Assembly (NCBI GenBank): GCA_027484145.1
Contig: JAIXUH010000014.1
Coordinates: 1 to 64,000, forward strand
Reading direction: 5' to 3'
From: Rhodobacter sp.
Lineage (GTDB): Bacteria; Pseudomonadota; Alphaproteobacteria; Rhodobacterales; Rhodobacteraceae
Length of the DNA: 64,000 nucleotides
The position numbers and the translations under genes are program-made. The notes under the pieces are model-generated. The model searched no databases. It was not told the DNA's origin and saw only the letters and a list, made by a program, of their open reading frames with translations. Below are positions 1 to 64,000 of the stretch, in pieces (the stretch's first letter is position 1; the number at the start of each line of letters is the position of its first letter).

Positions 1-202
1 GCCGGACGCTGCGCAGTCCGCAAAGCTCCGCGCCAGCCCCCGTTGCCCAACCCGCCCAAATGGGCAAAACTCAAACCCGGAGTCTCGCTCACGCTGGATA
101 AAAGATGGGGGCAACGTCAGATAATAGATAGGATGGCTATCATCTGCATCGACCGGGTATGCCTGCATAGGATTCTGACGGTTTTGATCAGTGCAGGGGT
201 GG
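1..202. other. Left-edge stretch without a supported gene
   Basis: This stretch lies downstream of the leftward amidohydrolase gene. A GTG at 90-92 on the minus strand opens a reading frame that stays open to the window edge (about 30 codons), so the start of another leftward gene is possible but not demonstrable. A short inverted repeat (GCCCA, 2-nt gap, TGGGC) sits at 54-65. I see no convincing terminator or RNA gene. Confidence 0.3.
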
Positions 203-1444
203 TTATGCGAACTGGTCGGCGTTTACCGCCGGGGGGGTTGTGCGGGCCACGACCTTGCCGTCCGAAATCACGACCTTGCGGACAGGGCGCAGGCGCAGTG
301 CCTCGATCGGGGTGGCGCAATCCAGCACCACAAGGCTGCCACGGGCCCCCGGACGCAGGCCAAAGTCCAGCCCCATCACCTGTGCTGGTGCCTCGGTGAT
401 CATCTGGAAGGCGCGGTTCATCTGCTCGGTCCCGGTCATCAGCGCAACATGCAGGCCCATATGCGCCACATCCAACATGTCGCCCGACCCAAGCGGATAC
501 CACGGGTCCATCACGCAATCTTGCCCGAAGGCCACGTTCACCCCCGCAGCCAGCAATTCGGGAACACGGGTCATGCCGCGCCGTTTGGGGTAGGTATCGG
601 CACGGCCCTGCAGGGTGATGTTGATCAGCGGGTTGGCAATCGCCGCCACCCGCGCCTCGGCGATCAGCGGAATAAGTTTGGACACATAGTAATTGTCCAT
701 CGAATGCATCGACGTCAGGTGCGAGCCTGCAACCCGGCCCTGCAGGCCAAAGGCGATGGTTTCGGCGGCCAGCGTCTCGATATGGCGCGAGAGGGGATCG
801 TCGGTTTCATCACAATGCAGATCGACCATCAGGCCCCGTTCGGCGGCAATGCGGCAGGCTGTGCGCACGGCGGCGGCCCCATCGGCCATGGTGCGTTCGC
901 CATGCGGGATGCCGCCGACAATATCGACGCCTGCGTCCAGCGCACGGATCACCTGCGCCTCGGCCCCTGCCGCACGGAACCAGCCGTCTTGCGGAAATGC
1001 AACGAGTTGCAGATCCATCTTGCCCTTGATCGTTTCGCGCACTTCCAGCAGGGCCTCGACGGTGCGAAAGCTTTTGTCCGTCACGTCCACATGACTGCGG
1101 ATCGCCAGCACGCCTTTGCCCATCGCTTCGCGGCAATACGTCAGCGCGCGGGACACGATTTCATCGCGGGTTTGCAGGGTCTTCAACTCTCCCCAGAGCG
1201 CGATGCCTTCCAGCAGCGTACCCGATGCGTTCACGCGCGGTGTGCCATAGGATAGCGTCGCATCCATGTGGAAGTGGCAGTCAATCAGCGGCGGGCTGAC
1301 CAGCTTGCCGGTGGCGTCGATCACCTCGCGCGCGGGGGCAGTGATGCCGGGTTCTACCGCAGCAATCCGCCCGGCCGAGATGGCGATGTCTGCCTGCGTG
1401 CCGTCGGGCAGAAGCCCGCCCTTAACGATCAGTTCGAATGTCAT
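203..1444 (-). CDS. CodA-like amidohydrolase (cytosine deaminase family)
   Basis: A 413-aa metal-dependent amidohydrolase that probably deaminates or hydrolyses a nucleobase-like ring in the cytosol. The order of motifs follows E. coli CodA closely: HFHMD metal site, SGTLLEGI, SHVDV, VAFPQ, HCDETDD with the catalytic Glu, SHLTSMHS, a QGRADTYPKRRG segment and FGQDCVMDPWYPLG. CodA has two adjacent Asp in the last motif; here the second, which contacts the exocyclic amine, is Cys and the preceding His is Gln. The substrate may therefore not be cytosine. The ATG at 1444 forms an ATGA overlap with the deacetylase stop, which decides the start; the frame is open further upstream but only as antisense-like sequence inside that gene. 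It is the last gene of the ABC importer operon. The family is confident, the substrate unknown. Confidence 0.9.
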   Translation of the reverse strand: MTFELIVKGGLLPDGTQADIAISAGRIAAVEPGITAPAREVIDATGKLVSPPLIDCHFHMDATLSYGTPRVNASGTLLEGIALWGELKTLQTRDEIVSRALTYCREAMGKGVLAIRSHVDVTDKSFRTVEALLEVRETIKGKMDLQLVAFPQDGWFRAAGAEAQVIRALDAGVDIVGGIPHGERTMADGAAAVRTACRIAAERGLMVDLHCDETDDPLSRHIETLAAETIAFGLQGRVAGSHLTSMHSMDNYYVSKLIPLIAEARVAAIANPLINITLQGRADTYPKRRGMTRVPELLAAGVNVAFGQDCVMDPWYPLGSGDMLDVAHMGLHVALMTGTEQMNRAFQMITEAPAQVMGLDFGLRPGARGSLVVLDCATPIEALRLRPVRKVVISDGKVVARTTPPAVNADQFA

Positions 1445-2301
1445 GTCTGCCGCTCTTGATAGGCCGGGAAGGATACTGTGCGCAGTTGACCTGCCCGGCG
1501 CAAGCCTTCGGCGTGATCGGCGATTTCGCCCAAGGTGGCAAACCATGCTCCCGAGGTCAGCGCGGTTTCCAGCCAGCGTTCCACCACCTGCCAGCGGGCG
1601 CGTCGCCCGGTCAGGAACGGGTGCCAAACGGCGTGCCAAAGACCGCCGTCCTGCTTTGCCGCCTCGAATTCCTCGAAGAACGGGGCCAACCCCTCCGATG
1701 GCCCGCGCACGGGCATCATATAGCCGATTTCGGCGTAATGGGCGAAGGGGGGCCAGTCGTCGATGCCCCAATGGGTGGGAACTTCGATCAGGGTTCGGCC
1801 CTGCCCAAGATCCAGCGCATAAGGTTCATCATCGGCCATCATCGAACTGTCGTAGGTGAACCCCCGGTCGGCGATCAAAGCGGGCGTGTCGTTGGTCAAC
1901 AGGTACACTGGCGCGCGATACCCCTTTGGCCGGTAGCCTGCAAAAGCGGCGATGGCATCCAGCGCGCGGTCAAGGTCTTCGGCCTGCTCTGACAGGGTGC
2001 GGGCCAAGGGGTTTTCATGAATCCAGCCATGGCAGCCGATTTCGTGCCCGCCCGCAAGAATTGCTTCCACGGCCTCCGGATAGGTTTTCACGCACCAGCC
2101 CGGAATGAAAAAGGTCTGGCGCAGACCAAGTCGGCGATAGGTTTCCAGAATGCGCGGCACACCAACAGTAGGGCCATACTGGCCCATGGAGATGGCATAG
2201 GGCCGTTTCCACCCCGCGGGGTCGGAGGCGTGAATCAGACTATCGGCATCCATGTCAAAGGTGATGGCAGCGGCAAAGGGGGCGCGGTTGGGCCAATCCA
2301 T
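1441..2301 (-). CDS. Polysaccharide deacetylase-family protein (PuuE/allantoinase-like)
   Basis: A 286-aa NodB-fold hydrolase. The ITFDMDAD segment near residue 15, the HEIGCHGWIHE metal-binding segment near residue 87 and GYRAPVY are typical of the cytosolic branch that includes PuuE allantoinase and imidase-like enzymes. This branch opens cyclic amides or removes acyl groups from small molecules and is not known for acting on chitin. There is no signal peptide, which supports an intracellular small-molecule substrate. It starts 4 bp after the ATPase stop and overlaps the CodA-like gene by ATGA. The pair is therefore probably translated together and may act successively on the compound brought in by the transporter. 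The exact reaction is not visible. Confidence 0.85.
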   Translation of the reverse strand: MDWPNRAPFAAAITFDMDADSLIHASDPAGWKRPYAISMGQYGPTVGVPRILETYRRLGLRQTFFIPGWCVKTYPEAVEAILAGGHEIGCHGWIHENPLARTLSEQAEDLDRALDAIAAFAGYRPKGYRAPVYLLTNDTPALIADRGFTYDSSMMADDEPYALDLGQGRTLIEVPTHWGIDDWPPFAHYAEIGYMMPVRGPSEGLAPFFEEFEAAKQDGGLWHAVWHPFLTGRRARWQVVERWLETALTSGAWFATLGEIADHAEGLRRAGQLRTVSFPAYQERQT

Positions 2302-2305
2302 TGCC

Positions 2306-3349
2306 TCAGCCCATCACATGAACGCGGGCGGGGTCCCATGAAAGCCAGAACTCTTGCCCGCTTTCCGCCTGCAAGTCGGACAACTGGCTTTCGCTGACCT
2401 GCGCCTTCCATTCCGCGCCATCGGGCGTTTCGAAATAGCAGATGATCCCGGTGCCGGCGAATTCCTCGGACAGAAAGGCCGCCCGGATTGCAGCGCCTGC
2501 CGGGCGGTCGCGGCTGACCGTCACCCGGTCGGCGGCCACGACGATTTCTGCCGGGCCATCTGGTGCGCCGACCGGAACGCTGCCTTGTGGCGACTGCATT
2601 ACCCCGGCCTGCACCTGCCCCGCCAGAATGTTGTTGCGGCCCACAAACTCGGCCACGAACCGGCTGCGTGGGCCACGGAAGATTTCCTGCGGGCGGCCGA
2701 TCTGTTCGATCTGACCGTGGCCCATGATCACCACGCGGTCGGCCATGGCAAAGGCCTCGGATTGCGAATGGGTGACATAGACAAAGGTGATGCCCAGTTC
2801 CTTTTGCAACCGGGTCAGCACACCCTGCATACGGATCACCAGATGCGCATCCAAGGCCGACAGCGGTTCATCGAGCAGCAGCATCTGCGGTTCAGTGACC
2901 AGACTGCGCGCCAGTGCCACGCGCTGCCGTTGTCCACCCGAAAGCTGATCGATACGGCGGTGTTCGAACCCTTTCAGCTGCATCCGATCCAGCCACAGCA
3001 TGGCGCGGTCACGCCGTTCTTTGGTGCCGATCCCGCGCATGCGCAGGCCAAACTCCACATTTTCGACAACACTCAGGAACGGGAACAGCGCCAGCGATTG
3101 CCACACCAGCGGCGTGTCGCGGTGATGGGGCGGCACGTCGTTCATCACCTTGCCCTCGATGGTGATGGCACCGGACGTGGGTTGTTCCAACCCGGCAAGC
3201 ATCCGCAAGGTCGTGGTCTTGCCGCAGCCCGAAGGCCCCATCAGCGCAAGAAACTCGCCCCGGTGAATGTCCAGATCCAGCGATTTGACGGCAACATAGG
3301 TGCCAAACGCCTTGTGAACGGCGCGGAACTGGACAAGCGGCTCAGCCAT
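2306..3349 (-). CDS. ABC transporter ATPase, polyamine/PotA type
   Basis: A 347-aa ATP-binding subunit of an importer. Walker A is GPSGCGKTT near residue 38, the signature is [15 protein letters not shown] and Walker B is [13 protein letters not shown]. After the catalytic core there is a C-terminal TOBE-like beta region of roughly 110 residues, usual for the PotA/FbpC/MalK group. It would power the two permeases encoded just upstream. The start overlaps the preceding permease gene by 8 bp, indicating translational coupling. PotA-type substrates include polyamines, and related systems carry other small cationic or amide compounds. The linked deaminase and deacetylase suggest a substrate other than plain putrescine, but this is inference. 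Confidence 0.93.
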
Positions 3350-4124
3350 TGCGGCGCCTCCGAAAGATCATGAACTGGGCAGCAACCACAAGGCTCATCG
3401 ACGTCAGAAAGACCACGGTGCCGATGGCGTTGATCTGCGGATCGACATTGCCTTGCAGAATTTCAAGGATCAGCACCGGAACTGTGCGGTTCAGGCCAGA
3501 CACGAACCACGCCACAACGAATTCGTCAAAGCTGACGGCGGCAGTCAGGCACAAAGCCGAAACAATGGCAGGCGCACAGAACGGCAGGATGACATAGCGC
3601 ATCGCCGTCCATGGCCCTGCACCAAGGTTCCACGCGGCAGATTCAAGCGACGGGTCCATCTGTGACAGCCGCAGGCGGCAGATGGCCATCGCAAAGGGCG
3701 TAGCCAGCACAACATGCGCAATGATGATGCCGGTCAGGGTGCCGGAAAGCCCGACCTGCGACAGCCACGCCAACATGGCCAGGCCCAGAATCACCAGCGG
3801 CAGCGTGGGCGGCAGCAAGGCCAATGCGAGGTAAGCCTGCTTGAACCGAAAGCCATAGCGGAAATCGGTATAGGCGGTGGCAAAGCCGATGAAGGTGGCA
3901 ATGACCGATGTCACGCCGGCCACGATCAGCGAATTGCTGATCGCTTCCCAGACCTCGGGGCGGCTGAAGGCGCGGGCATACCAGTCGGTGGTGAAATGGC
4001 CCAAGGGCAGCGTGGGAAAGCGGTCGGAGTTGAACGAAAACACCACGCTGGCCGCAATCGGCGCAAAGACAAAGGTGAACAGCGCCGCCAGATAGATCCA
4101 GCCCAAAGCCCCCAGCGCCTTCAT
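3342..4124 (-). CDS. ABC transporter permease, PotC type
   Basis: A 260-aa inner-membrane permease. The N-terminal segment (LGWIYLAALFTFVFAPIAA) is followed by an SFNSDRFP periplasmic loop, several further membrane helices, and an EAA-type cytoplasmic loop around residue 170 (SAAWNLGAGPWTAMRYVILP), which docks on the ATPase. I chose the ATG at 4124 because it makes an ATGA overlap with the upstream permease stop. An upstream extension in frame is arginine-rich, lies inside that gene and is not credible. With its partner permease it forms the transmembrane channel of the importer. Size and topology match PotC/YdcV proteins. Confidence 0.92.
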   Translation of the reverse strand: MKALGALGWIYLAALFTFVFAPIAASVVFSFNSDRFPTLPLGHFTTDWYARAFSRPEVWEAISNSLIVAGVTSVIATFIGFATAYTDFRYGFRFKQAYLALALLPPTLPLVILGLAMLAWLSQVGLSGTLTGIIIAHVVLATPFAMAICRLRLSQMDPSLESAAWNLGAGPWTAMRYVILPFCAPAIVSALCLTAAVSFDEFVVAWFVSGLNRTVPVLILEILQGNVDPQINAIGTVVFLTSMSLVVAAQFMIFRRRRNG

Positions 4125-4969
4125 CCGCGCCTCCCGTAGGCGGCTTTCAGGGCAGCCGTCGCCACTGCAAACAGGGTCAGGATCATCACGATCGCCACCA
4201 CGGCGGCGCGGGGCCATTGTTGGCCGGATTTCGTTGTGTCAATAATCAGGATGGTCAGGGTCGGCGGCTTTGATCCGCCCAAATAGAACGGGCTGACGAA
4301 ATCACCAAAGGTCATGATGAAGGCAAAGACCGCACCCAGTACCAGCCCGGTCTTTGCCGCCGGAATGATGACAGACCCCAGCACGCGCAACGGCGCGGCA
4401 CCCAGATTTCCCGCCGCTTCGATCAGGTTCTTGTCGATAGCGGCAAGGCTCCATGTCTGGAAGATCACCACCAAAGGCAAGACCAGCGTCAGATAGCCGA
4501 CCATGGCGCCAAACCCGGAATTGAGCATGGTAAAGGGCCCAAGGCCCGCTGCCCCCAGCACCGCATTGACGGGCCCGCTTTCGGCCAAGATCACCTGCCA
4601 GGCATAGGCCCGCACCAGAAATGAGGTGAAGAAAGGTACGATCAGGCACAGCAGCGCAAACCTGCGGGCGCTTTCCGACAGGCGGAACGACAGGAACAGA
4701 GAGGCCGGAAAGGCAATGACCGTGGCCAGAACCCCCGCCAGTGCCGCCCGGCCAAGCGTCAGCCAATAAGCATCCCAGAACGCACCGCGCCCCAGCATCC
4801 GCGACCAGTTGTCAAAGACAAAGGCCGGCTCCATCCGATAGTTCTTGACCAGCCAAAAGCTCATCGCGGCCATGAATGCCAGCGGCACCACAAAGAACAA
4901 CCCCTGCCAGACCAAAAGCGGCAGGCGCCAGAGGATGGGGTAAAGGTCAAGCTTGCGGGATGTGATCAT
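4121..4969 (-). CDS. ABC transporter permease, PotB type
   Basis: A 282-aa inner-membrane permease. The N-terminus carries a short cytoplasmic stretch and a strong first helix (LLVWQGLFFVVPLAFMAAM). The EAA loop reads EAAGNLGAAPLRVLGSVIIP near residue 195 and is followed by the GDFVSPFYLGG segment conserved in PotB-type permeases. It lies between the binding-protein gene and its partner permease, overlapping the latter by ATGA, and pairs with it in the membrane. The gap of 44 bp to the binding-protein gene is short enough for a single transcript, with the binding protein first and probably most expressed. Confidence 0.92.
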   Translation of the reverse strand: MITSRKLDLYPILWRLPLLVWQGLFFVVPLAFMAAMSFWLVKNYRMEPAFVFDNWSRMLGRGAFWDAYWLTLGRAALAGVLATVIAFPASLFLSFRLSESARRFALLCLIVPFFTSFLVRAYAWQVILAESGPVNAVLGAAGLGPFTMLNSGFGAMVGYLTLVLPLVVIFQTWSLAAIDKNLIEAAGNLGAAPLRVLGSVIIPAAKTGLVLGAVFAFIMTFGDFVSPFYLGGSKPPTLTILIIDTTKSGQQWPRAAVVAIVMILTLFAVATAALKAAYGRRG

Positions 4970-5013
4970 GGGGGTTGGCGGGCCGCCCAGTCAAGGCCGC
5001 CCGCACCATCCTG

Positions 5014-6141
5014 TCAGGCAGACTTGTAGTCTGACCAGAAGTCGTTCCAGTCCTCAAGCGTCTGCTGTTTTGGCGTGTCGCGATAGAAGATGCGCCCTTC
5101 GCGGAACAGCTTGATCGGGTCGTTGTCGGCGCCTTCGATCAGGCCCGACCGCTTTGCCTCGTCCGGGTTTGCAGCTTGAATGGCCTTCCAGCCCGATTTC
5201 GTCGGCGAGAGGCCCGGATAGGCGGCCATCTGGATCGATTTTACCTGACCTTCTGGCGACAGCATGTAGGAGATGAACTTGTTGATGATCTCATGTTTGC
5301 TGGTGCCCGCACCGATGGAATAGCTTTCTGTCCACTGGATGCCGCCCTCTTCGGGGATCACGCTGTCCACCTTGGCACCGTCCTTGGCCAGCACGCCGGT
5401 GATCCAGTCACCGATGCCCACCATGGCCAGCATTTCGCCGTTCTTCAGGCTGCTGAAGGTTCCGCCGTAATCGAAATAGCCCCCAACCTGCGGCTTCAGA
5501 CTAAGCGTTTTCTCTTTCACGGCCTCCCATGCCGCAGAGTCGATGTCCCATGGCGTTGGCGACTTGTTGCCATTCAAAAGCGAGATCTGGCCGAGGGTAG
5601 GCAGATGCCAATCAAAATGGCCAACCTTGCCTGCGACCTTTGGGTTCCAATAGGCATTGTAGCTCATCGCCTCTTCGCGGGTCAGCGCGTCGGTGTTGTA
5701 GCTGACGCCCAAAAGGCCATAGCGCACCATGACCGACCACAGCGTGTCATCCGTCCAGTGGCCGGGGAACTTCTGGAACTCGGGGTAGAAATCGTCGAAC
5801 GGGTACAGCGACGGGTCCATCTTCTCGATGTAGCCCGCCGCGTTCAGCTGTTGCACGAATTCCGCATCCGACAGGATCAGGTCATAGGTGCCGGGGGGCG
5901 ACTGGCTGATCAGCGCCAGCATGTTGTCGCCACCCGCGTAATACTTGGGCACGAACTTCACGTTGTTTGCGGCCTCGAACTCGGCAACGATATCGGGCTC
6001 GGCGTGGCCATACCAGGCCAGCATGTTGATCTGCGTTGCTTCTTGCGCCCAAGCGCGGTTCAGCATCGGCGCGGCAAGAAGGGCCGTTGCCCCACCTTGC
6101 AAAAGACGACGGCGGGTCAGGTGAAGGCGGCTTTCGGTCAT
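5014..6141 (-). CDS. Periplasmic substrate-binding protein, PotD-like, Tat-exported
   Basis: A 375-aa extracellular solute-binding protein. The N-terminus has a twin-arginine signal (TRRRLLQGG followed by a hydrophobic Ala/Leu run and AWA-Q cleavage region), so it is probably exported folded through Tat. The mature part begins with INMLAWYGHAEPD and contains PGTYDLILSD, LLGVSYNTDAL and GIGDWITGVL segments typical of the spermidine/putrescine-binding family. It would deliver the ligand to the permease pair encoded downstream. It is the first gene of the leftward operon; the 113 bp between it and the LysR gene should hold the operon promoter. The ligand cannot be deduced from sequence alone. 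Confidence 0.92.
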   Translation of the reverse strand: MTESRLHLTRRRLLQGGATALLAAPMLNRAWAQEATQINMLAWYGHAEPDIVAEFEAANNVKFVPKYYAGGDNMLALISQSPPGTYDLILSDAEFVQQLNAAGYIEKMDPSLYPFDDFYPEFQKFPGHWTDDTLWSVMVRYGLLGVSYNTDALTREEAMSYNAYWNPKVAGKVGHFDWHLPTLGQISLLNGNKSPTPWDIDSAAWEAVKEKTLSLKPQVGGYFDYGGTFSSLKNGEMLAMVGIGDWITGVLAKDGAKVDSVIPEEGGIQWTESYSIGAGTSKHEIINKFISYMLSPEGQVKSIQMAAYPGLSPTKSGWKAIQAANPDEAKRSGLIEGADNDPIKLFREGRIFYRDTPKQQTLEDWNDFWSDYKSA

Positions 6142-6254
6142 CTGGCATCCCCTGTTGCAGTGGCAGGGGTCGATTCGCCCCGGCCTTGACCAACTCTAGG
6201 ACCGTTTTTGCCAGTTGCGGAAATTTGGTATGCGTATGCACCTATAAAATCCAC

Positions 6255-7133
6255 TTATGCCGGCGTCCCCTGTCCGGCCAGCGTGATCTGCTGCATCAGC
6301 CATTGCGCCAACCCGTGCCCAGCCTTGGACAGGCGCACATGCTTGTAGAACATTCCGATCCGCAACGGCGCAATCGGCGGGAACCCCTCTGCCGCCGTGC
6401 CGACGCGCATCCCGGGCACAAGCGTCGCCGGTGTCAGCGCCGATACACCGATGCCGCCAAGAATGGCCGCCTGAATGCCGGCCACGTCCGTAGAGACCAG
6501 CCGCGTGGTCCAGCTGATGCGACGGGTCCGCAAACTGTCGCGCATCCTGTCGGCGTATTCGCAAGGGTCCGGGTGGCGCACAAGCGGCAGGGTTGTCTTG
6601 CGGTCCCACCGGTAACCGTCGGCCAAAGCCCAGATTGGGGTGATCGTTGCGGCATTGACCAGATAAGCCTCATCCTGTGTCGGGGCGATCCCGACCGCCA
6701 TGTCGATCTTGTCCGCCGCCAGCATCTGCCTCAGATCGCGCGACAGGCGGCTTTCAACTTCGATCCGCACATCCGGGTGGCTGGCGGCAAAACGGGTGAT
6801 CGCGGCCAGCAGGAAGGCGTTTGAAAAATCGGTGGGCAGGCCAACCTTGATCCAGCCCGACAGCGCCTCGTCAACATAATGCGCCACGATGTCGTCGTTC
6901 AGGCGCAGGATTTGCCGGGCATAGGGCCCAAGGGCCACCCCGCTGTCCGTCAGCCGGATCTGGCGGCCCTCGGTATTGATCAACTGGGTGCGCAAAAGGT
7001 CTTCCAGCCGCCGAATCTGCAGGCTGATCGCTGGCTGTGTCCGTCCAAGGGCCTCGGCGGCGCGGGTATAGCTGCCAAGATCAACAACCGTGACAAAGGT
7101 GCGCAATAGATCCGTCGGGACATTGGTCAGCAT
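6255..7133 (-). CDS. LysR-family transcriptional regulator
   Basis: A 292-aa LysR-type regulator. The N-terminal winged helix-turn-helix spans about residues 8-65 (LLRTFVTVVDLGSYTRAAEALGRTQPAISLQ region) and is followed by a linker helix and a periplasmic-binding-like effector domain (residues 90-290). It is divergent from the BtpA/phosphoribosyltransferase/PRPP synthetase genes across about 100 bp that contain a LysR-box-like inverted repeat. It also lies directly upstream of the leftward importer operon on the same strand. It may therefore control both the salvage genes and the importer. The inducer is unknown. A GAAGGG ribosome-binding sequence precedes the ATG. Confidence 0.92.
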   Translation of the reverse strand: MLTNVPTDLLRTFVTVVDLGSYTRAAEALGRTQPAISLQIRRLEDLLRTQLINTEGRQIRLTDSGVALGPYARQILRLNDDIVAHYVDEALSGWIKVGLPTDFSNAFLLAAITRFAASHPDVRIEVESRLSRDLRQMLAADKIDMAVGIAPTQDEAYLVNAATITPIWALADGYRWDRKTTLPLVRHPDPCEYADRMRDSLRTRRISWTTRLVSTDVAGIQAAILGGIGVSALTPATLVPGMRVGTAAEGFPPIAPLRIGMFYKHVRLSKAGHGLAQWLMQQITLAGQGTPA

Positions 7134-7147
7134 CGGCGCGCGCCCTT

Positions 7148-7164
7148 CATAACAAAGCCTTATG
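7148..7164. promoter_or_regulatory. LysR-box-like inverted repeat
   Basis: A perfect CATAA-N7-TTATG inverted repeat contains the T-N11-A core (T7150, A7162) expected for LysR-type operators. It lies in the divergent intergenic region, 15 bp upstream of the LysR start and about 70 bp upstream of the BtpA gene. That position suits autorepression and activation of the salvage genes. This is sequence inspection only; no promoter elements of good quality were recognised next to it. Confidence 0.5.
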
Positions 7165-7234
7165 TAAGCATTGTAATTATCAATTTCGAAAATCTCAAAG
7201 CCCTTCCTATTCCTGAGTCAACAAGGAGAGCCCG

Positions 7235-7981
7235 ATGGACCGCAGCGCCTTTCACCGCCTGTTCAAATCGCCCGGCCCCGTGGTGACGCCGGTGATCCAT
7301 GTTACCGATCTTGCGCAGACACTGACCAATATCGGCCATGCCGTGCGCCTTGGGGCACCGGGTATCTTTCTGATCAACCATGATTTTCCGGTTGAGCCAT
7401 TCTTGCCGATCCTGCGCGCGGTTCGGGCCGAATGTCCCGATGTCTGGCTGGGGGTGAACTTTCTGGCCCAGCCCGGCCGGGTGGCCTTTCCGATCCTTGG
7501 CCGATTGCAGACCGAAGGCTGCCAGATCGACGCCTATTGGGCCGACGATGCCTGCATGGACGAACGCCAATCCACCCAGACCGAGGCCGAATCAATTGCG
7601 GCGATCCGCGCGGCCAGTGGCTGGCAAGGGATGTATTTTGGCGGGGTCTGCTTCAAAAAGCAGCGCCCGGTGGACCCGGCCTTGAATGAATACTCGGCCC
7701 GGCTTGCACTTCCATTCATGGATATTGTCACCACCTCGGGCGTGGCAACTGGGCAGGCAACCGATCTGACCAAGATCACAGATTTTCGCCGTGGCCTTGG
7801 CGCCGCACCCCTTGCCATCGCCTCGGGCGTGACCCCGGAAAATGCCCACCACTATGCGGCTGACGTGGACTGTTTCCTTGTTGCCACCGGAATCAACCGG
7901 CCCGGCGATTTCTACAACATCGACCCGGCACGGCTGTCTGCCCTGCTTGACCTGACCCGAGCTTATGGAGCCCCGAAATGA
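7235..7981 (+). CDS. BtpA-family (SgcQ-like) TIM-barrel protein
   Basis: A 248-aa protein with the alternating beta/alpha rhythm of a TIM barrel. Short conserved-looking segments are PGIFLINHDFP, WLGVNFLAQP, WADDACMDE and, near the C-terminus, IASGVTPENA and DCFLVATGI, which resemble BtpA/SgcQ proteins. BtpA was named for photosystem I accumulation in cyanobacteria, but most bacterial members sit in sugar or nucleobase gene sets and have no proven reaction. Here it is first in a three-gene set with a phosphoribosyltransferase and a PRPP synthetase, and overlaps the former by ATGA. A role in nucleoside or phosphoribosyl metabolism is more likely than photosynthesis. AAGGAG lies 8 bp before the ATG. 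Confidence 0.7.
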   Translation: MDRSAFHRLFKSPGPVVTPVIHVTDLAQTLTNIGHAVRLGAPGIFLINHDFPVEPFLPILRAVRAECPDVWLGVNFLAQPGRVAFPILGRLQTEGCQIDAYWADDACMDERQSTQTEAESIAAIRAASGWQGMYFGGVCFKKQRPVDPALNEYSARLALPFMDIVTTSGVATGQATDLTKITDFRRGLGAAPLAIASGVTPENAHHYAADVDCFLVATGINRPGDFYNIDPARLSALLDLTRAYGAPK

Positions 7982-8616
7982 CCGACGCAAAAGGCCCCCG
8001 TGACGACCGCTGGTATCTGTCGCTGATGTCGCCCAACACCAAGGGCCCCAAATTCGCATGGCTGGACCCAACTTCGATCTATATCAACGCTGCGGCGTTT
8101 GCCGACCTGCTGGACGACCTGATCGCCGATCTGAAAGGGGTCGAGTTCGACGTTGTGGGCGGCTGCGATGCTATGGGCTTTGTGCTTGGCGCGGGATTGG
8201 CGGCAAGAACCGGGCGTGGCTTTCTGCCGGTGCGCAAGGCAGGCAAGCTGTGCGTTGATACTGACCGCGTCAGCTTTACCAACTATTCCGGCAAGACGCA
8301 GGATATGGAAATGCGCCAGCCCGCCTTTGCCAGTGGCACACGGGTTCTTCTGGCCGACCAGTGGATTCAGACCGGCGGCACGATGGAAGCTGCGATCCAA
8401 CTGGTCGAACGGCAAGGCGGCACGGTTGCGGGGCTAGTGACCATCGCCATGGAAAACTGCGACGCAACAGACGCCTTCGCCGCGCGCTTTCCCGTTGTAA
8501 CCGCCGTGGTGCCGGGCAGCCGCTGGCAAACGGAATGCAATGCGCAAGACCTTTCCAGCTTCCGCGACTATCGGCCCGAGCGGACCTTCCCCACCGCTGG
8601 TCGCACCGCCGCCTGA
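7978..8616 (+). CDS. Adenine phosphoribosyltransferase-like protein
   Basis: A 212-aa type I phosphoribosyltransferase, which would join a free base to PRPP to give a nucleotide. The segment GCDAMGFVLGAGLAARTG followed by FLPVRKAGKL corresponds to the base-binding and flexible regions of APRT. The PRPP loop reads LLADQWIQTGGT, near residue 125, where APRT usually has an acidic pair before TGGT. The second acidic residue is replaced by Gln-Trp, so base specificity or metal binding may differ from APRT. It is translationally coupled (ATGA) to the BtpA gene and 27 bp ahead of a PRPP synthetase gene, which could supply its co-substrate. Confidence 0.8.
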   Translation: MTDAKGPRDDRWYLSLMSPNTKGPKFAWLDPTSIYINAAAFADLLDDLIADLKGVEFDVVGGCDAMGFVLGAGLAARTGRGFLPVRKAGKLCVDTDRVSFTNYSGKTQDMEMRQPAFASGTRVLLADQWIQTGGTMEAAIQLVERQGGTVAGLVTIAMENCDATDAFAARFPVVTAVVPGSRWQTECNAQDLSSFRDYRPERTFPTAGRTAA

Positions 8617-8643
8617 ATAGGGCCAGCTTTGGGGGAGATGACT

Positions 8644-9672
8644 ATGCAACCTGTGAAAGACCCCAAACTGATTGCCGGCAATGGCAACATGCCGTTGGCC
8701 AAGTCGATCGCGCGGCGGATGTCGATGCACCGGGGCATGGGCGTGAATCTGGTTGACGCACGGGTCGAGCGTTTCAACGATCAGGAAATCTTTGTCGAGG
8801 TGTTCGAAAATGTGCGGGGAGAGGACATGTACGTCATCCAGCCCACCTCAAACCCGGCGAATGATAACCTGATGGAACTGTTGATCATGGTTGATGCGCT
8901 GAAACGGTCGTCCGCCGCGCGCATCACCGCCGTGATCCCCTATTTCGGCTATGCCCGGCAGGATCGCCGCTCAAAGGCCCGCACGCCGATTTCCGCGAAA
9001 CTGGTGGCGAACCTGATCACACAAGCAGGTGTTGACCGGGTGCTGACCATGGACCTGCACGCGGCGCAGATTCAGGCCTTTTTCGACATCCCGGTCGACA
9101 ACCTTTATGCCGCACCAATCTTTGCACTGGACATCGAGCATCATTTCAAGGGGAGGATGGGTGAGTTGATGGTGGTGTCGCCTGATGTGGGCGGCGTGGC
9201 GCGGGCGCGCGAACTTGCCAAACGCATCAACGCCCCGCTCGCCATCGTCGACAAGCGCCGCGAAAAGGCCGGCGAAGTGGCCGAGATGACCGTGATCGGT
9301 GACGTTAGCGGGCGCACCTGTCTGATCGTGGACGACATCGCCGATACCGCAGGAACGCTGTGCAAGGCGGCCGCGCTTTTGATGGACCATGGCGCACGCG
9401 AGGTGCACGGCTATATCAGCCATGGCGTCCTGTCGGGACCGGCGGTGGACAGGATCAGCGCGTCAGTGATGACCTCGCTGGTGATCACTGACACTATCGA
9501 ACCGCCCGATCCGGTAAAGGCTGCGCCGAACATCCGCATTGTTCCCACGGCACCAGTCTTTGCCCAAGCCTTGTTGAATATCTGGAGCGGCACATCCGTG
9601 TCTTCGCTATTCGAAACTGAAACCCTGCTGCCGATTTATGAAAGCACCTACCCGGTGTTTCAGCGCCCCTGA
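8644..9672 (+). CDS. prs: Ribose-phosphate pyrophosphokinase (PRPP synthetase)
   Basis: A 342-aa enzyme that makes PRPP from ribose 5-phosphate and ATP. Clear motifs are [12 protein letters not shown] near the start, [13 protein letters not shown] (ATP/metal loop), [24 protein letters not shown] and the PRPP-binding [12 protein letters not shown] near residue 228. The start at 8644 is placed 7 bp after a GGGGAG ribosome-binding sequence; an in-frame ATG at 8638 is too close to it. The protein is slightly longer than housekeeping Prs (about 310-320 aa). It follows a phosphoribosyltransferase gene, so it may be a pathway-dedicated second copy; whether another prs exists in the genome cannot be seen here. 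Confidence 0.92.
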
Positions 9673-9820
9673 CCGGGTGTTGTTCAACCCCGCCCTTCCG
9701 GGACAACGGAGGTGCGGTCGCCATCTGGCGGAATGCCGCGCTGCACAGGGTCTGCTGCAGTGCGTTGCACCAGTTTGCAAGGCAGGTTATCACCGCCAAG
9801 TGACACGTCAGGAGTGCCGC

Positions 9821-10465
9821 ATGGCGACGCAAGACAAAGACCCGGTCCCTGCCAAAGACCGCAGTCGCGACCGCCCGGCGACAGAGCGGCGCATACTGGA
9901 TGCTGCACAGTCGATCCTGACAAAGGATGGGCCGTCGGGCTTTGGCATAAATGCCGTGGCGCGGGCCGCAAACGTCGACAAGCAGTTGATCTACCGCTAC
10001 TACGGCGGCCTTGACGGGCTGCTTGCGGCCCTTGGCGAACGGCTGGCGCTGTGGTGGCAAGACCGTCTGCTTGAAGGTGCGCCCTCTACGCCACCCCAGA
10101 CCTATGGCGATCTGATCGAGGGTCTGGCCCTGCGGTTGCTGTACATCATGCGCAGTGAACCGCTGGCGCTGCAAAGCGCGCTGTGGGAATTGTCCGACTC
10201 GTCCGGCCCGGTTGCGGCGCTGTCGGCCTCTCGGTCGCGGGCACTTGGGGCCTGGATAGCCCGGGCACGGGGCGACCTTTTGCCACCCGATGGTGTGGAT
10301 GCCCCGGCCATCAACGCCATGATCATCTCGGCCATCGGCTATTTTGTTCTGGCAAGCCGGACCTCGGCCAACGTCATCGGACTTGCCACCCAAGACGAAG
10401 CGACATGGACAAGGCTTGAGGCGGCAATCTGCGTTCTTATCAGGGGCGCCTATCGCAGTGCCTGA
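9821..10465 (+). CDS. TetR-family transcriptional regulator
   Basis: A 214-aa regulator. The helix-turn-helix lies at about residues 20-65 (RRILDAAQSIL, GINAVARAANVDKQLIYRYYGGLDGL), followed by an all-helical ligand-binding domain. The ATG at 9821 is preceded by AGGAG; the frame is open further upstream but without a good start. The gene follows the PRPP synthetase by 148 bp and is on the same strand. Its target is unclear: it might act on itself, on the salvage set, or on the polyketide cluster that begins about 1 kb downstream. TetR proteins often respond to small hydrophobic ligands, but nothing here ties it to the cluster product. Confidence 0.88.
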   Translation: MATQDKDPVPAKDRSRDRPATERRILDAAQSILTKDGPSGFGINAVARAANVDKQLIYRYYGGLDGLLAALGERLALWWQDRLLEGAPSTPPQTYGDLIEGLALRLLYIMRSEPLALQSALWELSDSSGPVAALSASRSRALGAWIARARGDLLPPDGVDAPAINAMIISAIGYFVLASRTSANVIGLATQDEATWTRLEAAICVLIRGAYRSA

Positions 10466-10505
10466 CGCGGGCGCGCCATATCCATGAAGCGACGCTGCCC
10501 GCCGG

Positions 10506-10859
10506 ATGACGGCCCCCCCTTTGCTTGCCCCGCTTGCGGCCGCTGCGGCTTTGATGGCAGCCAATCCAACGGCCATCTTGGCGAATACCTGCCTTGGTAT
10601 TGCAAAAGGCGGGATCATCCGAAGCCTCCCCGACGATGGCATCATTGAGAGTCCGGGCCGGGTTGATCGTTTTGGGATCAACATGGTCGCAGGCTTTACC
10701 CTGCCATTCGCGTGTGCCGCGACCTGTCAGGCGGCAATGACGGCGGATGTGGAGTTCTTGAAACGTTTGGTTCTTTACGCCCAAATGGTTGATGCCGTGT
10801 GTCCGCCCGCGGAAGTCTGGCCGATCGTCGACGAGATGTTGGCGGCGCGGTCAAACTGA
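10506..10859 (+). CDS. Possible small hypothetical protein
   Basis: A 117-aa open frame with a hydrophobic, alanine-rich N-terminal third and a more polar C-terminal part (DVEFLKRLVLYAQMVDAV). I do not recognise the family. No clear ribosome-binding sequence precedes the ATG at 10506; later in-frame ATGs exist at 10551 and 10683. It starts 40 bp after the TetR gene. The opposite strand also has an open frame here, but its product is rich in Arg/His/Cys and looks like an antisense shadow. Treat as tentative. Confidence 0.3.
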   Translation: MTAPPLLAPLAAAAALMAANPTAILANTCLGIAKGGIIRSLPDDGIIESPGRVDRFGINMVAGFTLPFACAATCQAAMTADVEFLKRLVLYAQMVDAVCPPAEVWPIVDEMLAARSN

Positions 10860-11349
10860 CGCCCGCAATTCACAGCAGCCGTGAATGAAGGCCGCGCAGC
10901 GACTTGGCGTACTTGGGCCTTTGATTTGCGCGGATATCTGACCTTGTGACGATCACCCAAGCGATGCGCGAGGGGCAATGGAGTGATCAAGCGGCAACCT
11001 GAAGCAAGGCGAGATCAGATCCATCGGGCGCTATTGCTTGCCGGATGGGTTGAACCATCACTCTGGCCGTTCAGCGTTCATGACGTGAATGCAGAAGGTG
11101 AGATGGCCCCGCCAGTGACCAAGGTCGCCTACCAAAAGGCGCTTGCAACAAAGCCTGAATTTTCTTGGTAAGGCGCGTCGAGGGTCTCAAAACCCGCACC
11201 ACATCGCGACTCACGGTGACCTTGGTTTCCAGTCTGCCAGTTTCTTCATCGCGTTGCCGCAACCGGCAACTTTTGGTGTTTCGAGCCTATCGGACAGCAG
11301 CCCACGAAGTGCGAATGTGACGCCCGGCTTCGTGGAAGCGCCCCCAATT

Positions 11350-11370
11350 CCTATCCGAACGGATTATAGG
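11350..11370. repeat. Imperfect inverted repeat upstream of the PKS promoter
   Basis: The inner arms ATCCG and CGGAT are separated by AA, flanked by CCT on the left and TATAGG on the right, giving an extended but imperfect hairpin. It ends about 36 bp upstream of the -35 box, and a TTTT run follows 7 bp later. It could be a weak terminator insulating the cluster or an operator; the sequence does not decide. Confidence 0.35.
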
Positions 11371-11406
11371 CAACTCTTTTACGCCCCCGACTAAGCCAAA
11401 AGGCGT

Positions 11407-11436
11407 TTGACAGTAGCAACGCTGCACGTGTTTAAT
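11407..11436 (+). promoter_or_regulatory. Predicted sigma-70 promoter of the polyketide cluster
   Basis: A perfect -35 TTGACA (11407-11412), an 18-bp spacer and a -10 TTTAAT (11431-11436, five of six consensus bases) lie 55 bp upstream of the first cluster gene. The -10 is followed by an A/T-rich stretch suitable for initiation near 11443. No other element of this quality was noticed ahead of the cluster. The downstream genes are almost gapless, so this promoter could serve a transcript of nearly 40 kb. Confidence 0.6.
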
Positions 11437-11491
11437 CGACACAATAAAGAGTAGTGCTGGTTTTCTGAAACAATCGCTTAGGTTGAGTAAA

Positions 11492-12448
11492 GTGACAGCA
11501 AAGCCTGCTCTTGGCGGACGTTCCTCTATGGTTGCAACGGACCGCGATGCTTTGCCCTCGCTGCGCGTGAAAATCGACTACGCCGCCCTGAACTTCCGTG
11601 ACTTCATCACTGCCTCTGGCATGTTTGGTTCCGTTCCACCCGGCTATGTTCCGGGGAACGAAGGCGCAGGCATTGTTCTGGCCTCGGATGATCCGGCGTT
11701 CCAGACGGGTGACCGCGTCTTTGTCAGCGGTCACGGGTTGGGGGAAAAGCTTGGCGGCACCACTGCAGGCGAGCTTGATGTGCCCATCGCCGCTGCGTGT
11801 CCGCTGCCAGATGGAATGACAACATGGCAGGCCGCCACTTTGGGCGTTGCAGCATTGGTTGCTGTGGCCGCAGGGCAAGCCATGACGTCGGGGCGTAATG
11901 CTTTGCAAGGCGGCACGTCTGTGGCCGTCACGGGCGCGATGGGTGGAACCGGACGGGTGGCCGCTGCCTATTTCGCGCGCAGCGGTCAGTTGGTCACCGC
12001 CTTTACCCGCGACCCCGCCCTTGCAAACGTTCTTGCAGATCTGGGCTGCGCCGAGGTTCTTGGCCTTCCCGATGCAAGTGCACTGGCAGCAGATGCCTTT
12101 GGACCAGAACGCTTTGCCGCCGCCCTTGATGTCACCGGCACACTGGTAAACTGGCTGATACGCCACATGCAAACAGACGGAACGCTGGCGCTTGTCGGGT
12201 TCAGCGCGGGTCGCACGGTCCAATTGAACGCGATTGCGGTGATTTTGCGCCGGCTTCGGTTGGTTGGGGTCAATGCGGGTTTGGGGGCTGCCGAAAAGAC
12301 GCGCGCCTTGGACGCGGTTTCAAAGGTGCTGCAGCCCGGTGATTATGACCGGCTGGCCCGTCTGGTCCAACCGCAGGATGTGGGGCGGGTCTTGCGCCAG
12401 TTCGGACAAGGGGCGGGGCAGGGCCGCATCGTCGTGGCGCTGACATGA
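11492..12448 (+). CDS. MDR-superfamily enoyl reductase (AcuI/YhdH-like)
   Basis: A roughly 318-aa NADPH-dependent medium-chain reductase. The N-terminal GroES-like part has YAALNFRDFITASG, VPGNEGAGIV, DRVFVSGHGLGEKLGG and PLPDGMTTWQAATLG; the nucleotide-binding part has VAVTGAMGGTGRVAAAYFAR. No zinc ligands are evident. This pattern fits the acryloyl-CoA reductase/quinone oxidoreductase branch, which reduces activated C=C bonds. It is the first gene of the cluster and overlaps the AT-AT-ER gene by ATGA. It could act as an extra trans-acting enoyl reductase on the chain, or reduce the predicted butenolide, analogous to the reductase step of A-factor biosynthesis. The N-terminus is short for the family; GTG 11492 is chosen, with TTG 11483 and ATG 11528 as alternatives. 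Confidence 0.8.
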   Translation: MTAKPALGGRSSMVATDRDALPSLRVKIDYAALNFRDFITASGMFGSVPPGYVPGNEGAGIVLASDDPAFQTGDRVFVSGHGLGEKLGGTTAGELDVPIAAACPLPDGMTTWQAATLGVAALVAVAAGQAMTSGRNALQGGTSVAVTGAMGGTGRVAAAYFARSGQLVTAFTRDPALANVLADLGCAEVLGLPDASALAADAFGPERFAAALDVTGTLVNWLIRHMQTDGTLALVGFSAGRTVQLNAIAVILRRLRLVGVNAGLGAAEKTRALDAVSKVLQPGDYDRLARLVQPQDVGRVLRQFGQGAGQGRIVVALT

Positions 12449-15400
12449 AGGACAGCATCGCCCCCTTTCAGACAGGAACGTCAAGAGGAACGGCTTTCCT
12501 GTTTCCGGGGCAGGGCGTTCAGTATTTTCACATGGGGTCGGTTCTCTTCCAGAACGACCCGGTGTTTCGCGATACCCTCGTGCGGTTGGACCGCGCCCTG
12601 ATTGCTGATGGCAACCCGTCTGTTCTGGACTGGCTTTACGCCACGGACACCGGACGGGACGCGGTTTGCGATGATCTGCGGTTTACCCACCCGGCCCTTT
12701 TGATGATCGAAATGGGATTGGCGCTTCGATTGCAAGCGGGGGGGACTGAGCCGGACATCCTTCTTGGCGTTTCGCTGGGCGAATTTGCAGCGGCGGCGTT
12801 TGCGGGTGTTTTGCCGCCGGAAGAGATGTTGTGCTGTATCGCCAAAACCGCGCGCATCATCCACGAACGCTGCGATGCCGGGCGGATGCTTGCCGTTCTT
12901 GGGCCGCTGTCGGCCTTTGACGATCTGCACGGGGTGGAATTCGTCGGAGAGCAGGCGGAAAACCATTTTGTCATCTCGGGCCCCCTAGACGCCGTGGATG
13001 AGGCTGCGCAAACCTTGCGCGCCAAAGGAGTGCTGGTTGCAGCGCCGCCTGTGGCGCGCGCTTTCCACAGCAGCGCGATGAATACCGTCGCCGACGACGT
13101 GGCTGCCGTCTTTGCCAACCGCAGATATCGCCCCCCGCAGGTTCCGCTGATTTCTGCCATGACCGGCGGGTTCGTCACCGCACCTGATGCCGCCCACTTT
13201 GCCCAGATCGGGCGGGGCCAGATCAATTTCCGTACGGCAGTGCAGACATTGGAGTTGCACGGCAAGGTTTGCCTTCTGGTCGACGTGGGGCCTTCGGGCA
13301 GCCTTGCAACGCTGGCCGCCCGATCGCTTGGCGGGGGGCAGGACTGGCCGCAGGAACGGATCCTTTCGCCATTCGCGGCAGGGCAGAGCGAACTGGATCG
13401 CCTGAGGGCGCTGGACGAGGTAAGTATGAAAGACCTTGAGGACGGAGCCTTTTCGCGGCGCGGCAGCCAATGGGGCAAGGCGGTGGTCTTTGCCGGGCAG
13501 GGATCGCAGGTCGTGGGCATGGGGGCGGATCTGTTTCCGCGGTTTCCGGAACTGGTGGCCAGTGCCGACCGTATCTTGGGCTATTCGATTGCTGACTTCT
13601 GCCGCGACAATCCTTCGGGAAAGTTGGGCGATACACGCTTTACCCAACCCTTGGTGTTTTGCGTCAATGCACTTGCCTGGAAGGATCATGTCGCGCGGCA
13701 CGGAATGCCTGATGTTCTGGCCGGACATTCGCTTGGGGAAATGAATGCCCTGTTCGCCGCAGGGGTGATGACGTTCGAATCGGCGCTGAGCATCGTCAAG
13801 ACGCGGGCCGAACTGATGGCCGGGGCGCCTGCTGGGGCAATGTCGGCGGTTCTTGGGCTGGATCGCGCACGGCTGGAACGCGTGATTGAAACGGGTGGTC
13901 TTGACCGGATCGACATTGCGAACCTGAACACGCCTGGTCAGATCGTCATATCCGGCGATGCCGATCAGGTCCGCGCGGCGGGGCCACTGATCCAAGAGGC
14001 AGGGGCGCGGGCCTGCATTCCCCTGCCCGTAAGCGGGGCATTCCATTCTCGCCTGATGCGACAGGCGGAAACCGCCTTTGCCGCGCATCTTCAAGGGTTT
14101 GATTTCGCAGCGCCACAGGTGCCCGTGATCTCGAACGTGACGGCGCGTCCCTATGCAGAGCAGGATATCGGTGGCCAGATCGCCCGCTTGCTTTCGCGGT
14201 CAGTCGATTGGGTCGGGACCATCGGGCATATGCTTGACCGGGGGGTGACGGACTTTGTTGAACTGGCCCCAAAGCCCGTTCTGACGCAGATGATCGCCGA
14301 GATCCGTCGCAGCCATGTGATAGCTGTACCGGAGGCGCCGGTTGCACCGCTGAGCCTGCGCGAAAAGGAACCGGCGGCACCTGCTGTGCCACTCGTGCCG
14401 GTGCTGCGCCAAAGCGGCAGCGGGCTAGGTGCAGAAACCCTCGGATCAGCGGAATTTCGGGCCGCCTACGGGGCGAGATACGCCCATATCTGCGGTGGCA
14501 TGGTGCATGGCATTGCCAGCGTTGACTGGGTTGTTGCCTGCGCGAATGCGGGCCTCTTGTCCTTTTTCGGAACGGGGGGGATTTCGCCAGACCGCGTCGA
14601 AGCAGCCTTGGCCGATCTGACGACCAGAATTGCTCCGGACAAGCCCTTTGGAATCAATCTGCTAAACGGATCGAACGAAGCCGCCAACGTGGCCTTGTTC
14701 CTGCGTTATGGGATCCGGACGATCGAGGCATCCGCCTTTATCAAAATGACGCCCGATCTTGTGCGCTATCGCCTGTCGGGGCTTTCGCGCGATGCGCTGT
14801 CACCCGGTGGCGTTGCTATCGGCAACCGGATCATTGCCAAGCTGTCCCGCCCGGAAGTGGCGCGCGCCTTTTTGTTGCCTGCGCCCGAGCAAATCGTTCA
14901 GGCGCTGTTGGCCGAGGGCAAGATCACATCCGATATGGCCGAACTGGCGCGCAAGGTTCCGATGGCAGACGACATTTGCGTAGAGGCCGATTCCGGCGGG
15001 CATACCGATCAGGGAAATGCGACCGTCCTGATCCCGGCGATCTGCCGTCTACGGGATACGATTCAAGCTGAGATGGGATATGCGCGCCAGGTGCGGGTTG
15101 GATCTGGCGGCGGGATCGGAACCCCGGACGCTGCAGCGTCGGCGCTGATGCTGGGGGCCCAATTCACGCTGACGGGATCCATCAACCAGTGCACGCGCGA
15201 GGCTGGAACCAGCAATCTGGTCAAGCAGATGTTGGCCGAGGCCGAAGTTCAAGATACCGCCTATGCCCCCGCCGGGGACATGTTCGAAATCGGCGCAAGG
15301 GTGCAGGTCTTGCGGCGGGGTGTCCTGTTTCCGGCGCGCGCCAACCGGCTGTTCGATCTTTACATGCGCCACGACCGGATCGAGGATATCGACAGCCAGA

Positions 15401-15762
15401 CCCGTGATCAGATCGAGACACGCTATTTCCAGCGCAGCTTTGATCAGGTCTGGCAGGATTGTGTGGCCTATTGGCCCGCCGCTGCCATTGACCGCGCGCT
15501 TTCAGTGCCGAAGCAGAAGATGGCTTACATCTTTCGCTGGTATTTCGGCCTGTCCGGTCGGCTGGCCTTGCAAGGTGCTGCTGAACGCAAGGTCGATTTC
15601 CAGATCCATTGTGGCCCGGCCATGGGGGCTTTCAATCAATGGGTTGCCGACACCCCGCTTGCGGATTGGCAAAGCCGCTCGGTGGTGGCTGTCAACACGC
15701 GGCTTCTGACGGCGACAGCCGACAGGATCGAACGTGCCATCCAAGACTTTTCAAGGAGATAG
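12445..15762 (+). CDS. Tandem trans-acyltransferase/enoyl reductase (AT-AT-ER)
   Basis: A 1105-aa protein serving the AT-less modules. AT1 (about residues 15-310) has GVSLGE with Ser110 and AFHSS. AT2 (about 340-625) has GHSLGE with Ser429, the KTRAELM Arg that grips malonyl carboxylate, and GAFHSR. AT2 therefore looks like the malonyl transferase. In AT1 the corresponding Arg is Ala (KTARIIH) and the active-site His-Ser pair is Val-Ser, as expected of an acyl hydrolase that clears stalled chains. The C-terminal part (about 650-1105) is a PfaD-type FMN enoyl reductase with GGMVHGIAS, FGTGG, EADSGGHTDQ and VGSGGGIGTPDAA. This three-domain layout is known from several trans-AT systems. Start and stop are tightly coupled to the neighbouring genes. 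Confidence 0.95.
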   Translation: MKDSIAPFQTGTSRGTAFLFPGQGVQYFHMGSVLFQNDPVFRDTLVRLDRALIADGNPSVLDWLYATDTGRDAVCDDLRFTHPALLMIEMGLALRLQAGGTEPDILLGVSLGEFAAAAFAGVLPPEEMLCCIAKTARIIHERCDAGRMLAVLGPLSAFDDLHGVEFVGEQAENHFVISGPLDAVDEAAQTLRAKGVLVAAPPVARAFHSSAMNTVADDVAAVFANRRYRPPQVPLISAMTGGFVTAPDAAHFAQIGRGQINFRTAVQTLELHGKVCLLVDVGPSGSLATLAARSLGGGQDWPQERILSPFAAGQSELDRLRALDEVSMKDLEDGAFSRRGSQWGKAVVFAGQGSQVVGMGADLFPRFPELVASADRILGYSIADFCRDNPSGKLGDTRFTQPLVFCVNALAWKDHVARHGMPDVLAGHSLGEMNALFAAGVMTFESALSIVKTRAELMAGAPAGAMSAVLGLDRARLERVIETGGLDRIDIANLNTPGQIVISGDADQVRAAGPLIQEAGARACIPLPVSGAFHSRLMRQAETAFAAHLQGFDFAAPQVPVISNVTARPYAEQDIGGQIARLLSRSVDWVGTIGHMLDRGVTDFVELAPKPVLTQMIAEIRRSHVIAVPEAPVAPLSLREKEPAAPAVPLVPVLRQSGSGLGAETLGSAEFRAAYGARYAHICGGMVHGIASVDWVVACANAGLLSFFGTGGISPDRVEAALADLTTRIAPDKPFGINLLNGSNEAANVALFLRYGIRTIEASAFIKMTPDLVRYRLSGLSRDALSPGGVAIGNRIIAKLSRPEVARAFLLPAPEQIVQALLAEGKITSDMAELARKVPMADDICVEADSGGHTDQGNATVLIPAICRLRDTIQAEMGYARQVRVGSGGGIGTPDAAASALMLGAQFTLTGSINQCTREAGTSNLVKQMLAEAEVQDTAYAPAGDMFEIGARVQVLRRGVLFPARANRLFDLYMRHDRIEDIDSQTRDQIETRYFQRSFDQVWQDCVAYWPAAAIDRALSVPKQKMAYIFRWYFGLSGRLALQGAAERKVDFQIHCGPAMGAFNQWVADTPLADWQSRSVVAVNTRLLTATADRIERAIQDFSRR

Positions 15763-15769
15763 ACATCCG

Positions 15770-16030
15770 ATGACCACAGTCATGTCGCGGATCGCGAGCT
15801 ATATCGAAGGTCAATTCCTCGTCACGCTTGGCGAGGATTTCGAACCGGACACGAACCTGTTCGAAACCGGGATCATGGACAGTTTCGGCTACGTCCAATT
15901 GATCGATTTTCTGCAGACAGAGTTTGGCCTGACGTTGGCGGATGAGGATTTCCTGACAAACGTGATGGTCAGCCTGACACGAATGACCGCAACGGTTTCA
16001 GCCAAAATGGCACAGGAACAGGTGACCTGA
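15770..16030 (+). CDS. Stand-alone acyl carrier protein
   Basis: An 86-aa carrier protein; the phosphopantetheine Ser lies in GIMDSFGYVQLIDF near residue 40, within a normal four-helix ACP length. It starts 7 bp after the AT-AT-ER gene with AAGGAG upstream, and ends 3 bp before the amidotransferase gene. That tight pairing with an AsnB-type enzyme is the arrangement seen in glutarimide polyketide clusters, where the free ACP carries malonyl and is amidated to malonamyl-ACP, the starter for the first KS. PKS1 begins directly with a KS and has no loading domain, which fits. An in-frame ATG at 15782 is an alternative start. Confidence 0.92.
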   Translation: MTTVMSRIASYIEGQFLVTLGEDFEPDTNLFETGIMDSFGYVQLIDFLQTEFGLTLADEDFLTNVMVSLTRMTATVSAKMAQEQVT

Positions 16031-16033
16031 ACC

Positions 16034-18022
16034 GTGTGTGGTATTGCCGGATCATTTGCACCCGACGGGGTGTCTGCCCCCCATGGCCCCGACGTGATGG
16101 TGGCGATGCTGGCCCGCATCGGACACCGCGGTCCGGATGAGGCTGGGTATTACAGCGACAATCGCTGTTCGCTCGGCATGGTCCGCCTGAGCATTCTTGA
16201 TCTGGCATCGGGCCAGCAACCGATGGCCAGCCCTTCGCAGCGGTTCTGGTGCGTTTTCAATGGTGAAATCTACAACTACGTCGAGTTGCGTGAGGAGTTG
16301 CAGCAGCAGCACGGGATGCAGTTTCGCACGGATGGTGATACCGAAGTGCTTTTGCGGGCTTGGGAAGCTTGGGGCACCGACTGCCTGTCACGTCTGAACG
16401 GCGCCTTTGCCTTTGCAATCTATGACCGGGATAGCGGACGCTTGGCCCTTGCGCGCGACCGCTTCGGCAAGCGGCCGCTCTTTTGGACAAGGGCCAGCGG
16501 GCGCTTTGTATTTGCCTCGGAAATCAAGGCGTTTCTGGGCTGCGGGGATGTCGGTTTCGAAACCGATCCAGCCCATTTCGCGGCCATTCTGGCCAGTTGG
16601 ACCCTGTCACCCGGCCAGACCGGCTGGAAAGGGATCAAGACATTGCCAGCGGGCGGCTGGATGGAGATCGCTGCCGACGGTGCGATCCGCTCAGGGCGCT
16701 ATACCACGCTGGACTTCAAGCAGCGTCAACAGTTCGGGTCCATGGCCGAAGCGGCCGAGGCCATTCGTGCCGCCGTAATCCGGGCTGTGACCATCCGGAT
16801 GCGAAGCGATGTTCCGGTGGGGCTTTATCTTTCGGGCGGATTGGACAGCACGATCATTGCAGCCATCCTTGCCGATCTGCGCGGCGATGATCCGGCCTGC
16901 TCATACTCGATCGGGTTCGAGGATGAGGGTCTGGACGAAAGCCCGTTTCAGGCCATCGCCAGCGCGCGATTTGGCACGCAGCATACCACGTTGCGGGCAA
17001 CCCACCGCGATATCTGCGGTGCCTTTGCACAAGCCGTCTATCATGCCGAGGTGCCGGTTTTCCGCACGGCTTTTGTGCCGATGTTCCTTTTGTCGCAACG
17101 GGTGCAATCCGACGGGATCAAGACCATCCTGAGTGGCGAAGGTGCCGACGAGGTTTTCCTTGGCTATGATCTGTTCCGGGAAACCATGTTGCGCCAAAAC
17201 TGGGCCGGGCTTGATATGGAAACCCGCAAAGCGCGGGTAGCACGGCTGAACCCCTATCTGAAGCATTTCGCCACAGCGCCCGGTGCGGGAATGGTCGGGC
17301 TTTACGACCAGTTTGCGACCGAACGTTTGCCGGGGCTGTTCTCGCACGAGATCCGCTATCAGAACGGCAACCTGTCACTGCGCCTTTTGGCCGACCGCGA
17401 TCTTGCCGCCCATGCGCTGGATCCGTTGATGGCAGCCACCGCCCAAGCACCGGGGTTTGCCGAAATGTCGGCCGTGGAAAAGGCACAGTGGCTGGAGTTC
17501 AATACTCTTTTGCCGGGCTATTTGCTGTCCACCCAAGGGGAACGTATGGGCATGGCCCATGGCGTGGAAAACCGCTGCCCCTTCCTTGATCCGAACCTTG
17601 TGGCGATGGCGGGTTCGGTGAACCTGAAACATGATGACGGCTGGTCGGAAAAGGCCATTCTGAAGCATGCCTTCCCAGAACTGCCCGACGAGATACGCGC
17701 CCGCCACAAACACCCCTACCGCGCGGCAGACAGCAAATCCTTTGTGCTGGAACGGCCCGAATACATGGAAATGGTGTTGTCCGCGCAAGAGCTTGGCCGG
17801 TCGGGAATGATTGACGCGCGCTTTGCTGAACGTTTGGTCACAAAGATCATGACCCAACCTAGCGAGCGTATCAGCATCAGCGAAAATCAGGCGTTTGTCG
17901 CCCTGCTCAGCTTTCAGATGCTGCAGCACCAGTATGTGCGCCGCGAGGGTCTGCCTGAGGTATCGGAAGCGGCCCTGCGTGGCCGGTTGCGGGTCTGCGT
18001 CGAAGAAAGGCAGGCCGCATGA
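16034..18022 (+). CDS. Asparagine synthetase-like amidotransferase (starter amidation)
   Basis: A 662-aa glutamine-hydrolysing amidotransferase. Translation starts at GTG 16034 so that the nucleophile Cys2 (M-C-G-I-A-G) is correctly placed; GHRGPDE, FNGEIYN and RTDGDTE of the glutaminase domain follow. The synthetase domain has the ATP pyrophosphate loop SGGLDS (residues 267-272), SGEGADEVFLGY and HGVENRCPFLD. Housekeeping AsnB amidates aspartate. Here the gene lies between a free ACP and PKS1 (ATGA overlap), so the likely reaction is ATP-dependent amidation of malonyl-ACP to malonamyl-ACP. The amide nitrogen would become the imide nitrogen of a glutarimide ring. Substrate assignment is by context; family is certain. 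Confidence 0.93.
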   Translation: MCGIAGSFAPDGVSAPHGPDVMVAMLARIGHRGPDEAGYYSDNRCSLGMVRLSILDLASGQQPMASPSQRFWCVFNGEIYNYVELREELQQQHGMQFRTDGDTEVLLRAWEAWGTDCLSRLNGAFAFAIYDRDSGRLALARDRFGKRPLFWTRASGRFVFASEIKAFLGCGDVGFETDPAHFAAILASWTLSPGQTGWKGIKTLPAGGWMEIAADGAIRSGRYTTLDFKQRQQFGSMAEAAEAIRAAVIRAVTIRMRSDVPVGLYLSGGLDSTIIAAILADLRGDDPACSYSIGFEDEGLDESPFQAIASARFGTQHTTLRATHRDICGAFAQAVYHAEVPVFRTAFVPMFLLSQRVQSDGIKTILSGEGADEVFLGYDLFRETMLRQNWAGLDMETRKARVARLNPYLKHFATAPGAGMVGLYDQFATERLPGLFSHEIRYQNGNLSLRLLADRDLAAHALDPLMAATAQAPGFAEMSAVEKAQWLEFNTLLPGYLLSTQGERMGMAHGVENRCPFLDPNLVAMAGSVNLKHDDGWSEKAILKHAFPELPDEIRARHKHPYRAADSKSFVLERPEYMEMVLSAQELGRSGMIDARFAERLVTKIMTQPSERISISENQAFVALLSFQMLQHQYVRREGLPEVSEAALRGRLRVCVEERQAA

Positions 18023-21000
18023 CAACCGTGCCGGAACCTATCGCGATCATCGGTCTTGCACTTCGCTTTCCGGGGGCCGAAACGCTGGGTGGCTTTTGGG
18101 ACATCATCGCCGCGGGTCAGGTCAGAATAACCGAACTGCCGATGCAACGCCGATCTGCGGGCTTTCCACCGGACCGCTTGTTCTGGGGCGGATTCGTCGA
18201 TGGGGCAGATGGTTTCGACCCATTGTTCTTTGGCATTTCCGCGCGTGAGGCAAACCGGATGGATCCGCAGCAGCGGTTCATTCTGGAAACAGCATGGAAC
18301 GCGCTGGAAGACGCCGCCATTGCACCCTCGCGTCTGGCATCGCGCGAGGTGGGCGTGTTCATGGGGGCCTGCCACTGGGATTACCTTGAAATGCAGGCCC
18401 GCGCGACGCCCGAGGTTGAGGCGCATATGGCCACGGGCATTTCGCAGGCGATCCTGTCGAACCGCGTGTCCTATCTGTTCAACTTTACCGGCCCAAGCGT
18501 GACCAATGACACGGCCTGTTCGAGTGCGCTGGTCGCCATTGAACAAGCGGTTCAGGCCTTACGCGCGGGGTCCTGCACGCTGGCGCTTGCCGGGGGCGCA
18601 AACCTGATCTGGTCGCCGGACCATTTCCTTGCGTTTTCCAAGGCGGGCATGCTGTCCAAATCCGGTGCATCGCGGGCGTTTGACGCGCGTGCCGACGGGT
18701 ATGTTCGCGGCGAAGGCGCTGCAGTTGTTGTGCTCAAACCGCTGGCACAGGCATTGGCGGACGGCGACCCCGTTCACGCCGTGATCCGCGAAGTGGCCTC
18801 GAACCATGGGGGTCATAGTGCCGGTCTGACGGTGACCAACCCAACCGAACAGGCGGCGCTGATCACGCGCGTCTTGTCGCGGGCCGGTATCTCGCCCGAG
18901 ACGCTGGGCTATGTTGAAGCGCACGGAACCGGCACCCCGGTGGGTGACCCGATTGAGGTTCGGGGTTTGAAAACCGCGCTGGAAGGGCTTTACGCCAAGG
19001 GTCGGCTGACCGCCGCCGAAGGTGTGACGCGGATCGGCTCGGTCAAGAACAACATCGGGCATCTGGAAGGCGCTGCCGGTATTGCCGGTGTCGCAAAGGT
19101 CGTGGCCGCACTGAAGCATCGGCAAATCCCTCCGACGGCTGGATTTGAGCGGCCAAACCCCCTGTTGCGCCTTGCCGGATCGCCTTTGCGTGTCGCAAAC
19201 CGGTTAGAGCCTTGGCCCTTGCCCGAAGGGTCGCTGCGGCGTGCGGGTGTCAGTTCGTTCGGCTTTGGCGGCACCAATGCCCATGCCGTGATCGAAGAAT
19301 TCGTCCCCGACCTAGCTGGCACGCAAGGGGCGGATTGGCAAAGCGGCTGGCCAATCCTGCTTTCGGCGCGCAGCGAGGTTGCCCTGAAACGCCGTTGTAC
19401 CGATCTGGCCCATTGGCTTGAACAGACCCCGGATGCGGACCCTGCGGCCGTTGCCGCAAGCTTGATCCACGGGCGCGAAGCCATGCCGCACCGTGCGGCA
19501 ATCCTCGCTTTGGGTGCCGAAGGGCTGCGCGTACAACTGGCGGCCATCGCATCGGGCAGAGCGGTCCCGGATGGGGTCTGGCTGGGCAAGGTTGATGAGG
19601 AAACGGCGCCTCCGGAAGCCGTTTCTGACGATCTGGCTTCTCAGCTTGCGGCTTGGGCAAAGGGCGCGTCTGTCGATTGGGCAGCACATGCGACGTCCGG
19701 GCCACGCCTGCATTTGCCCGGCTATGTTTTTGACCGGACCAGCCACTGGTTTGAACCGCTGGCGGCGCCCGAACGTCTGCCCCTGCCTGTTCAAGATGAC
19801 CTGCGGTTTGATCTGGTTGAATACGGCGCCCGGCTGCAGGTTCCTGCCAAGCATCCCTATCTGTCACATCACATCATCGGCGGGACGGCCATCCTGCCGG
19901 GCGTTGTGACGTTGTCTTATGTCGCCCGTGCCCTTGCCCCGCCAGACGCCGCCGGTAGGGCAGTACTACGCGATGTTGTCTGGCTTCGCCCTGCGAGGGC
20001 AACCGCATCAGGCGTTGACCTGACGATCCGGCGACAGGGCGACGATGGTTTCATCGTGCAGGATGAAGCGTCCGAGACAGTGGCGCGTGGCCGTATTGCC
20101 CGACCGGAAGCCCAGCCTGTGTTGGCTGTTCCGGCCGATCATGGCACAGACCTCGGCCTGCCTTATGAACGGCTGACAAGCGCTGCGATTGAACATGGCC
20201 CCGCGTTCCGCGCGGTCAGCAAGATGACGCTTGTCGCAGGGCAGGTGGTCGGCCAGCTGGATCTGCCGGCAGAAGCCCCATTGCAACAGACCGCCGCACA
20301 CCCTGTGCTGCTGGACGCGGCATTGCAGACCGTCGTCGCGGCGCTGTTCCCCGGCGAAGCACCGGGCGTGCCCTTTGCCGTCGAGCAGTTCGAGGTTTCT
20401 GGTGAAGTGGCGGGTCAGGCGATCTCGATCTGTCGGCGGCGCGCCAATGGGCGGCATGATGTTGATATCGTCGCCAATGGCCGTACCGTGGCCCGGATTT
20501 CAGGTTTCGCAACGCGTCCCATTGCGGCACCTGCGGCGCAGGCCCTTGTGGTCGCGGAACCCGTTGTAGACACGATGACTCAGGGACCGGCCCCAGGTGC
20601 CGTGGTGCAGGCCGTGTTTGATGCATACCCGTCCCAAGATTTCGTGCTTGTGGGGCACGGGGCACGTGGGCCGCGCAAGCTTTCGATCCCATCGGCACAA
20701 ACACCTGACGGTGACGCAAGCAGCCTGCATGACGCACTTTGGCAGGTTCTGTCGACCCTGCGCGACTGGATGCGCGATGGTGATCTGAATGCCATCTGGC
20801 TTCGTCCGGGCCGGACGGCGTTTGCGGCCTGTGTCAGGCCTTTGATCCGCACGCTGGCATTAGAAGGCGGGGGGCTTCGGGTCGATCTGGCACCACCAGC
20901 GCAGGACAGGTCATTTGCAGCGGCAAAGCCATCAAGTCCGGTCAGAGATGACGTAGCGGGTGCCGTGATTCTGATCACCGGCGGCGCAGGTGCCATTGGC

Positions 21001-24000
21001 CGCGCCATGGCGCAGGCCCTGATCCAACGCAATGCCAAGACAGTGATCCTTGCCGGACGCACCCCACCGATGGACAGCACGTTCCCTTTTGTGGCCTGCG
21101 ATGTTGCGGACAGTTCAAGTCTGCGCGCCGCGCTTGACCAGATCCTGCGTGACCATGGCCGTCTGGACGGTGTGATCCATAGCGCGGGGCAGATCGAAGA
21201 TGGCCTTGCCCGCAGTAAAGATCGGGCCGCCTTTGACCGCGTTTTGGCCCCCAAGATTGATGGTCTGATCGCGCTCGATGCAGAAACCGCAGACCTGCCA
21301 TTGCGGTTCTTTCTTGTGAACAGCTCGGTTGCAGCGGTTCACGGTGCGGTTGGTCAGGCTGACTACGCTGCCGCCAACGCCTTTCTGGACCAGTTCATGG
21401 AACAACGCGCCGAACGTGTCGCGCGGAAGGAACGCTTTGGCCACAGTCTTTCGATTGGTTGGACACTCTGGGCCGAAGGTGGGATGCAGGTTTCTGATCG
21501 CGTGATGCGCGGCATGAACCGGCGCATGGGAACCGACCCGTTGCCCACAAAAGAAGCCCTGCGCGTTTTTCAGGATGTTCTGGATGGTGCTTTGCCCCCC
21601 CGCATCGTTGCCGGTTACGGGGATGCCGAGCGGTTCTTCCGGTTCCTGCGCGAAGGTGATGCGCCGATGGCTGCGACGCCACAGGCCAAAATGCCCGAGG
21701 CTGAAGCCAAGGCTTCCATTGCGGCACAGGCTTTGCCCGATACGACTGAATTGCGTGGCCTGCTGACAGACAGACTGGTGCAGATGCTGGCCGAGACTCT
21801 CGGAATGGACGCAGCAGCGATCCGGCCCGGTGTTGCGTTCGAACGCTATGGCTTTGACTCTCTGCTTGCCGTTGAAATGGTTGAAAAGCTTGAGAAATGG
21901 TTGGGGGCAGAGCTTTCAGCCACGCTGTTTTTCGAAGCGCTCAATCTGAACGCTGTCGCGGATGCCTTGTTGCGCCAGTTCTCCGAGGTGCTGGTGGGGC
22001 GGTTCGCACAAACGCCATCCGCGCCCCTTCCTACGCCAGAAGGTCAGCACACACAGGCCCAGAACGTAGCAACGCCCCATTCGGTTCGGTCGGCGTCTTC
22101 ACCTCCAACGGAACCTGTGACGGCGGTGCCTTCTGTCCATACCCGCCAGCGCGACCGCGATATTGCTGTGATCGGGCTGGCTGGGCGGTATCCGGGGGCC
22201 ACGACCCTTGCCCAGTTCTGGGACAACCTAGCAAAAGGGCGTCACCATTTTACCCCGGTTCCACAGGACCGCTGGCCGCATGAGGAAATCTATTTTCCCG
22301 ACCGCGACGTGCTGGGCAAATCAACGATCAAGACAGGCGGCTTTCTGGACGATATCGACAAGTTCGATCCGCGATACTTCAACATTTCGCAGGCCGATGC
22401 GGAATGCATGTCACCAGAAGTGCGGCTGCTTTTGGAATGTGCGGTCGAAACCTTTGAACAGGCCGGCTATTCGCGCGAAACATTGCAGTCCGACTGCGGC
22501 GGCGATGTGGGCGTGCTCGTCGGAACGATGAGCAACCATTACAATCTTTACGGCGTTCAGAACATGCTGACGCGGGGGGTGCGTGCATCGGGCAGCTACA
22601 CCGGCACCATGCCCAACATGATTTCCTATTTCTACGGGCTGACCGGACCGTCGATCTTTGTGGATACCATGTGTTCGGCCTCGCTCACTGCGCTCGATCT
22701 GGCGGTGCGCCTTCTGCGCGAAGGGCAATGCCGGATGGTGCTGGCAGGCGGGGTCAACCTGCTGCTGCATCCCTACAACCTCATTTCTTCGTCTCAGGAA
22801 CATTTCACCTCGAACCGGGCCGAAGTGATCCGCAGTTTCGGGCTTGGGGCGGATGGCACTATACTGGGCGAAGGTGTCGGCACCGCGCTGCTGAAACCGC
22901 TGGCCATGGCAGAGCGTGACGGCGATCTGATACAGGCGGTGATTACTGGCACAGCCATGGCGAATGCCGGCCCGCGCAACGGCTTTACTGTCCCAAGCCC
23001 CGCCATGCAGGCACGGGCGGTTCGCGATGCGCTGGCCGATGCGCGGCTTTCCCCTGCCGACATCAGTTATATCGAAACGCACGGATCGGGCACGAAACTG
23101 GGCGACCCGATTGAAATTGCCGCGCTGAAAGAGGTTTATGGCCCAATAGGGGAAGTGGCCCTTGGATCGGTCAAATCCAACATCGCCCATCTTCTGGCTG
23201 CTGCGGGCATCGCGGGCTTTACCAAGCTTGTGCTGCAGTTGCGCCATGGCCAGATCGCGCCTTCGCTGCATTCAGACCAGCTGAACCCGGCGATCCCGTT
23301 CCAAAAGACGCCGTTCCGCGTGAACCAGAGCCTCAGGTCCTGGGCCGCAACGGAAGCCCCGCGCCGCGCGGGGATCACGTCGATCGGCGCGGGTGGCATG
23401 AACAACCACATGATCGTCGAGGAATACCCGGTCATCGTGTCGGCGCCTTTGCCCGCGCGCCCGGTCATCATGCCGTTTTCGGCGATGTCTGCTGAACGTC
23501 TAGGGCATGTCATTTCCCGCATGATTGACTGGATTGATCAGAACCCGTCAGCCGATCCGCAGCGCGTGGCCTATACACTACAGATGGGGCGCACGGCCCT
23601 GCGCTGCCGCGTTGCCGTCGTGGCCAAAACGCTGTCGGAATTGCGGGCGCGTCTGATCCGGATGTATGACGCTGACAGGGGTGGGGCAGCTTTTTGCGCC
23701 GATGTCATGGCCGCACCCCCACAGGCTGCCTTGCCGGGTCAAGATCCGGACAGCTTGGCACAGAATTGGGTGCGGGGCGAAACGGTGGACTGGGGCGCAC
23801 TATGGCCGACACGTCCGCAGCGGATTGAATTGCCAGCCTATCCGTTTGAGAAAATCCGGTGCTGGTATGATCTGGACCCCGAAGCCCCCAGCGTTCTGCG
23901 CCCCGAGGTCTTTCGTCGCCGCCTGCATCCGCTGATCCAGTCCAACCAGTCCACGCTTGAAGGCGTTCGGTTCCATAGCCGCCTGCGTGCCGAAGACCTG

Positions 24001-26976
24001 CTGGACTATGTCTCGCGCCGGAATGGCACCGAATGGATCAGCCCGCTTTTGCTGGCCGATGCGGCACTCGCAGCGCTGTCGCTTGCCGGACATTCCGCGC
24101 GGGGCTTGGGTGATGTTGAATGGGCGATTGGCAATCTGGCCGAAGCAGGGTCTATCGATCTGTTCGTGTCTGCCAATGGTGAGGTCGAAATCCGGCAGGA
24201 ACAGCGCCTGCTCTTTCGGGCGAATGCCCAAGAGACTCCGTTGCCAACTGGGGTGGAGTCCCCGCCGCTGATGCCACAGACGGACCCTGCACCACTGCTG
24301 GCCGAAGGGGGGCTTGACCATCGCCCCTATGCGCGAGGAATTGATCGGTTTGCAGTGTCGCCAGACGGCCGCTTTGCCGCGACGATTGTCGCCGCCGCGC
24401 ACCGGCAGGACCATGAGCGTAAGCCATCCGCGCTTTCGCCCGAAGTAATCACGGGTATTGAAGACTCGTTGCGCTTTGCAGCAAGGGCGGCAGGCCTGCC
24501 AGATTGGGCCGTGCTGGAGATTGTTGCCGCAGACACCTTGTCCCTTGGCACTGTCACGGCACCGGTCACGCGGGTGGACGGTGATCTGATGGCTGAAAAG
24601 GCGGGTGTCCGGGTTGATCTTTCGCTGACCAGTGCGGATGGACAGGTCGTGGCACAGATCAGCGGCCTGCGCGCGCGTTCTGAAAATGTGGCGGTCATTT
24701 CCGCGCAAGCCCCTGCCCATGCTGGCGATACGCATGAGGCAGGCCAGACCGCCTTGCGCGAGATCGTGGCAAAGATGCTCAAATTCGATTTCGGTCAGGT
24801 CGACATCTACACTCGTTTTTACGATTTTGGCTTTGATTCCATTGCATTGTCTGCGCTGACTGATGCCGTAAACCTGCGCTTTGGGGCAAAGCTAACCCCT
24901 GCGGTGTTCTACGATGTGGCAAACATTGCTCAGCTTGCCGCACAGTTGGGGAATCCTTTGTCGCCCAAACAGCCGCCAATGGCCATGCCAGTTCGGTCTG
25001 AGGCAATCGTATCGGCGTCTGTCCCTACGATTTCTGCGCACAGAGACCCGAAACCGCAAAAAGGGCCCAAGCCTGATTCCATGGCCAACGAGCCGGTGGC
25101 CATCATCGGAATGGCGTGCCGCGTACCGGGTGCCGATGGGACAGAGGCTTTTGCAGATCTGTTGTTTTCGTCCCGGTCCGGCCTGCGGCCAATGCCAGAG
25201 GCGCGTTATGGCCACAAGGACCTGTCGGTCATGGCGGCTGCCGGGTTGCCGCCGAAAGGTGGGTTCCTGCCGGATATTTCGCGCTTTGATGCGGACTTCT
25301 TCCAGATGTCCCCGTCCGAGGCCGATGTGGCGGACCCTCAGCACCGCCTGATGCTGGAAGCGGTCTGGCATGCGCTGGAGGATGCCGCCCTTCCACCCGA
25401 CCGTCTGCCACGGGATACCGGGGTGTTTGTCGGCGTCTCTGGCAATGACTACCGCGAGATGATGCAGCGTGCGGGTGTTCCGGCTTCGGGCTATGTGTCA
25501 ACGGGGACATCCTTGGCGATGCTCGCGAACCGGATATCCTTCCTGCTTGATCTGACGGGGCCAAGTTCGGCCATCGATACGGCCTGTTCAAGCTCGCTTG
25601 TGGCGGTTCACCGTGCCGTGGCGGCCCTGCGGAATGGGGAGTGCAGGTTGGCCTTGGCGGGCGGCGTGAACATCACCCTGACGCCCGAAGGATTTGTCGG
25701 CCCGATGCAGGGCGGGATGCTGAGCCCCGATGGTGAATGCCGTACCTTCTCGGCCCGTGCGAACGGATATGTGCGCGGTGAAGGCGTGGGGGTGGTGGTT
25801 CTGAAACCGCTGGCGCAAGCCATGGCCGATGGCGATCCGATCCATACCGTGATCCATGGTTCGGCGGAAAACCATGGCGGGCGGGCGGGATCGATCACGG
25901 CGCCGCGGATCAGCGCACAGTCGGCCGTCGTCCGTACCGCGATGCGTGGCGTAGACCCTTCGCTGATCGGCTGTGTCGAGGCGCATGGCACCGGAACGGA
26001 ATTGGGGGACCCGGTCGAGCTGGATGCCCTGAACCGCGCCTATGCGGAACTTGCTGCCGAAACCGGCACGACCCTTTCCCAAGGGCAGATTGTGCTGTCC
26101 GCCGTCAAACCCGCCATCGGCCATCTTGAGGCTGCTGCGGGCATTGCTGGCCTGATCAAGCTTGTCTTGTGCCGCAAACACGGTCGCATCGCGGCAAGCC
26201 TTCTGGGCCAACCCGAAAACCCTTATCTGAACTTTGCCCAAGGCCCGTTCCGCACTTTGTCCATGACCGAAGACTGGCCGCTTGACCGCCCGATGGCGGG
26301 TGTCAGCAGCTTTGGCTTTGGCGGCGTCAATGCCCATGTGGTGATCGGCCCTGCACCCCTAAGGCCGGGCCAATCCGGCGTGACGGTGCAACGACAGGAT
26401 CGGCGCGCGCGGTTGATCATCATCAGCGCCCGCACAGAGGCGGCCTTGCGGATGCGGGCGCGGGATCTTTGTCATTGGATCGACCGTCAGAAGGCGTCGG
26501 CTGATCTTCACGACCTGATCGCTGACACATTGCTTTCGGGACGGGCGCCGATGCGGGTGCGCGCGGCCTTTGTCTCGGACAGCATGGCCGGATTGCGTAA
26601 GGGTCTGATGTCCTTGGCGAGTGGACATGATGACAGCTGTGCAAGGGGCATGGTCCCGGGCCGTCCGCTGTTTGATCCGGCGGCACGTATCACGGCGTCG
26701 CTGGCCGCGAATGCAGATATGGCGACGGCCGAAGCTTGGTGTGCGGGGGCCGAACTTCTGCCTGCGGATCGTTTAGTGCCGCGTCTTCACTTGCCGGGCT
26801 ACCCCTTCGAAGGGCAAGCGCATTGGTATCGTTTGCCAGTGACGGATGCCGTAGAGCCCCCTGCCGTTCAACTGTCGCCTGCGCGCGATGTCGTGGCCGC
26901 TTTGCTGGACCAGTTCATCGACGGGCAGGTCGACGCTGCCGAAGCCTTGCTTCGCCTATCCGAGGATGTGACATGA
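18019..26976 (+). CDS. Trans-AT polyketide synthase PKS1 (modules 1, 2 and KS of module 3)
   Basis: A 2985-aa megasynthase without AT domains. Domain order: KS1 (about residues 5-430, Cys167), DH1 (about 600-850, His618, Asp766), KR1 (about 980-1190, GGAGAIG, Tyr1116), ACP1 (Ser1281); KS2 (about 1382-1810, Cys1552), B domain (about 1970-2225), ACP2 (Ser2274); KS3 (about 2359-2780, Cys2523) and a C-terminal helical tail (about 2945-2985) that is probably a docking element. All three KS keep Cys-His-His. There is no loading module, so KS1 should accept the chain from the stand-alone ACP. The gene begins inside the amidotransferase stop and ends inside the PKS2 start (both ATGA), so the three proteins are probably made in fixed ratio. 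The protein ends in mid-module, with the KR-ACP half on PKS2. Confidence 0.96.
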   Translation: MTTVPEPIAIIGLALRFPGAETLGGFWDIIAAGQVRITELPMQRRSAGFPPDRLFWGGFVDGADGFDPLFFGISAREANRMDPQQRFILETAWNALEDAAIAPSRLASREVGVFMGACHWDYLEMQARATPEVEAHMATGISQAILSNRVSYLFNFTGPSVTNDTACSSALVAIEQAVQALRAGSCTLALAGGANLIWSPDHFLAFSKAGMLSKSGASRAFDARADGYVRGEGAAVVVLKPLAQALADGDPVHAVIREVASNHGGHSAGLTVTNPTEQAALITRVLSRAGISPETLGYVEAHGTGTPVGDPIEVRGLKTALEGLYAKGRLTAAEGVTRIGSVKNNIGHLEGAAGIAGVAKVVAALKHRQIPPTAGFERPNPLLRLAGSPLRVANRLEPWPLPEGSLRRAGVSSFGFGGTNAHAVIEEFVPDLAGTQGADWQSGWPILLSARSEVALKRRCTDLAHWLEQTPDADPAAVAASLIHGREAMPHRAAILALGAEGLRVQLAAIASGRAVPDGVWLGKVDEETAPPEAVSDDLASQLAAWAKGASVDWAAHATSGPRLHLPGYVFDRTSHWFEPLAAPERLPLPVQDDLRFDLVEYGARLQVPAKHPYLSHHIIGGTAILPGVVTLSYVARALAPPDAAGRAVLRDVVWLRPARATASGVDLTIRRQGDDGFIVQDEASETVARGRIARPEAQPVLAVPADHGTDLGLPYERLTSAAIEHGPAFRAVSKMTLVAGQVVGQLDLPAEAPLQQTAAHPVLLDAALQTVVAALFPGEAPGVPFAVEQFEVSGEVAGQAISICRRRANGRHDVDIVANGRTVARISGFATRPIAAPAAQALVVAEPVVDTMTQGPAPGAVVQAVFDAYPSQDFVLVGHGARGPRKLSIPSAQTPDGDASSLHDALWQVLSTLRDWMRDGDLNAIWLRPGRTAFAACVRPLIRTLALEGGGLRVDLAPPAQDRSFAAAKPSSPVRDDVAGAVILITGGAGAIGRAMAQALIQRNAKTVILAGRTPPMDSTFPFVACDVADSSSLRAALDQILRDHGRLDGVIHSAGQIEDGLARSKDRAAFDRVLAPKIDGLIALDAETADLPLRFFLVNSSVAAVHGAVGQADYAAANAFLDQFMEQRAERVARKERFGHSLSIGWTLWAEGGMQVSDRVMRGMNRRMGTDPLPTKEALRVFQDVLDGALPPRIVAGYGDAERFFRFLREGDAPMAATPQAKMPEAEAKASIAAQALPDTTELRGLLTDRLVQMLAETLGMDAAAIRPGVAFERYGFDSLLAVEMVEKLEKWLGAELSATLFFEALNLNAVADALLRQFSEVLVGRFAQTPSAPLPTPEGQHTQAQNVATPHSVRSASSPPTEPVTAVPSVHTRQRDRDIAVIGLAGRYPGATTLAQFWDNLAKGRHHFTPVPQDRWPHEEIYFPDRDVLGKSTIKTGGFLDDIDKFDPRYFNISQADAECMSPEVRLLLECAVETFEQAGYSRETLQSDCGGDVGVLVGTMSNHYNLYGVQNMLTRGVRASGSYTGTMPNMISYFYGLTGPSIFVDTMCSASLTALDLAVRLLREGQCRMVLAGGVNLLLHPYNLISSSQEHFTSNRAEVIRSFGLGADGTILGEGVGTALLKPLAMAERDGDLIQAVITGTAMANAGPRNGFTVPSPAMQARAVRDALADARLSPADISYIETHGSGTKLGDPIEIAALKEVYGPIGEVALGSVKSNIAHLLAAAGIAGFTKLVLQLRHGQIAPSLHSDQLNPAIPFQKTPFRVNQSLRSWAATEAPRRAGITSIGAGGMNNHMIVEEYPVIVSAPLPARPVIMPFSAMSAERLGHVISRMIDWIDQNPSADPQRVAYTLQMGRTALRCRVAVVAKTLSELRARLIRMYDADRGGAAFCADVMAAPPQAALPGQDPDSLAQNWVRGETVDWGALWPTRPQRIELPAYPFEKIRCWYDLDPEAPSVLRPEVFRRRLHPLIQSNQSTLEGVRFHSRLRAEDLLDYVSRRNGTEWISPLLLADAALAALSLAGHSARGLGDVEWAIGNLAEAGSIDLFVSANGEVEIRQEQRLLFRANAQETPLPTGVESPPLMPQTDPAPLLAEGGLDHRPYARGIDRFAVSPDGRFAATIVAAAHRQDHERKPSALSPEVITGIEDSLRFAARAAGLPDWAVLEIVAADTLSLGTVTAPVTRVDGDLMAEKAGVRVDLSLTSADGQVVAQISGLRARSENVAVISAQAPAHAGDTHEAGQTALREIVAKMLKFDFGQVDIYTRFYDFGFDSIALSALTDAVNLRFGAKLTPAVFYDVANIAQLAAQLGNPLSPKQPPMAMPVRSEAIVSASVPTISAHRDPKPQKGPKPDSMANEPVAIIGMACRVPGADGTEAFADLLFSSRSGLRPMPEARYGHKDLSVMAAAGLPPKGGFLPDISRFDADFFQMSPSEADVADPQHRLMLEAVWHALEDAALPPDRLPRDTGVFVGVSGNDYREMMQRAGVPASGYVSTGTSLAMLANRISFLLDLTGPSSAIDTACSSSLVAVHRAVAALRNGECRLALAGGVNITLTPEGFVGPMQGGMLSPDGECRTFSARANGYVRGEGVGVVVLKPLAQAMADGDPIHTVIHGSAENHGGRAGSITAPRISAQSAVVRTAMRGVDPSLIGCVEAHGTGTELGDPVELDALNRAYAELAAETGTTLSQGQIVLSAVKPAIGHLEAAAGIAGLIKLVLCRKHGRIAASLLGQPENPYLNFAQGPFRTLSMTEDWPLDRPMAGVSSFGFGGVNAHVVIGPAPLRPGQSGVTVQRQDRRARLIIISARTEAALRMRARDLCHWIDRQKASADLHDLIADTLLSGRAPMRVRAAFVSDSMAGLRKGLMSLASGHDDSCARGMVPGRPLFDPAARITASLAANADMATAEAWCAGAELLPADRLVPRLHLPGYPFEGQAHWYRLPVTDAVEPPAVQLSPARDVVAALLDQFIDGQVDAAEALLRLSEDVT
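18031..21993 (+). other. PKS module 1: KS-DH-KR-ACP
   Basis: KS1 carries TACSSA, EAHGTGT and KNNIGH. DH1 has an intact HxxxGxxxxP (starting at His618) and DAALQ. KR1 has GGAGAIG, the active-site Ser and YAAAN. ACP1 has YGFDSL. The predicted result is an alpha,beta-unsaturated thioester grown from the malonamyl starter, the substrate a following branching module needs. Confidence 0.9.
22156..24960 (+). other. PKS module 2: KS-B-ACP (vinylogous branching, glutarimide-forming)
   Basis: KS2 has DTMCSAS, ETHGSGT and KSNIAH, a divergent set compared with the other KS domains. It is followed by about 250 residues (starting HPLIQSNQST, then SRLRAEDLL) that align by eye with branching (B) domains rather than an active DH; the HxxxGxxxxP motif is absent. 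ACP2 has FGFDSI. A KS-B-ACP module directly after KS-DH-KR-ACP is the known layout for Michael-type branching and glutarimide closure. Confidence 0.8.
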
Positions 26977-28500
26977 CCCGGCAAGCCAGCCTGTTTCTGG
27001 CCCGCTGGGCCCTGTCTGACCGCGGTCCGTTCAGGGCGGTCCGCCGCGTTTTAACCGCCGACTGCCCGCCCGACTGGCCTGCAGATCAGCGATTGTCGGC
27101 CTGCGCCGATCAAGGGCTTGGACAGGACATTCTGGCGTTGTTCGTCTCCATAGCGCGACAGGTTTCGGGGCACTTGGCAACACAGATCATCACCACGGAT
27201 CCGATTTTGGCCCATGGTTTGTGCGGGTTGGCGCGGTGTCTGGACATCGAGGCACCCGGCGCGGCGGTTCAGATTCTGCTGGTGGGAAGAGAGTCTGCCG
27301 ACAGGATGCTGGCCACAGCAAACGCCGCACCGGACGAGGCTTTTGTTGATGCCCGCTTCGCGCCTGATCCGGCAACTCCGGTTGTCCGCCAGTTCCAATG
27401 GCAACAGCAAGGAAATCAGCTGGCGTTACCACCTGCGGCCCTGCCCCTGCGTGGGCATGTCGTTCTGACCGGCGGAAACGGGGCGATTGCCCATCTGCTG
27501 TGTAAGTCTTTCCTGCAAAAGAGAACGGCGGTTTCTGGCGTGACCCTGATTGGCCGTGCAAGGCCGTCACCCGAAACAGCGGCGCTTTTGTCCGGCCTGC
27601 GCGGTCAAGGCATCGCTGCAGATTGGTTGGCGGATCCTCAGGATCCGTCTGCCCTGTCAATTGCCCTAGTGTCACGCCGCGCGATTGCCGGGCCGATTGC
27701 TGCGGTTCTTCACACGGCCGGATTGCGGGCAGATGGTCTGCTGGCACGGGCCTCTTTGGCACCGTCTGCGGCAGCTTTGCGGGCAAAGCTTGGGTTGGCG
27801 CAGGATCTTGACGCGGCAACACGCGACGACCCGCTCGAGGTGTTTGCCGGGTTTTCTTCGCTTGCCTCGGTCAGCGGGAACGAGGGTCAGTCCCTCTATG
27901 CCTATGCGAATGGTGTGATGGACGGTTTTCTGGCCGAACGCCAGCGGTTGGTCGCGCAGAACCTGCGACGTGGTCACAGCATGACCGTTAACTGGGGCTA
28001 TTGGGCCGATGGTGGCATGCACCTTGATGCCGGCACGTTGGCCGCCTTGAAAGCGCGCGATGGGGTGGAACCTATCGCGACGGATATGGCCCTTGCCGCC
28101 TTGGCCGACGGGATTGCCAGCCGTGCCGGACAGATCGCTGTGGCCAGCGGTGACAGACGTCAAATCCTGCAGCGCCTGAATCGCGGCGCGGGGGCACAGC
28201 GCCCTACCGGTCTGGTCGCGGCGCGGGACAAGGCTTTGCACACGGGAGACAGAGATTTGCATCATGCGGTGGCGCTTCGCCTGCGGGACGTTCTGGCCGA
28301 GGCAGGGGGTCGTCAACCGGAAGACATTGATCTGTTGGAACCCTTTACCGCTTTTGGCGTGGATTCCTTGATGATCGTGGATGTCATGCAGCGGCTGCGT
28401 CCTGTGTTTGGCGATCTTCCCCGCGCCGTGATGTTCGAACATGGCACCGTCGCCCGGATGGCGCGTTGGTTGGCCGATACCCACACCCTTGCCGCCGCAG
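25084..28500 (+). other. PKS module 3, split: KS3 on PKS1, KR3-ACP3 on PKS2
   Basis: KS3 (TACSSS, EAHGTGT, KPAIGH) ends PKS1. PKS2 opens with the structural half of a KR, then the catalytic half with GGNGAIA, Ser and YAYAN, and ACP3 (Ser465, FGVDSL). The predicted product is a beta-hydroxy thioester. The break between KS and KR requires the two proteins to dock. Confidence 0.88.
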
Positions 28501-31500
28501 GATGGACAGGGAATGCCACAGCGCAGACCCCTGACCGGCCAAAGGTCAGGGTGACGGACGCGCGCACTCCAACGCCAATGGCTGACGATGAAGAGGTTGT
28601 CATCGTCGGCATGGCTGGACAGTTCCCCGATGCGCCCGACCTAGCGCGTCTGTGGGCCAATCTTTTGGCCGGACATGATGCAATTGCCGAAGTGCCAGCC
28701 GACCGCTGGGATGTGAACGCGCATTTCGATGCAGACCCCGCCCGCGCCCATGATGGTTTCAGCTATGCGCGTTGGGGTGGGTTTCTGGACCGATTTGCCG
28801 ACTTTGACCCTGCCTTCTTTGGCATGACCCCGCGCGAAGCCATTGAGACTGACCCGCAGGAGCGGCTGTTTCTGGCTGCGGCATGGCATGCCCTTGAAGA
28901 CGCAGGCCTGACCCCTGCCGCCTTGCAAACCCGGCTGGGTGGGCCCGTCGGCGTGTTTGCAGGCGTGACCAAGGCTGACCATGTCCGTCTTGGGCCAAGA
29001 CGGCACCCGGATGGAAGTGTCGTGTTTCCGCGTGCATCCTTCAGTTCGGTGGCGAACCGGGTTTCCTTTGCCCTTGACCTGCACGGGCCATCGGTTCCGG
29101 TGGACACGATGTGCTCCTCCTCGCTGACGGCGCTTCATCAGGCGCGCGAGGCGCTTTTGCGCGGGGAATGCGCCTTGGCCTTGGCGGGGGGGGTGAATCT
29201 TTATCAGCACCCCAGCAGCTATGCGGAACTGTGCCAGTCCGCGATGCTGGCACGTGATGGCAAGTGCCGCAGCTTCGGGGCGGGGGGAAGTGGTTTTGTT
29301 CCGGGCGAAGGCGCGGCATGCCTTGTGTTGACCACGCGGCGGGTTGCCCGTGACCTTGGCCTGCGGGTGGAGGCGGTGCTGCGCGCGACAGCGGTCAATC
29401 ACGGTGGTGCGGCCAATGGTTACACCGTGCCGAACCCCGCCGCGCAACGCGCCCTTGTTGAAACCGTTTTGCAAATGGCTGGCTGTTCGGCGCGCGACAT
29501 TGGCTATGTCGAGGCGCATGGCACCGGCACTGCATTGGGTGACCCGATTGAGGTTGAGGGTCTGACAGCCGCATTTGCGGCATCGGGTGGTAGCGGCCCG
29601 CGCGAATGCGACCTTGGATCAATCAAGTCGAACATCGGTCATCTGGAAGCCGCCGCAGGCTGCAGCGGGGCAATCAAGACCATCCTGCAGATGCGCCATG
29701 GGCAGATTGTTCCCACCTTGCATAGTGGCACGCCCAACCCTGATATCGATTTTGCCCGTACACCCTTTGATCTGCCGCAAAGGGTTAAGCCCTGGAGCAG
29801 ACCGCGCCGGGCCATCGTGAATTCTTTTGGCGCCGGGGGCGCGAATGCTTGCGCCCTGATCGAGGCCGAACCGGAAGCGCCGCTTGATGCTTCCGATACG
29901 GCGTCCACACTGCCGAACCTTCTGGTGCTTTCGGCCAAATCACGACCCGCGCTTTTGCAGCAGGTATCGAACCTGCAGGATTGGCTTCGTTCGCAAAAGC
30001 TTGCGGAAGGTTCGTCCGACGCAGCGCAAAGACTTGTGGCCCGCCGGTTGGGCGTGGATGTGGTGGATGTTCCTGCCAATGCCTGTCTGGCCGAACTGGG
30101 CCTGACGGCGGATGACCTTCGCTGGCTGGCCCTGGAGACCGGGGCAGGCGCCCTGACGCTGGACAGCCGCCTGTCCGAGATTGCGGGACCACCTATAGCC
30201 AGAGCTTTGGTGGACATGCAGGCCTTGTGCTTTACGCTTCAGACTGGCCGGATGGCAATGCCTGTCCGACTTGCCCTTCACGTAACTTCGGTGGGTGACG
30301 CCGAAGAATCCTTGCGTGCGGTTCTGTCAGACCCGGATCGTGCGGGGATTGCCGAAATCGGCCGAAGCCAACGAGCAGACGTTGAACGGCTATCAGACCA
30401 TCCTGCCATCGCGACGATGACAGAGACGCTTTTCATGCAGCGCGATCTGGCCCGGATCGCGGGGCTTTGGCGGCGTGGTCTTTCCTTGCCGTGGGACAGG
30501 CTCTATTCCGCGCGCCCCAAGCCACTGTCCTTGCCCGGATATCCATTTGAAACCCGGCGTCTTTGGCTGGGTGATCTGCCGCAAGCGCAGGCTCATGCAT
30601 CGCCCCAGCCGGTACAGGCCATGGTTCAGGCTCCTGCGCCACACAACCAGACGGTTCTGCCCTCTGCCTCACAGCGCCTAGACCTTTCGGGGGTGACACG
30701 CGAACTGCGGCTGGTGCTATCGCGCACCATGGACATTGGCATCGACGAGATTGTCGATACCCAATCCTTTGCTGACTACGGCCTTGATTCCATTCTGGGC
30801 ATTCGTTTTGTCGATGCGGTCAACCGGGCCATGGGCACCGCGATCAAGACAACGGCGATCTTTGACCATCCGACCCTGCAACGACTGGCAGGTCATGTGC
30901 TTGCAAAGGGTCCCGTCGCTCCGGCTGTGGCCGAAACGCCTGTTGTGGCTGCTTTTGCGCCCATCCCGGCAACGACAGCAACGGCACAGCAAAGCATTGC
31001 GATCATCGGCCAAAGTGGCCGCTACCCCGATGCACCCGATCTTGATGCCTTCTGGAGGAACCTTGCCACCGGTCATGCGGCTGTGCGGCCTGTGAACCGC
31101 TGGCCGCTGCCGCCCTCGGTCCGCTGCCGCAAGGGTGGCTTTCTGGATGCGATTGACCGGTTTGACGCCACCTTCTTCAACATCTCTGGCGCAGAGGCCC
31201 GCTACATGGACCCGCAGCAGCGCCTGCTGCTTGAGGAAAGCTGGCGCGCGCTGGAACAGGCGGGCTATGTCGGTGATGCGATTGCTGGGCAACGCTGTGG
31301 GGTCTACGTCGGCTGTTATACCGGCGATTATCAGGATCTGTTCACCGCTGCCCCTTCGGCGCAATCGCTGTGGGGGAATATGGGGTCCGTGATCCCGGCC
31401 CGTATTGCCTATCATCTTGATCTTCGTGGGCCAGCGATGGCCTATGACACCGCCTGTTCCAGCTCACTTGTGGCCATTGATGCGGCGTGCAAGGCGCTGT

Positions 31501-34500
31501 TGCAGGGCGAAGTGGACATGGCCGTTGCAGGTGGGGTGTTCCTCCAAGTGACACCACGGCTGTATCTGGCCGCCGACCGTGCGGGGATGCTGTCGCCCAC
31601 CGGGGAAAGCTACAGCTTTGACGCCCGCGCCGACGGTTTTGTTCCGGGGGAAGGCGTGGGTGTGGTTGTGCTGAAACGTCTGCCCGACGCTTTGGCATCG
31701 GGGGACATGATCCTTGCCACGATCGAAGGGTCGGCCGTGAACAGCAACGGCAAGACCAACGGCTTGATCGCGCCCAGCAGCCGCGCGCAGGTTGATCTTT
31801 TGCAGGCCTGCCACAAGGCGGCGGGCGTGAACCCTGACCAAATCGGGATGGTGGAGGCCCATGGCACCGGCACCGCCTTGGGTGATCCGATCGAGTTTGA
31901 CGCGCTGAAAGAAGTTTTCGGCACGGGTGGCACAGCGACGGTTGCGCTGACATCGGTTAAGCCTGCGATTGGCCATGCCCAGTTTGCCGCTGGAATAGCC
32001 AGCCTGCACAAAGCGGTCTTGTCCATTCGGTCCGGTATCATTCCGGCCAATCTGTTTCATGAATCCGAAAACCCGCTTCTGGGTCTGGCGCAGAGCAACT
32101 TTGCGGTTCCCACCGTCAACAAGGCTTGGCCATATGGGCAGGCACGTCTGGCCGGTGTCAGTTCCTTTGGGGCAAGTGGCACCAATGCCCATGTTGTGCT
32201 GCGCGAGGCTCCGCCCCGCCGTGACGGGCTTTACCATGCCCAAACCTATCCGGTGCTGATTTCGGCGCGTTCGACTGGCTCACTTCAGGCCGTGGTGCGC
32301 GATCTGGCGGACTGGATAGCAAGCAACCCCGATGCTGTGCTGGGCGATGTCGCCTTTACGCTGATGGCAGGCCGGATGCATTTTGAGCATCGCCGCGGGT
32401 TTGAGGCGCGCAGTCCGGCGGATCTTTTGGCACAACTGCGCGATTGGCTTTCTGGCCGGGCCCCAATAGCGGCAGCGTCGAACCATGCAGCCACGCTTGC
32501 GGCCTTTGTCGCTGGGGTCGTGCCACAATGGCAGATGCTGTTCGCGCAGGATCGGCCGCGCCGGATCGCCCTGCCGGGTGCCGTGTTCGAACGCCAAAGC
32601 TATTGGGTCGCAGACGCCGCCCCGCAACCAGAACCGGCTTTTGGGCTGCGTTGGCTAAAGGGTCGCGCGTTTGCTCTTGATCTGACCGCACAAAGCCCCT
32701 TGTTGCGCGACCATCATGTAGGCGGTGTACCAGTCCTGCCCGGCTTTGCCCTGCCCGAGGTGATCCGGCAGGCGGTTTCGTTGATGGATGGCACCGAGAT
32801 TTCGCGTTTGACTATCCGTGACCTATGCTGGCTGCGCGCCATCGATACGTCGCTGCTGGATGATCTGCGTCTTGAGTTCAGCTCCGAAGACCCCAGCGGC
32901 GCTATGCGTGTGACGGTGTCCTCGGGGCAGGCCATTCTGGCACAGGCACAGGTCTTGCGGCAGGTGTTTGAGCCACCAACTGCGATCAGGGCAGAGCATG
33001 GCGTAGCGATGTCGACCGACCGCATTCGCAACAGCCTGGTTGCAGGCGGCATCGTCCACGGCCCGTCGATGCAAGCGCTGATGTCGCTGGAGCGGTCGGG
33101 TAAAACGGCGCTGGCAGAACTTGCCGCCCCGTCGGGTGCGGTGCAACCGCTTTCGCCCGTCATGCTGGACAGTGCCGTTCAGGCTGCGGCCGTCTTTGCC
33201 GATGGCGCAGCCACGACGATGCCTTTTTCGGTTGAGGAAATCATCCTGATCCTTCCCGCGATCGAACGAATGACCGCGCATCTGATTGCACCGCGTGAGA
33301 TGGGTTCTGGAACGCTTGGCGGTCTGGACATCGATTTTCTGTTGCCCGACGGGCGCGTGGCGATTTGCCTGCGCGGCGTGACGGCGCGACCCATTCCGCT
33401 GCGCAACGAGCCAGCTGGCAAGACCTCTGCCGCGCAAACAACCTTTGCCTTGATCCCGGTCTGGATGCCGGCCAATTGCGATGCCGCCGCCGCTGTTTTG
33501 CCGCCCGAGATCGTGTTTTATCCAGACAATGGCCAGGTGCCGCCAGAGCTTTGGCCGGGCGTCGCTCGGGCACCATTGTCACAGGCAGCAACTTGGGCGC
33601 GCTGTGACCGCTTTGCGCTTTGGGTGTCCGGGACGCCGGTGCCTTTGATTGCTGCGGAAAAGGCATTGCTGGCGCAGGTCCTTGGGCTTGTGCAGGCGGT
33701 TCTTGCGGCTGATGGCGAGGCGCGGAAGGTTTCATGGACAGTGCTGAGCGATCAGGCCCTGCACAGTGCTGATACCCCATCCACCGGCTATGGTGCGTCG
33801 CTGCCGGGGCTCTTCGGCGCTTTGGGGCGCGAATACCAGTCTTGGGCGGTCCGTATGGCCGATCTGGACACCGCGCATGGTGTGATACCCGAAAGCCTGC
33901 CAGACAGACGCGTCTTGCTGCGCCGCGATGGCGTTTGGCTAGAGCAAGGGTTGCAACGGTTGGCACGCCTGCCTTCCGCCTCAGCGCCCTATCGTGACGG
34001 TTCGGTCTATGTTGTCATCGGCGGCGCAGGCGGCGTGGCGCGGCAATGGGGCGAACATGTCTTGCGCCATGCGCACTCGCAATTGGTCTGGCTCGGCCGT
34101 TCACCACTTGATTCCGTGATTTCGGGCCACCTTGACAGACTTTCCCTGATCGGGCCGCGTCCCCTTTACCTGCAGGCGGATGCGCGTGATGCCGCCGCAC
34201 TGGCATCGGCCCGCGCCAACATCCTTGCACGGTTTGGCCGGATTGACGGCGTTGTGCACTCGGCCATCGCCCTTGCTGACGGCGGCTTGGCGGGAATGGA
34301 CGGGGCGCGGATGGAGCGAGCTCTTTCGGCAAAGCTGGATACGCTGGACAACATGATTGCCGTCTTTGGCGGTGACATGCGCGAATTCGGACTCGTGTTC
34401 TCGTCGCTGCAGTCGTTTGCACGGATGCCGGGGCAGGGGAATTACGCCGCCGCCTGCACCTTTGCCGACAGTTTCGCCCTTCAGCAGGCCAACCGCCGCG

Positions 34501-37500
34501 GTTTGCCGATCAAAGTGGTGAACTGGGGCTATTGGGCTGACGAAGGGATTGTCGCCACCGAAGAGCACCGACGCCGGATGCAGCGTTTTGGCCAGCTTGG
34601 CCTGAACGCCGGACGCGCCTTTGCCGCCTTGGATGCGCTGATCGTCGGCGGTCCTAGCCAAATGGCCATTGCAGAGCTTGAGGCAGGGGCAAAAGTGACG
34701 ATGGAACGTGATGTCCTGCCGGAAAATGCACGTCCGGGCACTGTGCTGGCCCAAGGTACGGCCCCGGCCTTGCTGCCCGGTCTTGACTTGCCCGATGCGT
34801 CAGACCGCTGGCGGCCCATCCATGCGCGGCTTGGCGCACAGATGGACCGTTTTGACCCGGAAATGACCGATATCCTTGCCGCCTGCGTGGCTGGGGCAGG
34901 TCTGCTTGATCCGCAAGCCCGGACGCATGTGAAGGGGTTGTCCAGTATCTTTGCCAAGTGGTGGGATGAAACCGCGCGCGTTCTGGTGCAGGCCGGATAC
35001 CTGACAGCCGATGGCCGCGCCGGTCGCCCCGCGCTGCCGCTGGATGCAGCCTTGTCGCGCTGGTCAGCGGCCACATCGGCCGTGATGCACGAACCTGACC
35101 TTCGCGATCATGTTCGGCTGGCCGAAGCCATGCTGCGCGGTTTGCCAGACATCTTGCAAGGCCGTGCTCCGGCAACCCAGTTCATGTTCCCGGATGGCCG
35201 GTTTGATCTGGTCAACGGCGTGTATCACGGCAACAGCGTTGCCGATTTCTTCAATGACCTGCTGGCCGATGCGGTCGAGGCTGCCGTGCGGGCCCGGATC
35301 GCACAGGACCCGCAGGTTCGCCTGCGTCTGGTCGAGGTTGGCGCAGGCACAGGCGGCACCGCCCGCGTGTTGTTCCGGCGGCTGGCGCCTTATGCAGCGA
35401 ACATTGGCGAATATCTGTTCACAGACCTGTCCAAGGCCTTCTTGATCAGCGCAAAGCAGAATTACCTTCAGCAGGCACCTTATCTGCAGACCCGCATTTT
35501 TGACGTCTCAAAGCCGCCACAGGCTCAGGGAATGGACGTTGGCTGCTATGACATCGCGGTGGCCACGAATGTGCTGCACGCTACAAGAGATATCCTGCAA
35601 AGCCTTGCCCACACCAAGGCGATGCTCAGGCAGAATGGTCTGGTCCTGATCAACGAACTGGTCTGCAAATCGCTGTTCAGCCATCTGACCTTTGGGCTGT
35701 TGGATGGGTGGTGGGCCTATGACGATGGGCAGATGCGTCTGCAAGGGACCCCGGCCCTGGCATCGTCCCGGTGGCGCACGGTGCTGTCGATGGCAGGGTT
35801 CCGTTCTGTGGCCCGGCTTTGCCCCGAGGCCGAAGTCTTGACCCAACAGGTTTTTGTTGGCCAAAGCGATGGCGCTATTCTGTCCGATCAGGTGGACGCC
35901 GTTCAGCCACCTGCACCCATTGCGGCACAAACCACCCTTGTGCCGCAGCCGTTCCAGCCTGCGCCCGTAACCGTGGCGGCCTCTTTTGCCCCCGTGGCCA
36001 GCTTTGACTTGCGCGGCCATCTGCGCGCGAAGTTTGCCGCCGCAATCGAAGTGGACGCGAAAAAGATCGAAGATGACGCCGCGTTCGAACGCTATGGCGT
36101 CGACTCGATCCTTGTCTTGCAGATAGTGGATGCCTTGCGCCCCGATTTCCCGAAGATCACCTCGACCGTCTTGTTCGAGTGCAACACGGTGGCACGGCTG
36201 TCTGACCATCTGGCCCGGACCCAGCCCGAAGCCGTCGCTCGGCTGGCATCTGTATCAGCGTCAGCCGCCGTTACAGACACCGTCCCTGCGGTGTTGGCAG
36301 CGCCTGTCGTCGTGCCACGCCGCGCAATCTCCCGCGATGTGGCCATCATCGGCCTTGCGGGACAGTTCGCCCGCTGTCGCGACCTGGACGCCCTGTGGAA
36401 CGCCATTCAGACCGGGGAAATCCTGTTCCGACCGGCGCCACAGGATGGCAGGGCGTGGCCATCGCGCGATCCGCAACCCGCCGGATATATGGATGGGGCT
36501 GACCAGTTCGATCCATTGTTCTTTGCCATTTCCCCCGCCGAGGCGTTGCAGATGGACCCGCAAGAGCGGATCTTCCTGCAAACGGCCTATCATGCGATTG
36601 AAAATGCAGGCTATGCCCCCCAAGCCCTGTCGCGTAACGGCAGGGTCGCCGTGCTGGCGGGGGTGATGAACGCGCATTACCCAACGCGGGCTGCCTTCTG
36701 GTCAGTGGCCAACCGACTTTCGTTCCTGTTCGATTTCAAGGGGCCAAGCCTCTCTTGCGATACGGCTTGTTCTTCGTCGGGCGCAGCGCTTGTGCTGGCG
36801 CTTGACATGCTGCGGGCTGGTCGGTGCGACGTGGCCATTGCCGGGGGCGTCAACGTGATCGCCCATCCCCGCCATCTGGGGAATCTCGCGGCCTTGGGCA
36901 TACAATCGCGGCAGGGGCGCCTGTTGCCGTTTGCGGCCGAGGCCGACGGTATGTTGTCGGGCGAAGGGGCAGGGGTGGTCGTCCTCAAGACGCTTGACCG
37001 TGCCTTGGCCGATGGCGACCGGATCGAAGCCATCCTGAGGGGTGGCGCGATGAACAGTGGCGGACGCTCAAGCAGCTATACGGCGCCAAGTCCTGCTGCA
37101 CATGCCGAGGTGATTGCGCAAGCTCTGGCTGATGCCGGCGCAGCACCTGACCGGATCGGGCTGATCGAGGCCCATGGAACCGGAACCCGCCTTGGCGACC
37201 CCATCGAGTTCGAGGGCCTGCGCCGTGCGCTTGGCACGGGAACACGCTGCGCCGTCAGTTCGATCAAGGCGAACATCGGCCACACCGAAAGTGCGGCGGC
37301 CATGGCGGGTCTCTTCAAGATCATTGCCCAGATGCAAAACCGCAAACTCGCGCCCGTGCCGTACCTTGCGCATATCAATCCAGAGATTGATTTGGATGAC
37401 TGCGGCCTGCATTTCCCGCGGGCCGCGGAGCCGTGGATCGCGGAACCGGGGCAGGAACGGCTGGCGGGACTAAGCTCGTTCGGTGCAGGCGGGGCGAATG

Positions 37501-40500
37501 CACATCTGGTGATCGCCGAAGCGCCACCGCAGCAGCCCCTGCCCGAAACCACGGGCCACTGGATCGTGCCACTTTCGGCCCGCAGCAAAGGTCAGTTGCA
37601 GACTTTGGCGCGCGGCCTGTTGGACCGGATCTCTTCCGCCACGCCGGTGCGACTGGCCGACGTTGCCTTTACCTTGCAAACCGGCCGTGATGCCCAGCCG
37701 CTGCGGTGGCTATGCGAGGTTTCGGACCTGCCATCGCTTGCCACGGCCTTGCGCGGATTTCTGGCAGAAGGCGATGCCATGCCAAATGGTGTGACAGATC
37801 CCATGGCGCAGGCGTGGCTTGGCGGTGGTGTTGTGGACTGGTCATCACTCTGGACGGGCCAGTCGGTCCGCCGGGTTGCGCTGCCCGGTTATCCCTTTGC
37901 CACCGACTCCTATTGGCTGGCTGAACACGCAACCGAAACCCCCGCAGCCCAAGTGGTTGCCTTGCCCGCCCCAGTTTCTGGCGCACCAAATTCTGCGCTG
38001 GATCTGCTGCGCAATGCTGTTGGTCAGACATTGGGGATTGCGCCAGTCAAGCTGGACCCGGATGCCCCGCTTGATGGCTACGGGATGGACTCGGTCATGA
38101 TCATGCGCGCGACCGAACAACTGGAGGCAGTGTTCGGCCCGCTTCCCAAAACACTGTTCTATGAATACCGCAGCCTGAACACCCTCGCCGCCCATCTTGG
38201 GCAAACGTTTGGTGATACTCGGCCAGCGCTGACACCCGCCGAACCAGCAAAAGTGGCGGCAGACGATGCCATTGCGATCATCGGTCTGGCCGGACGCTAT
38301 CCCGAGGCTGAGACGATTGAAGATTTCTGGCAGGTGCTGACGACAGGGCGGGACTGCATCTCGACCATTCCGGCCGAACGCTGGGACCATGACCGCTTTT
38401 TCTCGACCACAAAGGCCGCTGGAAAGACCCGCAGCCGCTGGGGTGGCTTTCTGAAAGGTATCGATCTGTTCGACGCGGCCTTCTTTGGCATCTTGCCCAA
38501 GGATGCCGACCTTTCCGATCCGCAAGAGCGGCTTTTCGTCGAAACGGCATGGCATGCTTTGGAAGATGCCGGGCATTGCCCGGAATCGCTGTCGCAAAAG
38601 GGCAAGGTCGGCGTGTTTGTCGGTGTGATGTACGCTGAGTATCAGCTGATTGGTGCCGAAGAAACGGCGATGGGGCGACCTGCTGCCCTGTCGGCAAGCC
38701 CTGCCTCTATCGCCAATCGCGTGTCCTATCTGTTTGATTTCCAAGGCCCCAGCATGGCCGTGGATACCATGTGTGCCTCATCGCTGACCGCCATCCATCT
38801 GGCTGTCCGCGCGATCAGGGCTGGCGAGTGCAGCGCGGCAATTGCCGGTGGCGTGAACCTGTCCTTGCACCCCAACAAGTATCTGATGATGGCGCATGGC
38901 GGGTTTGAAGCCACTGACGGGCGCTGCCGCAGTTTTGGGGCGGGGGGAACCGGATATGTTCCCTCCGAAGGCGTGGGCGCGGTCGTTCTCAAGCCGTTGG
39001 CGCAAGCACTGGCTGATGGCGATCCGGTCTGTGCGGTCATCCGCGGAACTGCCGTCAATCACGGCGGGCGATCAAATGGCTATACCGTGCCCGACCCCGT
39101 GGCACAGTCAGCCACGATCCGTGATGCCTTGGCAGATGGTGGGGTTGACCCTGCGGCAATCAGCTATGTCGAATGCCATGGCACCGGCACCGCCTTGGGT
39201 GACCCGATTGAAATTGCGGGGCTGAAGCGGGTTTTCGGCGCCGGACAAAGGCTTGCACTGGGATCGGTCAAGTCCAACATCGGCCATTGCGAAAGCGCGG
39301 CAGGCGTGGCCGGGCTGACCAAGGTCATCTTGCAGATGCAGCACCGGATGCGTGTGCCAAGTCTGCATTCCGTGAACCTGAACCCCGGTCTTGGGATCGA
39401 GGGCACCGGGTTCGCCGTGGATCAGGCCATAACGCCATGGACCGCTCCCGGAGGTCGGTTGTTTGCCGGGATCAGTTCCTTTGGCGCAGGGGGCAGCAAC
39501 GCCCATCTGGTTCTTGAACAGGCCCCACAAGAAGCCCGCCCGCAAACGGGCGACACGGGCCCATTTGCCTTGATCCTTTCGGCGCGTGGGTCCGAACAGA
39601 TTGCGCAGATGGCGGCGGCTTTGGCTGACCGGATCGTGCAAGAGCGGCCATCCCTTGCCGCGGTCGCCTATACTCTGCAGACCGGACGGCGTTCGCTGCC
39701 GGTGCGGGCAGGGGTCATCGTGTCATCCTTTGACGAGGCTGTGTCCGCCCTTCGGGGGCTGGCGCAGGGCAGACCTGCCGTCGCCACGGGCGATGCCCCG
39801 GTGCCACAGTGCCTGCGGCGTTGGCTGGCTGGTGAGCGTGTGGATTGGACCCAGTTCTATCCAACGCCGCCGCATCGCGTGCGTCTGCCGCTGTATCCTT
39901 TTGCACGCAAATCCTATTGGGGGGTGCCGCGGAAGGCCGCAGAGGTCATCACAACGCGGCCAGCCGAGCCGGGACATGCTGCCCCGCTGCCAACCGGTGA
40001 ATTGGCGCTTTTCCGTCCGGTCTGGTCGCGGGTCGATACCCCGACGGCCCGTCTGGGCGGAGCGCTGACGTCGCAGGACCGCCTGATTGTGGACCTGACC
40101 GGACGGCTGAAGCCTGACGGTGAAACATGTCTGTCAATTGCAGTTGCCGAGCCAGAGCAGGTGGCCGAACAGCTTGTGGCACGACTTCGACCTGTGATGG
40201 CGCGTGCGCGGATGCCCCGTCTTGTTCAGTTCGCCCTACCTGCTGATGCAGGGGCGCTTTTGCCCGCCATCGCTGCATTTGCGGGCACCATGCGCCAAGA
40301 ACGCCGCCAGCTTGCCACGCAGGTCATCCAGATTGATCTGCCGCTTGGATCTGCTGCGCCTGAGCAAATACTGACAGAACAGGCCGCGACAGGGGACAGT
40401 GTCATTCGTTTGGGCGCGGAGGGGCGCTTTGTGCGCCACCTTGAAACGTTGTCGCTGCCGCCCGCGTCCGCGGCCTTGCCCAAAGGGTTGGTTGTGATCA

Positions 40501-43500
40501 GCGGCGGCATGGGTGGCTTAGGCCAGATCTTTGCCGCCGACATTGCCAAGCGCAGCCCTGATACACCGATCCTGCTGTTGGGGCGGCGGGCGCGTGACGC
40601 CGCACTTGAGGCGCAGTTGCACCAGATCGGCGGGCGCAGTCTTTCTTATGCGGCGGTTGACATCACAGACGCGAATACTGTGGCGGCCGTCATCTCGGCA
40701 GCGCGCGCTTCCCACGGGCCTGTCGAGATGGTGATCCATGCGGCCGGTGTCTTGTGCGACGGCATGTTGATGGCAAAATCGCCAGCCGATGCGAAAAGGG
40801 TCGTTGCCACCAAAACAGCGGGCACACTGGCGCTTGATCTGGCGACCCGGAATGATCCCTTGTCTGCCTTTGTGCTGTGTTCGTCCCTTGCTGGTGTCAC
40901 GGGCAATGTCGGGCAGGCGGACTATGCCTTTGGCAATGCTTGGCTTGACGGTTTTGCAGCGATGCGCCGTGGACAGGGGCGGACGCTTTCCTTGAACTGG
41001 CCGCTTTGGGCCGAAGGTGGCATGACCGTGCCGGACGGGACCTTGGCCGCAATGCGTGAGGGATATCGGTTGTCACCCATGCCAAGCGCCGATGGCCTTT
41101 CCGCGATGTGGCGATGCCTGACTGTCGCAGAGCCACAGGTTCTGGTTGCCTTCGGTGACCCCGACCGGATTGCCGACACGCTGGACGGTGGCAGCGCCCG
41201 CTGGTCAAACGCCAGTCGGCACAATGTTCCTGTTGCGGCGGCTGCAATAAAGACAGCCCAACCTGTTGGCACTACACGCTTTGCGGCCGTTCTTACAGAG
41301 CTTGTGGCCGGGGTTCTGCGCGTACCGCTGGACGAGGTGCAACTGGACGCCGAACTTGCCGATTATGGGTTTGACTCGATTGCCCTTTCGGATCTGGCAG
41401 ATCAATGCACGGCGCGGCTTGGCATACCCGTCAGCCCATCGCTGTTCTACAGCTTTGGCACCCTGCGCCAGATCAGCCGTCAACTTGCCACTGATGCGGC
41501 AGACCTTGGCCCGCAGCCAGAAGTGCAGGCGGTTCCTGTGGATGGCCATGATCAGGCCGAACAACCCGCGCCTTTTGCTCAAACCACAGAGCCAGACGAT
41601 GCAGTGGCTGTTGTCGGCATGAGCGGGGCTTTCCCCGGCGCGCCCGATATTGCCACGTTCTGGGATAACCTGATCAACGGGCGCCCGGTCATTGGCGAAA
41701 TCCCGGCAGACCGGTGGGACTGGCGTTCCCTGGTGGGCGACCCAAAGACACAAGAGGGCAAGACAGATATCCGTTGGGGCGGGTTCCTTGAGGACATCGC
41801 CAGTTTTGATCCGCTGTTCTTTGGCATCTCTCCGCGAGAGGCCGAAATGATGGACCCCCATCAGCGGCTTTTGCTGACGCATGCATGGCGTGCCATCGAA
41901 GACTCGGGCACCGCACCGGCTTCGCTTTCGGGCAGCAACACCGCCGTGTTCATGGCGACGGCCGCCAGCGAATATGCCGCCATGGCGCGCGAGGCCGGGA
42001 TCGTGTTGCAACAGCAAAGCGCGTCCGGGCTTGTCGGTTCGCTGGGACCAAATCGCATCAGCCACTTCCTTAATCTGGCGGGGCCAAGCGAACCGGTAGA
42101 GACGGCATGTTCCAGTGCGCTTGTTGCTTTGCATCGCGCTGTCGAGGCGATCCGAGGGGGCTGCGATGCGGCCTTGGTTGGGGCCGTCAACACCATGATG
42201 ATGCCGCATGCCCACATCAGTTTTGCCCGTTCGGGGATGCTAAGCCCGGACGGCCAATGCCGCAGCTTTGCTGCCGATGCCAATGGTTATGTCCGCAGTG
42301 AAGGCGTGGCGGTCCTGATGTTGCGGCGTCTGCGCGACGCCCGGCGCGAGGGTTTGCCGATCTATGGCGTCATCCGGGCAACCGGCGTCAACCATGGCGG
42401 TCGCGGCGTTTCGCTGTTTGCGCCAAATGCGCCGGCCCAAGCGCGGCTTGTTTCGGATGTGCTGGTTGCTTCGGGTCTGGACCCAGCGACCCTTACGGCC
42501 GTGGAGACACATGGCACCGGCACCGTGGTTGGCGACCCGATCGAGGTGGAGGGCCTGAAGCGCGGTTTTGAGATTGCGGTTTCTCGCCATGGCGGCGATG
42601 GGCCACAGAACGGCCAGATCGCGCTTTCCAGCGTGAAAAGCTGGATCGGGCATAGTGAGGTTGCTGCTGGAATCGCGGGATTGATCAAGCTGCTCTTGCA
42701 AATGCGGCACGGTATTCTGATCCCGGATGCAAACCGCACCCGCATAAATCCGGCGATCAAACTGGATGGAACACCCTTCCGTCTGGTAGACCAAGCTGCA
42801 CCTTGGGATCGATTGGCAGATGACGAAGGCAAAGCACTGCCGCGACGGGCCGGGATCAGTTCGTTCGGGTTCGGGGGTGTCAATGCACATGCCGTGATCG
42901 ACGAAGCACCATATCGGTTGCCAGGCGCACCTTCCGACGTTGGGCCTGAAGTGATTGTATTGTCGGCCCAATCGTCCGCCGCATTGACCGCAACGGCGGC
43001 GCAGCTGCTGGATTGGCTGCAGTCGCAGACGACAGAGCCGGCACTCGACCATCTGGCGGCAACGCTGCAGCAGGGACGCAATGCCTTGCGGCACCGCCTT
43101 GCCCTTGTCGTCGGATCAATTGCCGAACTGCGCCAAGAGTTGTCAAAGGTGGTGGCTGGCACGGGTGCGTCGACCAAAGTGTTGACCGGAGTTGCCCGTG
43201 GCCCTGCTGACCTTGGTGTGACTGCACCCCAGACTTCGCCCGACCAGATGGCGCGCGACTGGGTGGCGGGCCGTGCCGTGCATTGGCCAGACCGTCCGGC
43301 TGGCCTGTTGCGCCTTGCGCTACCGCCGACGGCGATGGACATGCGGCGGTGCTGGTTTGCCGAAGCACCTGCACAGCCAGCCAGTCTGGCAAACCCGAAG
43401 CCGATCAAGGCCCCGCCGGTGGTACCTGTATTGGCGGATCGCGGTTTGATGGCTTTGTCGCCGCAACGGTTTGCCGATGGCGCGGTATATTCAGCCTTGT

Positions 43501-46500
43501 TCGATGCCACTGCGTCCTTTGTGCAGGACCATCGCGTTCAGGGCGATGCCGTTCTTCCCGGCACTGCCTATGCGGCCATGGTGCATGCGGCGGCGACTGA
43601 TCATTTCGGTTCTGCTGTTCTGTCGATCCGCGATCTCGGCTTTGAGCGTATGGCACGCGCGGCTGATCTTTCACCGCCACTCCAGTTGCGCCTGTCGGAC
43701 AAAGGCCCTGACCGCGCAATTTTTACCATAGAAAGCGCGTCTGGCGTGCATGCACGTGGGCTTGTGACGCAAACCATGGCCTCTCGGCAGCGGCGTGTGG
43801 ATCTTGCCACCTATCAGGCCCGCGTGACCGCCCAATTGAAGGGGGATGATTTCTATGACCTCTTTGGGCGCATGGGGCTGGATTATGGTCCGGGTTTCCG
43901 GCTGATCGAACGGGCCGAAGCGGGCGAGGGGTTTGTCCTGACCCGACTGCTGCAGGTCTGGTCGGCGGATCGTGCCGAAGCGCGCTTGTCCTTGCCGCCC
44001 AATCTCTTTGATGCGGCGTTGCAGTCCACGCTTGGCTTTACCCTGATGCAGGGTGCGTCCGCCAATCTGATGGTTCCGGTCAAGATCAGCACGATCGACA
44101 TCTTTGATCGGATCGGGACAGATGTGTTTGTTCTGGCGCAACAAGCCCCCGAGACGGGGGGGCGCATGACCGATATCGCGATTTGCGCGCCTGATGGAAC
44201 GGTTCTGGTTGATCTGCGCGGGTTCCTTGCCGCGCGGGTTGGCGCCGGACCGTCGGGCACTGGCAAAGGTCGCAGATCGACACCGCAGCAGCGCAAGGCA
44301 GAAACAGGGAAATCCGAAGCCACCTTGATGCGGCGCGTCAGTGAAGTGGTGGCGGACCTGACCCACATTGACCTGAAGGACATAGACCCGGGGACGAGTT
44401 TCGTCGACTTCGGCCTCGACTCCATTACCTTTCATGAACTTAGCAGCCGCCTGTCGCACGATCTTGGGTTCGACATCGCCCCGACGATCTTCTTTGACAA
44501 CCCAACGATTGCGGCGCTTTCGGTGCGACTGGCGCCGCTGCAAAAAGCAGAAGTGGTTGCCCCGGCACCTTTGGCCCCTGTGCCGGCTTTGCAGGATGCT
44601 GTTCTGAGCAAGGTTGCAGGCATTTTGCATCTGGCCCCGTCAGACCTGACGGCAGACACGCCATTTGCTGAAATCGGACTGGACTCGATCACCTTTGCCG
44701 AGTTGGCTGGGCAACTTTCGGTGCTGCTTGCGACCGAAGTTTCTCCGGTGGCGCTTTACGAATGTGCAACGGTTGGCGCGATCTTGCGGCGCTTTGCACC
44801 GGGGCCGCAGACCGCGATTGCGACGCCCGCACCCGTGGATCTGAGGCCCAAGGTTGCGCCAGCACCGACCAGCGATGGTTCCGGCACAGGGATTTTGACC
44901 CCGTTGTTGGAGATCATGGCCGATCTGGTGCATATGTCGGCCGCAGATTTTGATCCCGAAGCCGCCTTGGCAGAGTTCGGCTTTGACAGCGTCAGCTATG
45001 CCGAATTTGCCGCGCGCCTGCAGTCACGCTTTGGCGTGAGTCTTGACCCGCATGAGTTTTATGGTCTGCCCAGCGTTGCGGCCTTGGCGGCGCGTTTGGC
45101 CCGCGACCTGCCCGAAGCACCCGTGCAACAGGTTGCCGCGCCCGTGATTTCCGCCAGTGCAGCGCGGGCCCTAGACCCGCCGATGCCACAGATGGCAGAC
45201 GGCTTTGCCATCGTCGGGATGAGCGGCACATTTCCGGGGGCTGCCGATCCTGACAGCCTGTGGCAAAACATGTTGCAGGGCAAAGATGTCATCACCCGCC
45301 CGCCGGAATGGCGGTGGGACTGGAAGCGGATTGATGGCGACCCACGCTTGACACCGGGGCGAACCAATATCCATTGGGGCGGCTTTATCGATGGTCTGGC
45401 GGATTTCGACCCTGCTTTCTTTGGCCTTTCCAGCGCCGAAGTTGAAATCATGGACCCGCAGCAGCGGCTGATGATGATGCATGTCTGGTCGGCGCTGGAA
45501 TCGGCTGGCTACGCGCCACGCGGGCTGGGAGGGTCGAAAACCGGGCTCTACATGGGGATGGCCTCGGCCTCCTACGCGATGATGGTGGGACGCGCTGGCC
45601 GCAGCATCGACCCGCGTTGGGTGATGGGGAATGTGGTGTCGATGGGGCTGAACCGCATCAGCCACATGCTCGATCTGCACGGGCCAAGCGAACCTTGCGA
45701 GACAGCCTGTTCCAGCAGCCTTGTCGCCTTGCATCGCGGGGTCGAGGATCTGCGAAGCGGCGTGTGCGACATGATTATTGCGGGCGGCGTAAACGCCATG
45801 CCGAATGAAGACCTGCACGTCGCCTTTTCCGCTGCCGGCATGCTCAGCCCCGATGGCCGCTGCAAAACCTTTGACAAGGATGCAAACGGCTATGTCCGGG
45901 GCGAAGGCATTGGCGTGGTCGTTGTGCGGCGACTGAACGATGCTTTGCGGGACGGCAACGAAATTCTCGGCGTGATCCGTGGCACAGGTGTGCGCCATGC
46001 GGGCCGGGCGGTTTCGCTGACCGCGCCCAACCCGCAATCGCAGGCGGCGCTGATCCATGAGGTGATTGACCGTGCGGGCATTGACCCCGCAACCATCTCG
46101 TTCATCGAGGCGCATGGTACCGGCACCGCACTCGGCGACCCGATCGAGATCGAAGGGCTGAAGTCGGCCTTTGAAGCGGCACGCAAGGATACTGATCTGC
46201 GACCAGAGTTCTGTGCGATTGGCGCGGTGAAAACGCATGTGGGCCATCTGGAGATGGCGGCAGGCGTGACCGGACTGATCAAGGTGCTGCTGCAGATGCG
46301 TCACCGAAGCATTGTGGGGAACCTGCATTGCCACAACGTCAATCCGTTGCTGAAGCTTGAAGGAAGCCCATTCCGGCTTGCCCAAGGTACGGAAGAATGG
46401 GCGCCGACAGATGCCGAAGGGCGGCCACTTCCCCTGCGGGCCGGGATCAGTTCCTTCGGCTTTGGCGGGGTGAACGCCCATGTGCTGCTGGAAGGTCCGC

Positions 46501-48260
46501 CAGACTTGCCGCGCGATGCGGAGATTGATCTTGCGCCACAGGCGATCCTCTTGTCTGCGACCAGCGAAACGGCCTTGCGGACACAGGCCGAAAACCTGTG
46601 TCGTTGGATCGCGGCAAGGCCGGGGGCGCTGACGGAAGTTGGCTTGCTGGCGCGGATCGCCGTAACGCTTCAGGACGGGCGTGATGCCATGGTCTATCGG
46701 CTGGCTGTCGTGGTGCGCGACGTGGAACACCTCGTGGTGTCGCTGCGGGCATGGCTTAATGGTCCGATGTCACCGGCAGGGGCAAACGTTCGCGTCGGGC
46801 AAAGCCGGGGTAAACCGGCGTTCCTGCGTGCCGACGAACTGCGTCTGCTTGCGGCGGAATGGGCGCGGATGCGCGATCTTGACCGTGCCAGCGAAGCTTG
46901 GGTGGAAGGCAGCCCGATTGATTGGACTGCCTTCCGCACCGTGCCGTCGCGCAAGTTGTGTTTGCCGACCTATCCCTTTGAATGCAAAGCCTACTGGGTG
47001 GGCGCCGTTCCGGCGGCGACGGTTGAGATCGCCCCTGTTGCGGTGCCGGTAGCCGAGGAGGGTGGTCTTGAAGCGACGCTTCTGAAGATTGCGGCAGAGT
47101 ATCGCGGGCTTTCGACAGATGCGATCGAGCTTGACGCAGCCTTTGCCGAGCTTGGCTTTGACAGCATCGGCATCATGACCGTGGTCAGCCGCCTGACCGC
47201 GGCGATGCCGGGCCTGAAGCTTGCGGAAAAGGCTGACCGGATGCTGCAGGCCAACAACCTGCGCGCTTTGATGGCGATTGCCGAAGGTGAGCCGCAGGCG
47301 AGCGGATTGGAAAAGCCGGAAATCCTGCATCTGGACCTGTACGCTCAGGGTCAGAAAAAGAATCCGGCGAACATCGTTGTGGCGCGTCCGATGCTGCTGC
47401 TTGGCAAGGCGGTCAGGTCCACGGCGCGATTGGTCATCGACGAAACGCATCCCTTGTTTTTCGACCATCCACTGGACCACGTCTCGGGGCTGCAACTGGC
47501 CGAGGCGATCTGCCAATTGGGGCGTGCGACAGAGCTTTGCCAACACCACAGCGACCCACGAGCCTCTGTCTTCCTCCGGCAGTTGCGCTTTGATTTTCCG
47601 GCCATCTGTGCCAAACAAATGGCAGAGATCTCGGTGCGTCCTGATCCTGCGCGGGTGCATGGATACCGCGGTGAGGTCAGGCAGGCTGGGGTGGTCGTGG
47701 CCAATGGTCAGATGGTCTTTGGCACGATGGATGGACCGGCCCCGCCACAGAGCGGTGACCAGACGCAAGAGCCTGCAGACGGTCGGCGTGTCCGCAAAAG
47801 CCGGGTGAACAAGTCGAATGCGGACAACGTCTTGCTGGCCGGTCTGGAGACAGACGGAAAGACCCTGAAAGCCCGCCTGAGCGTTGCGGCCAAGGCAGGA
47901 TTCTACAACGACTTTGTTGGCCCGGCACGGGACGGCATCGTTCTTCTTGAGGCGGCACGCCAAGTGATGCGGGCCATTTCCACCGAAGAATCCGCGACTG
48001 GCGGCAAGGATCGTCTGGGATTGCTTCGCCACATGGAGGTCGTCCTTGACAGACCTGTCTGGCGGGACGAAGCGGTGGAATTCCGCGCCAATACAGATGG
48101 TTCGATGATCGTTGGCGGTGCGGCACTTTTGGCAGTGCAAGGTGAAATCTACGATCCGGCCGGAACGACGCGCATCGGCCGCTTTGCCACGTCGGCAACA
48201 CAGATCACGCAGGAACTTCATCGTGCGTGGTCACAACAAATGACCGGAAAACGGGACTAG
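26973..48260 (+). CDS. Giant trans-AT polyketide synthase PKS2 (end of module 3, modules 4-9, AfsA-like release domain)
   Basis: A 7095-aa synthase. Order with key residues: KR3, ACP3 (Ser465); KS4 (Cys714), ACP4 (Ser1273); KS5 (Cys1495), DH5 (His1914, Asp2066), KR5 (Tyr2491), C-methyltransferase (GAGTGG near 2790), ACP5 (Ser3045); KS6 (Cys3266), ACP6 (Ser3707); KS7 (Cys3934), KR7 (Tyr4651), ACP7 (Ser4802); KS8 (Cys5046), DH8 (His5520, Asp5680), ACP8a-c (Ser5817, Ser5905, Ser6006); KS9 (Cys6246), ACP9 (Ser6731), AfsA-like domain (about 6800-7090). There is no AT and no thioesterase. Every KS retains Cys and both His. The ATG at 26973 overlaps the PKS1 stop; an in-frame extension further upstream lies inside PKS1 and is rejected. 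The HAD phosphatase gene follows after 9 bp. Confidence 0.96.
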   Translation: MTRQASLFLARWALSDRGPFRAVRRVLTADCPPDWPADQRLSACADQGLGQDILALFVSIARQVSGHLATQIITTDPILAHGLCGLARCLDIEAPGAAVQILLVGRESADRMLATANAAPDEAFVDARFAPDPATPVVRQFQWQQQGNQLALPPAALPLRGHVVLTGGNGAIAHLLCKSFLQKRTAVSGVTLIGRARPSPETAALLSGLRGQGIAADWLADPQDPSALSIALVSRRAIAGPIAAVLHTAGLRADGLLARASLAPSAAALRAKLGLAQDLDAATRDDPLEVFAGFSSLASVSGNEGQSLYAYANGVMDGFLAERQRLVAQNLRRGHSMTVNWGYWADGGMHLDAGTLAALKARDGVEPIATDMALAALADGIASRAGQIAVASGDRRQILQRLNRGAGAQRPTGLVAARDKALHTGDRDLHHAVALRLRDVLAEAGGRQPEDIDLLEPFTAFGVDSLMIVDVMQRLRPVFGDLPRAVMFEHGTVARMARWLADTHTLAAAGWTGNATAQTPDRPKVRVTDARTPTPMADDEEVVIVGMAGQFPDAPDLARLWANLLAGHDAIAEVPADRWDVNAHFDADPARAHDGFSYARWGGFLDRFADFDPAFFGMTPREAIETDPQERLFLAAAWHALEDAGLTPAALQTRLGGPVGVFAGVTKADHVRLGPRRHPDGSVVFPRASFSSVANRVSFALDLHGPSVPVDTMCSSSLTALHQAREALLRGECALALAGGVNLYQHPSSYAELCQSAMLARDGKCRSFGAGGSGFVPGEGAACLVLTTRRVARDLGLRVEAVLRATAVNHGGAANGYTVPNPAAQRALVETVLQMAGCSARDIGYVEAHGTGTALGDPIEVEGLTAAFAASGGSGPRECDLGSIKSNIGHLEAAAGCSGAIKTILQMRHGQIVPTLHSGTPNPDIDFARTPFDLPQRVKPWSRPRRAIVNSFGAGGANACALIEAEPEAPLDASDTASTLPNLLVLSAKSRPALLQQVSNLQDWLRSQKLAEGSSDAAQRLVARRLGVDVVDVPANACLAELGLTADDLRWLALETGAGALTLDSRLSEIAGPPIARALVDMQALCFTLQTGRMAMPVRLALHVTSVGDAEESLRAVLSDPDRAGIAEIGRSQRADVERLSDHPAIATMTETLFMQRDLARIAGLWRRGLSLPWDRLYSARPKPLSLPGYPFETRRLWLGDLPQAQAHASPQPVQAMVQAPAPHNQTVLPSASQRLDLSGVTRELRLVLSRTMDIGIDEIVDTQSFADYGLDSILGIRFVDAVNRAMGTAIKTTAIFDHPTLQRLAGHVLAKGPVAPAVAETPVVAAFAPIPATTATAQQSIAIIGQSGRYPDAPDLDAFWRNLATGHAAVRPVNRWPLPPSVRCRKGGFLDAIDRFDATFFNISGAEARYMDPQQRLLLEESWRALEQAGYVGDAIAGQRCGVYVGCYTGDYQDLFTAAPSAQSLWGNMGSVIPARIAYHLDLRGPAMAYDTACSSSLVAIDAACKALLQGEVDMAVAGGVFLQVTPRLYLAADRAGMLSPTGESYSFDARADGFVPGEGVGVVVLKRLPDALASGDMILATIEGSAVNSNGKTNGLIAPSSRAQVDLLQACHKAAGVNPDQIGMVEAHGTGTALGDPIEFDALKEVFGTGGTATVALTSVKPAIGHAQFAAGIASLHKAVLSIRSGIIPANLFHESENPLLGLAQSNFAVPTVNKAWPYGQARLAGVSSFGASGTNAHVVLREAPPRRDGLYHAQTYPVLISARSTGSLQAVVRDLADWIASNPDAVLGDVAFTLMAGRMHFEHRRGFEARSPADLLAQLRDWLSGRAPIAAASNHAATLAAFVAGVVPQWQMLFAQDRPRRIALPGAVFERQSYWVADAAPQPEPAFGLRWLKGRAFALDLTAQSPLLRDHHVGGVPVLPGFALPEVIRQAVSLMDGTEISRLTIRDLCWLRAIDTSLLDDLRLEFSSEDPSGAMRVTVSSGQAILAQAQVLRQVFEPPTAIRAEHGVAMSTDRIRNSLVAGGIVHGPSMQALMSLERSGKTALAELAAPSGAVQPLSPVMLDSAVQAAAVFADGAATTMPFSVEEIILILPAIERMTAHLIAPREMGSGTLGGLDIDFLLPDGRVAICLRGVTARPIPLRNEPAGKTSAAQTTFALIPVWMPANCDAAAAVLPPEIVFYPDNGQVPPELWPGVARAPLSQAATWARCDRFALWVSGTPVPLIAAEKALLAQVLGLVQAVLAADGEARKVSWTVLSDQALHSADTPSTGYGASLPGLFGALGREYQSWAVRMADLDTAHGVIPESLPDRRVLLRRDGVWLEQGLQRLARLPSASAPYRDGSVYVVIGGAGGVARQWGEHVLRHAHSQLVWLGRSPLDSVISGHLDRLSLIGPRPLYLQADARDAAALASARANILARFGRIDGVVHSAIALADGGLAGMDGARMERALSAKLDTLDNMIAVFGGDMREFGLVFSSLQSFARMPGQGNYAAACTFADSFALQQANRRGLPIKVVNWGYWADEGIVATEEHRRRMQRFGQLGLNAGRAFAALDALIVGGPSQMAIAELEAGAKVTMERDVLPENARPGTVLAQGTAPALLPGLDLPDASDRWRPIHARLGAQMDRFDPEMTDILAACVAGAGLLDPQARTHVKGLSSIFAKWWDETARVLVQAGYLTADGRAGRPALPLDAALSRWSAATSAVMHEPDLRDHVRLAEAMLRGLPDILQGRAPATQFMFPDGRFDLVNGVYHGNSVADFFNDLLADAVEAAVRARIAQDPQVRLRLVEVGAGTGGTARVLFRRLAPYAANIGEYLFTDLSKAFLISAKQNYLQQAPYLQTRIFDVSKPPQAQGMDVGCYDIAVATNVLHATRDILQSLAHTKAMLRQNGLVLINELVCKSLFSHLTFGLLDGWWAYDDGQMRLQGTPALASSRWRTVLSMAGFRSVARLCPEAEVLTQQVFVGQSDGAILSDQVDAVQPPAPIAAQTTLVPQPFQPAPVTVAASFAPVASFDLRGHLRAKFAAAIEVDAKKIEDDAAFERYGVDSILVLQIVDALRPDFPKITSTVLFECNTVARLSDHLARTQPEAVARLASVSASAAVTDTVPAVLAAPVVVPRRAISRDVAIIGLAGQFARCRDLDALWNAIQTGEILFRPAPQDGRAWPSRDPQPAGYMDGADQFDPLFFAISPAEALQMDPQERIFLQTAYHAIENAGYAPQALSRNGRVAVLAGVMNAHYPTRAAFWSVANRLSFLFDFKGPSLSCDTACSSSGAALVLALDMLRAGRCDVAIAGGVNVIAHPRHLGNLAALGIQSRQGRLLPFAAEADGMLSGEGAGVVVLKTLDRALADGDRIEAILRGGAMNSGGRSSSYTAPSPAAHAEVIAQALADAGAAPDRIGLIEAHGTGTRLGDPIEFEGLRRALGTGTRCAVSSIKANIGHTESAAAMAGLFKIIAQMQNRKLAPVPYLAHINPEIDLDDCGLHFPRAAEPWIAEPGQERLAGLSSFGAGGANAHLVIAEAPPQQPLPETTGHWIVPLSARSKGQLQTLARGLLDRISSATPVRLADVAFTLQTGRDAQPLRWLCEVSDLPSLATALRGFLAEGDAMPNGVTDPMAQAWLGGGVVDWSSLWTGQSVRRVALPGYPFATDSYWLAEHATETPAAQVVALPAPVSGAPNSALDLLRNAVGQTLGIAPVKLDPDAPLDGYGMDSVMIMRATEQLEAVFGPLPKTLFYEYRSLNTLAAHLGQTFGDTRPALTPAEPAKVAADDAIAIIGLAGRYPEAETIEDFWQVLTTGRDCISTIPAERWDHDRFFSTTKAAGKTRSRWGGFLKGIDLFDAAFFGILPKDADLSDPQERLFVETAWHALEDAGHCPESLSQKGKVGVFVGVMYAEYQLIGAEETAMGRPAALSASPASIANRVSYLFDFQGPSMAVDTMCASSLTAIHLAVRAIRAGECSAAIAGGVNLSLHPNKYLMMAHGGFEATDGRCRSFGAGGTGYVPSEGVGAVVLKPLAQALADGDPVCAVIRGTAVNHGGRSNGYTVPDPVAQSATIRDALADGGVDPAAISYVECHGTGTALGDPIEIAGLKRVFGAGQRLALGSVKSNIGHCESAAGVAGLTKVILQMQHRMRVPSLHSVNLNPGLGIEGTGFAVDQAITPWTAPGGRLFAGISSFGAGGSNAHLVLEQAPQEARPQTGDTGPFALILSARGSEQIAQMAAALADRIVQERPSLAAVAYTLQTGRRSLPVRAGVIVSSFDEAVSALRGLAQGRPAVATGDAPVPQCLRRWLAGERVDWTQFYPTPPHRVRLPLYPFARKSYWGVPRKAAEVITTRPAEPGHAAPLPTGELALFRPVWSRVDTPTARLGGALTSQDRLIVDLTGRLKPDGETCLSIAVAEPEQVAEQLVARLRPVMARARMPRLVQFALPADAGALLPAIAAFAGTMRQERRQLATQVIQIDLPLGSAAPEQILTEQAATGDSVIRLGAEGRFVRHLETLSLPPASAALPKGLVVISGGMGGLGQIFAADIAKRSPDTPILLLGRRARDAALEAQLHQIGGRSLSYAAVDITDANTVAAVISAARASHGPVEMVIHAAGVLCDGMLMAKSPADAKRVVATKTAGTLALDLATRNDPLSAFVLCSSLAGVTGNVGQADYAFGNAWLDGFAAMRRGQGRTLSLNWPLWAEGGMTVPDGTLAAMREGYRLSPMPSADGLSAMWRCLTVAEPQVLVAFGDPDRIADTLDGGSARWSNASRHNVPVAAAAIKTAQPVGTTRFAAVLTELVAGVLRVPLDEVQLDAELADYGFDSIALSDLADQCTARLGIPVSPSLFYSFGTLRQISRQLATDAADLGPQPEVQAVPVDGHDQAEQPAPFAQTTEPDDAVAVVGMSGAFPGAPDIATFWDNLINGRPVIGEIPADRWDWRSLVGDPKTQEGKTDIRWGGFLEDIASFDPLFFGISPREAEMMDPHQRLLLTHAWRAIEDSGTAPASLSGSNTAVFMATAASEYAAMAREAGIVLQQQSASGLVGSLGPNRISHFLNLAGPSEPVETACSSALVALHRAVEAIRGGCDAALVGAVNTMMMPHAHISFARSGMLSPDGQCRSFAADANGYVRSEGVAVLMLRRLRDARREGLPIYGVIRATGVNHGGRGVSLFAPNAPAQARLVSDVLVASGLDPATLTAVETHGTGTVVGDPIEVEGLKRGFEIAVSRHGGDGPQNGQIALSSVKSWIGHSEVAAGIAGLIKLLLQMRHGILIPDANRTRINPAIKLDGTPFRLVDQAAPWDRLADDEGKALPRRAGISSFGFGGVNAHAVIDEAPYRLPGAPSDVGPEVIVLSAQSSAALTATAAQLLDWLQSQTTEPALDHLAATLQQGRNALRHRLALVVGSIAELRQELSKVVAGTGASTKVLTGVARGPADLGVTAPQTSPDQMARDWVAGRAVHWPDRPAGLLRLALPPTAMDMRRCWFAEAPAQPASLANPKPIKAPPVVPVLADRGLMALSPQRFADGAVYSALFDATASFVQDHRVQGDAVLPGTAYAAMVHAAATDHFGSAVLSIRDLGFERMARAADLSPPLQLRLSDKGPDRAIFTIESASGVHARGLVTQTMASRQRRVDLATYQARVTAQLKGDDFYDLFGRMGLDYGPGFRLIERAEAGEGFVLTRLLQVWSADRAEARLSLPPNLFDAALQSTLGFTLMQGASANLMVPVKISTIDIFDRIGTDVFVLAQQAPETGGRMTDIAICAPDGTVLVDLRGFLAARVGAGPSGTGKGRRSTPQQRKAETGKSEATLMRRVSEVVADLTHIDLKDIDPGTSFVDFGLDSITFHELSSRLSHDLGFDIAPTIFFDNPTIAALSVRLAPLQKAEVVAPAPLAPVPALQDAVLSKVAGILHLAPSDLTADTPFAEIGLDSITFAELAGQLSVLLATEVSPVALYECATVGAILRRFAPGPQTAIATPAPVDLRPKVAPAPTSDGSGTGILTPLLEIMADLVHMSAADFDPEAALAEFGFDSVSYAEFAARLQSRFGVSLDPHEFYGLPSVAALAARLARDLPEAPVQQVAAPVISASAARALDPPMPQMADGFAIVGMSGTFPGAADPDSLWQNMLQGKDVITRPPEWRWDWKRIDGDPRLTPGRTNIHWGGFIDGLADFDPAFFGLSSAEVEIMDPQQRLMMMHVWSALESAGYAPRGLGGSKTGLYMGMASASYAMMVGRAGRSIDPRWVMGNVVSMGLNRISHMLDLHGPSEPCETACSSSLVALHRGVEDLRSGVCDMIIAGGVNAMPNEDLHVAFSAAGMLSPDGRCKTFDKDANGYVRGEGIGVVVVRRLNDALRDGNEILGVIRGTGVRHAGRAVSLTAPNPQSQAALIHEVIDRAGIDPATISFIEAHGTGTALGDPIEIEGLKSAFEAARKDTDLRPEFCAIGAVKTHVGHLEMAAGVTGLIKVLLQMRHRSIVGNLHCHNVNPLLKLEGSPFRLAQGTEEWAPTDAEGRPLPLRAGISSFGFGGVNAHVLLEGPPDLPRDAEIDLAPQAILLSATSETALRTQAENLCRWIAARPGALTEVGLLARIAVTLQDGRDAMVYRLAVVVRDVEHLVVSLRAWLNGPMSPAGANVRVGQSRGKPAFLRADELRLLAAEWARMRDLDRASEAWVEGSPIDWTAFRTVPSRKLCLPTYPFECKAYWVGAVPAATVEIAPVAVPVAEEGGLEATLLKIAAEYRGLSTDAIELDAAFAELGFDSIGIMTVVSRLTAAMPGLKLAEKADRMLQANNLRALMAIAEGEPQASGLEKPEILHLDLYAQGQKKNPANIVVARPMLLLGKAVRSTARLVIDETHPLFFDHPLDHVSGLQLAEAICQLGRATELCQHHSDPRASVFLRQLRFDFPAICAKQMAEISVRPDPARVHGYRGEVRQAGVVVANGQMVFGTMDGPAPPQSGDQTQEPADGRRVRKSRVNKSNADNVLLAGLETDGKTLKARLSVAAKAGFYNDFVGPARDGIVLLEAARQVMRAISTEESATGGKDRLGLLRHMEVVLDRPVWRDEAVEFRANTDGSMIVGGAALLAVQGEIYDPAGTTRIGRFATSATQITQELHRAWSQQMTGKRD
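28588..30910 (+). other. PKS module 4: KS-ACP with ACP-like insertion in the KS linker
   Basis: KS4 has DTMCSSS, EAHGTGT and KSNIGH, but the usual NAH near its C-terminus is NAC. In the post-KS linker an extra stretch at about residues 1011-1072 (QRLVARRLGVD, then ELGLTADDL) resembles a carrier protein that has lost the DS motif. ACP4 has YGLDSI. No reducing domain is present, so a beta-keto product is predicted. Confidence 0.85.
30990..36230 (+). other. PKS module 5: KS-DH-KR-cMT-ACP
   Basis: KS5 has TACSSS, EAHGTGT and KPAIGH. DH5 has HHVGGVPVLP and DSAVQ. KR5 has GGAGGVA and Tyr2491, but the Asn of the YxxxN pair is Cys2495. The SAM domain has VEVGAGTGG and ATNVLHAT. ACP5 has YGVDSI. Predicted: alpha-methylation and, if KR5 works, a methylated double bond. 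Confidence 0.87.
36334..38210 (+). other. PKS module 6: KS-ACP
   Basis: A compact KS6 (TACSSSG, EAHGTGT, KANIGH) has a shortened loop before the WSVANRLSF segment, followed by the linker and ACP6 (YGMDSV). With no processing domain a beta-keto intermediate is expected unless a trans-acting enzyme intervenes. Confidence 0.87.
38263..41490 (+). other. PKS module 7: KS-KR-ACP
   Basis: KS7 has DTMCASS, ECHGTGT and KSNIGH. KR7 has GGMGGLG, Ser-Ser-Leu and YAFGN. ACP7 has YGFDSI. The predicted product is a beta-hydroxy thioester, possibly dehydrated by the DH of module 8. Confidence 0.88.
41596..45110 (+). other. PKS module 8: KS-DH-ACP-ACP-ACP
   Basis: KS8 has ETACSSA, ETHGTGT and KSWIGH. DH8 has HRVQGDAVLP and DAALQ, but the module has no KR. 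Three ACPs follow, with serines at 44421, 44685 and 44988 (FGLDSI, IGLDSI, FGFDSV), spaced about 90-100 residues. None carries the Trp typical of beta-branching carriers. Confidence 0.88.
45199..48257 (+). other. PKS module 9: KS-ACP-AfsA-like release domain
   Basis: KS9 has ETACSSS, EAHGTGT and KTHVGH. ACP9 has LGFDSI. The last 290 residues hold an AfsA-type tandem hot-dog: the first half has HPLFFDHPLDHVSG, the second a degenerate copy with LLEAARQV. The absence of any reducing domain leaves a beta-ketoacyl chain, which is what AfsA enzymes condense with a C3 phosphate. Confidence 0.82.
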
Positions 48261-48269
48261 GGACGGGAC

Positions 48270-48980
48270 ATGAAACACATCAAACTGATCGCGGTCGATC
48301 TGGACGGTCCCTTGCTGACAGACAGTTTCGCGCCATTGCTCAGGCAAAGTTGCGCGTTTGGCGGCCTGACCTATTCACGCGAGATGGAGGACAACATGTT
48401 CTCGCGCAATCGCAAGGAAGCGACACGCTATTTCATGTCTTGCTTCGGAGAGAATCCGCCCGAGTCCTTGAAGGGCAAGACACATGAGGAAATGATCGCC
48501 GATTACTTTGCGTTTCGGGCCGCGTTCTTGCAGGAAAATCCAATCGCCCTGTCAGAAGGGGCTGCGGGCTTCATGCAGATGCTCGGTGATCTGGGGGTTC
48601 AGCTGATCTGTTATGGTGGTCTTGACGAGGACTATATGCGCCGCGAACTTGGCAGCCACGCCGATGTCTTCGATGCCTATGTCTGCACGAATGATTTCCG
48701 GCCCGGTGTTCGTGAAATCGTGCAGGATATCGCCAAGGTTTCGCCTGACAGCGCCGTGTTTATCGACGACGTGAATTTTGTCGCGCGCCATGCCCGCGAG
48801 CAGGGAGCGTGCTTTGTCGGTGTTCCGGCGCGCACGGATTGGGGGTGGCAACGCACCGGCATGCTTGAGGATGGCGTTCCACACATTGTCGAGCACGTCG
48901 GGCAGATCGACATGGCCTTGCTAGACCGGATCGACACTCAGGCCGCAGCCGGGATGTTCTGGTCCGGGGGACAGGCATGA
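48270..48980 (+). CDS. HAD-superfamily phosphatase
   Basis: A 236-aa haloacid dehalogenase-type hydrolase. Motif I is VDLDGPLL with Asp10 and Asp12, a cap domain of about 70 residues follows, and motif IV is VFIDDVNFVARHA. The family removes phosphate from small organic molecules in the cytosol. The gene sits 9 bp after PKS2, whose C-terminus is AfsA-like. If release uses dihydroxyacetone phosphate, the product would leave the synthase as a phosphorylated butenolide, and this phosphatase is the obvious candidate to remove the phosphate. Phosphatase activity is likely from the family; the substrate is inferred from position only. Confidence 0.88.
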   Translation: MKHIKLIAVDLDGPLLTDSFAPLLRQSCAFGGLTYSREMEDNMFSRNRKEATRYFMSCFGENPPESLKGKTHEEMIADYFAFRAAFLQENPIALSEGAAGFMQMLGDLGVQLICYGGLDEDYMRRELGSHADVFDAYVCTNDFRPGVREIVQDIAKVSPDSAVFIDDVNFVARHAREQGACFVGVPARTDWGWQRTGMLEDGVPHIVEHVGQIDMALLDRIDTQAAAGMFWSGGQA

Positions 48981-49011
48981 AGCGCCATGACGTTTGCGAA
49001 AAGGCGCTGAC

Positions 49012-50628
49012 ATGCAGCTGATTGACCTGCTTCGCAAGGAATCCGAGCCGCGACTGCGGTTGATCCTGACGCTTTCGATGTTGTCGGGTGCCTCCAATGC
49101 TGCGCTGGTTGCGCTGATCAACGCCGGCGCATCGGCGGTGTATTCAAGCAACGCCGCCACGCGTGAATTCATTCTGTTTCTGTTGGTGCTGGTGATCTTT
49201 GGTGTGACCAAGGTGAAGGCAGAGGTGGCCGGAAAAGAGCTGTTTGATGCGGCCATGGCCCGGCAGCGCGTGCGCCTGATGGAAAAGCTGCTGTTTGTCC
49301 GGCTTGACCGGCTGGAGCGGATGCGAAACACCGACATTATCGCGTCCAGCGCCCGCAACATCGGCCATGTCGTGCAGGCATCCGATGTGATCGTCTATGG
49401 CCTGCAATCCATGTTCATGCTGGTCTTCTGTGCGATCTATCTTCTGTATCTGTCGCCTGCCGCCTTCGTGGCCGTTGGCGCGGGTCTTGCCGTGGCGGCG
49501 ATGTATCGTCACTCCAGCCGCGAACAGGCCCGCACCGGCCAAGAGCGCATCATCTCTACAGACAGCGACCTGTCACACATGATGGCTGAAACGCTGCGCG
49601 GGTTCATGGAAGTCAAGCTGAACGCCGAACGCCGCACTGCGATACATCGCACCTATAATGATCTGGTCGTGGTCAACAGCAAACTGGTGAACGAAGCCAC
49701 CCGCGACACGGTGCAGGCGCGGATGGTGATCCAGTCGATCTTCTATTGGGTCATTGCGGCCGTCGTCTTTCTGATCCCACGGTTCTCGAATGTCTATTCG
49801 GTTGAGATTCTGGAAATCACCGCCGTTGTGCTGTTCCTGATCGGCTATCTGGCCGGTTTTCTGGACATCATCCCGATGGTCGGGCGAACCAATGCCGCGC
49901 TGAAGGGCTTGGCCAAGCTGGAAGCCGAGCTTGACGAATTGGCCGAAGAACAGCAGGCCAATACCCCACCGATCGAGGCGTTCCAGTCACTGGAACTTCG
50001 GGGCTTGACCTATACCTACACGGATCCGGATGGCAGCAACGGCTTTTCCCTTGGCCCGATCGATCTGTCACTTCGGGCGGGGCAATTGCTGTACATTATC
50101 GGGGGCAACGGGTCCGGCAAATCGACCTTGATCAAGTCGCTGACTGGGCTTTATGCCAGTGCATGTGACGGTGTCTGGCTGAACGGCGAACAGGTTCGCC
50201 CGGATACGGTCAATCGCCTCCGCAGTGTGTTTTCGCTTGTCATGAGCGACTTCCACCTGTTCGAACGGTTCTACGGCTATGAAAATGCCGATCCCAAGCA
50301 GATCACACTCTGGCTGGATCGCATGGGGCTAGCGCACAAGGTGCGCTTTGAAAACGGCACCTTCTCGACCCGAAAGCTTTCGACCGGCCAGCGAAAACGT
50401 TTGGCGCTGATCACGATGCTGGTCGAAGACCGCCCGGTGTTCATCTTTGACGAATGGGCGGCAGAACAGGACCCGCACTTCCGCGATGTCTTCTATAACG
50501 AGCTGCTTCCAGACCTGCGCAACAGGGGTAAGGCCGTGATCTCGGTCACGCATGACCAAAACTTCCTGGGGAATGCCGATATGGTCGTCAGGCTTGAATA
50601 CGGGAGGATCGTGGCCCCCGAAAGCTGA
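49012..50628 (+). CDS. ABC exporter, fused TM-ATPase (cyclic-peptide/siderophore export type)
   Basis: A 538-aa half-transporter: about 320 residues with six predicted membrane helices, then an ATPase domain with Walker A GGNGSGKST (near residue 363), signature LSTGQRKRLA and the FDEWAAEQDP Walker B variant. LSTGQ plus FDEWAA is characteristic of the SyrD/PvdE-like cyclic peptide export group. It would dimerise in the inner membrane and export the polyketide. The start at ATG 49012 has AAAGG upstream; an in-frame TTG at 48994 is less likely. It lies 31 bp after the phosphatase gene, inside the apparent operon. It is the only obvious exporter in the cluster. Confidence 0.92.
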   Translation: MQLIDLLRKESEPRLRLILTLSMLSGASNAALVALINAGASAVYSSNAATREFILFLLVLVIFGVTKVKAEVAGKELFDAAMARQRVRLMEKLLFVRLDRLERMRNTDIIASSARNIGHVVQASDVIVYGLQSMFMLVFCAIYLLYLSPAAFVAVGAGLAVAAMYRHSSREQARTGQERIISTDSDLSHMMAETLRGFMEVKLNAERRTAIHRTYNDLVVVNSKLVNEATRDTVQARMVIQSIFYWVIAAVVFLIPRFSNVYSVEILEITAVVLFLIGYLAGFLDIIPMVGRTNAALKGLAKLEAELDELAEEQQANTPPIEAFQSLELRGLTYTYTDPDGSNGFSLGPIDLSLRAGQLLYIIGGNGSGKSTLIKSLTGLYASACDGVWLNGEQVRPDTVNRLRSVFSLVMSDFHLFERFYGYENADPKQITLWLDRMGLAHKVRFENGTFSTRKLSTGQRKRLALITMLVEDRPVFIFDEWAAEQDPHFRDVFYNELLPDLRNRGKAVISVTHDQNFLGNADMVVRLEYGRIVAPES

Positions 50629-50736
50629 CCAAAGAAGAGTTACGACACGACTCGCCGAATGCCGCCAACCTCACCGGAAATACGGACACCGGGGCCAAGC
50701 GCACTCTGATACACCGTTTAAGCAAGGAGAATTCTA

Positions 50737-51321
50737 ATGAGCAAAGCAGAAGCCGTCGCCGCCGAAAAAGCCGCTGAAACCGCCGCCCCGACACGGGCCC
50801 CGGTTCCAAAAGCTGAAGCGGATGTTCTGATCGACAAACACATGCTGGGCGCCATGGGCGTGGGCCTTGTGCCGATCCCCGTGATCGACCTGATCGGCGT
50901 TGGTGCCATCCAGTTCACCATGATCCGCAAGCTGGCCGTTCTATATGGCGTCGAGGCTTCGGATGCACGTGTGCGGACTGTCCTGATGTCGCTGTTGGGC
51001 GGTTCCGTCCCGGCCTTTGGGGCGCTGCCGCTGTTTTCACTTGTCCAGATGATCCCCGTAATCGGCTGGACGGTTGGTGCAGGCGCGGCATCCATTCTGT
51101 CGGGCGCCTCGACCTATGCGGTTGGTCATACCATGCGTCGCCACTTCGAATCCGGCGGCACGGTTGACGACTTCAAGGCAGAGGCTGCGAAGGAAACCTT
51201 CAAGGATCTGATGGAAAAAGGAAAGTCTGCGGCAAAGTACGTCAGCCGTCGCGGAAAGGCCGATCCGGCAGAAGCTGCGGCGACACCAAAACCGGCAACC
51301 ACTGAACCGGCTGCTTCTTGA
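50737..51321 (+). CDS. DUF697-type membrane protein
   Basis: A 194-aa protein with a polar Ala/Lys/Pro N-terminus, then a DUF697-like core (about residues 33-140) with GLVPIPVIDLIGVGAIQ and two further hydrophobic segments around PLFSLVQMIPVIGW and AASILSGASTYAVG, and a charged C-terminal tail. DUF697 proteins are inner-membrane proteins of unclear function, often beside YcjX-type GTPases; no GTPase is seen here. AAGGAGA lies 6 bp upstream of the ATG. It is 108 bp after the exporter and precedes an SPFH gene, so it may belong to a membrane module transcribed with the cluster. Confidence 0.8.
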   Translation: MSKAEAVAAEKAAETAAPTRAPVPKAEADVLIDKHMLGAMGVGLVPIPVIDLIGVGAIQFTMIRKLAVLYGVEASDARVRTVLMSLLGGSVPAFGALPLFSLVQMIPVIGWTVGAGAASILSGASTYAVGHTMRRHFESGGTVDDFKAEAAKETFKDLMEKGKSAAKYVSRRGKADPAEAAATPKPATTEPAAS

Positions 51322-51374
51322 AATGAACGCGGGTTCGGCCCCGCCGAACCCGTCCCCAATTGAGGTGGCATCGC

Positions 51375-52187
51375 ATGCGCAGACTTGCTGCGAAAGGTTT
51401 CTTGGGACTTCTTCTTGTGGTGACGCTCGTCGTCTACTTCATCCCCGAGATATTCATAACCGTCGGTCCCGGCGAAGCCGCTGTCCACTGGCGTCGTTTC
51501 TTTGGCGGCACGGTGACGGATGTCGTCCGAGGGGAAGGGCTGCAAGTCATCTTCCCGTGGGACGAGCTTTACATCTATGACACCCGCGTCCAACAGGTTG
51601 AACGGTCTTTGCCGATCCTGACAAGCGAAGGGCTGATGGCCACCGCCGTCATTTCGATCCGCTTTCAGCCGGACCGCAATCTTCTGGGCAAGTTGCACCA
51701 GCGGGTCGGCCCGGATTATGCCGCCAAGGTGGTGATCCCCGAGGTCGAAGGTGCGGTTCGAAAGGCGCTTGGCGGGCTGGACTCTGCCGGCCTCTACACG
51801 CGAAGCGGCGATCTCATTCAGGACAGCGTGGCAGAAGTATCCGAAGCTCTGGCGCAGAATTACCTCCAGATCGACGATGTCGTGATCCAGCGGATCATTC
51901 TGCCAGAGGTCTTGCAAGATGCGGTCATCGAAAAGGCGCGTCAGCAGCAGGTCGCAGATTCGTATGTCTATCGTCTGAAGGCCGCCGAAAGCGAGGCAGC
52001 GCGGCTGAAGATCGAGGCCGACAGTTACGCAGCCTACAACGAGGTCATCAGCAAGACTCTGACTCCCGAACTTTTGACCTGGGAAGGGGTGCGCGCAACA
52101 AAGGACATCGCGACGTCTGAAAACTCGAAAGTCATCATCATGGGCAATGGCAAGGATGGCCTGCCCGTTATCCTGAACAGTGATTGA
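51375..52187 (+). CDS. SPFH/Band-7 (prohibitin-like) protein
   Basis: A 270-aa membrane-anchored protein. One N-terminal helix (GLLLVVTLVVYFIPEIFI) is followed by the Band-7 fold: VGPGEAAVHW, RGEGLQVIFPW, RVQQVERSLPILTSEGL, then an Ala/Glu-rich coiled-coil stretch (AESEAARLKIEADSYA). SPFH proteins form large membrane-associated assemblies and chaperone or partition other membrane proteins. The start at 51375 follows a GAGGTGG sequence. The gene lies between the DUF697 gene and a receptor-like gene that it overlaps by 8 bp. A scaffolding role for the neighbours is plausible but inferred. Confidence 0.88.
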   Translation: MRRLAAKGFLGLLLVVTLVVYFIPEIFITVGPGEAAVHWRRFFGGTVTDVVRGEGLQVIFPWDELYIYDTRVQQVERSLPILTSEGLMATAVISIRFQPDRNLLGKLHQRVGPDYAAKVVIPEVEGAVRKALGGLDSAGLYTRSGDLIQDSVAEVSEALAQNYLQIDDVVIQRIILPEVLQDAVIEKARQQQVADSYVYRLKAAESEAARLKIEADSYAAYNEVISKTLTPELLTWEGVRATKDIATSENSKVIIMGNGKDGLPVILNSD

Positions 52188-53535
52188 GAGACTGACCGTG
52201 GATAACAGGCTGATTTACCTCGTCTACTTCCTGCTGATGACGACTGGCGCCTTTCTGACGATCCAGGTCATCCTTGCGATCGGCTCCCGAAAGGCCGTGC
52301 GCTGGAAGGCTTTGGCCGCGTTCATGGCCTTGGTCGGAGTGATCGCTGGCTATTACTTCTGGGAAACCTCACTCCGGTTGGATTCATTGGCAGGCGCGCG
52401 GCGCGAATATGCCCGCTCGGCCGAGGTGACGACCCGTATAGCCGTCCCGTGGATCGATAACGAAAATGCCTTTCTGACTGGCGCGAACCGCGCGGCCGCC
52501 GAGATCAATGCCACGCCAATCAAGGTGTTTCTGCCCGATGGCAGTGAAAAGGCCTTGAACGTGGAAATCGTGCCGTTTCCCTATGTAAAGGGACAGGCGG
52601 GCGATGTGGCAAAGCAGATTGCGCGTGATCCGTCGATCGCGGGCGTGATTGGTCATCCCGACATTGACGGTGCGATTCAGGCATCTGCCACCTATGATGC
52701 CGCCAAGGTTTTGTATTTTGCGCCGACGATCCGTCTGGCCCAACTGACGGAGCATGGCTTTCCGGCTGTCTTCCGGCTCAGCCCAAGCGACGCAGAAGTG
52801 GCCGCCGCAATTGCCGACTTTGCCGACAAGAATGGTCTGTTCAACATCGTCATCGTCTCGCCGCGCAGCGAATATGGCTATGATCTGTTCCAGATCTACA
52901 AGGGTGAAATCTCTGCCCTGAGTTCATCGCAGGATCAGGCTGACGCGCCCCATGTGCGCCGGTTCATCTCGTACTCGCCCGAGTTGCGCCGCTTTGACGA
53001 GATCATCACAAGCTTCATCGATACGGCAACACGCGAACAGATGCAGGTTGATCTGGTGGTTGTGCTTGGCACCTCGCCGGCAGAGGCCGCGCTTTTGCAG
53101 CAGATGCGCCAGCGCAATCTTCGTGCAGCGGTTCTCTGCCTGCCGGGCTTGAAAGACGAGGCAATCAATCTGGTCAAGTCCACGCCAGACAGCATGGCGG
53201 GCACGATCTATGTTCTGTCCTATGGTGACCCCAAACCCGACCCAAGCGATCCGGCCACCAGCGAAATCGCGTCAAGCGAAGTTCTGGGCTATGACACGGT
53301 CAAGCTGATGGCAGAGGCTTGGAAACGCACCGGATCGACCGAAGCCCTTGAAGCTGCATTGTCGCTGCGGGCGATGCCGGATTGGAAGTTGGGCAGTCTG
53401 CCGCTTGATTTCCTGCCAACGGGCGCGGTGACGAACATGCCGATCCGCGTGGAAAAGCTCGACCCGGCCTTGGGCGGCCAGCCTCAGGTTGTCTATGAAA
53501 AACAAGTTCAGGACGCACCGCAATCGCCACCCTGA
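52180..53535 (+). CDS. Membrane-anchored periplasmic-binding-fold receptor-like protein
   Basis: A 451-aa protein. Two hydrophobic segments (about residues 10-36 and 46-65) are followed by a large soluble domain resembling branched-chain amino-acid-type (Leu/Ile/Val) binding proteins: a GANRAAAEIN start, AGVIGHPDIDGAIQASATYDAAKVLYFAP, FRLSPSD, IVSPRSEYGYDLFQIY and SSEVLGYDTVKLMAEAW. It lacks a cleavable signal and has no permease or ATPase partner nearby, so it looks like a sensor or a scaffold-bound ligand-binding protein and not part of a normal importer. The start GTG 52180 overlaps the SPFH stop by 8 bp; GTG 52198 is an alternative. Ligand unknown. Confidence 0.8.
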   Translation: MIERLTVDNRLIYLVYFLLMTTGAFLTIQVILAIGSRKAVRWKALAAFMALVGVIAGYYFWETSLRLDSLAGARREYARSAEVTTRIAVPWIDNENAFLTGANRAAAEINATPIKVFLPDGSEKALNVEIVPFPYVKGQAGDVAKQIARDPSIAGVIGHPDIDGAIQASATYDAAKVLYFAPTIRLAQLTEHGFPAVFRLSPSDAEVAAAIADFADKNGLFNIVIVSPRSEYGYDLFQIYKGEISALSSSQDQADAPHVRRFISYSPELRRFDEIITSFIDTATREQMQVDLVVVLGTSPAEAALLQQMRQRNLRAAVLCLPGLKDEAINLVKSTPDSMAGTIYVLSYGDPKPDPSDPATSEIASSEVLGYDTVKLMAEAWKRTGSTEALEAALSLRAMPDWKLGSLPLDFLPTGAVTNMPIRVEKLDPALGGQPQVVYEKQVQDAPQSPP

Positions 53536-53559
53536 CCTGCCTCAGTGGGAGAAGCAGAC

Positions 53560-53721
53560 ATGCACATACCCTTCTTCATCTATCTTGGCCTGTGTCTGGT
53601 CGTGGCCGTGATGGGCATGAACCGGAAGATGGGATTTTACGGCTATCTCTTTGCCTCGATCGTGCTGACGCCCCTTATCGGGGGGTTGCTGGTGCTGGTT
53701 TCGGGTCCGCGCAAACAGTGA
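53560..53721 (+). CDS. 53-aa two-helix membrane protein
   Basis: A small gene of 53 codons: MHIPFFIYLGLCLVVAVMG, a short Arg/Lys turn, then YGYLFASIVLTPLIGGLLVLV and a basic tail. It forms two hydrophobic helices joined by a positive loop. A GGGAG ribosome-binding sequence lies 8 bp before the ATG, and the gene begins 24 bp after the receptor-like gene. Its last 47 bp overlap the 3' end of the convergent phosphopantetheinyl transferase gene. The function is unknown. Good RBS, spacing and hydrophobic pattern make it credible despite its size. Confidence 0.65.
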   Translation: MHIPFFIYLGLCLVVAVMGMNRKMGFYGYLFASIVLTPLIGGLLVLVSGPRKQ

Positions 53722-54403
53722 CCTTTGCCAGCGCGACCTCTGGCAGGGCGGAGCCCGACAACACGGTGACCTCATAGGTCCGGCAGCCATATGCGACGTG
53801 GTGGTTCAGGTTGCCCGTTTCATCCAGCACGCAAAGGGTGCGGGGCGCCCCGGCAAAACCAAGTCCGGCCGCCTTCAGGATAGCCTCCTTGAACCGCCAG
53901 ATTTGCAGGAACAGGGCGCGCTGCGCCAAGGGCTGATCGGCCAGCAAAGCGAGGGCAGCCAATTCTTCATCGCAGAAAACCTGTCCCGCGATGCCCAAAA
54001 GGCCATCAGTTCCCAGCCTTAGGCCGAGTTCAAGATCACATCCCACAGCGACAGGAGAAAAGGCGACCGCAACCCATGGGCCAGAGTGGCTGATGCTGAA
54101 ATGCCATCCGGCATCCTTGGCTTCCGGCTTGCCAAGCGTGTCAAGCACGATGCCAATTTCCAAAGCGGCGCGCCCCGTTACCAGCGAAAGCACCCGCCGC
54201 GTGATAGAGCGGCCGAGAACAAAACTTGCCCGGGCCGTTTCATCACGAAAAGCCTGTGCCCGGTGACGCTCTGACTCTGACAGCAGGTCAAGCGAAACCA
54301 AGGCCAAGGCTTCGGGCCAGTCAATCTTTGCCATCACGCAAACGGTCGGCTGACCGCTGAACAACTCAGCGGAAAGGGATGCCAAAGGGTGAAGCATCGC
54401 CAT
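53675..54403 (-). CDS. Sfp-type 4'-phosphopantetheinyl transferase
   Basis: About 242 aa; transfers phosphopantetheine from CoA to carrier proteins. Family motifs are present: FSISHSGPWVAVAFS near the middle, GCDLELG (metal-binding Asp/Glu) and WRFKEAILKAAGLG with the catalytic Glu-Lys pair. It is the only such enzyme seen in the window, and the cluster has 12 ACP domains to be activated, so a dedicated role is likely. It converges on the cluster and overlaps the preceding small gene by 47 bp. The start is uncertain: ATG 54403 is chosen, TTG 54418 is possible, giving 5 more residues. Confidence 0.9.
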   Translation of the reverse strand: MAMLHPLASLSAELFSGQPTVCVMAKIDWPEALALVSLDLLSESERHRAQAFRDETARASFVLGRSITRRVLSLVTGRAALEIGIVLDTLGKPEAKDAGWHFSISHSGPWVAVAFSPVAVGCDLELGLRLGTDGLLGIAGQVFCDEELAALALLADQPLAQRALFLQIWRFKEAILKAAGLGFAGAPRTLCVLDETGNLNHHVAYGCRTYEVTVLSGSALPEVALAKVTVCADPKPAPATPR

Positions 54404-54555
54404 GTCGAACCCTGCCAAAAGACCGCCCTCACCTTAGGCAGGGGGGCGCGACAATACCATGCCCCCTGATCTCCAATACTGCGGCGCTCTGGCGACGAGA
54501 TGGCTCCGGAACGCTTTCTTTCAGCCCGGAGAGAGGGTCAGAAATCTGGTGAACA

Positions 54556-55905
54556 TCAGTTCTGCGCCAATATCCTCCGGGCGACGTCGCGCCCCGACAA
54601 CACCGCACCATGCGCGGTCCCGAAGTAGTCAGAAGAAGTGGCTTCTCCTGCGAACCAGAGTTGCCCGTCCCAGTCTGCCCCAGCCATCTTGCGGCGGGTT
54701 TTCGGGCTGCTGCCGACGGGGTTAAAGCTGTAGCTGCCAACCGCATACTGATCTTGTCCCCAGCGGCTGATCTGTGCGGCAATTGGTGCGGGAAAGCGCG
54801 TGCCGAACATGGAACGCAACGCCTCATGCGCGGCGGCGGCTGTCGCGCGGTCACTCAGCATTTCGATGTCAGATGCCGCATCGGCAGCATGAAAACCCAG
54901 CAGAACCGGGGCACGAAGGGTCCGCGCCAAAGACACCCATTCCGCCCAATAGCCTGCCTTTGGGCCCAGCCAGCCTATCCAGTCTACATCATCGGGCCAG
55001 TGAACACGGTCGAACCGCAACCAGCACTTGTTCAAAAGCCCCATGCGCAGCCCGTTGATCGCAGCCAACCGGTCGGGCGCAAGCGGCTGCGCAAAACGCA
55101 CCCGACCCGATTGCAGCACGCCAAGGGGCAGGGTGCAAATCACGGCATCAGCAGGAATCCGAGTCCCATCGGCAAGACGCACTTCGCCGGTTGCAATGTC
55201 AGTCACCACAGCCGATAGGCGGATATCCAGCCCCTGCGCAAGATGGGTTACGATCTGGTCAAACCCATCGGGAAACAGCACATCCGGCCCATCAAACTCC
55301 TCCGACTCTTGCCCATACCAAGCTGACAAAAGGCGCGCAGGGCTGCCATATTCCTGTTCCAGACGGCTGTTGACCAGATACATCACCAGCCGCCGCAATT
55401 CTGGCGTCGCGGCGCGCCAGTCAGCCGAAGCCTCAAGCGCAGCCATGACCGACACATCGTCATCCAGTCGCTCGGTTGCGTTCAAGGCACGTGCCAGAAT
55501 GCGCTCGGCGGGGCGCAGATCGGGGTCAATCTCTGCCCCATCCGGCGCAAGAAGAAGCGATGCATCGTAGCTTGTCGGGACGACCCGTACCTTTGCGTCC
55601 CGCGCCAATGCGGTCAACGGGTTGCCGCTTTGGCCATGGATCCAGCTTGCGCCCAGATCCATCGGCAGGTCCGGCCACGCGCGGGATGTGTGGATGCGCC
55701 CGCCAATCCGCGCGCGGGCTTCGACGATGGTCACGCTATGCCCCGCGTCTTGCAAAGCGCGCGCCGCCGAAAGCCCCGCCAGTCCCGCACCGACGACCAC
55801 GATCCGCTGCTGTGGCTGTGCGCCAAGGCGTTTACCGCCCAGACCCAAGGCCCCTGAGGCGCAAAAACCGGCAAGCAACCGCCGCCGCATAAGGAACCTG
55901 GTCAT
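54556..55905 (-). CDS. Flavin-containing amine oxidase, Tat-exported
   Basis: A 449-aa FAD enzyme of the monoamine/polyamine oxidase family. The N-terminus has a twin-arginine-like signal ([17 protein letters not shown]), then the dinucleotide-binding [16 protein letters not shown] and [10 protein letters not shown]. Later come [19 protein letters not shown] and the C-terminal FAD segment [18 protein letters not shown]. It should oxidise an amine in the periplasm to an aldehyde, ammonia and peroxide. It stands between the polyketide cluster and the second ABC operon on the same strand as the latter. Polyamine-type importers and aminotransferases nearby suggest amine utilisation, though a tailoring role for the polyketide cannot be excluded. 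Confidence 0.88.
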
Positions 55906-56145
55906 GGTATTCGCCCATCACATCTTGGTAGGTGGTTATCTGAGGCCAACTGCCCGATCAACACCGCCACGGCGCAGGGCAGGGCGTCAAGACCGGCATG
56001 CTGAAATGTGTCGAAATCAAATGAATAGGCTCAGAGCCGAGCAAGCATCACAGATCCCCAATCCTTGGAACTCACGGTCCATGACGTGTCCGGCCCTAAG
56101 GGGCAGGGTGGAATTGCCGCGCTTCATTTAGGTCAGGGGCTTGTA

Positions 56146-56826
56146 TCAGGCGGCATAAAGCTGGGCCGCGACGTCCTTGTTGCACAGAATGTGCTCTTCG
56201 GTTTCATGGCGTGCCGCGGCAATGTCGCCTTTCGCCAAATGCCCAAGGATCCGTTCGTGGTAATCCAGGGACCGCCGCGACAGCAGGGTTTTCCGTAACA
56301 GCCGATAGCGGACCGGCATCGACACCTCGTTCACGTAAACCATCACTTCAGAAATCGGGCGGTTGCCGCTTTCCTGAATGATCCGGTCGTGAAAAACTTG
56401 GTTCTCGGCGAAATAGCCGTCCAGATCATTGGTATCGAAACAGGCCGCCATCCTTTGGTTGCTTTCACGCAGGTCGACCAACAACCGGTCGATCGCGCGC
56501 CCCGACAATGACCCGATTACTAACCCTTCCAGACTGGCGCGCAGATCATACAGGTGCTCGACATCTTCGACAGTATAGCTGCGAACCCGAAAGCCGCGCC
56601 GCTCGGCATATTCCACCAGCCCACCCTGCAAAAGCATCCGCAGGCTTTCGCGCACCGGTCCGCGCGATGATCCGAACTCGGCCTCGATATCCTGTTCGCG
56701 CAAAGGCTCACCGGGGCTGTAAGCGCCCGTAATGATCTTGGTCCGCAGCACCCCCACAAGGTGCGACGACAAGGTGCGCGGCAAAGCTGATGTGACTGGC
56801 TTTTCTGGGCGTCGCAAGATGGTCAT
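56146..56826 (-). CDS. GntR-family regulator, FCD type
   Basis: A 226-aa regulator. The winged helix occupies about residues 18-80 (LREQDIEAEFGSSRGPVRESLRMLLQGGLVEYAERRGFRVR). The helical FCD effector domain follows, with NQVFHDRIIQESGN and DYHERILGHLAKGDIAAARHETEEHI supplying metal/ligand-binding Asp and His. It is the last gene of the leftward block of importer, cyclase and aminotransferase, 47 bp after the aminotransferase. It is therefore the likely local regulator, and the 17-bp inverted repeat at 63396-63412 upstream of the block is a reasonable operator for it. The inducer would be the imported compound or a product of it. Confidence 0.9.
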   Translation of the reverse strand: MTILRRPEKPVTSALPRTLSSHLVGVLRTKIITGAYSPGEPLREQDIEAEFGSSRGPVRESLRMLLQGGLVEYAERRGFRVRSYTVEDVEHLYDLRASLEGLVIGSLSGRAIDRLLVDLRESNQRMAACFDTNDLDGYFAENQVFHDRIIQESGNRPISEVMVYVNEVSMPVRYRLLRKTLLSRRSLDYHERILGHLAKGDIAAARHETEEHILCNKDVAAQLYAA

Positions 56827-56873
56827 TCGATTTCGCTTGATCTCGGAAACCTCGCTCTAGCACAGGCGGGCTT

Positions 56874-58166
56874 TCAGCCCAAGGGCATGGCGTGTCCGGC
56901 TGCATCAATGAGCGCGGCAAGTGTCGCCAATGCGTCGGACAGAGGTTCTGCCGCAATGTTAAGCGGGGGCACCAGCATCAGACATTCACCCGAAGCCCCG
57001 CCGCCATAGACAAGGATTTGTCGTTCCAGCATAGCGCGCTGCAAGGCTTGGGCGCGTGCCGGGTCTGGCTGGCCATCCGGGGTAAAGAATGCAACGGCCG
57101 CCTGTGCACCAGCAATCCGAACATCAGCCACCCCCGCCCGACCGCGCAACGGCATCAGCGCAGATGTCAGCAGTGGTTCGACAACAGTGCGAACATGCGA
57201 CAGCAGATTGTCTGTGCGGATTATCTGCAGCGTGGCCACAGCCATGGCACAGGCCAAGGGGTTGCCCTGAAACGTGCTGGTGTGCATCCCTGCAGGCCAT
57301 TGGCCCAAAAAGCGCTCTCCGGCGGCCACGGCAGACAGGGGCAACCCGCCTGACAGCGCCTTGCCCATGATGACAAGGTCTGGGCTGATCCCGGCGTGAT
57401 CAAAGCCGAACCAGTGCCCGGTTCGCCCGATGCCGTTCCAGATCTCGTCCAAAGCCAGCGGGATATCGTGCTGGCGGCACAGGTCTGACAGGCCCTGCAG
57501 GAATTCGCGTCCGGCGGCGATCAGGCCGCTGACAGCCTGAACCGCCTCCACCAAAACCAACGCCGGCAGATCTTGGGCGGCGGCCCTTTCGGCAAACAGC
57601 CCGGCGGCGGCAGCAAGGGCCTGATCGGCGGTCAGGCCGGGGCCGGGGTAAGGCAGCATATCCACCGATCCGGTCAGCAGCTGAAACGGTGCACGGATGC
57701 GCGCGCCCGACGTCAGGGACAAGGCACCAAGGGTGCGCCCATGATAGCCGCCGTCAAACGCCACCAGCCGTGTCCGCCCTGTTGCGAATTGCGCAGCCTT
57801 GATGGCGGCTTCAACCGCCTCGGCCCCGGAGTTCAGCAGTTGAATACGGGTAAGTCCGGGGGGGAGGATCGTCTGCAGTTCTTCGTAAAGCTTCGCCCGG
57901 AAGGGCGATGGCAGGCGTGTGCCGGTGTGCAGAATGCCAGTGGCCAAGGCGTCTTGCAGAACGGCCATATGTGCCGGATGTGCATGGCCAAGGCTGGTGG
58001 TAGCCGATCCGCAGACAAGGTCCAGATACTGCTGGCCACCTTGGGCGAAAAGCCATGGCCCATCGCCCCGCACAAAAACGGGCGGTTCTGGCACAAGGCG
58101 AAAGGTGTTGGCGGCAGTGCTTTCATGCGCGCGGGTCAACCGCAGGGTATTGGCCGGGTCAATCAT
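56874..58166 (-). CDS. Class III PLP-dependent aminotransferase
   Basis: A 430-aa aminotransferase of the omega/glutamate-semialdehyde group. Visible motifs: DLVCGSATTSLGHAHPA, LLNSGAEAVEAAIKAAQFATGR (phosphate contact), FDGGYHGRTLGALSLT, ALDEIWNGIGRTGHWFGFD and IMGKALSGGLPLS, with the Schiff-base Lys in MGKALSGG. It probably moves the terminal amino group of an imported diamine or omega-amino acid to pyruvate or 2-oxoglutarate. It is coupled by ATGA to the ATPase gene, linking it to uptake. The substrate cannot be read from sequence; 2,4-diaminobutyrate, putrescine or beta-amino acids are all possible. Confidence 0.9.
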   Translation of the reverse strand: MIDPANTLRLTRAHESTAANTFRLVPEPPVFVRGDGPWLFAQGGQQYLDLVCGSATTSLGHAHPAHMAVLQDALATGILHTGTRLPSPFRAKLYEELQTILPPGLTRIQLLNSGAEAVEAAIKAAQFATGRTRLVAFDGGYHGRTLGALSLTSGARIRAPFQLLTGSVDMLPYPGPGLTADQALAAAAGLFAERAAAQDLPALVLVEAVQAVSGLIAAGREFLQGLSDLCRQHDIPLALDEIWNGIGRTGHWFGFDHAGISPDLVIMGKALSGGLPLSAVAAGERFLGQWPAGMHTSTFQGNPLACAMAVATLQIIRTDNLLSHVRTVVEPLLTSALMPLRGRAGVADVRIAGAQAAVAFFTPDGQPDPARAQALQRAMLERQILVYGGGASGECLMLVPPLNIAAEPLSDALATLAALIDAAGHAMPLG

Positions 58167-59215
58167 GATGCCAGCAGGATGGCTGCACCCGGTGGCACGC
58201 GCAAGCCGACCTGCATCCCCGACGCAGGGACAGGTGCGCCCCGCGGCAGATCAAGCTCCAAGGTTGATCCGTCAGAAGCGGTCAGCGCAAGGCGGATAGC
58301 ACTGCCGGTAAAGACGGCATCCGTAACAAAGGCGCGAGCCGCCGACGTCTCGTCAAGGCACAGCGCCTCGGGCCGCAGGGCAAGGCGTATCGCGGCACCG
58401 GGCTCGGCGATACCCGTCGCAAGTACCAGCCCCAACGCAGCCGTCATGACCCGTATCAGCCCGTTTTCCACCGCAATGACGCGGCCATCTAGCACCGAAC
58501 ACCGCCCAAGGAACCGCGCCACGAATTCCGTCTGCGGGCGGTCATAGATGTCTTGCGGGGTGCCCAGTTGCTCGATCCGGCCGTCGCGCATCACGGCAAT
58601 GCGGTCGGACATCGTCATCGCCTCTTCCTGATCATGGGTCACGGCGATGAAGGTCAGGCCCACATCGCGGTGCAGACGGCGCAGTTCGATCTGCAACTGC
58701 CGCCGCAGACCTGCATCCAGTGCGCCAAGCGGTTCATCCAGGAGCAGGACCCCCGGTTCAAGGATCAGCGCGCGGGCCAGTGCAACACGCTGCCGCTGGC
58801 CCCCCGACAGCGCCGAGGGCAGCTGGTCGCCATAGCCCGCAAGGCCGATCCGCACGAGCCAGCCTTCGGCGGCACTTGCCCGGTCCGCGGCGGACTGCCC
58901 GCGCATCTTCAGCCCATAAGCGATGTTGTCGCGCACGGTCTTGTGCGGAAACAGCGCATAGTCCTGAAACATGATCGAGGTGTCGCGCCGGTTTGGCGGC
59001 TGGCTGGTCACGTCCTCATCACCCACAAGGATCGTGCCGCCTGAAACACCCTCAAGCCCCGCAATCATCCGCAGCACAGTGGTCTTGCCGCACCCGGATG
59101 GCCCGAGCAGCGTCAGGAATTCGCCCGCCTGCACGATTAGGTCCAACGGATGCACCGCCTGCACGGGCCCGAAGGATTTGGAAATGCCCCGCAGGGTGAC
59201 GGATTTCGCACGCAT
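58163..59215 (-). CDS. ABC transporter ATPase, polyamine/PotA type (second system)
   Basis: A 350-aa ATPase subunit. Walker [10 protein letters not shown] near residue 38, signature [15 protein letters not shown], Walker B LLLDEPLGALDA and the switch His region ITVTHDQEEA-like (FIAVTHDQEEAM) are intact, and a C-terminal TOBE-like domain follows. It pairs with the two permeases encoded immediately upstream; the stop of one permease abuts this start. It resembles the ATPase of the first importer but is clearly a separate paralogue. The last codons overlap the aminotransferase start. Confidence 0.93.
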   Translation of the reverse strand: MRAKSVTLRGISKSFGPVQAVHPLDLIVQAGEFLTLLGPSGCGKTTVLRMIAGLEGVSGGTILVGDEDVTSQPPNRRDTSIMFQDYALFPHKTVRDNIAYGLKMRGQSAADRASAAEGWLVRIGLAGYGDQLPSALSGGQRQRVALARALILEPGVLLLDEPLGALDAGLRRQLQIELRRLHRDVGLTFIAVTHDQEEAMTMSDRIAVMRDGRIEQLGTPQDIYDRPQTEFVARFLGRCSVLDGRVIAVENGLIRVMTAALGLVLATGIAEPGAAIRLALRPEALCLDETSAARAFVTDAVFTGSAIRLALTASDGSTLELDLPRGAPVPASGMQVGLRVPPGAAILLAS

Positions 59216-59998
59216 TCAGCGATCCTTCCGCATCAGCAGCCATTGCGCGGTGACGCCAAGCATCAGCGAAAAGGCAAAGACCATTGTCCCCAGCGCGTTG
59301 ATCGTCGGGTCAAACCCGGTGACAAGGGTTGTCCAGATCTTGATGGGCAGGGTGATCGAAAAGTTGGTCAGGAAATAGGCGATCACGAATTCGTCGAAGG
59401 CGAAGGTGAAACACAGGATGAAGGTCGCCAGCAATGAGGCGCGACAGGCGGGCAGGATCACGTCCATGATAGCCCGCAGGCGGGATGCGCCAAGTGCCCA
59501 GGCGGCCTCTTCGTGCGATTTCGGCAGCTGCGCGATCCGGTTGCGCAGGTTCAAAACGGCCAGCGGCAGGACGTAAAGCACCTGGCCCACTCCGGCGAGC
59601 GGGAGCGAGGGTTGCAGGCCTAGCATCGTTGTCCAAATGCGCAGGGCGATGCCGACCAGCAGCAAAGGCACCGCCAATGGCGCAAGGACCAGAAGCGTAA
59701 AGGCGGTCTTGCCGGGAAAGCGGGCATTGACCAGAGAATAGGCGCAGGCAAAGCCGATCAGCGTGGCGGCAAGGCTGACTATCCCAGCAAGCAGGACGGA
59801 ATTCAGGAACCCTGCCGAATATTGCCCATCGGTAAAGACGCGGCCGTACCATTCGGTTGTATAGGCCGGGATCGGCAGGATCTGATATCGGGCGGCCGAG
59901 AAGGAAAACACCGCCATCACCCCGATCGGCAGATAGATCACCGCCGCCGTGATCCAGAACAGCAGCGCAAGCGCTCGGGACGTGATCGCGCCGGTCAT
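59216..59998 (-). CDS. ABC transporter permease, PotC type (second system)
   Basis: A 260-aa inner-membrane permease. The N-terminal helix (LALLFWITAAVIYLPIGVMAVFSF) precedes several further helices, and the EAA loop reads EEAAWALGASRLRAIMDVILP near residue 175, followed by FAFDEFVIAYFLT typical of PotC/YdcV. I chose ATG 59998 because it forms an ATGA overlap with the upstream permease stop. The frame stays open for another 270 codons upstream, but that is antisense-like sequence within the partner permease. Confidence 0.92.
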   Translation of the reverse strand: MTGAITSRALALLFWITAAVIYLPIGVMAVFSFSAARYQILPIPAYTTEWYGRVFTDGQYSAGFLNSVLLAGIVSLAATLIGFACAYSLVNARFPGKTAFTLLVLAPLAVPLLLVGIALRIWTTMLGLQPSLPLAGVGQVLYVLPLAVLNLRNRIAQLPKSHEEAAWALGASRLRAIMDVILPACRASLLATFILCFTFAFDEFVIAYFLTNFSITLPIKIWTTLVTGFDPTINALGTMVFAFSLMLGVTAQWLLMRKDR

Positions 59999-60840
59999 GA
60001 CTGCAACCTTGTGCCGCGCACCAAAAGCAGAAGCGGTGCCACGCAAAGCAGGATCACGATCACCAGCACCGACGCCAGCGTTGCCGCCATCGGCAGGTCG
60101 TAGGTGCCCTTCAGCACCGACAGCATGACCTGCGCGAGCACCGGTTGCAGCCCGCCACCCAAAAGCGTGGGCACCGCGTAGTCGCCCACCGCGACGATAA
60201 AGGTCAGGGCGGCCCCGATGATCCAGCCCGGCAGGGCGAGTGGCAGCACAACCTCGCGGAAGGCCGTCCAGCCGGTGCCGCCCAGAACCGCGTTCGCCTC
60301 GATCAGGCGGCGGTCGATGGTGACCATGCTGGAATAGACCATCAGCGTGATCAGCATGATGCCGAACAGCGTCAGACCGAAGATGGAGGCAGGCAGGCTG
60401 TAAAGGAACCCAAGACTGACATCCGCCCCGGTCAAGTTGCGCAGTCCGGCCCCAACGATGCCGCTGTCGGCCAGCACCATCTGCCAGGAAAAGGCGCGGA
60501 TGGTGAAGCTGGTCCAGAACGGGGCAACCAGCACGAACAGCAGCAGAACCCGCCGCCGTTCGGTGACGCAAAAGGCCAGATACCAGGCCAATGGCCAAGC
60601 CAGAAGCGTCGCAATGGTCACCACCGACAGTGCAAGGATCAGCGAGCGCAGCAGGGCATCGGTCAGCGTCGCCTCGCTTGCGAAGGTGCGATAGTTCGCC
60701 AGTGTCAGGCCGGAATTGCCTTCGGCCGTCAGGGAAAGACCAAGCGTATAAAGGATCGGCAGCAGGAAAAACCCCGCTATCAGCACCAGCGCGGGCAGGA
60801 TGCCCTGCCACAAATTGGCAACCGGCGGGCGGGTCATCAC
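59995..60840 (-). CDS. ABC transporter permease, PotB type (second system)
   Basis: A 281-aa permease with a first helix near residues 10-33 (LWQGILPALVLIAGFFLLP), FWTSFTIRAFSWQMVL in the middle and an EAA loop EANAVLGGTGWTAFREVVLP near residue 190. GDYAVPTLLGGG follows, as in PotB-type proteins. It starts at GTG 60840, overlapping the cyclase stop by GTGA; an ATG one codon inside is the alternative. It forms the channel with the downstream permease. Confidence 0.92.
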   Translation of the reverse strand: MMTRPPVANLWQGILPALVLIAGFFLLPILYTLGLSLTAEGNSGLTLANYRTFASEATLTDALLRSLILALSVVTIATLLAWPLAWYLAFCVTERRRVLLLFVLVAPFWTSFTIRAFSWQMVLADSGIVGAGLRNLTGADVSLGFLYSLPASIFGLTLFGIMLITLMVYSSMVTIDRRLIEANAVLGGTGWTAFREVVLPLALPGWIIGAALTFIVAVGDYAVPTLLGGGLQPVLAQVMLSVLKGTYDLPMAATLASVLVIVILLCVAPLLLLVRGTRLQS

Positions 60841-62168
60841 CAGTCGACCAGCAAGGTCCGCATCATGGCCCCGTCAATACAGTTGGTGCGCAAAGGAATG
60901 GCCAGAAGATAGGGCCGGTCCGATCCCCAAAGGCCGATATCGCGCAGGTCTTCGACAAAGGGCACATTGCGGGCAAAGACCGCGTGGTGAGTGACAAATT
61001 CGCGGTTGTAGACGTGCCGGTAGGGCATCTCGCGCGCGACGTGATCTTGCGGGAAATCGATCACGATGGCCTTTGGTCCCTGATCCAGCAACCAGTTGGC
61101 CGCTGCCACCTCTAGATTGGGGGCCGCCAGATGCCAGGTGCGGCTTTCATACCCCATGCGGTTGGTCAGGTCTGACCGCAGCACCACCATGTCGCCGGGC
61201 TGGACTGCCCCGGCGCGGGCGGAAATGATCTCGGGCGTCAGCGGCGTAGGCAGGGGCAGATCGGACAGGTCGATGATCTTGGTACGGCCCGTAAAGACAT
61301 CCAGCCCCTCGTTCGGCAACTCTTGCATGGTCATCCCGTCGCGGCGCATGTGGCGCGGCGCATCGCAATGCGTGAACCCATGGCCCCGCACGGTGAAATG
61401 GATCTCATCCCGGTCAAGTCGCGTGGCGGGGTCGGCGTCGTTCACATCGATGAACCAGCGCCAATGGTTGAACAGGGGGGTCGAGACATCGAGCATCCGC
61501 GGGTTGTCTTTTGGCCAGTCGGTAAAGGCCACCGGGCGGCAGGGCGAAGTCGTCGCGCGTGGAATGGCCAGCGGCAGCGACAGAAGGAACACTTCGGCCT
61601 GCGCGATGGACGACAGGTTCATCGCGTTCTCGGTCACCAACAGGCCCGCGCCATGCAGTGCTGCGCGGAAGGCAAAGTTCGGGTTCGGGATGTCGCCATC
61701 AAACAGCGGGCGGCGCGGAGTGATCGGGTCACACGGAATATCCAGCACCACATGGGCATAGCCTGCAGCGGCGATCAGTGGGGCAAGGCCTGCGTCAAAC
61801 ACCGGAACTTCGCGCCAATAGGCCAGATGGCTGTTGCGGTGACGGTCGGCATGGCTGGTGCGCAGGATCAAAAGCTTGCGCCGCGCCGGGTTTGCCAGAT
61901 GCGGGCGCAGGTCATCTGCCGTGATGCGCGGCCCTGTAGCATCCAATACAGTGGCCACCCCGGCAACCGCATCCAAGGGATAGGCATCCAACCGCATCGC
62001 CCCTGCGATGCGCCAGCCTGGCGCTGACACAAAGGAAAACCCCGAACCGCGCCACTTCAGGCCAAATTCTTGGAACTCGTCCCCGCGACCGGGATCCTGA
62101 CTGACAAAGGAATGGCTTTGCCAGTGGAAATGCGGCTCGATGGTCTGGGCGCAATCGATGATCGGCAT
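60837..62168 (-). CDS. Fused double cyclase-family hydrolase (kynurenine-formamidase-like)
   Basis: A 443-aa protein made of two cyclase/formamidase-like halves. The C-terminal half (about residues 225-443) has the metal motif GHGFTHCDAPRHM followed by IIDLSDLPLPTPLT, and a FPQDHVAREMPYR segment. It looks catalytically competent for hydrolysis of an amide or lactone. The N-terminal half keeps the fold signature (FDAGLAPLIAAAGYAHVVLDIPCD, LHGAGLLVTENAMNLSSI) but lacks the His-rich motif and is probably structural or regulatory. It lies between the binding-protein and permease genes, so it most likely acts on the imported compound in the cytosol. The substrate is unknown. Confidence 0.82.
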   Translation of the reverse strand: MPIIDCAQTIEPHFHWQSHSFVSQDPGRGDEFQEFGLKWRGSGFSFVSAPGWRIAGAMRLDAYPLDAVAGVATVLDATGPRITADDLRPHLANPARRKLLILRTSHADRHRNSHLAYWREVPVFDAGLAPLIAAAGYAHVVLDIPCDPITPRRPLFDGDIPNPNFAFRAALHGAGLLVTENAMNLSSIAQAEVFLLSLPLAIPRATTSPCRPVAFTDWPKDNPRMLDVSTPLFNHWRWFIDVNDADPATRLDRDEIHFTVRGHGFTHCDAPRHMRRDGMTMQELPNEGLDVFTGRTKIIDLSDLPLPTPLTPEIISARAGAVQPGDMVVLRSDLTNRMGYESRTWHLAAPNLEVAAANWLLDQGPKAIVIDFPQDHVAREMPYRHVYNREFVTHHAVFARNVPFVEDLRDIGLWGSDRPYLLAIPLRTNCIDGAMMRTLLVDW

Positions 62169-62229
62169 TCGTCACCTTGGGGGGATGGCCGCGCCCGAAC
62201 AAGGGCGCAGCCAGAGGGTTGGCAAGGTC

Positions 62230-63333
62230 TCAGGCGTTCTTGAAGCTTTCCCACGAAGACAGCCATTCGGCATCATTGTCAGGCATCTTGCGCGGCGACA
62301 GGTTCGCCATGAACACCTTGTCGAACTTCTCAAGGTCGGCAAGGTTCAAAAGCTCGCGCTTGTCCATTGGCAAGGCTTCGGCAGCCATTTTGTTCGGCAC
62401 CATGGAGTAATAGGTCTTTGCAACCGCCAGCTTCGACTGGAACACCGGGCCCGAGATGTATTGCAGGAACTTGATCGCGTTCTCCGGGCGCGGGGTATTG
62501 GCCGCGATGCAAGGCGCCTGATCCCAGGTCACGCCACCTTCTTTCGGCACCACGGCCTTGAACGGCAGACCGCTGTCGAACATGCCCGCCTGCACCCACT
62601 CGCCTGCGATGGCCAGATCGAACGACCCGCCTGCCAGTGCCTGCTGCACTTGGCTTGTCCCGCCCACCATGCCGACCTGTGGGCGCAGCGTTGCCATGGT
62701 TTCCCCCAGCTTGCCAAAAGCTGCGGCATCCAGATCATAGGGATTGGCATTGCCGTTGAACTTCGAGATGCAGCCCATGTTCGGCAGATACCAGTCAAAC
62801 AGCGCAACCTTGCCCTTCACCTTTTCGTCAAACAAAAGCGCCCAGGACGAGGCATCTTCTTCACTGTATTTGGTGTGGTTGTAGGTGATGCCGTAGTAGC
62901 CGAAGCGGTTCACGATGGCATAGCGCTTGCCATCCACCATCGTCGGCGCCCAGTTGGCGATAATCGGGAAGTAATCCGCCAGCGGATAATCGGCATCGTT
63001 CAGCGCCATCAGCACACCCTCGGCCGCGGCCTTGGGGATGAAGGACGAGGTCGGCGTCATCACGTCAAAGGTGCCCGGCGGTGAGGTTTTGACCAGAGCA
63101 ACCATCTCTTCGTCCGACCCGTCATGGATCTTGAGGTTGACCGTAATCCCGGTTTCGGCAGTGAACGCGTCCAGCATTCCCGGTTCTTCATAACCACCAA
63201 AAGCCAGAACGTTCACCACCTTGTCTTGTGCATGGGCAGGGCGGTTCCAAAGCCACGGCAGCGCCACGGCCGCACCAGTAGCGGTCGTCAGAAGCTTGCG
63301 CCGGCTGATGGTCGAAAGAGGGGTGTTGGACAT
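62230..63333 (-). CDS. Periplasmic substrate-binding protein, PotD-like, Tat-exported (second system)
   Basis: A 367-aa binding protein. The Tat signal is SRRKLLTTATGAAVALPWLW with an AHA-Q cleavage region. The mature protein starts VVNVLAFGGYEEPG and contains PGTFDVMTPTSSFIPKAAAEG, RFGYYGITYNHTKYS and AGEWVQAGMF. It is the first gene of the leftward operon (binding protein, cyclase, permeases, ATPase, aminotransferase, GntR). It shares overall layout with the binding protein at 5014-6141 but is clearly diverged, so the two importers probably have different ligands. Confidence 0.92.
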   Translation of the reverse strand: MSNTPLSTISRRKLLTTATGAAVALPWLWNRPAHAQDKVVNVLAFGGYEEPGMLDAFTAETGITVNLKIHDGSDEEMVALVKTSPPGTFDVMTPTSSFIPKAAAEGVLMALNDADYPLADYFPIIANWAPTMVDGKRYAIVNRFGYYGITYNHTKYSEEDASSWALLFDEKVKGKVALFDWYLPNMGCISKFNGNANPYDLDAAAFGKLGETMATLRPQVGMVGGTSQVQQALAGGSFDLAIAGEWVQAGMFDSGLPFKAVVPKEGGVTWDQAPCIAANTPRPENAIKFLQYISGPVFQSKLAVAKTYYSMVPNKMAAEALPMDKRELLNLADLEKFDKVFMANLSPRKMPDNDAEWLSSWESFKNA

Positions 63334-63395
63334 GGTCGTGAATCCCTGTTTGTGATTTGTTGAGCTTTACATGAGAACTTGCTTCTAACGGCGTT

Positions 63396-63412
63396 TTGTT
63401 GACAATCAACAA
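63396..63412. promoter_or_regulatory. 17-bp inverted repeat, candidate GntR operator
   Basis: A perfect 7-bp inverted repeat, TTGTTGA-CAA-TCAACAA, lies between the divergent binding-protein and aminotransferase genes. Length and 3-bp centre suit FCD-type GntR regulators, one of which is encoded at the end of the leftward operon. It overlaps the -35 of the rightward promoter described next, a repressor-like position. Confidence 0.55.
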
Positions 63413-63428
63413 TATGGCGGACTACACT
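63399..63428 (+). promoter_or_regulatory. Predicted promoter for the class I/II aminotransferase
   Basis: TTGACA at 63399-63404, an 18-bp spacer and TACACT at 63423-63428 (four of six -10 consensus bases). The start codon at 63531 is about 100 bp downstream. The -35 lies inside the inverted repeat, so regulator binding there should block it. Confidence 0.45.
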
Positions 63429-63530
63429 TACGGTCAACGAATTGTATCAGGAGCCATCCGGACAAGGTTCGGCACCTCGGACCATGTGCTTACGAAAGAT
63501 GTTAAAAGTGGCAAGTAAAGCGATAATGGC

Positions 63531-64000
63531 ATGAAAAATGGGCAGACAGCGGAGCCGCCGTCTCCTACCTTCATCGCACCAAAGGCCTTCCGGCGGTCCC
63601 CGACTTTGGCGCTTGTCGACCAGATGGAAGCTGCCCGGCAAGCAGGGCAGGATGTCATTTCGCTTTCAACGCCGAGCTTTCCGCAGAGTGTAAACCTGCC
63701 ATTGGCTCCGTTGTCGCTGGGGCTGCGGCTATCCGCCCCCGAAGGTGATCCGGGGCTACGTCACGCGGCCCGCGCGGGGCTGTTTGGCCGATGGGAGTTG
63801 CCCGATCATGACCTGTGCATCACAGCCGGGGCAAAGGCGGCACTATTTGCCATTCTGCGCATTGTGGATGACCCCGGCGCCCGCGTGATTGTCACGGCGC
63901 CCGCCTGGCCAAGCTATGATGACATCGTTCAAATGGCCGGGCATATGCCCGTTGCCTTCTGGACACGCGCCGAAGACGGGTTTCGCCTTGATCCAGCAGG
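63531..64000 (+). CDS. Class I/II PLP-dependent aminotransferase, 5' part only
   Basis: An open frame of 156 complete codons running off the right edge. The N-terminal arm (RRSPTLALVDQMEAARQAGQ, then VISLSTPSFPQ) is followed by the DPGLRHAARAGLFGRWELP segment, ITAGAKAALFAILRIV and VIVTAPAWPSYDDIVQMAG, which match the substrate and PLP-binding start of aspartate/aromatic aminotransferase-fold enzymes. The catalytic Lys would lie beyond the window. The ATG at 63531 is the best in-frame start; the ribosome-binding sequence before it is weak. It is divergent from the second ABC operon and probably co-regulated with it. Confidence 0.82.
   Translation, partial: MKNGQTAEPPSPTFIAPKAFRRSPTLALVDQMEAARQAGQDVISLSTPSFPQSVNLPLAPLSLGLRLSAPEGDPGLRHAARAGLFGRWELPDHDLCITAGAKAALFAILRIVDDPGARVIVTAPAWPSYDDIVQMAGHMPVAFWTRAEDGFRLDPA

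Follow-up and report, generated by a model that had tools for sequence, protein, structure and literature searches.

Glutarimides block eukaryotic translation, according to the available excerpt of PMC7756379. The closest described relatives of the locus reported here are the gladiofungin and gladiostatin clusters (gla and gds) of Burkholderia gladioli, which we compare by published description only and which pair a glutarimide assembly line with release of the chain by an AfsA-type domain. The available excerpts of these accounts (PMC7756379, PMC7756420, PMC10574677) have this pairing in print since 2020, give the AfsA chemistry for both compounds, describe modules 2-4 as identical in all glutarimide polyketide synthases (PKSs), and state that gamma-butyrolactones, furans, and butenolides all arise by way of the AfsA family. 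Because the pairing has been published since 2020, its occurrence in the present locus is a smaller surprise than the preliminary description of this DNA claimed.

The window, a stretch of 64,000 nucleotides from a Rhodobacter sp. contig (JAIXUH010000014.1), carries between 11.5 and 54.4 kb a reductase, an AT-AT-ER protein, a free acyl carrier protein (ACP), an AsnB-like amidotransferase, and a two-subunit, AT-less trans-AT PKS with nine ketosynthase (KS) domains (Pfam and HMM domain calls) and an AfsA end. The same interval also encodes a HAD-like protein, an ABC exporter, DUF697, SPFH, and periplasmic-binding proteins, and a 4'-phosphopantetheinyl transferase. We consider this, with a probability of roughly 0.82, to be the full trans-AT PKS gene set for a gladiofungin-class glutarimide polyketide, the product of which probably carries two terminal rings, a glutarimide and, at the opposite end, a butenolide. 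In another genome of the same family, the metagenome-assembled genome (MAG) of Marinibacterium sp. HXMU1420-2 (JAEPNQ01), a collinear orthologous cluster lies in the same order on three contigs, with identical domain order where the contigs cover it; its AfsA end is present and its KS1 is cut by a contig split. Because the gene order recurs there at 38-87% domain identity and 41-71% identity for the free-standing genes, chance is ruled out. The shared block runs from 11,483 (or an ATG near 11,528) to 54,418, and five window proteins from outside it had no match in the stretches of the MAG contigs covered, which end about 3.4 kb and 0.5 kb past the shared genes. The GC content is 0.60-0.64 over 12-48 kb, 0.58-0.59 at 48-54 kb, and 0.59-0.63 in the flanks; composition (0.58-0.64 across the cluster) therefore does not support a recent import. 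The genome yielded no 16S sequence from which to read the genus.

All features described below lie on the plus strand unless stated otherwise. The block opens with an MDR-superfamily NAD(P)H reductase of the YhdH/acrylyl-CoA reductase-like type (11483..12448; Pfam ADH_N 9.9e-8; TIGR02823 158 bits, below the cut-off of 297), which has a 46% identical counterpart at the same place in Marinibacterium. Its translation may in fact begin at the ATG near 11528, and the enzyme is a candidate trans-acting enoyl reductase like GlaG/GdsH. The next gene (12445..15762) encodes a tri-domain protein of 1105 aa, AT(acyl hydrolase-like)-AT-ER, 64% identical in Marinibacterium, in which Acyl_transf_1 matches two stretches and the ER belongs to the PfaD family (TIGR02814 pfaD_fam, 615 bits against a cut-off of 449). 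Its first AT lacks an arginine that the second AT has, presumably the malonyl-binding residue, and because of this loss the first AT is more likely, judging from its sequence, an acyl hydrolase. The same function is published for GdsB.

A free-standing ACP (15770..16030, in the open reading frame 15734-16030), predicted to carry the malonamyl starter, is followed by an AsnB-like glutamine amidotransferase (AMT; 16034..18022; Asn_synthase 7.1e-70, GATase_7 1.5e-45) predicted to make malonamyl-ACP. The ACP is 59% identical in Marinibacterium, and homologs at 40-51% adjoin the amidotransferase in Streptomyces, Cyclobacteriaceae, and Pseudomonas loci; the AMT is 62% identical in Marinibacterium and 46-51% identical to the AMTs of loci L110, L111, L023, and L024. 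Homologs of both lie beside glutarimide-type PKSs in two Streptomyces loci, one Pseudomonas locus, and one Cyclobacteriaceae locus. Both genes that mark a glutarimide system next to its PKS, one for a free ACP and one for an AsnB-like amidotransferase, are present, as the preliminary description had it.

Subunit 1 of the PKS (18019..26976, 2985 aa; Pfam and HMM architecture) reads KS1-DH-KR-ACP-KS2-B-ACP-KS3. No AT domain was found among the Pfam matches of either subunit; together with the separate AT protein and its PfaD-family ER, this is the arrangement of a trans-AT PKS, and the earlier claim of AT-less modules served by an AT-AT-ER protein is borne out. In a tree of 252 KS domains, with reference glutarimide-type loci assigned by architecture and not by product, KS1 to KS5 each cluster with their positional counterparts from other glutarimide-type PKSs. 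KS1 (module 1, 18034..19443) groups with six other KS1 of such loci (support 1.0), and KS2 (22159..23433; motifs VDTMCSAS, HGSGT, and NIAHL), 87% identical to its Marinibacterium counterpart, is placed among the branching KS domains of glutarimide systems (a clade of eight with support 1.0). KS3 (25090..26358), which begins the split module 2 whose KR and ACP are on subunit 2, has a support of 0.896; KS4 (module 3, 28590..29897) sits in a clade of eleven with support 1.0 that includes three KS of unassigned loci; and KS5 (module 4, 30993..32213) has a support of 0.955. In module 1, the DH (19819..20568) keeps its HxxxGxxxxP motif and second-half D, and the KR (20944..21498) was called by Pfam. 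The branching (B) domain (23902..24666) matched no Pfam family. It was assigned by its position after KS2 and by similarity to four of the seven other loci having that module: matches at the same position were found in L021 (203 bits) and in L023, L111, and L110 (27-43 bits), and none above 25 bits in L024, L025, and L026. With the B domain so assigned, the first module of glutarimide PKSs, KS-DH-KR-ACP-KS-B-ACP, is present, and both the domain order and the placement of KS2 in the branching clade ahead of a B-like domain agree with the preliminary description.

Subunit 2 (26973..48260, 7095 aa; Pfam and HMM architecture) continues with KR-ACP / KS4-ACP / KS5-DH-KR-MT-ACP / KS6-ACP and then KS7-KR-ACP / KS8-DH-ACP-ACP-ACP / KS9-ACP-AfsA, its KS domains being called by HMM and placed in the KS tree. 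Module 4 contains a C-methyltransferase (34830..35852; Methyltransf_12 4e-12). No reductive domains were found by the Pfam/HMM scan in module 5 (KS6, 36336..37526), while module 6 (KS7, 38271..39530) has a KR, and module 7 (KS8, 41604..42911) has a DH, no KR, and three tandem ACPs (44328..45101; HMM architecture), also three in Marinibacterium. Module 8 begins with KS9 (45207..46502). Because modules 5 and 7 lack a KR, the level of mid-chain reduction is uncertain; KR5 has Cys in place of the Asn of YxxxN, likewise in Marinibacterium. The Cys-His-His set is kept in all nine KS domains, KS8 included. One KS could be passed over or act a second time.

AfsA release is a rare ending for a polyketide. 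The predicted chain-release domain, an AfsA-like putative phosphorylated butenolide synthase (47340..48212), matches PF03756 at E 1.4e-17 (64 bits against a cut-off of 24), as the preliminary description predicted; it stands at the C-terminus after the last ACP, and no thioesterase family was found among the Pfam matches of the PKS subunits, an arrangement typical of AfsA-released PKSs. The domain is 53% identical in Marinibacterium and keeps the HPxFFDHPLDHV motif and the second-half ExxR motif. Motif conservation alone is no proof of catalysis, because the E10080A change in GlaE left gladiofungin unaffected in the published excerpts (PMC7756379, PMC7756420, PMC10574677). Among solved structures, the AfsA domain had no relative at E up to 1 and the HAD-like protein only four matches, all at chance level; the catalytic residue of ScbA was not found in the literature among the matches listed. 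The HAD-like protein (48270..48980), 70% identical in Marinibacterium, has DxDG and DD motifs and matches PF00702 at E 0.061 (14.2 bits, below the cut-off of 26.4). The gene lies directly after the AfsA-ended subunit, as claimed earlier, but its product is a plausible candidate phosphatase for the phosphorylated butenolide rather than an assigned one.

We infer the product and every chemical step as follows. The amidotransferase, AT, and free ACP would form malonamyl-ACP, which KS1-DH-KR-ACP would extend to an enoyl intermediate; KS2-B would then append a malonyl unit by vinylogous addition, and chain closure would give the glutarimide ring, the first half of the two-ended structure proposed in the preliminary description and supported here. 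Module 2 (KS3 and KR) would leave a beta-hydroxyl, module 3 a ketone, and module 4 (DH-KR-MT) a C-methyl group and a double bond. Modules 5-7 would lengthen the chain while reducing it only in part in cis, with help from the trans ER and the MDR reductase, and module 8 would yield a beta-ketothioester. The AfsA domain would release the chain by condensing this thioester with dihydroxyacetone phosphate, which would give a phosphorylated butenolide, and the HAD-like protein would probably strip the phosphate. Eight modules against nine in gladiostatin should make the skeleton two carbons shorter, namely C25H35NO8 with [M+H]+ at about 478.24 if reduction follows gladiostatin. This formula sets a definite target mass, and the glutarimide fragment reported for gladiofungin in the available excerpts has m/z 154.05 (C7H8NO3-; PMC7756379, PMC7756420, PMC10574677).

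Module count and chain length need not agree, and a skeleton of C23 or C27 with the same two ends, the latter being gladiofungin itself, is an alternative to be taken seriously, albeit not one we favour: KS8 might be non-elongating, or a module might iterate. We take the order KS7-KR-ACP / KS8-DH-ACP to be that of dehydrating bimodules, and KS8 and KS9 fall in a clade of 18 KS, five of which lack the HGTGT-type motif by pattern search; against this, KS8 retains its Cys, HGTGT, and third His in both the window and Marinibacterium. The excerpts of PMC7756379, PMC7756420, and PMC10574677 report that glutarimide PKSs can be programmed non-linearly.

The end group might also differ from a butenolide. 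A reduced butanolide, a furan, or another C3-derived group, made by later enzymes that diversify the AfsA-type intermediate, would fit the published range of the family and the reductase gene in the cluster, but seems unlikely, since a reductase, a HAD-like protein, and an AfsA-ended PKS are the very set described, in the excerpts available, for the butenolide gladiofungin. Far less probable is an inactive AfsA domain, with hydrolytic release of a glutarimide acid or its decarboxylated methyl ketone. The motif HVPG of most stand-alone relatives aligned is HVSG in the window and in Marinibacterium, and gladiostatin has a known methyl-ketone degradation product (PMC7756379, PMC7756420, PMC10574677, as excerpted); yet the domain and its other motifs are conserved in two genomes, as is the neighbouring HAD-like gene.

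Downstream lie an ABC exporter of the cyclic-peptide-exporter family (48994..50628; TIGR01194 327 bits, cut-off 286; 61% identical in Marinibacterium), a DUF697 protein (50737..51321; PF05128 4.9e-13; 68% over 157 residues), a prohibitin-like SPFH/Band-7 protein (51360..52187; PF01145 2.2e-23; 71%), a periplasmic-binding-fold protein (52180..53535; Peripla_BP_6 6.5e-11; 41%), and, on the minus strand, the 4'-phosphopantetheinyl transferase (53678..54418; ACPS 1.3e-8; 41%). DUF697 and SPFH genes repeatedly adjoin NRPS/PKS genes on plasmids. Tentatively, the exporter, DUF697, and SPFH genes might form a cassette for export (or membrane protection) that has drawn little notice and that alphaproteobacteria add to a variety of NRPS/PKS clusters, with SPFH and DUF697 as a membrane platform loading or guarding the exporter for hydrophobic products such as a shortened glutarimide-butenolide.

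Alphaproteobacterial glutarimide PKSs are also known from the sesbanimide clusters (Magnetospirillum and Stappia). These have, as far as the excerpts describe them, a terminal NRPS module for arginine, a beta-branching cassette, and an oxygen-inserting split module. A sesbanimide-type cluster was ruled out here, since Pfam found no adenylation or condensation domains in the PKS subunits; no HMG-synthase family was found in the other cluster proteins scanned. The Streptomyces glutarimides (migrastatin, lactimidomycin, cycloheximide, and 9-methylstreptimidone) share the starter genes, module 1, and modules 2-4, and two Streptomyces plasmid loci (L110 and L111) have the same order, but the Streptomyces systems differ, in the descriptions available, in thioesterase release and other late modules. 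A Massilia-centred family sample of 392 contained no AfsA match over the full length. At E 1e-3, AfsA had no match in the Ruminiclostridium genome behind L083, although the excerpted gladiofungin account names that genus among AfsA-ended lines (PMC7756379, PMC7756420, PMC10574677), so the search misses distant cases. B. gladioli was absent among the 80 loci retained, out of 133, from a contig scan with two narrow peptide patterns, and among the 21 papers listed none was found pairing gladiofungin or gladiostatin with Marinibacterium or Rhodobacteraceae.

With gla/gds, as excerpted, the locus shares the free ACP, the AMT, the hydrolase-AT-ER protein, the seven-domain module 1, modules 2-4, the AfsA ending, and the trans reductase gene; a HAD-type phosphatase gene there corresponds to a HAD-like gene here. 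It differs in its alphaproteobacterial host, in a module 5 without DH, in a module 7 without KR and with a triple ACP, and in having exporter, DUF697, SPFH, periplasmic-binding, and PPTase genes that the excerpted text leaves unnamed. It has eight modules against the nine of gladiostatin, the published modules 5-9 of which are not matched. The module order that the preliminary description could not match to a known product thus agrees with the excerpted gladiostatin account in modules 1-4 and departs from it in modules 5-8; this difference after module 4 rules out, on published description, identity with that cluster, and no identical cluster of known product was found in the papers listed. 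Two collinear clusters at 38-87% domain identity show the most constrained parts, KS2 (87%) above all. What looks new, at the level of sequence, is a gladiofungin-class glutarimide-butenolide assembly line one step shorter than the known one; because a second, distant lineage has the same pairing with one module fewer, the comparison suggests that the two ends of the line, the early glutarimide block and the AfsA terminus, are held constant and the modules between them vary.

The block belongs to a genome of 4.97 Mb; over 11.48-53.54 kb its genes lie on the forward strand, and the PPTase gene at the block end is on the reverse strand. Pfam and NCBIfam assign the 5' genes to an MDR reductase, an AT-AT-ER protein (two acyltransferase domains and one PfaD-type ER), and an AsnB-like amidotransferase, and the 3' genes to a cyclic-peptide-family ABC exporter, DUF697, SPFH and periplasmic-binding proteins, and the PPTase. 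Judging from its homologs at other loci, the ORF between the AT-AT-ER and amidotransferase genes is a free ACP. The two PKS subunits (18019..26976 and 26973..48260, forward strand) have 2985 and 7095 residues by the same searches, and neither has an AT or thioesterase family among its Pfam matches. Domain HMMs built on the window's own domains, and run across the window and the loci fetched from other genomes, gave KS1-DH-KR-ACP-KS2-B-ACP-KS3 for subunit 1 and KR-ACP, KS4-ACP, KS5-DH-KR-MT-ACP, KS6-ACP, KS7-KR-ACP, KS8-DH-ACP-ACP-ACP, KS9-ACP-AfsA for subunit 2. The preliminary description, which had listed a free ACP with an amidotransferase, AT-less modules served by an AT-AT-ER protein and a terminal AfsA-like domain, was correct. 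The first AT lacks the arginine present in the second AT's KTRAELM, which we take to be the malonate binder. Because this arginine is missing and GdsB of the gladiostatin system is described as acyl hydrolase-AT-ER in PMC7756379/PMC7756420, we read the first AT as a putative hydrolase.

A second such cluster is present in the same family. When 394 genomes of the family were searched for the AfsA domain at E 1e-3, 11 matched, including the window's own genome; the match in the MAG Marinibacterium sp. HXMU1420-2 (JAEPNQ01) is nearly full-length (53% identity), four others, whose frames measure 324-598 residues, have E-values of 7e-9 to 9e-12, and the remaining five lie at 5e-4 to 9e-4. In the Marinibacterium MAG the block is spread over three contigs in the same gene order, with identities of 46% (reductase), 64% (AT-AT-ER), 59% (ACP), 62% (amidotransferase), 53-55% (PKS subunits), 70% (HAD-like), 61% (exporter), 68% (DUF697), 71% (SPFH), 41% (periplasmic-binding) and 41% (PPTase). 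The PKS domain order is identical wherever the contigs cover it, KS1 being cut off, and KS2 is the best-conserved domain (87%). The Marinibacterium stretches, which extend little past the block, gave no match to five proteins encoded elsewhere in the window. Short AfsA-like open frames (324-343 residues) occur at three loci in genomes of the window's family, and Aliiroseovarius crassostreae plasmids encode AfsA-related proteins; these are possible butyrolactone-type signalling genes.

Cys-His-His is kept in all nine KS domains, and HxxxGxxxxP with the second-half D in all three window DH domains; the second DH pattern was not found in the Marinibacterium module 7 DH. In KR5 of both clusters, Cys replaces the Asn of YxxxN. 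An extra ACP-like stretch, with no recognisable DSL serine, lies at 29997-30182 (subunit 2 residues 1009-1070) in the linker after KS4, and the Marinibacterium MAG has a similar one. No Pfam family matches the B stretch, which is similar to the post-KS2 stretches of locus L021 (203 bits) and of the Cyclobacteriaceae and two Streptomyces loci (27-43 bits), and no match above 25 bits was found to L024 or the two Kordiimonadales loci.

We extracted 268 KS domains (at least 380 model positions) from the window and fetched loci, and 252 unique ones were placed in a midpoint-rooted FastTree phylogeny, which contains no gladiofungin KS and in which some inner nodes have support of only 0.0-0.38. KS1 groups with its counterparts from six further glutarimide-type loci (support 1.0). 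KS2, which had been predicted to fall in the branching clade, does so with seven other KS2 (1.0), Marinibacterium being nearest. The clade that holds KS3 consists of eight KS3 (0.896), and the one that holds KS5 of six KS5 (0.955). KS4 belongs to an eleven-member clade (1.0), in which eight members occupy the KS4 position and the other three (L027, L045, L052) have no assigned position. KS6 groups with KS downstream of methyltransferase modules (0.906 and 0.993), and the KS8 pair is sister to the KS9 pair (0.887).

The terminal domain matches PF03756 in two stretches (E 1.4e-17), confirming the AfsA assignment; a search against solved structures gave no relative up to E 1. In an alignment with AfsA-like proteins from own-family genomes and Streptomyces, HPxFFDHPLDHV and the second-half ExxR are kept, and HVSG stands in the window and Marinibacterium where HVPG is usual. 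According to PMC7756379/PMC7756420, the gladiostatin AfsA domain condenses 3-ketothioesters with DHAP, gladiofungin production stops when most of the domain is deleted, and the GlaE E10080A point change leaves gladiofungin made and unchanged. Homology makes gladiostatin-type release our best reading for the window cluster, in which the AfsA domain would release the chain by condensing DHAP with a 3-ketothioester. Gladiostatin is C27H39NO8, from nine modules (PMC7756379/PMC7756420); subtracting one C2H4 gives a predicted product C25H35NO8, [M+H]+ 478.2435, a formula that rests on gladiostatin-like reduction, and the oxidation level may differ, modules 5 and 7 having no KR.

The genes for the exporter, DUF697 and SPFH proteins form a group at 48994-52187 (forward strand). 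Plasmid records matched SPFH in 20 cases and DUF697 in 18, a narrow sample since 15 of the 20 SPFH records are Azospirillum. Among the 15 SPFH plasmid matches listed, 14 have DUF697 no more than 4 kb away on the same record (the exception is Caballeronia). NRPS/PKS genes occur within about 10 kb in five of the six records whose surroundings were examined: Skermanella, Azospirillum brasilense Sp 7, Rhodobacteraceae SC52, Tistrella mobilis and Caballeronia, the last without DUF697; for the remaining record, A. brasilense MTCC4039, the single large frame tested is IcmF-like. A literature search for DUF697 with nonribosomal and prohibitin returned no DUF697 among the matches listed, too little to call the block undescribed.

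AfsA-ended assembly lines have been named in Gloeobacter, Paenibacillus and Ruminiclostridium (Niehs et al.; PMC7756379/PMC7756420). At E 1e-3, AfsA matches were found in 1 of 16 genomes of the own genus (the window's), 1 of 2 of Marinibacterium, 3 of 385 of the class (two marginal), 1 of 398 of the phylum (profile search) and 2 of 392 of a Massilia-centred family (one partial, the other marginal), counts that are too low, because B. gladioli, an established case, escaped the scan, and no match came from the single Ruminiclostridium genome searched despite the lines reported in that genus. Of the 80 loci kept out of 133 in the scan, 47 were taken further and 44 genomes behind them searched; six of the 44 matched at all, and the match was strong in Marinibacterium alone. 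The partial match of the Massilia-centred sample, at locus L108, lies near a contig end in a frame of 1789 residues, and the fetched part of this frame includes an ACP.

Glutarimide blocks were reported earlier from Magnetospirillum and Geobacter. A Cyclobacteriaceae (Bacteroidota) MAG carries ACP, amidotransferase and KS-DH-KR-ACP-KS-B-ACP-ACP-KS, a glutarimide-type block in Bacteroidota. In two Kordiimonadales MAGs the PKS begins in glutarimide fashion but has MT in module 3; the amidotransferase was not matched in the fetched stretch, nor AfsA in the genome. The two Streptomyces loci (L110, L111) sit on 1.6 Mb linear plasmids (NBC_01483, NBC_01237). Searches of open-licence papers gave no glutarimide polyketide paper on Rhodobacter and, among the papers listed, no gladiofungin/gladiostatin-type compound name alongside Marinibacterium or Rhodobacteraceae.

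In the text of PMC7756379/PMC7756420, gladiostatin module 1 has seven domains, and modules 2-4 are identical in all glutarimide PKSs, with MT in module 4. Window modules 1-4 agree with this description, a comparison of text and not of domain figures, and follow the same order in L110 and L111 by domain HMMs. The same text gives module 5 without KR and ER, module 6 without DH, modules 6-8 without ER, and AfsA on module 9, whereas the window has module 5 without DH and KR, module 6 with KR, module 7 with DH and a triple ACP and without KR, and AfsA on module 8. Sesbanimide clusters, in contrast, are published with an NRPS module at the end; further comparison sources are PMC7930024, PMC8262917, PMC10574677, PMC10811503 and PMC9964501. 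The earlier interpretation, a glutarimide at one end and a butenolide or butanolide at the other, is well supported, and the cluster is best seen as a variation on the gladiofungin type and not as a system of a new kind.
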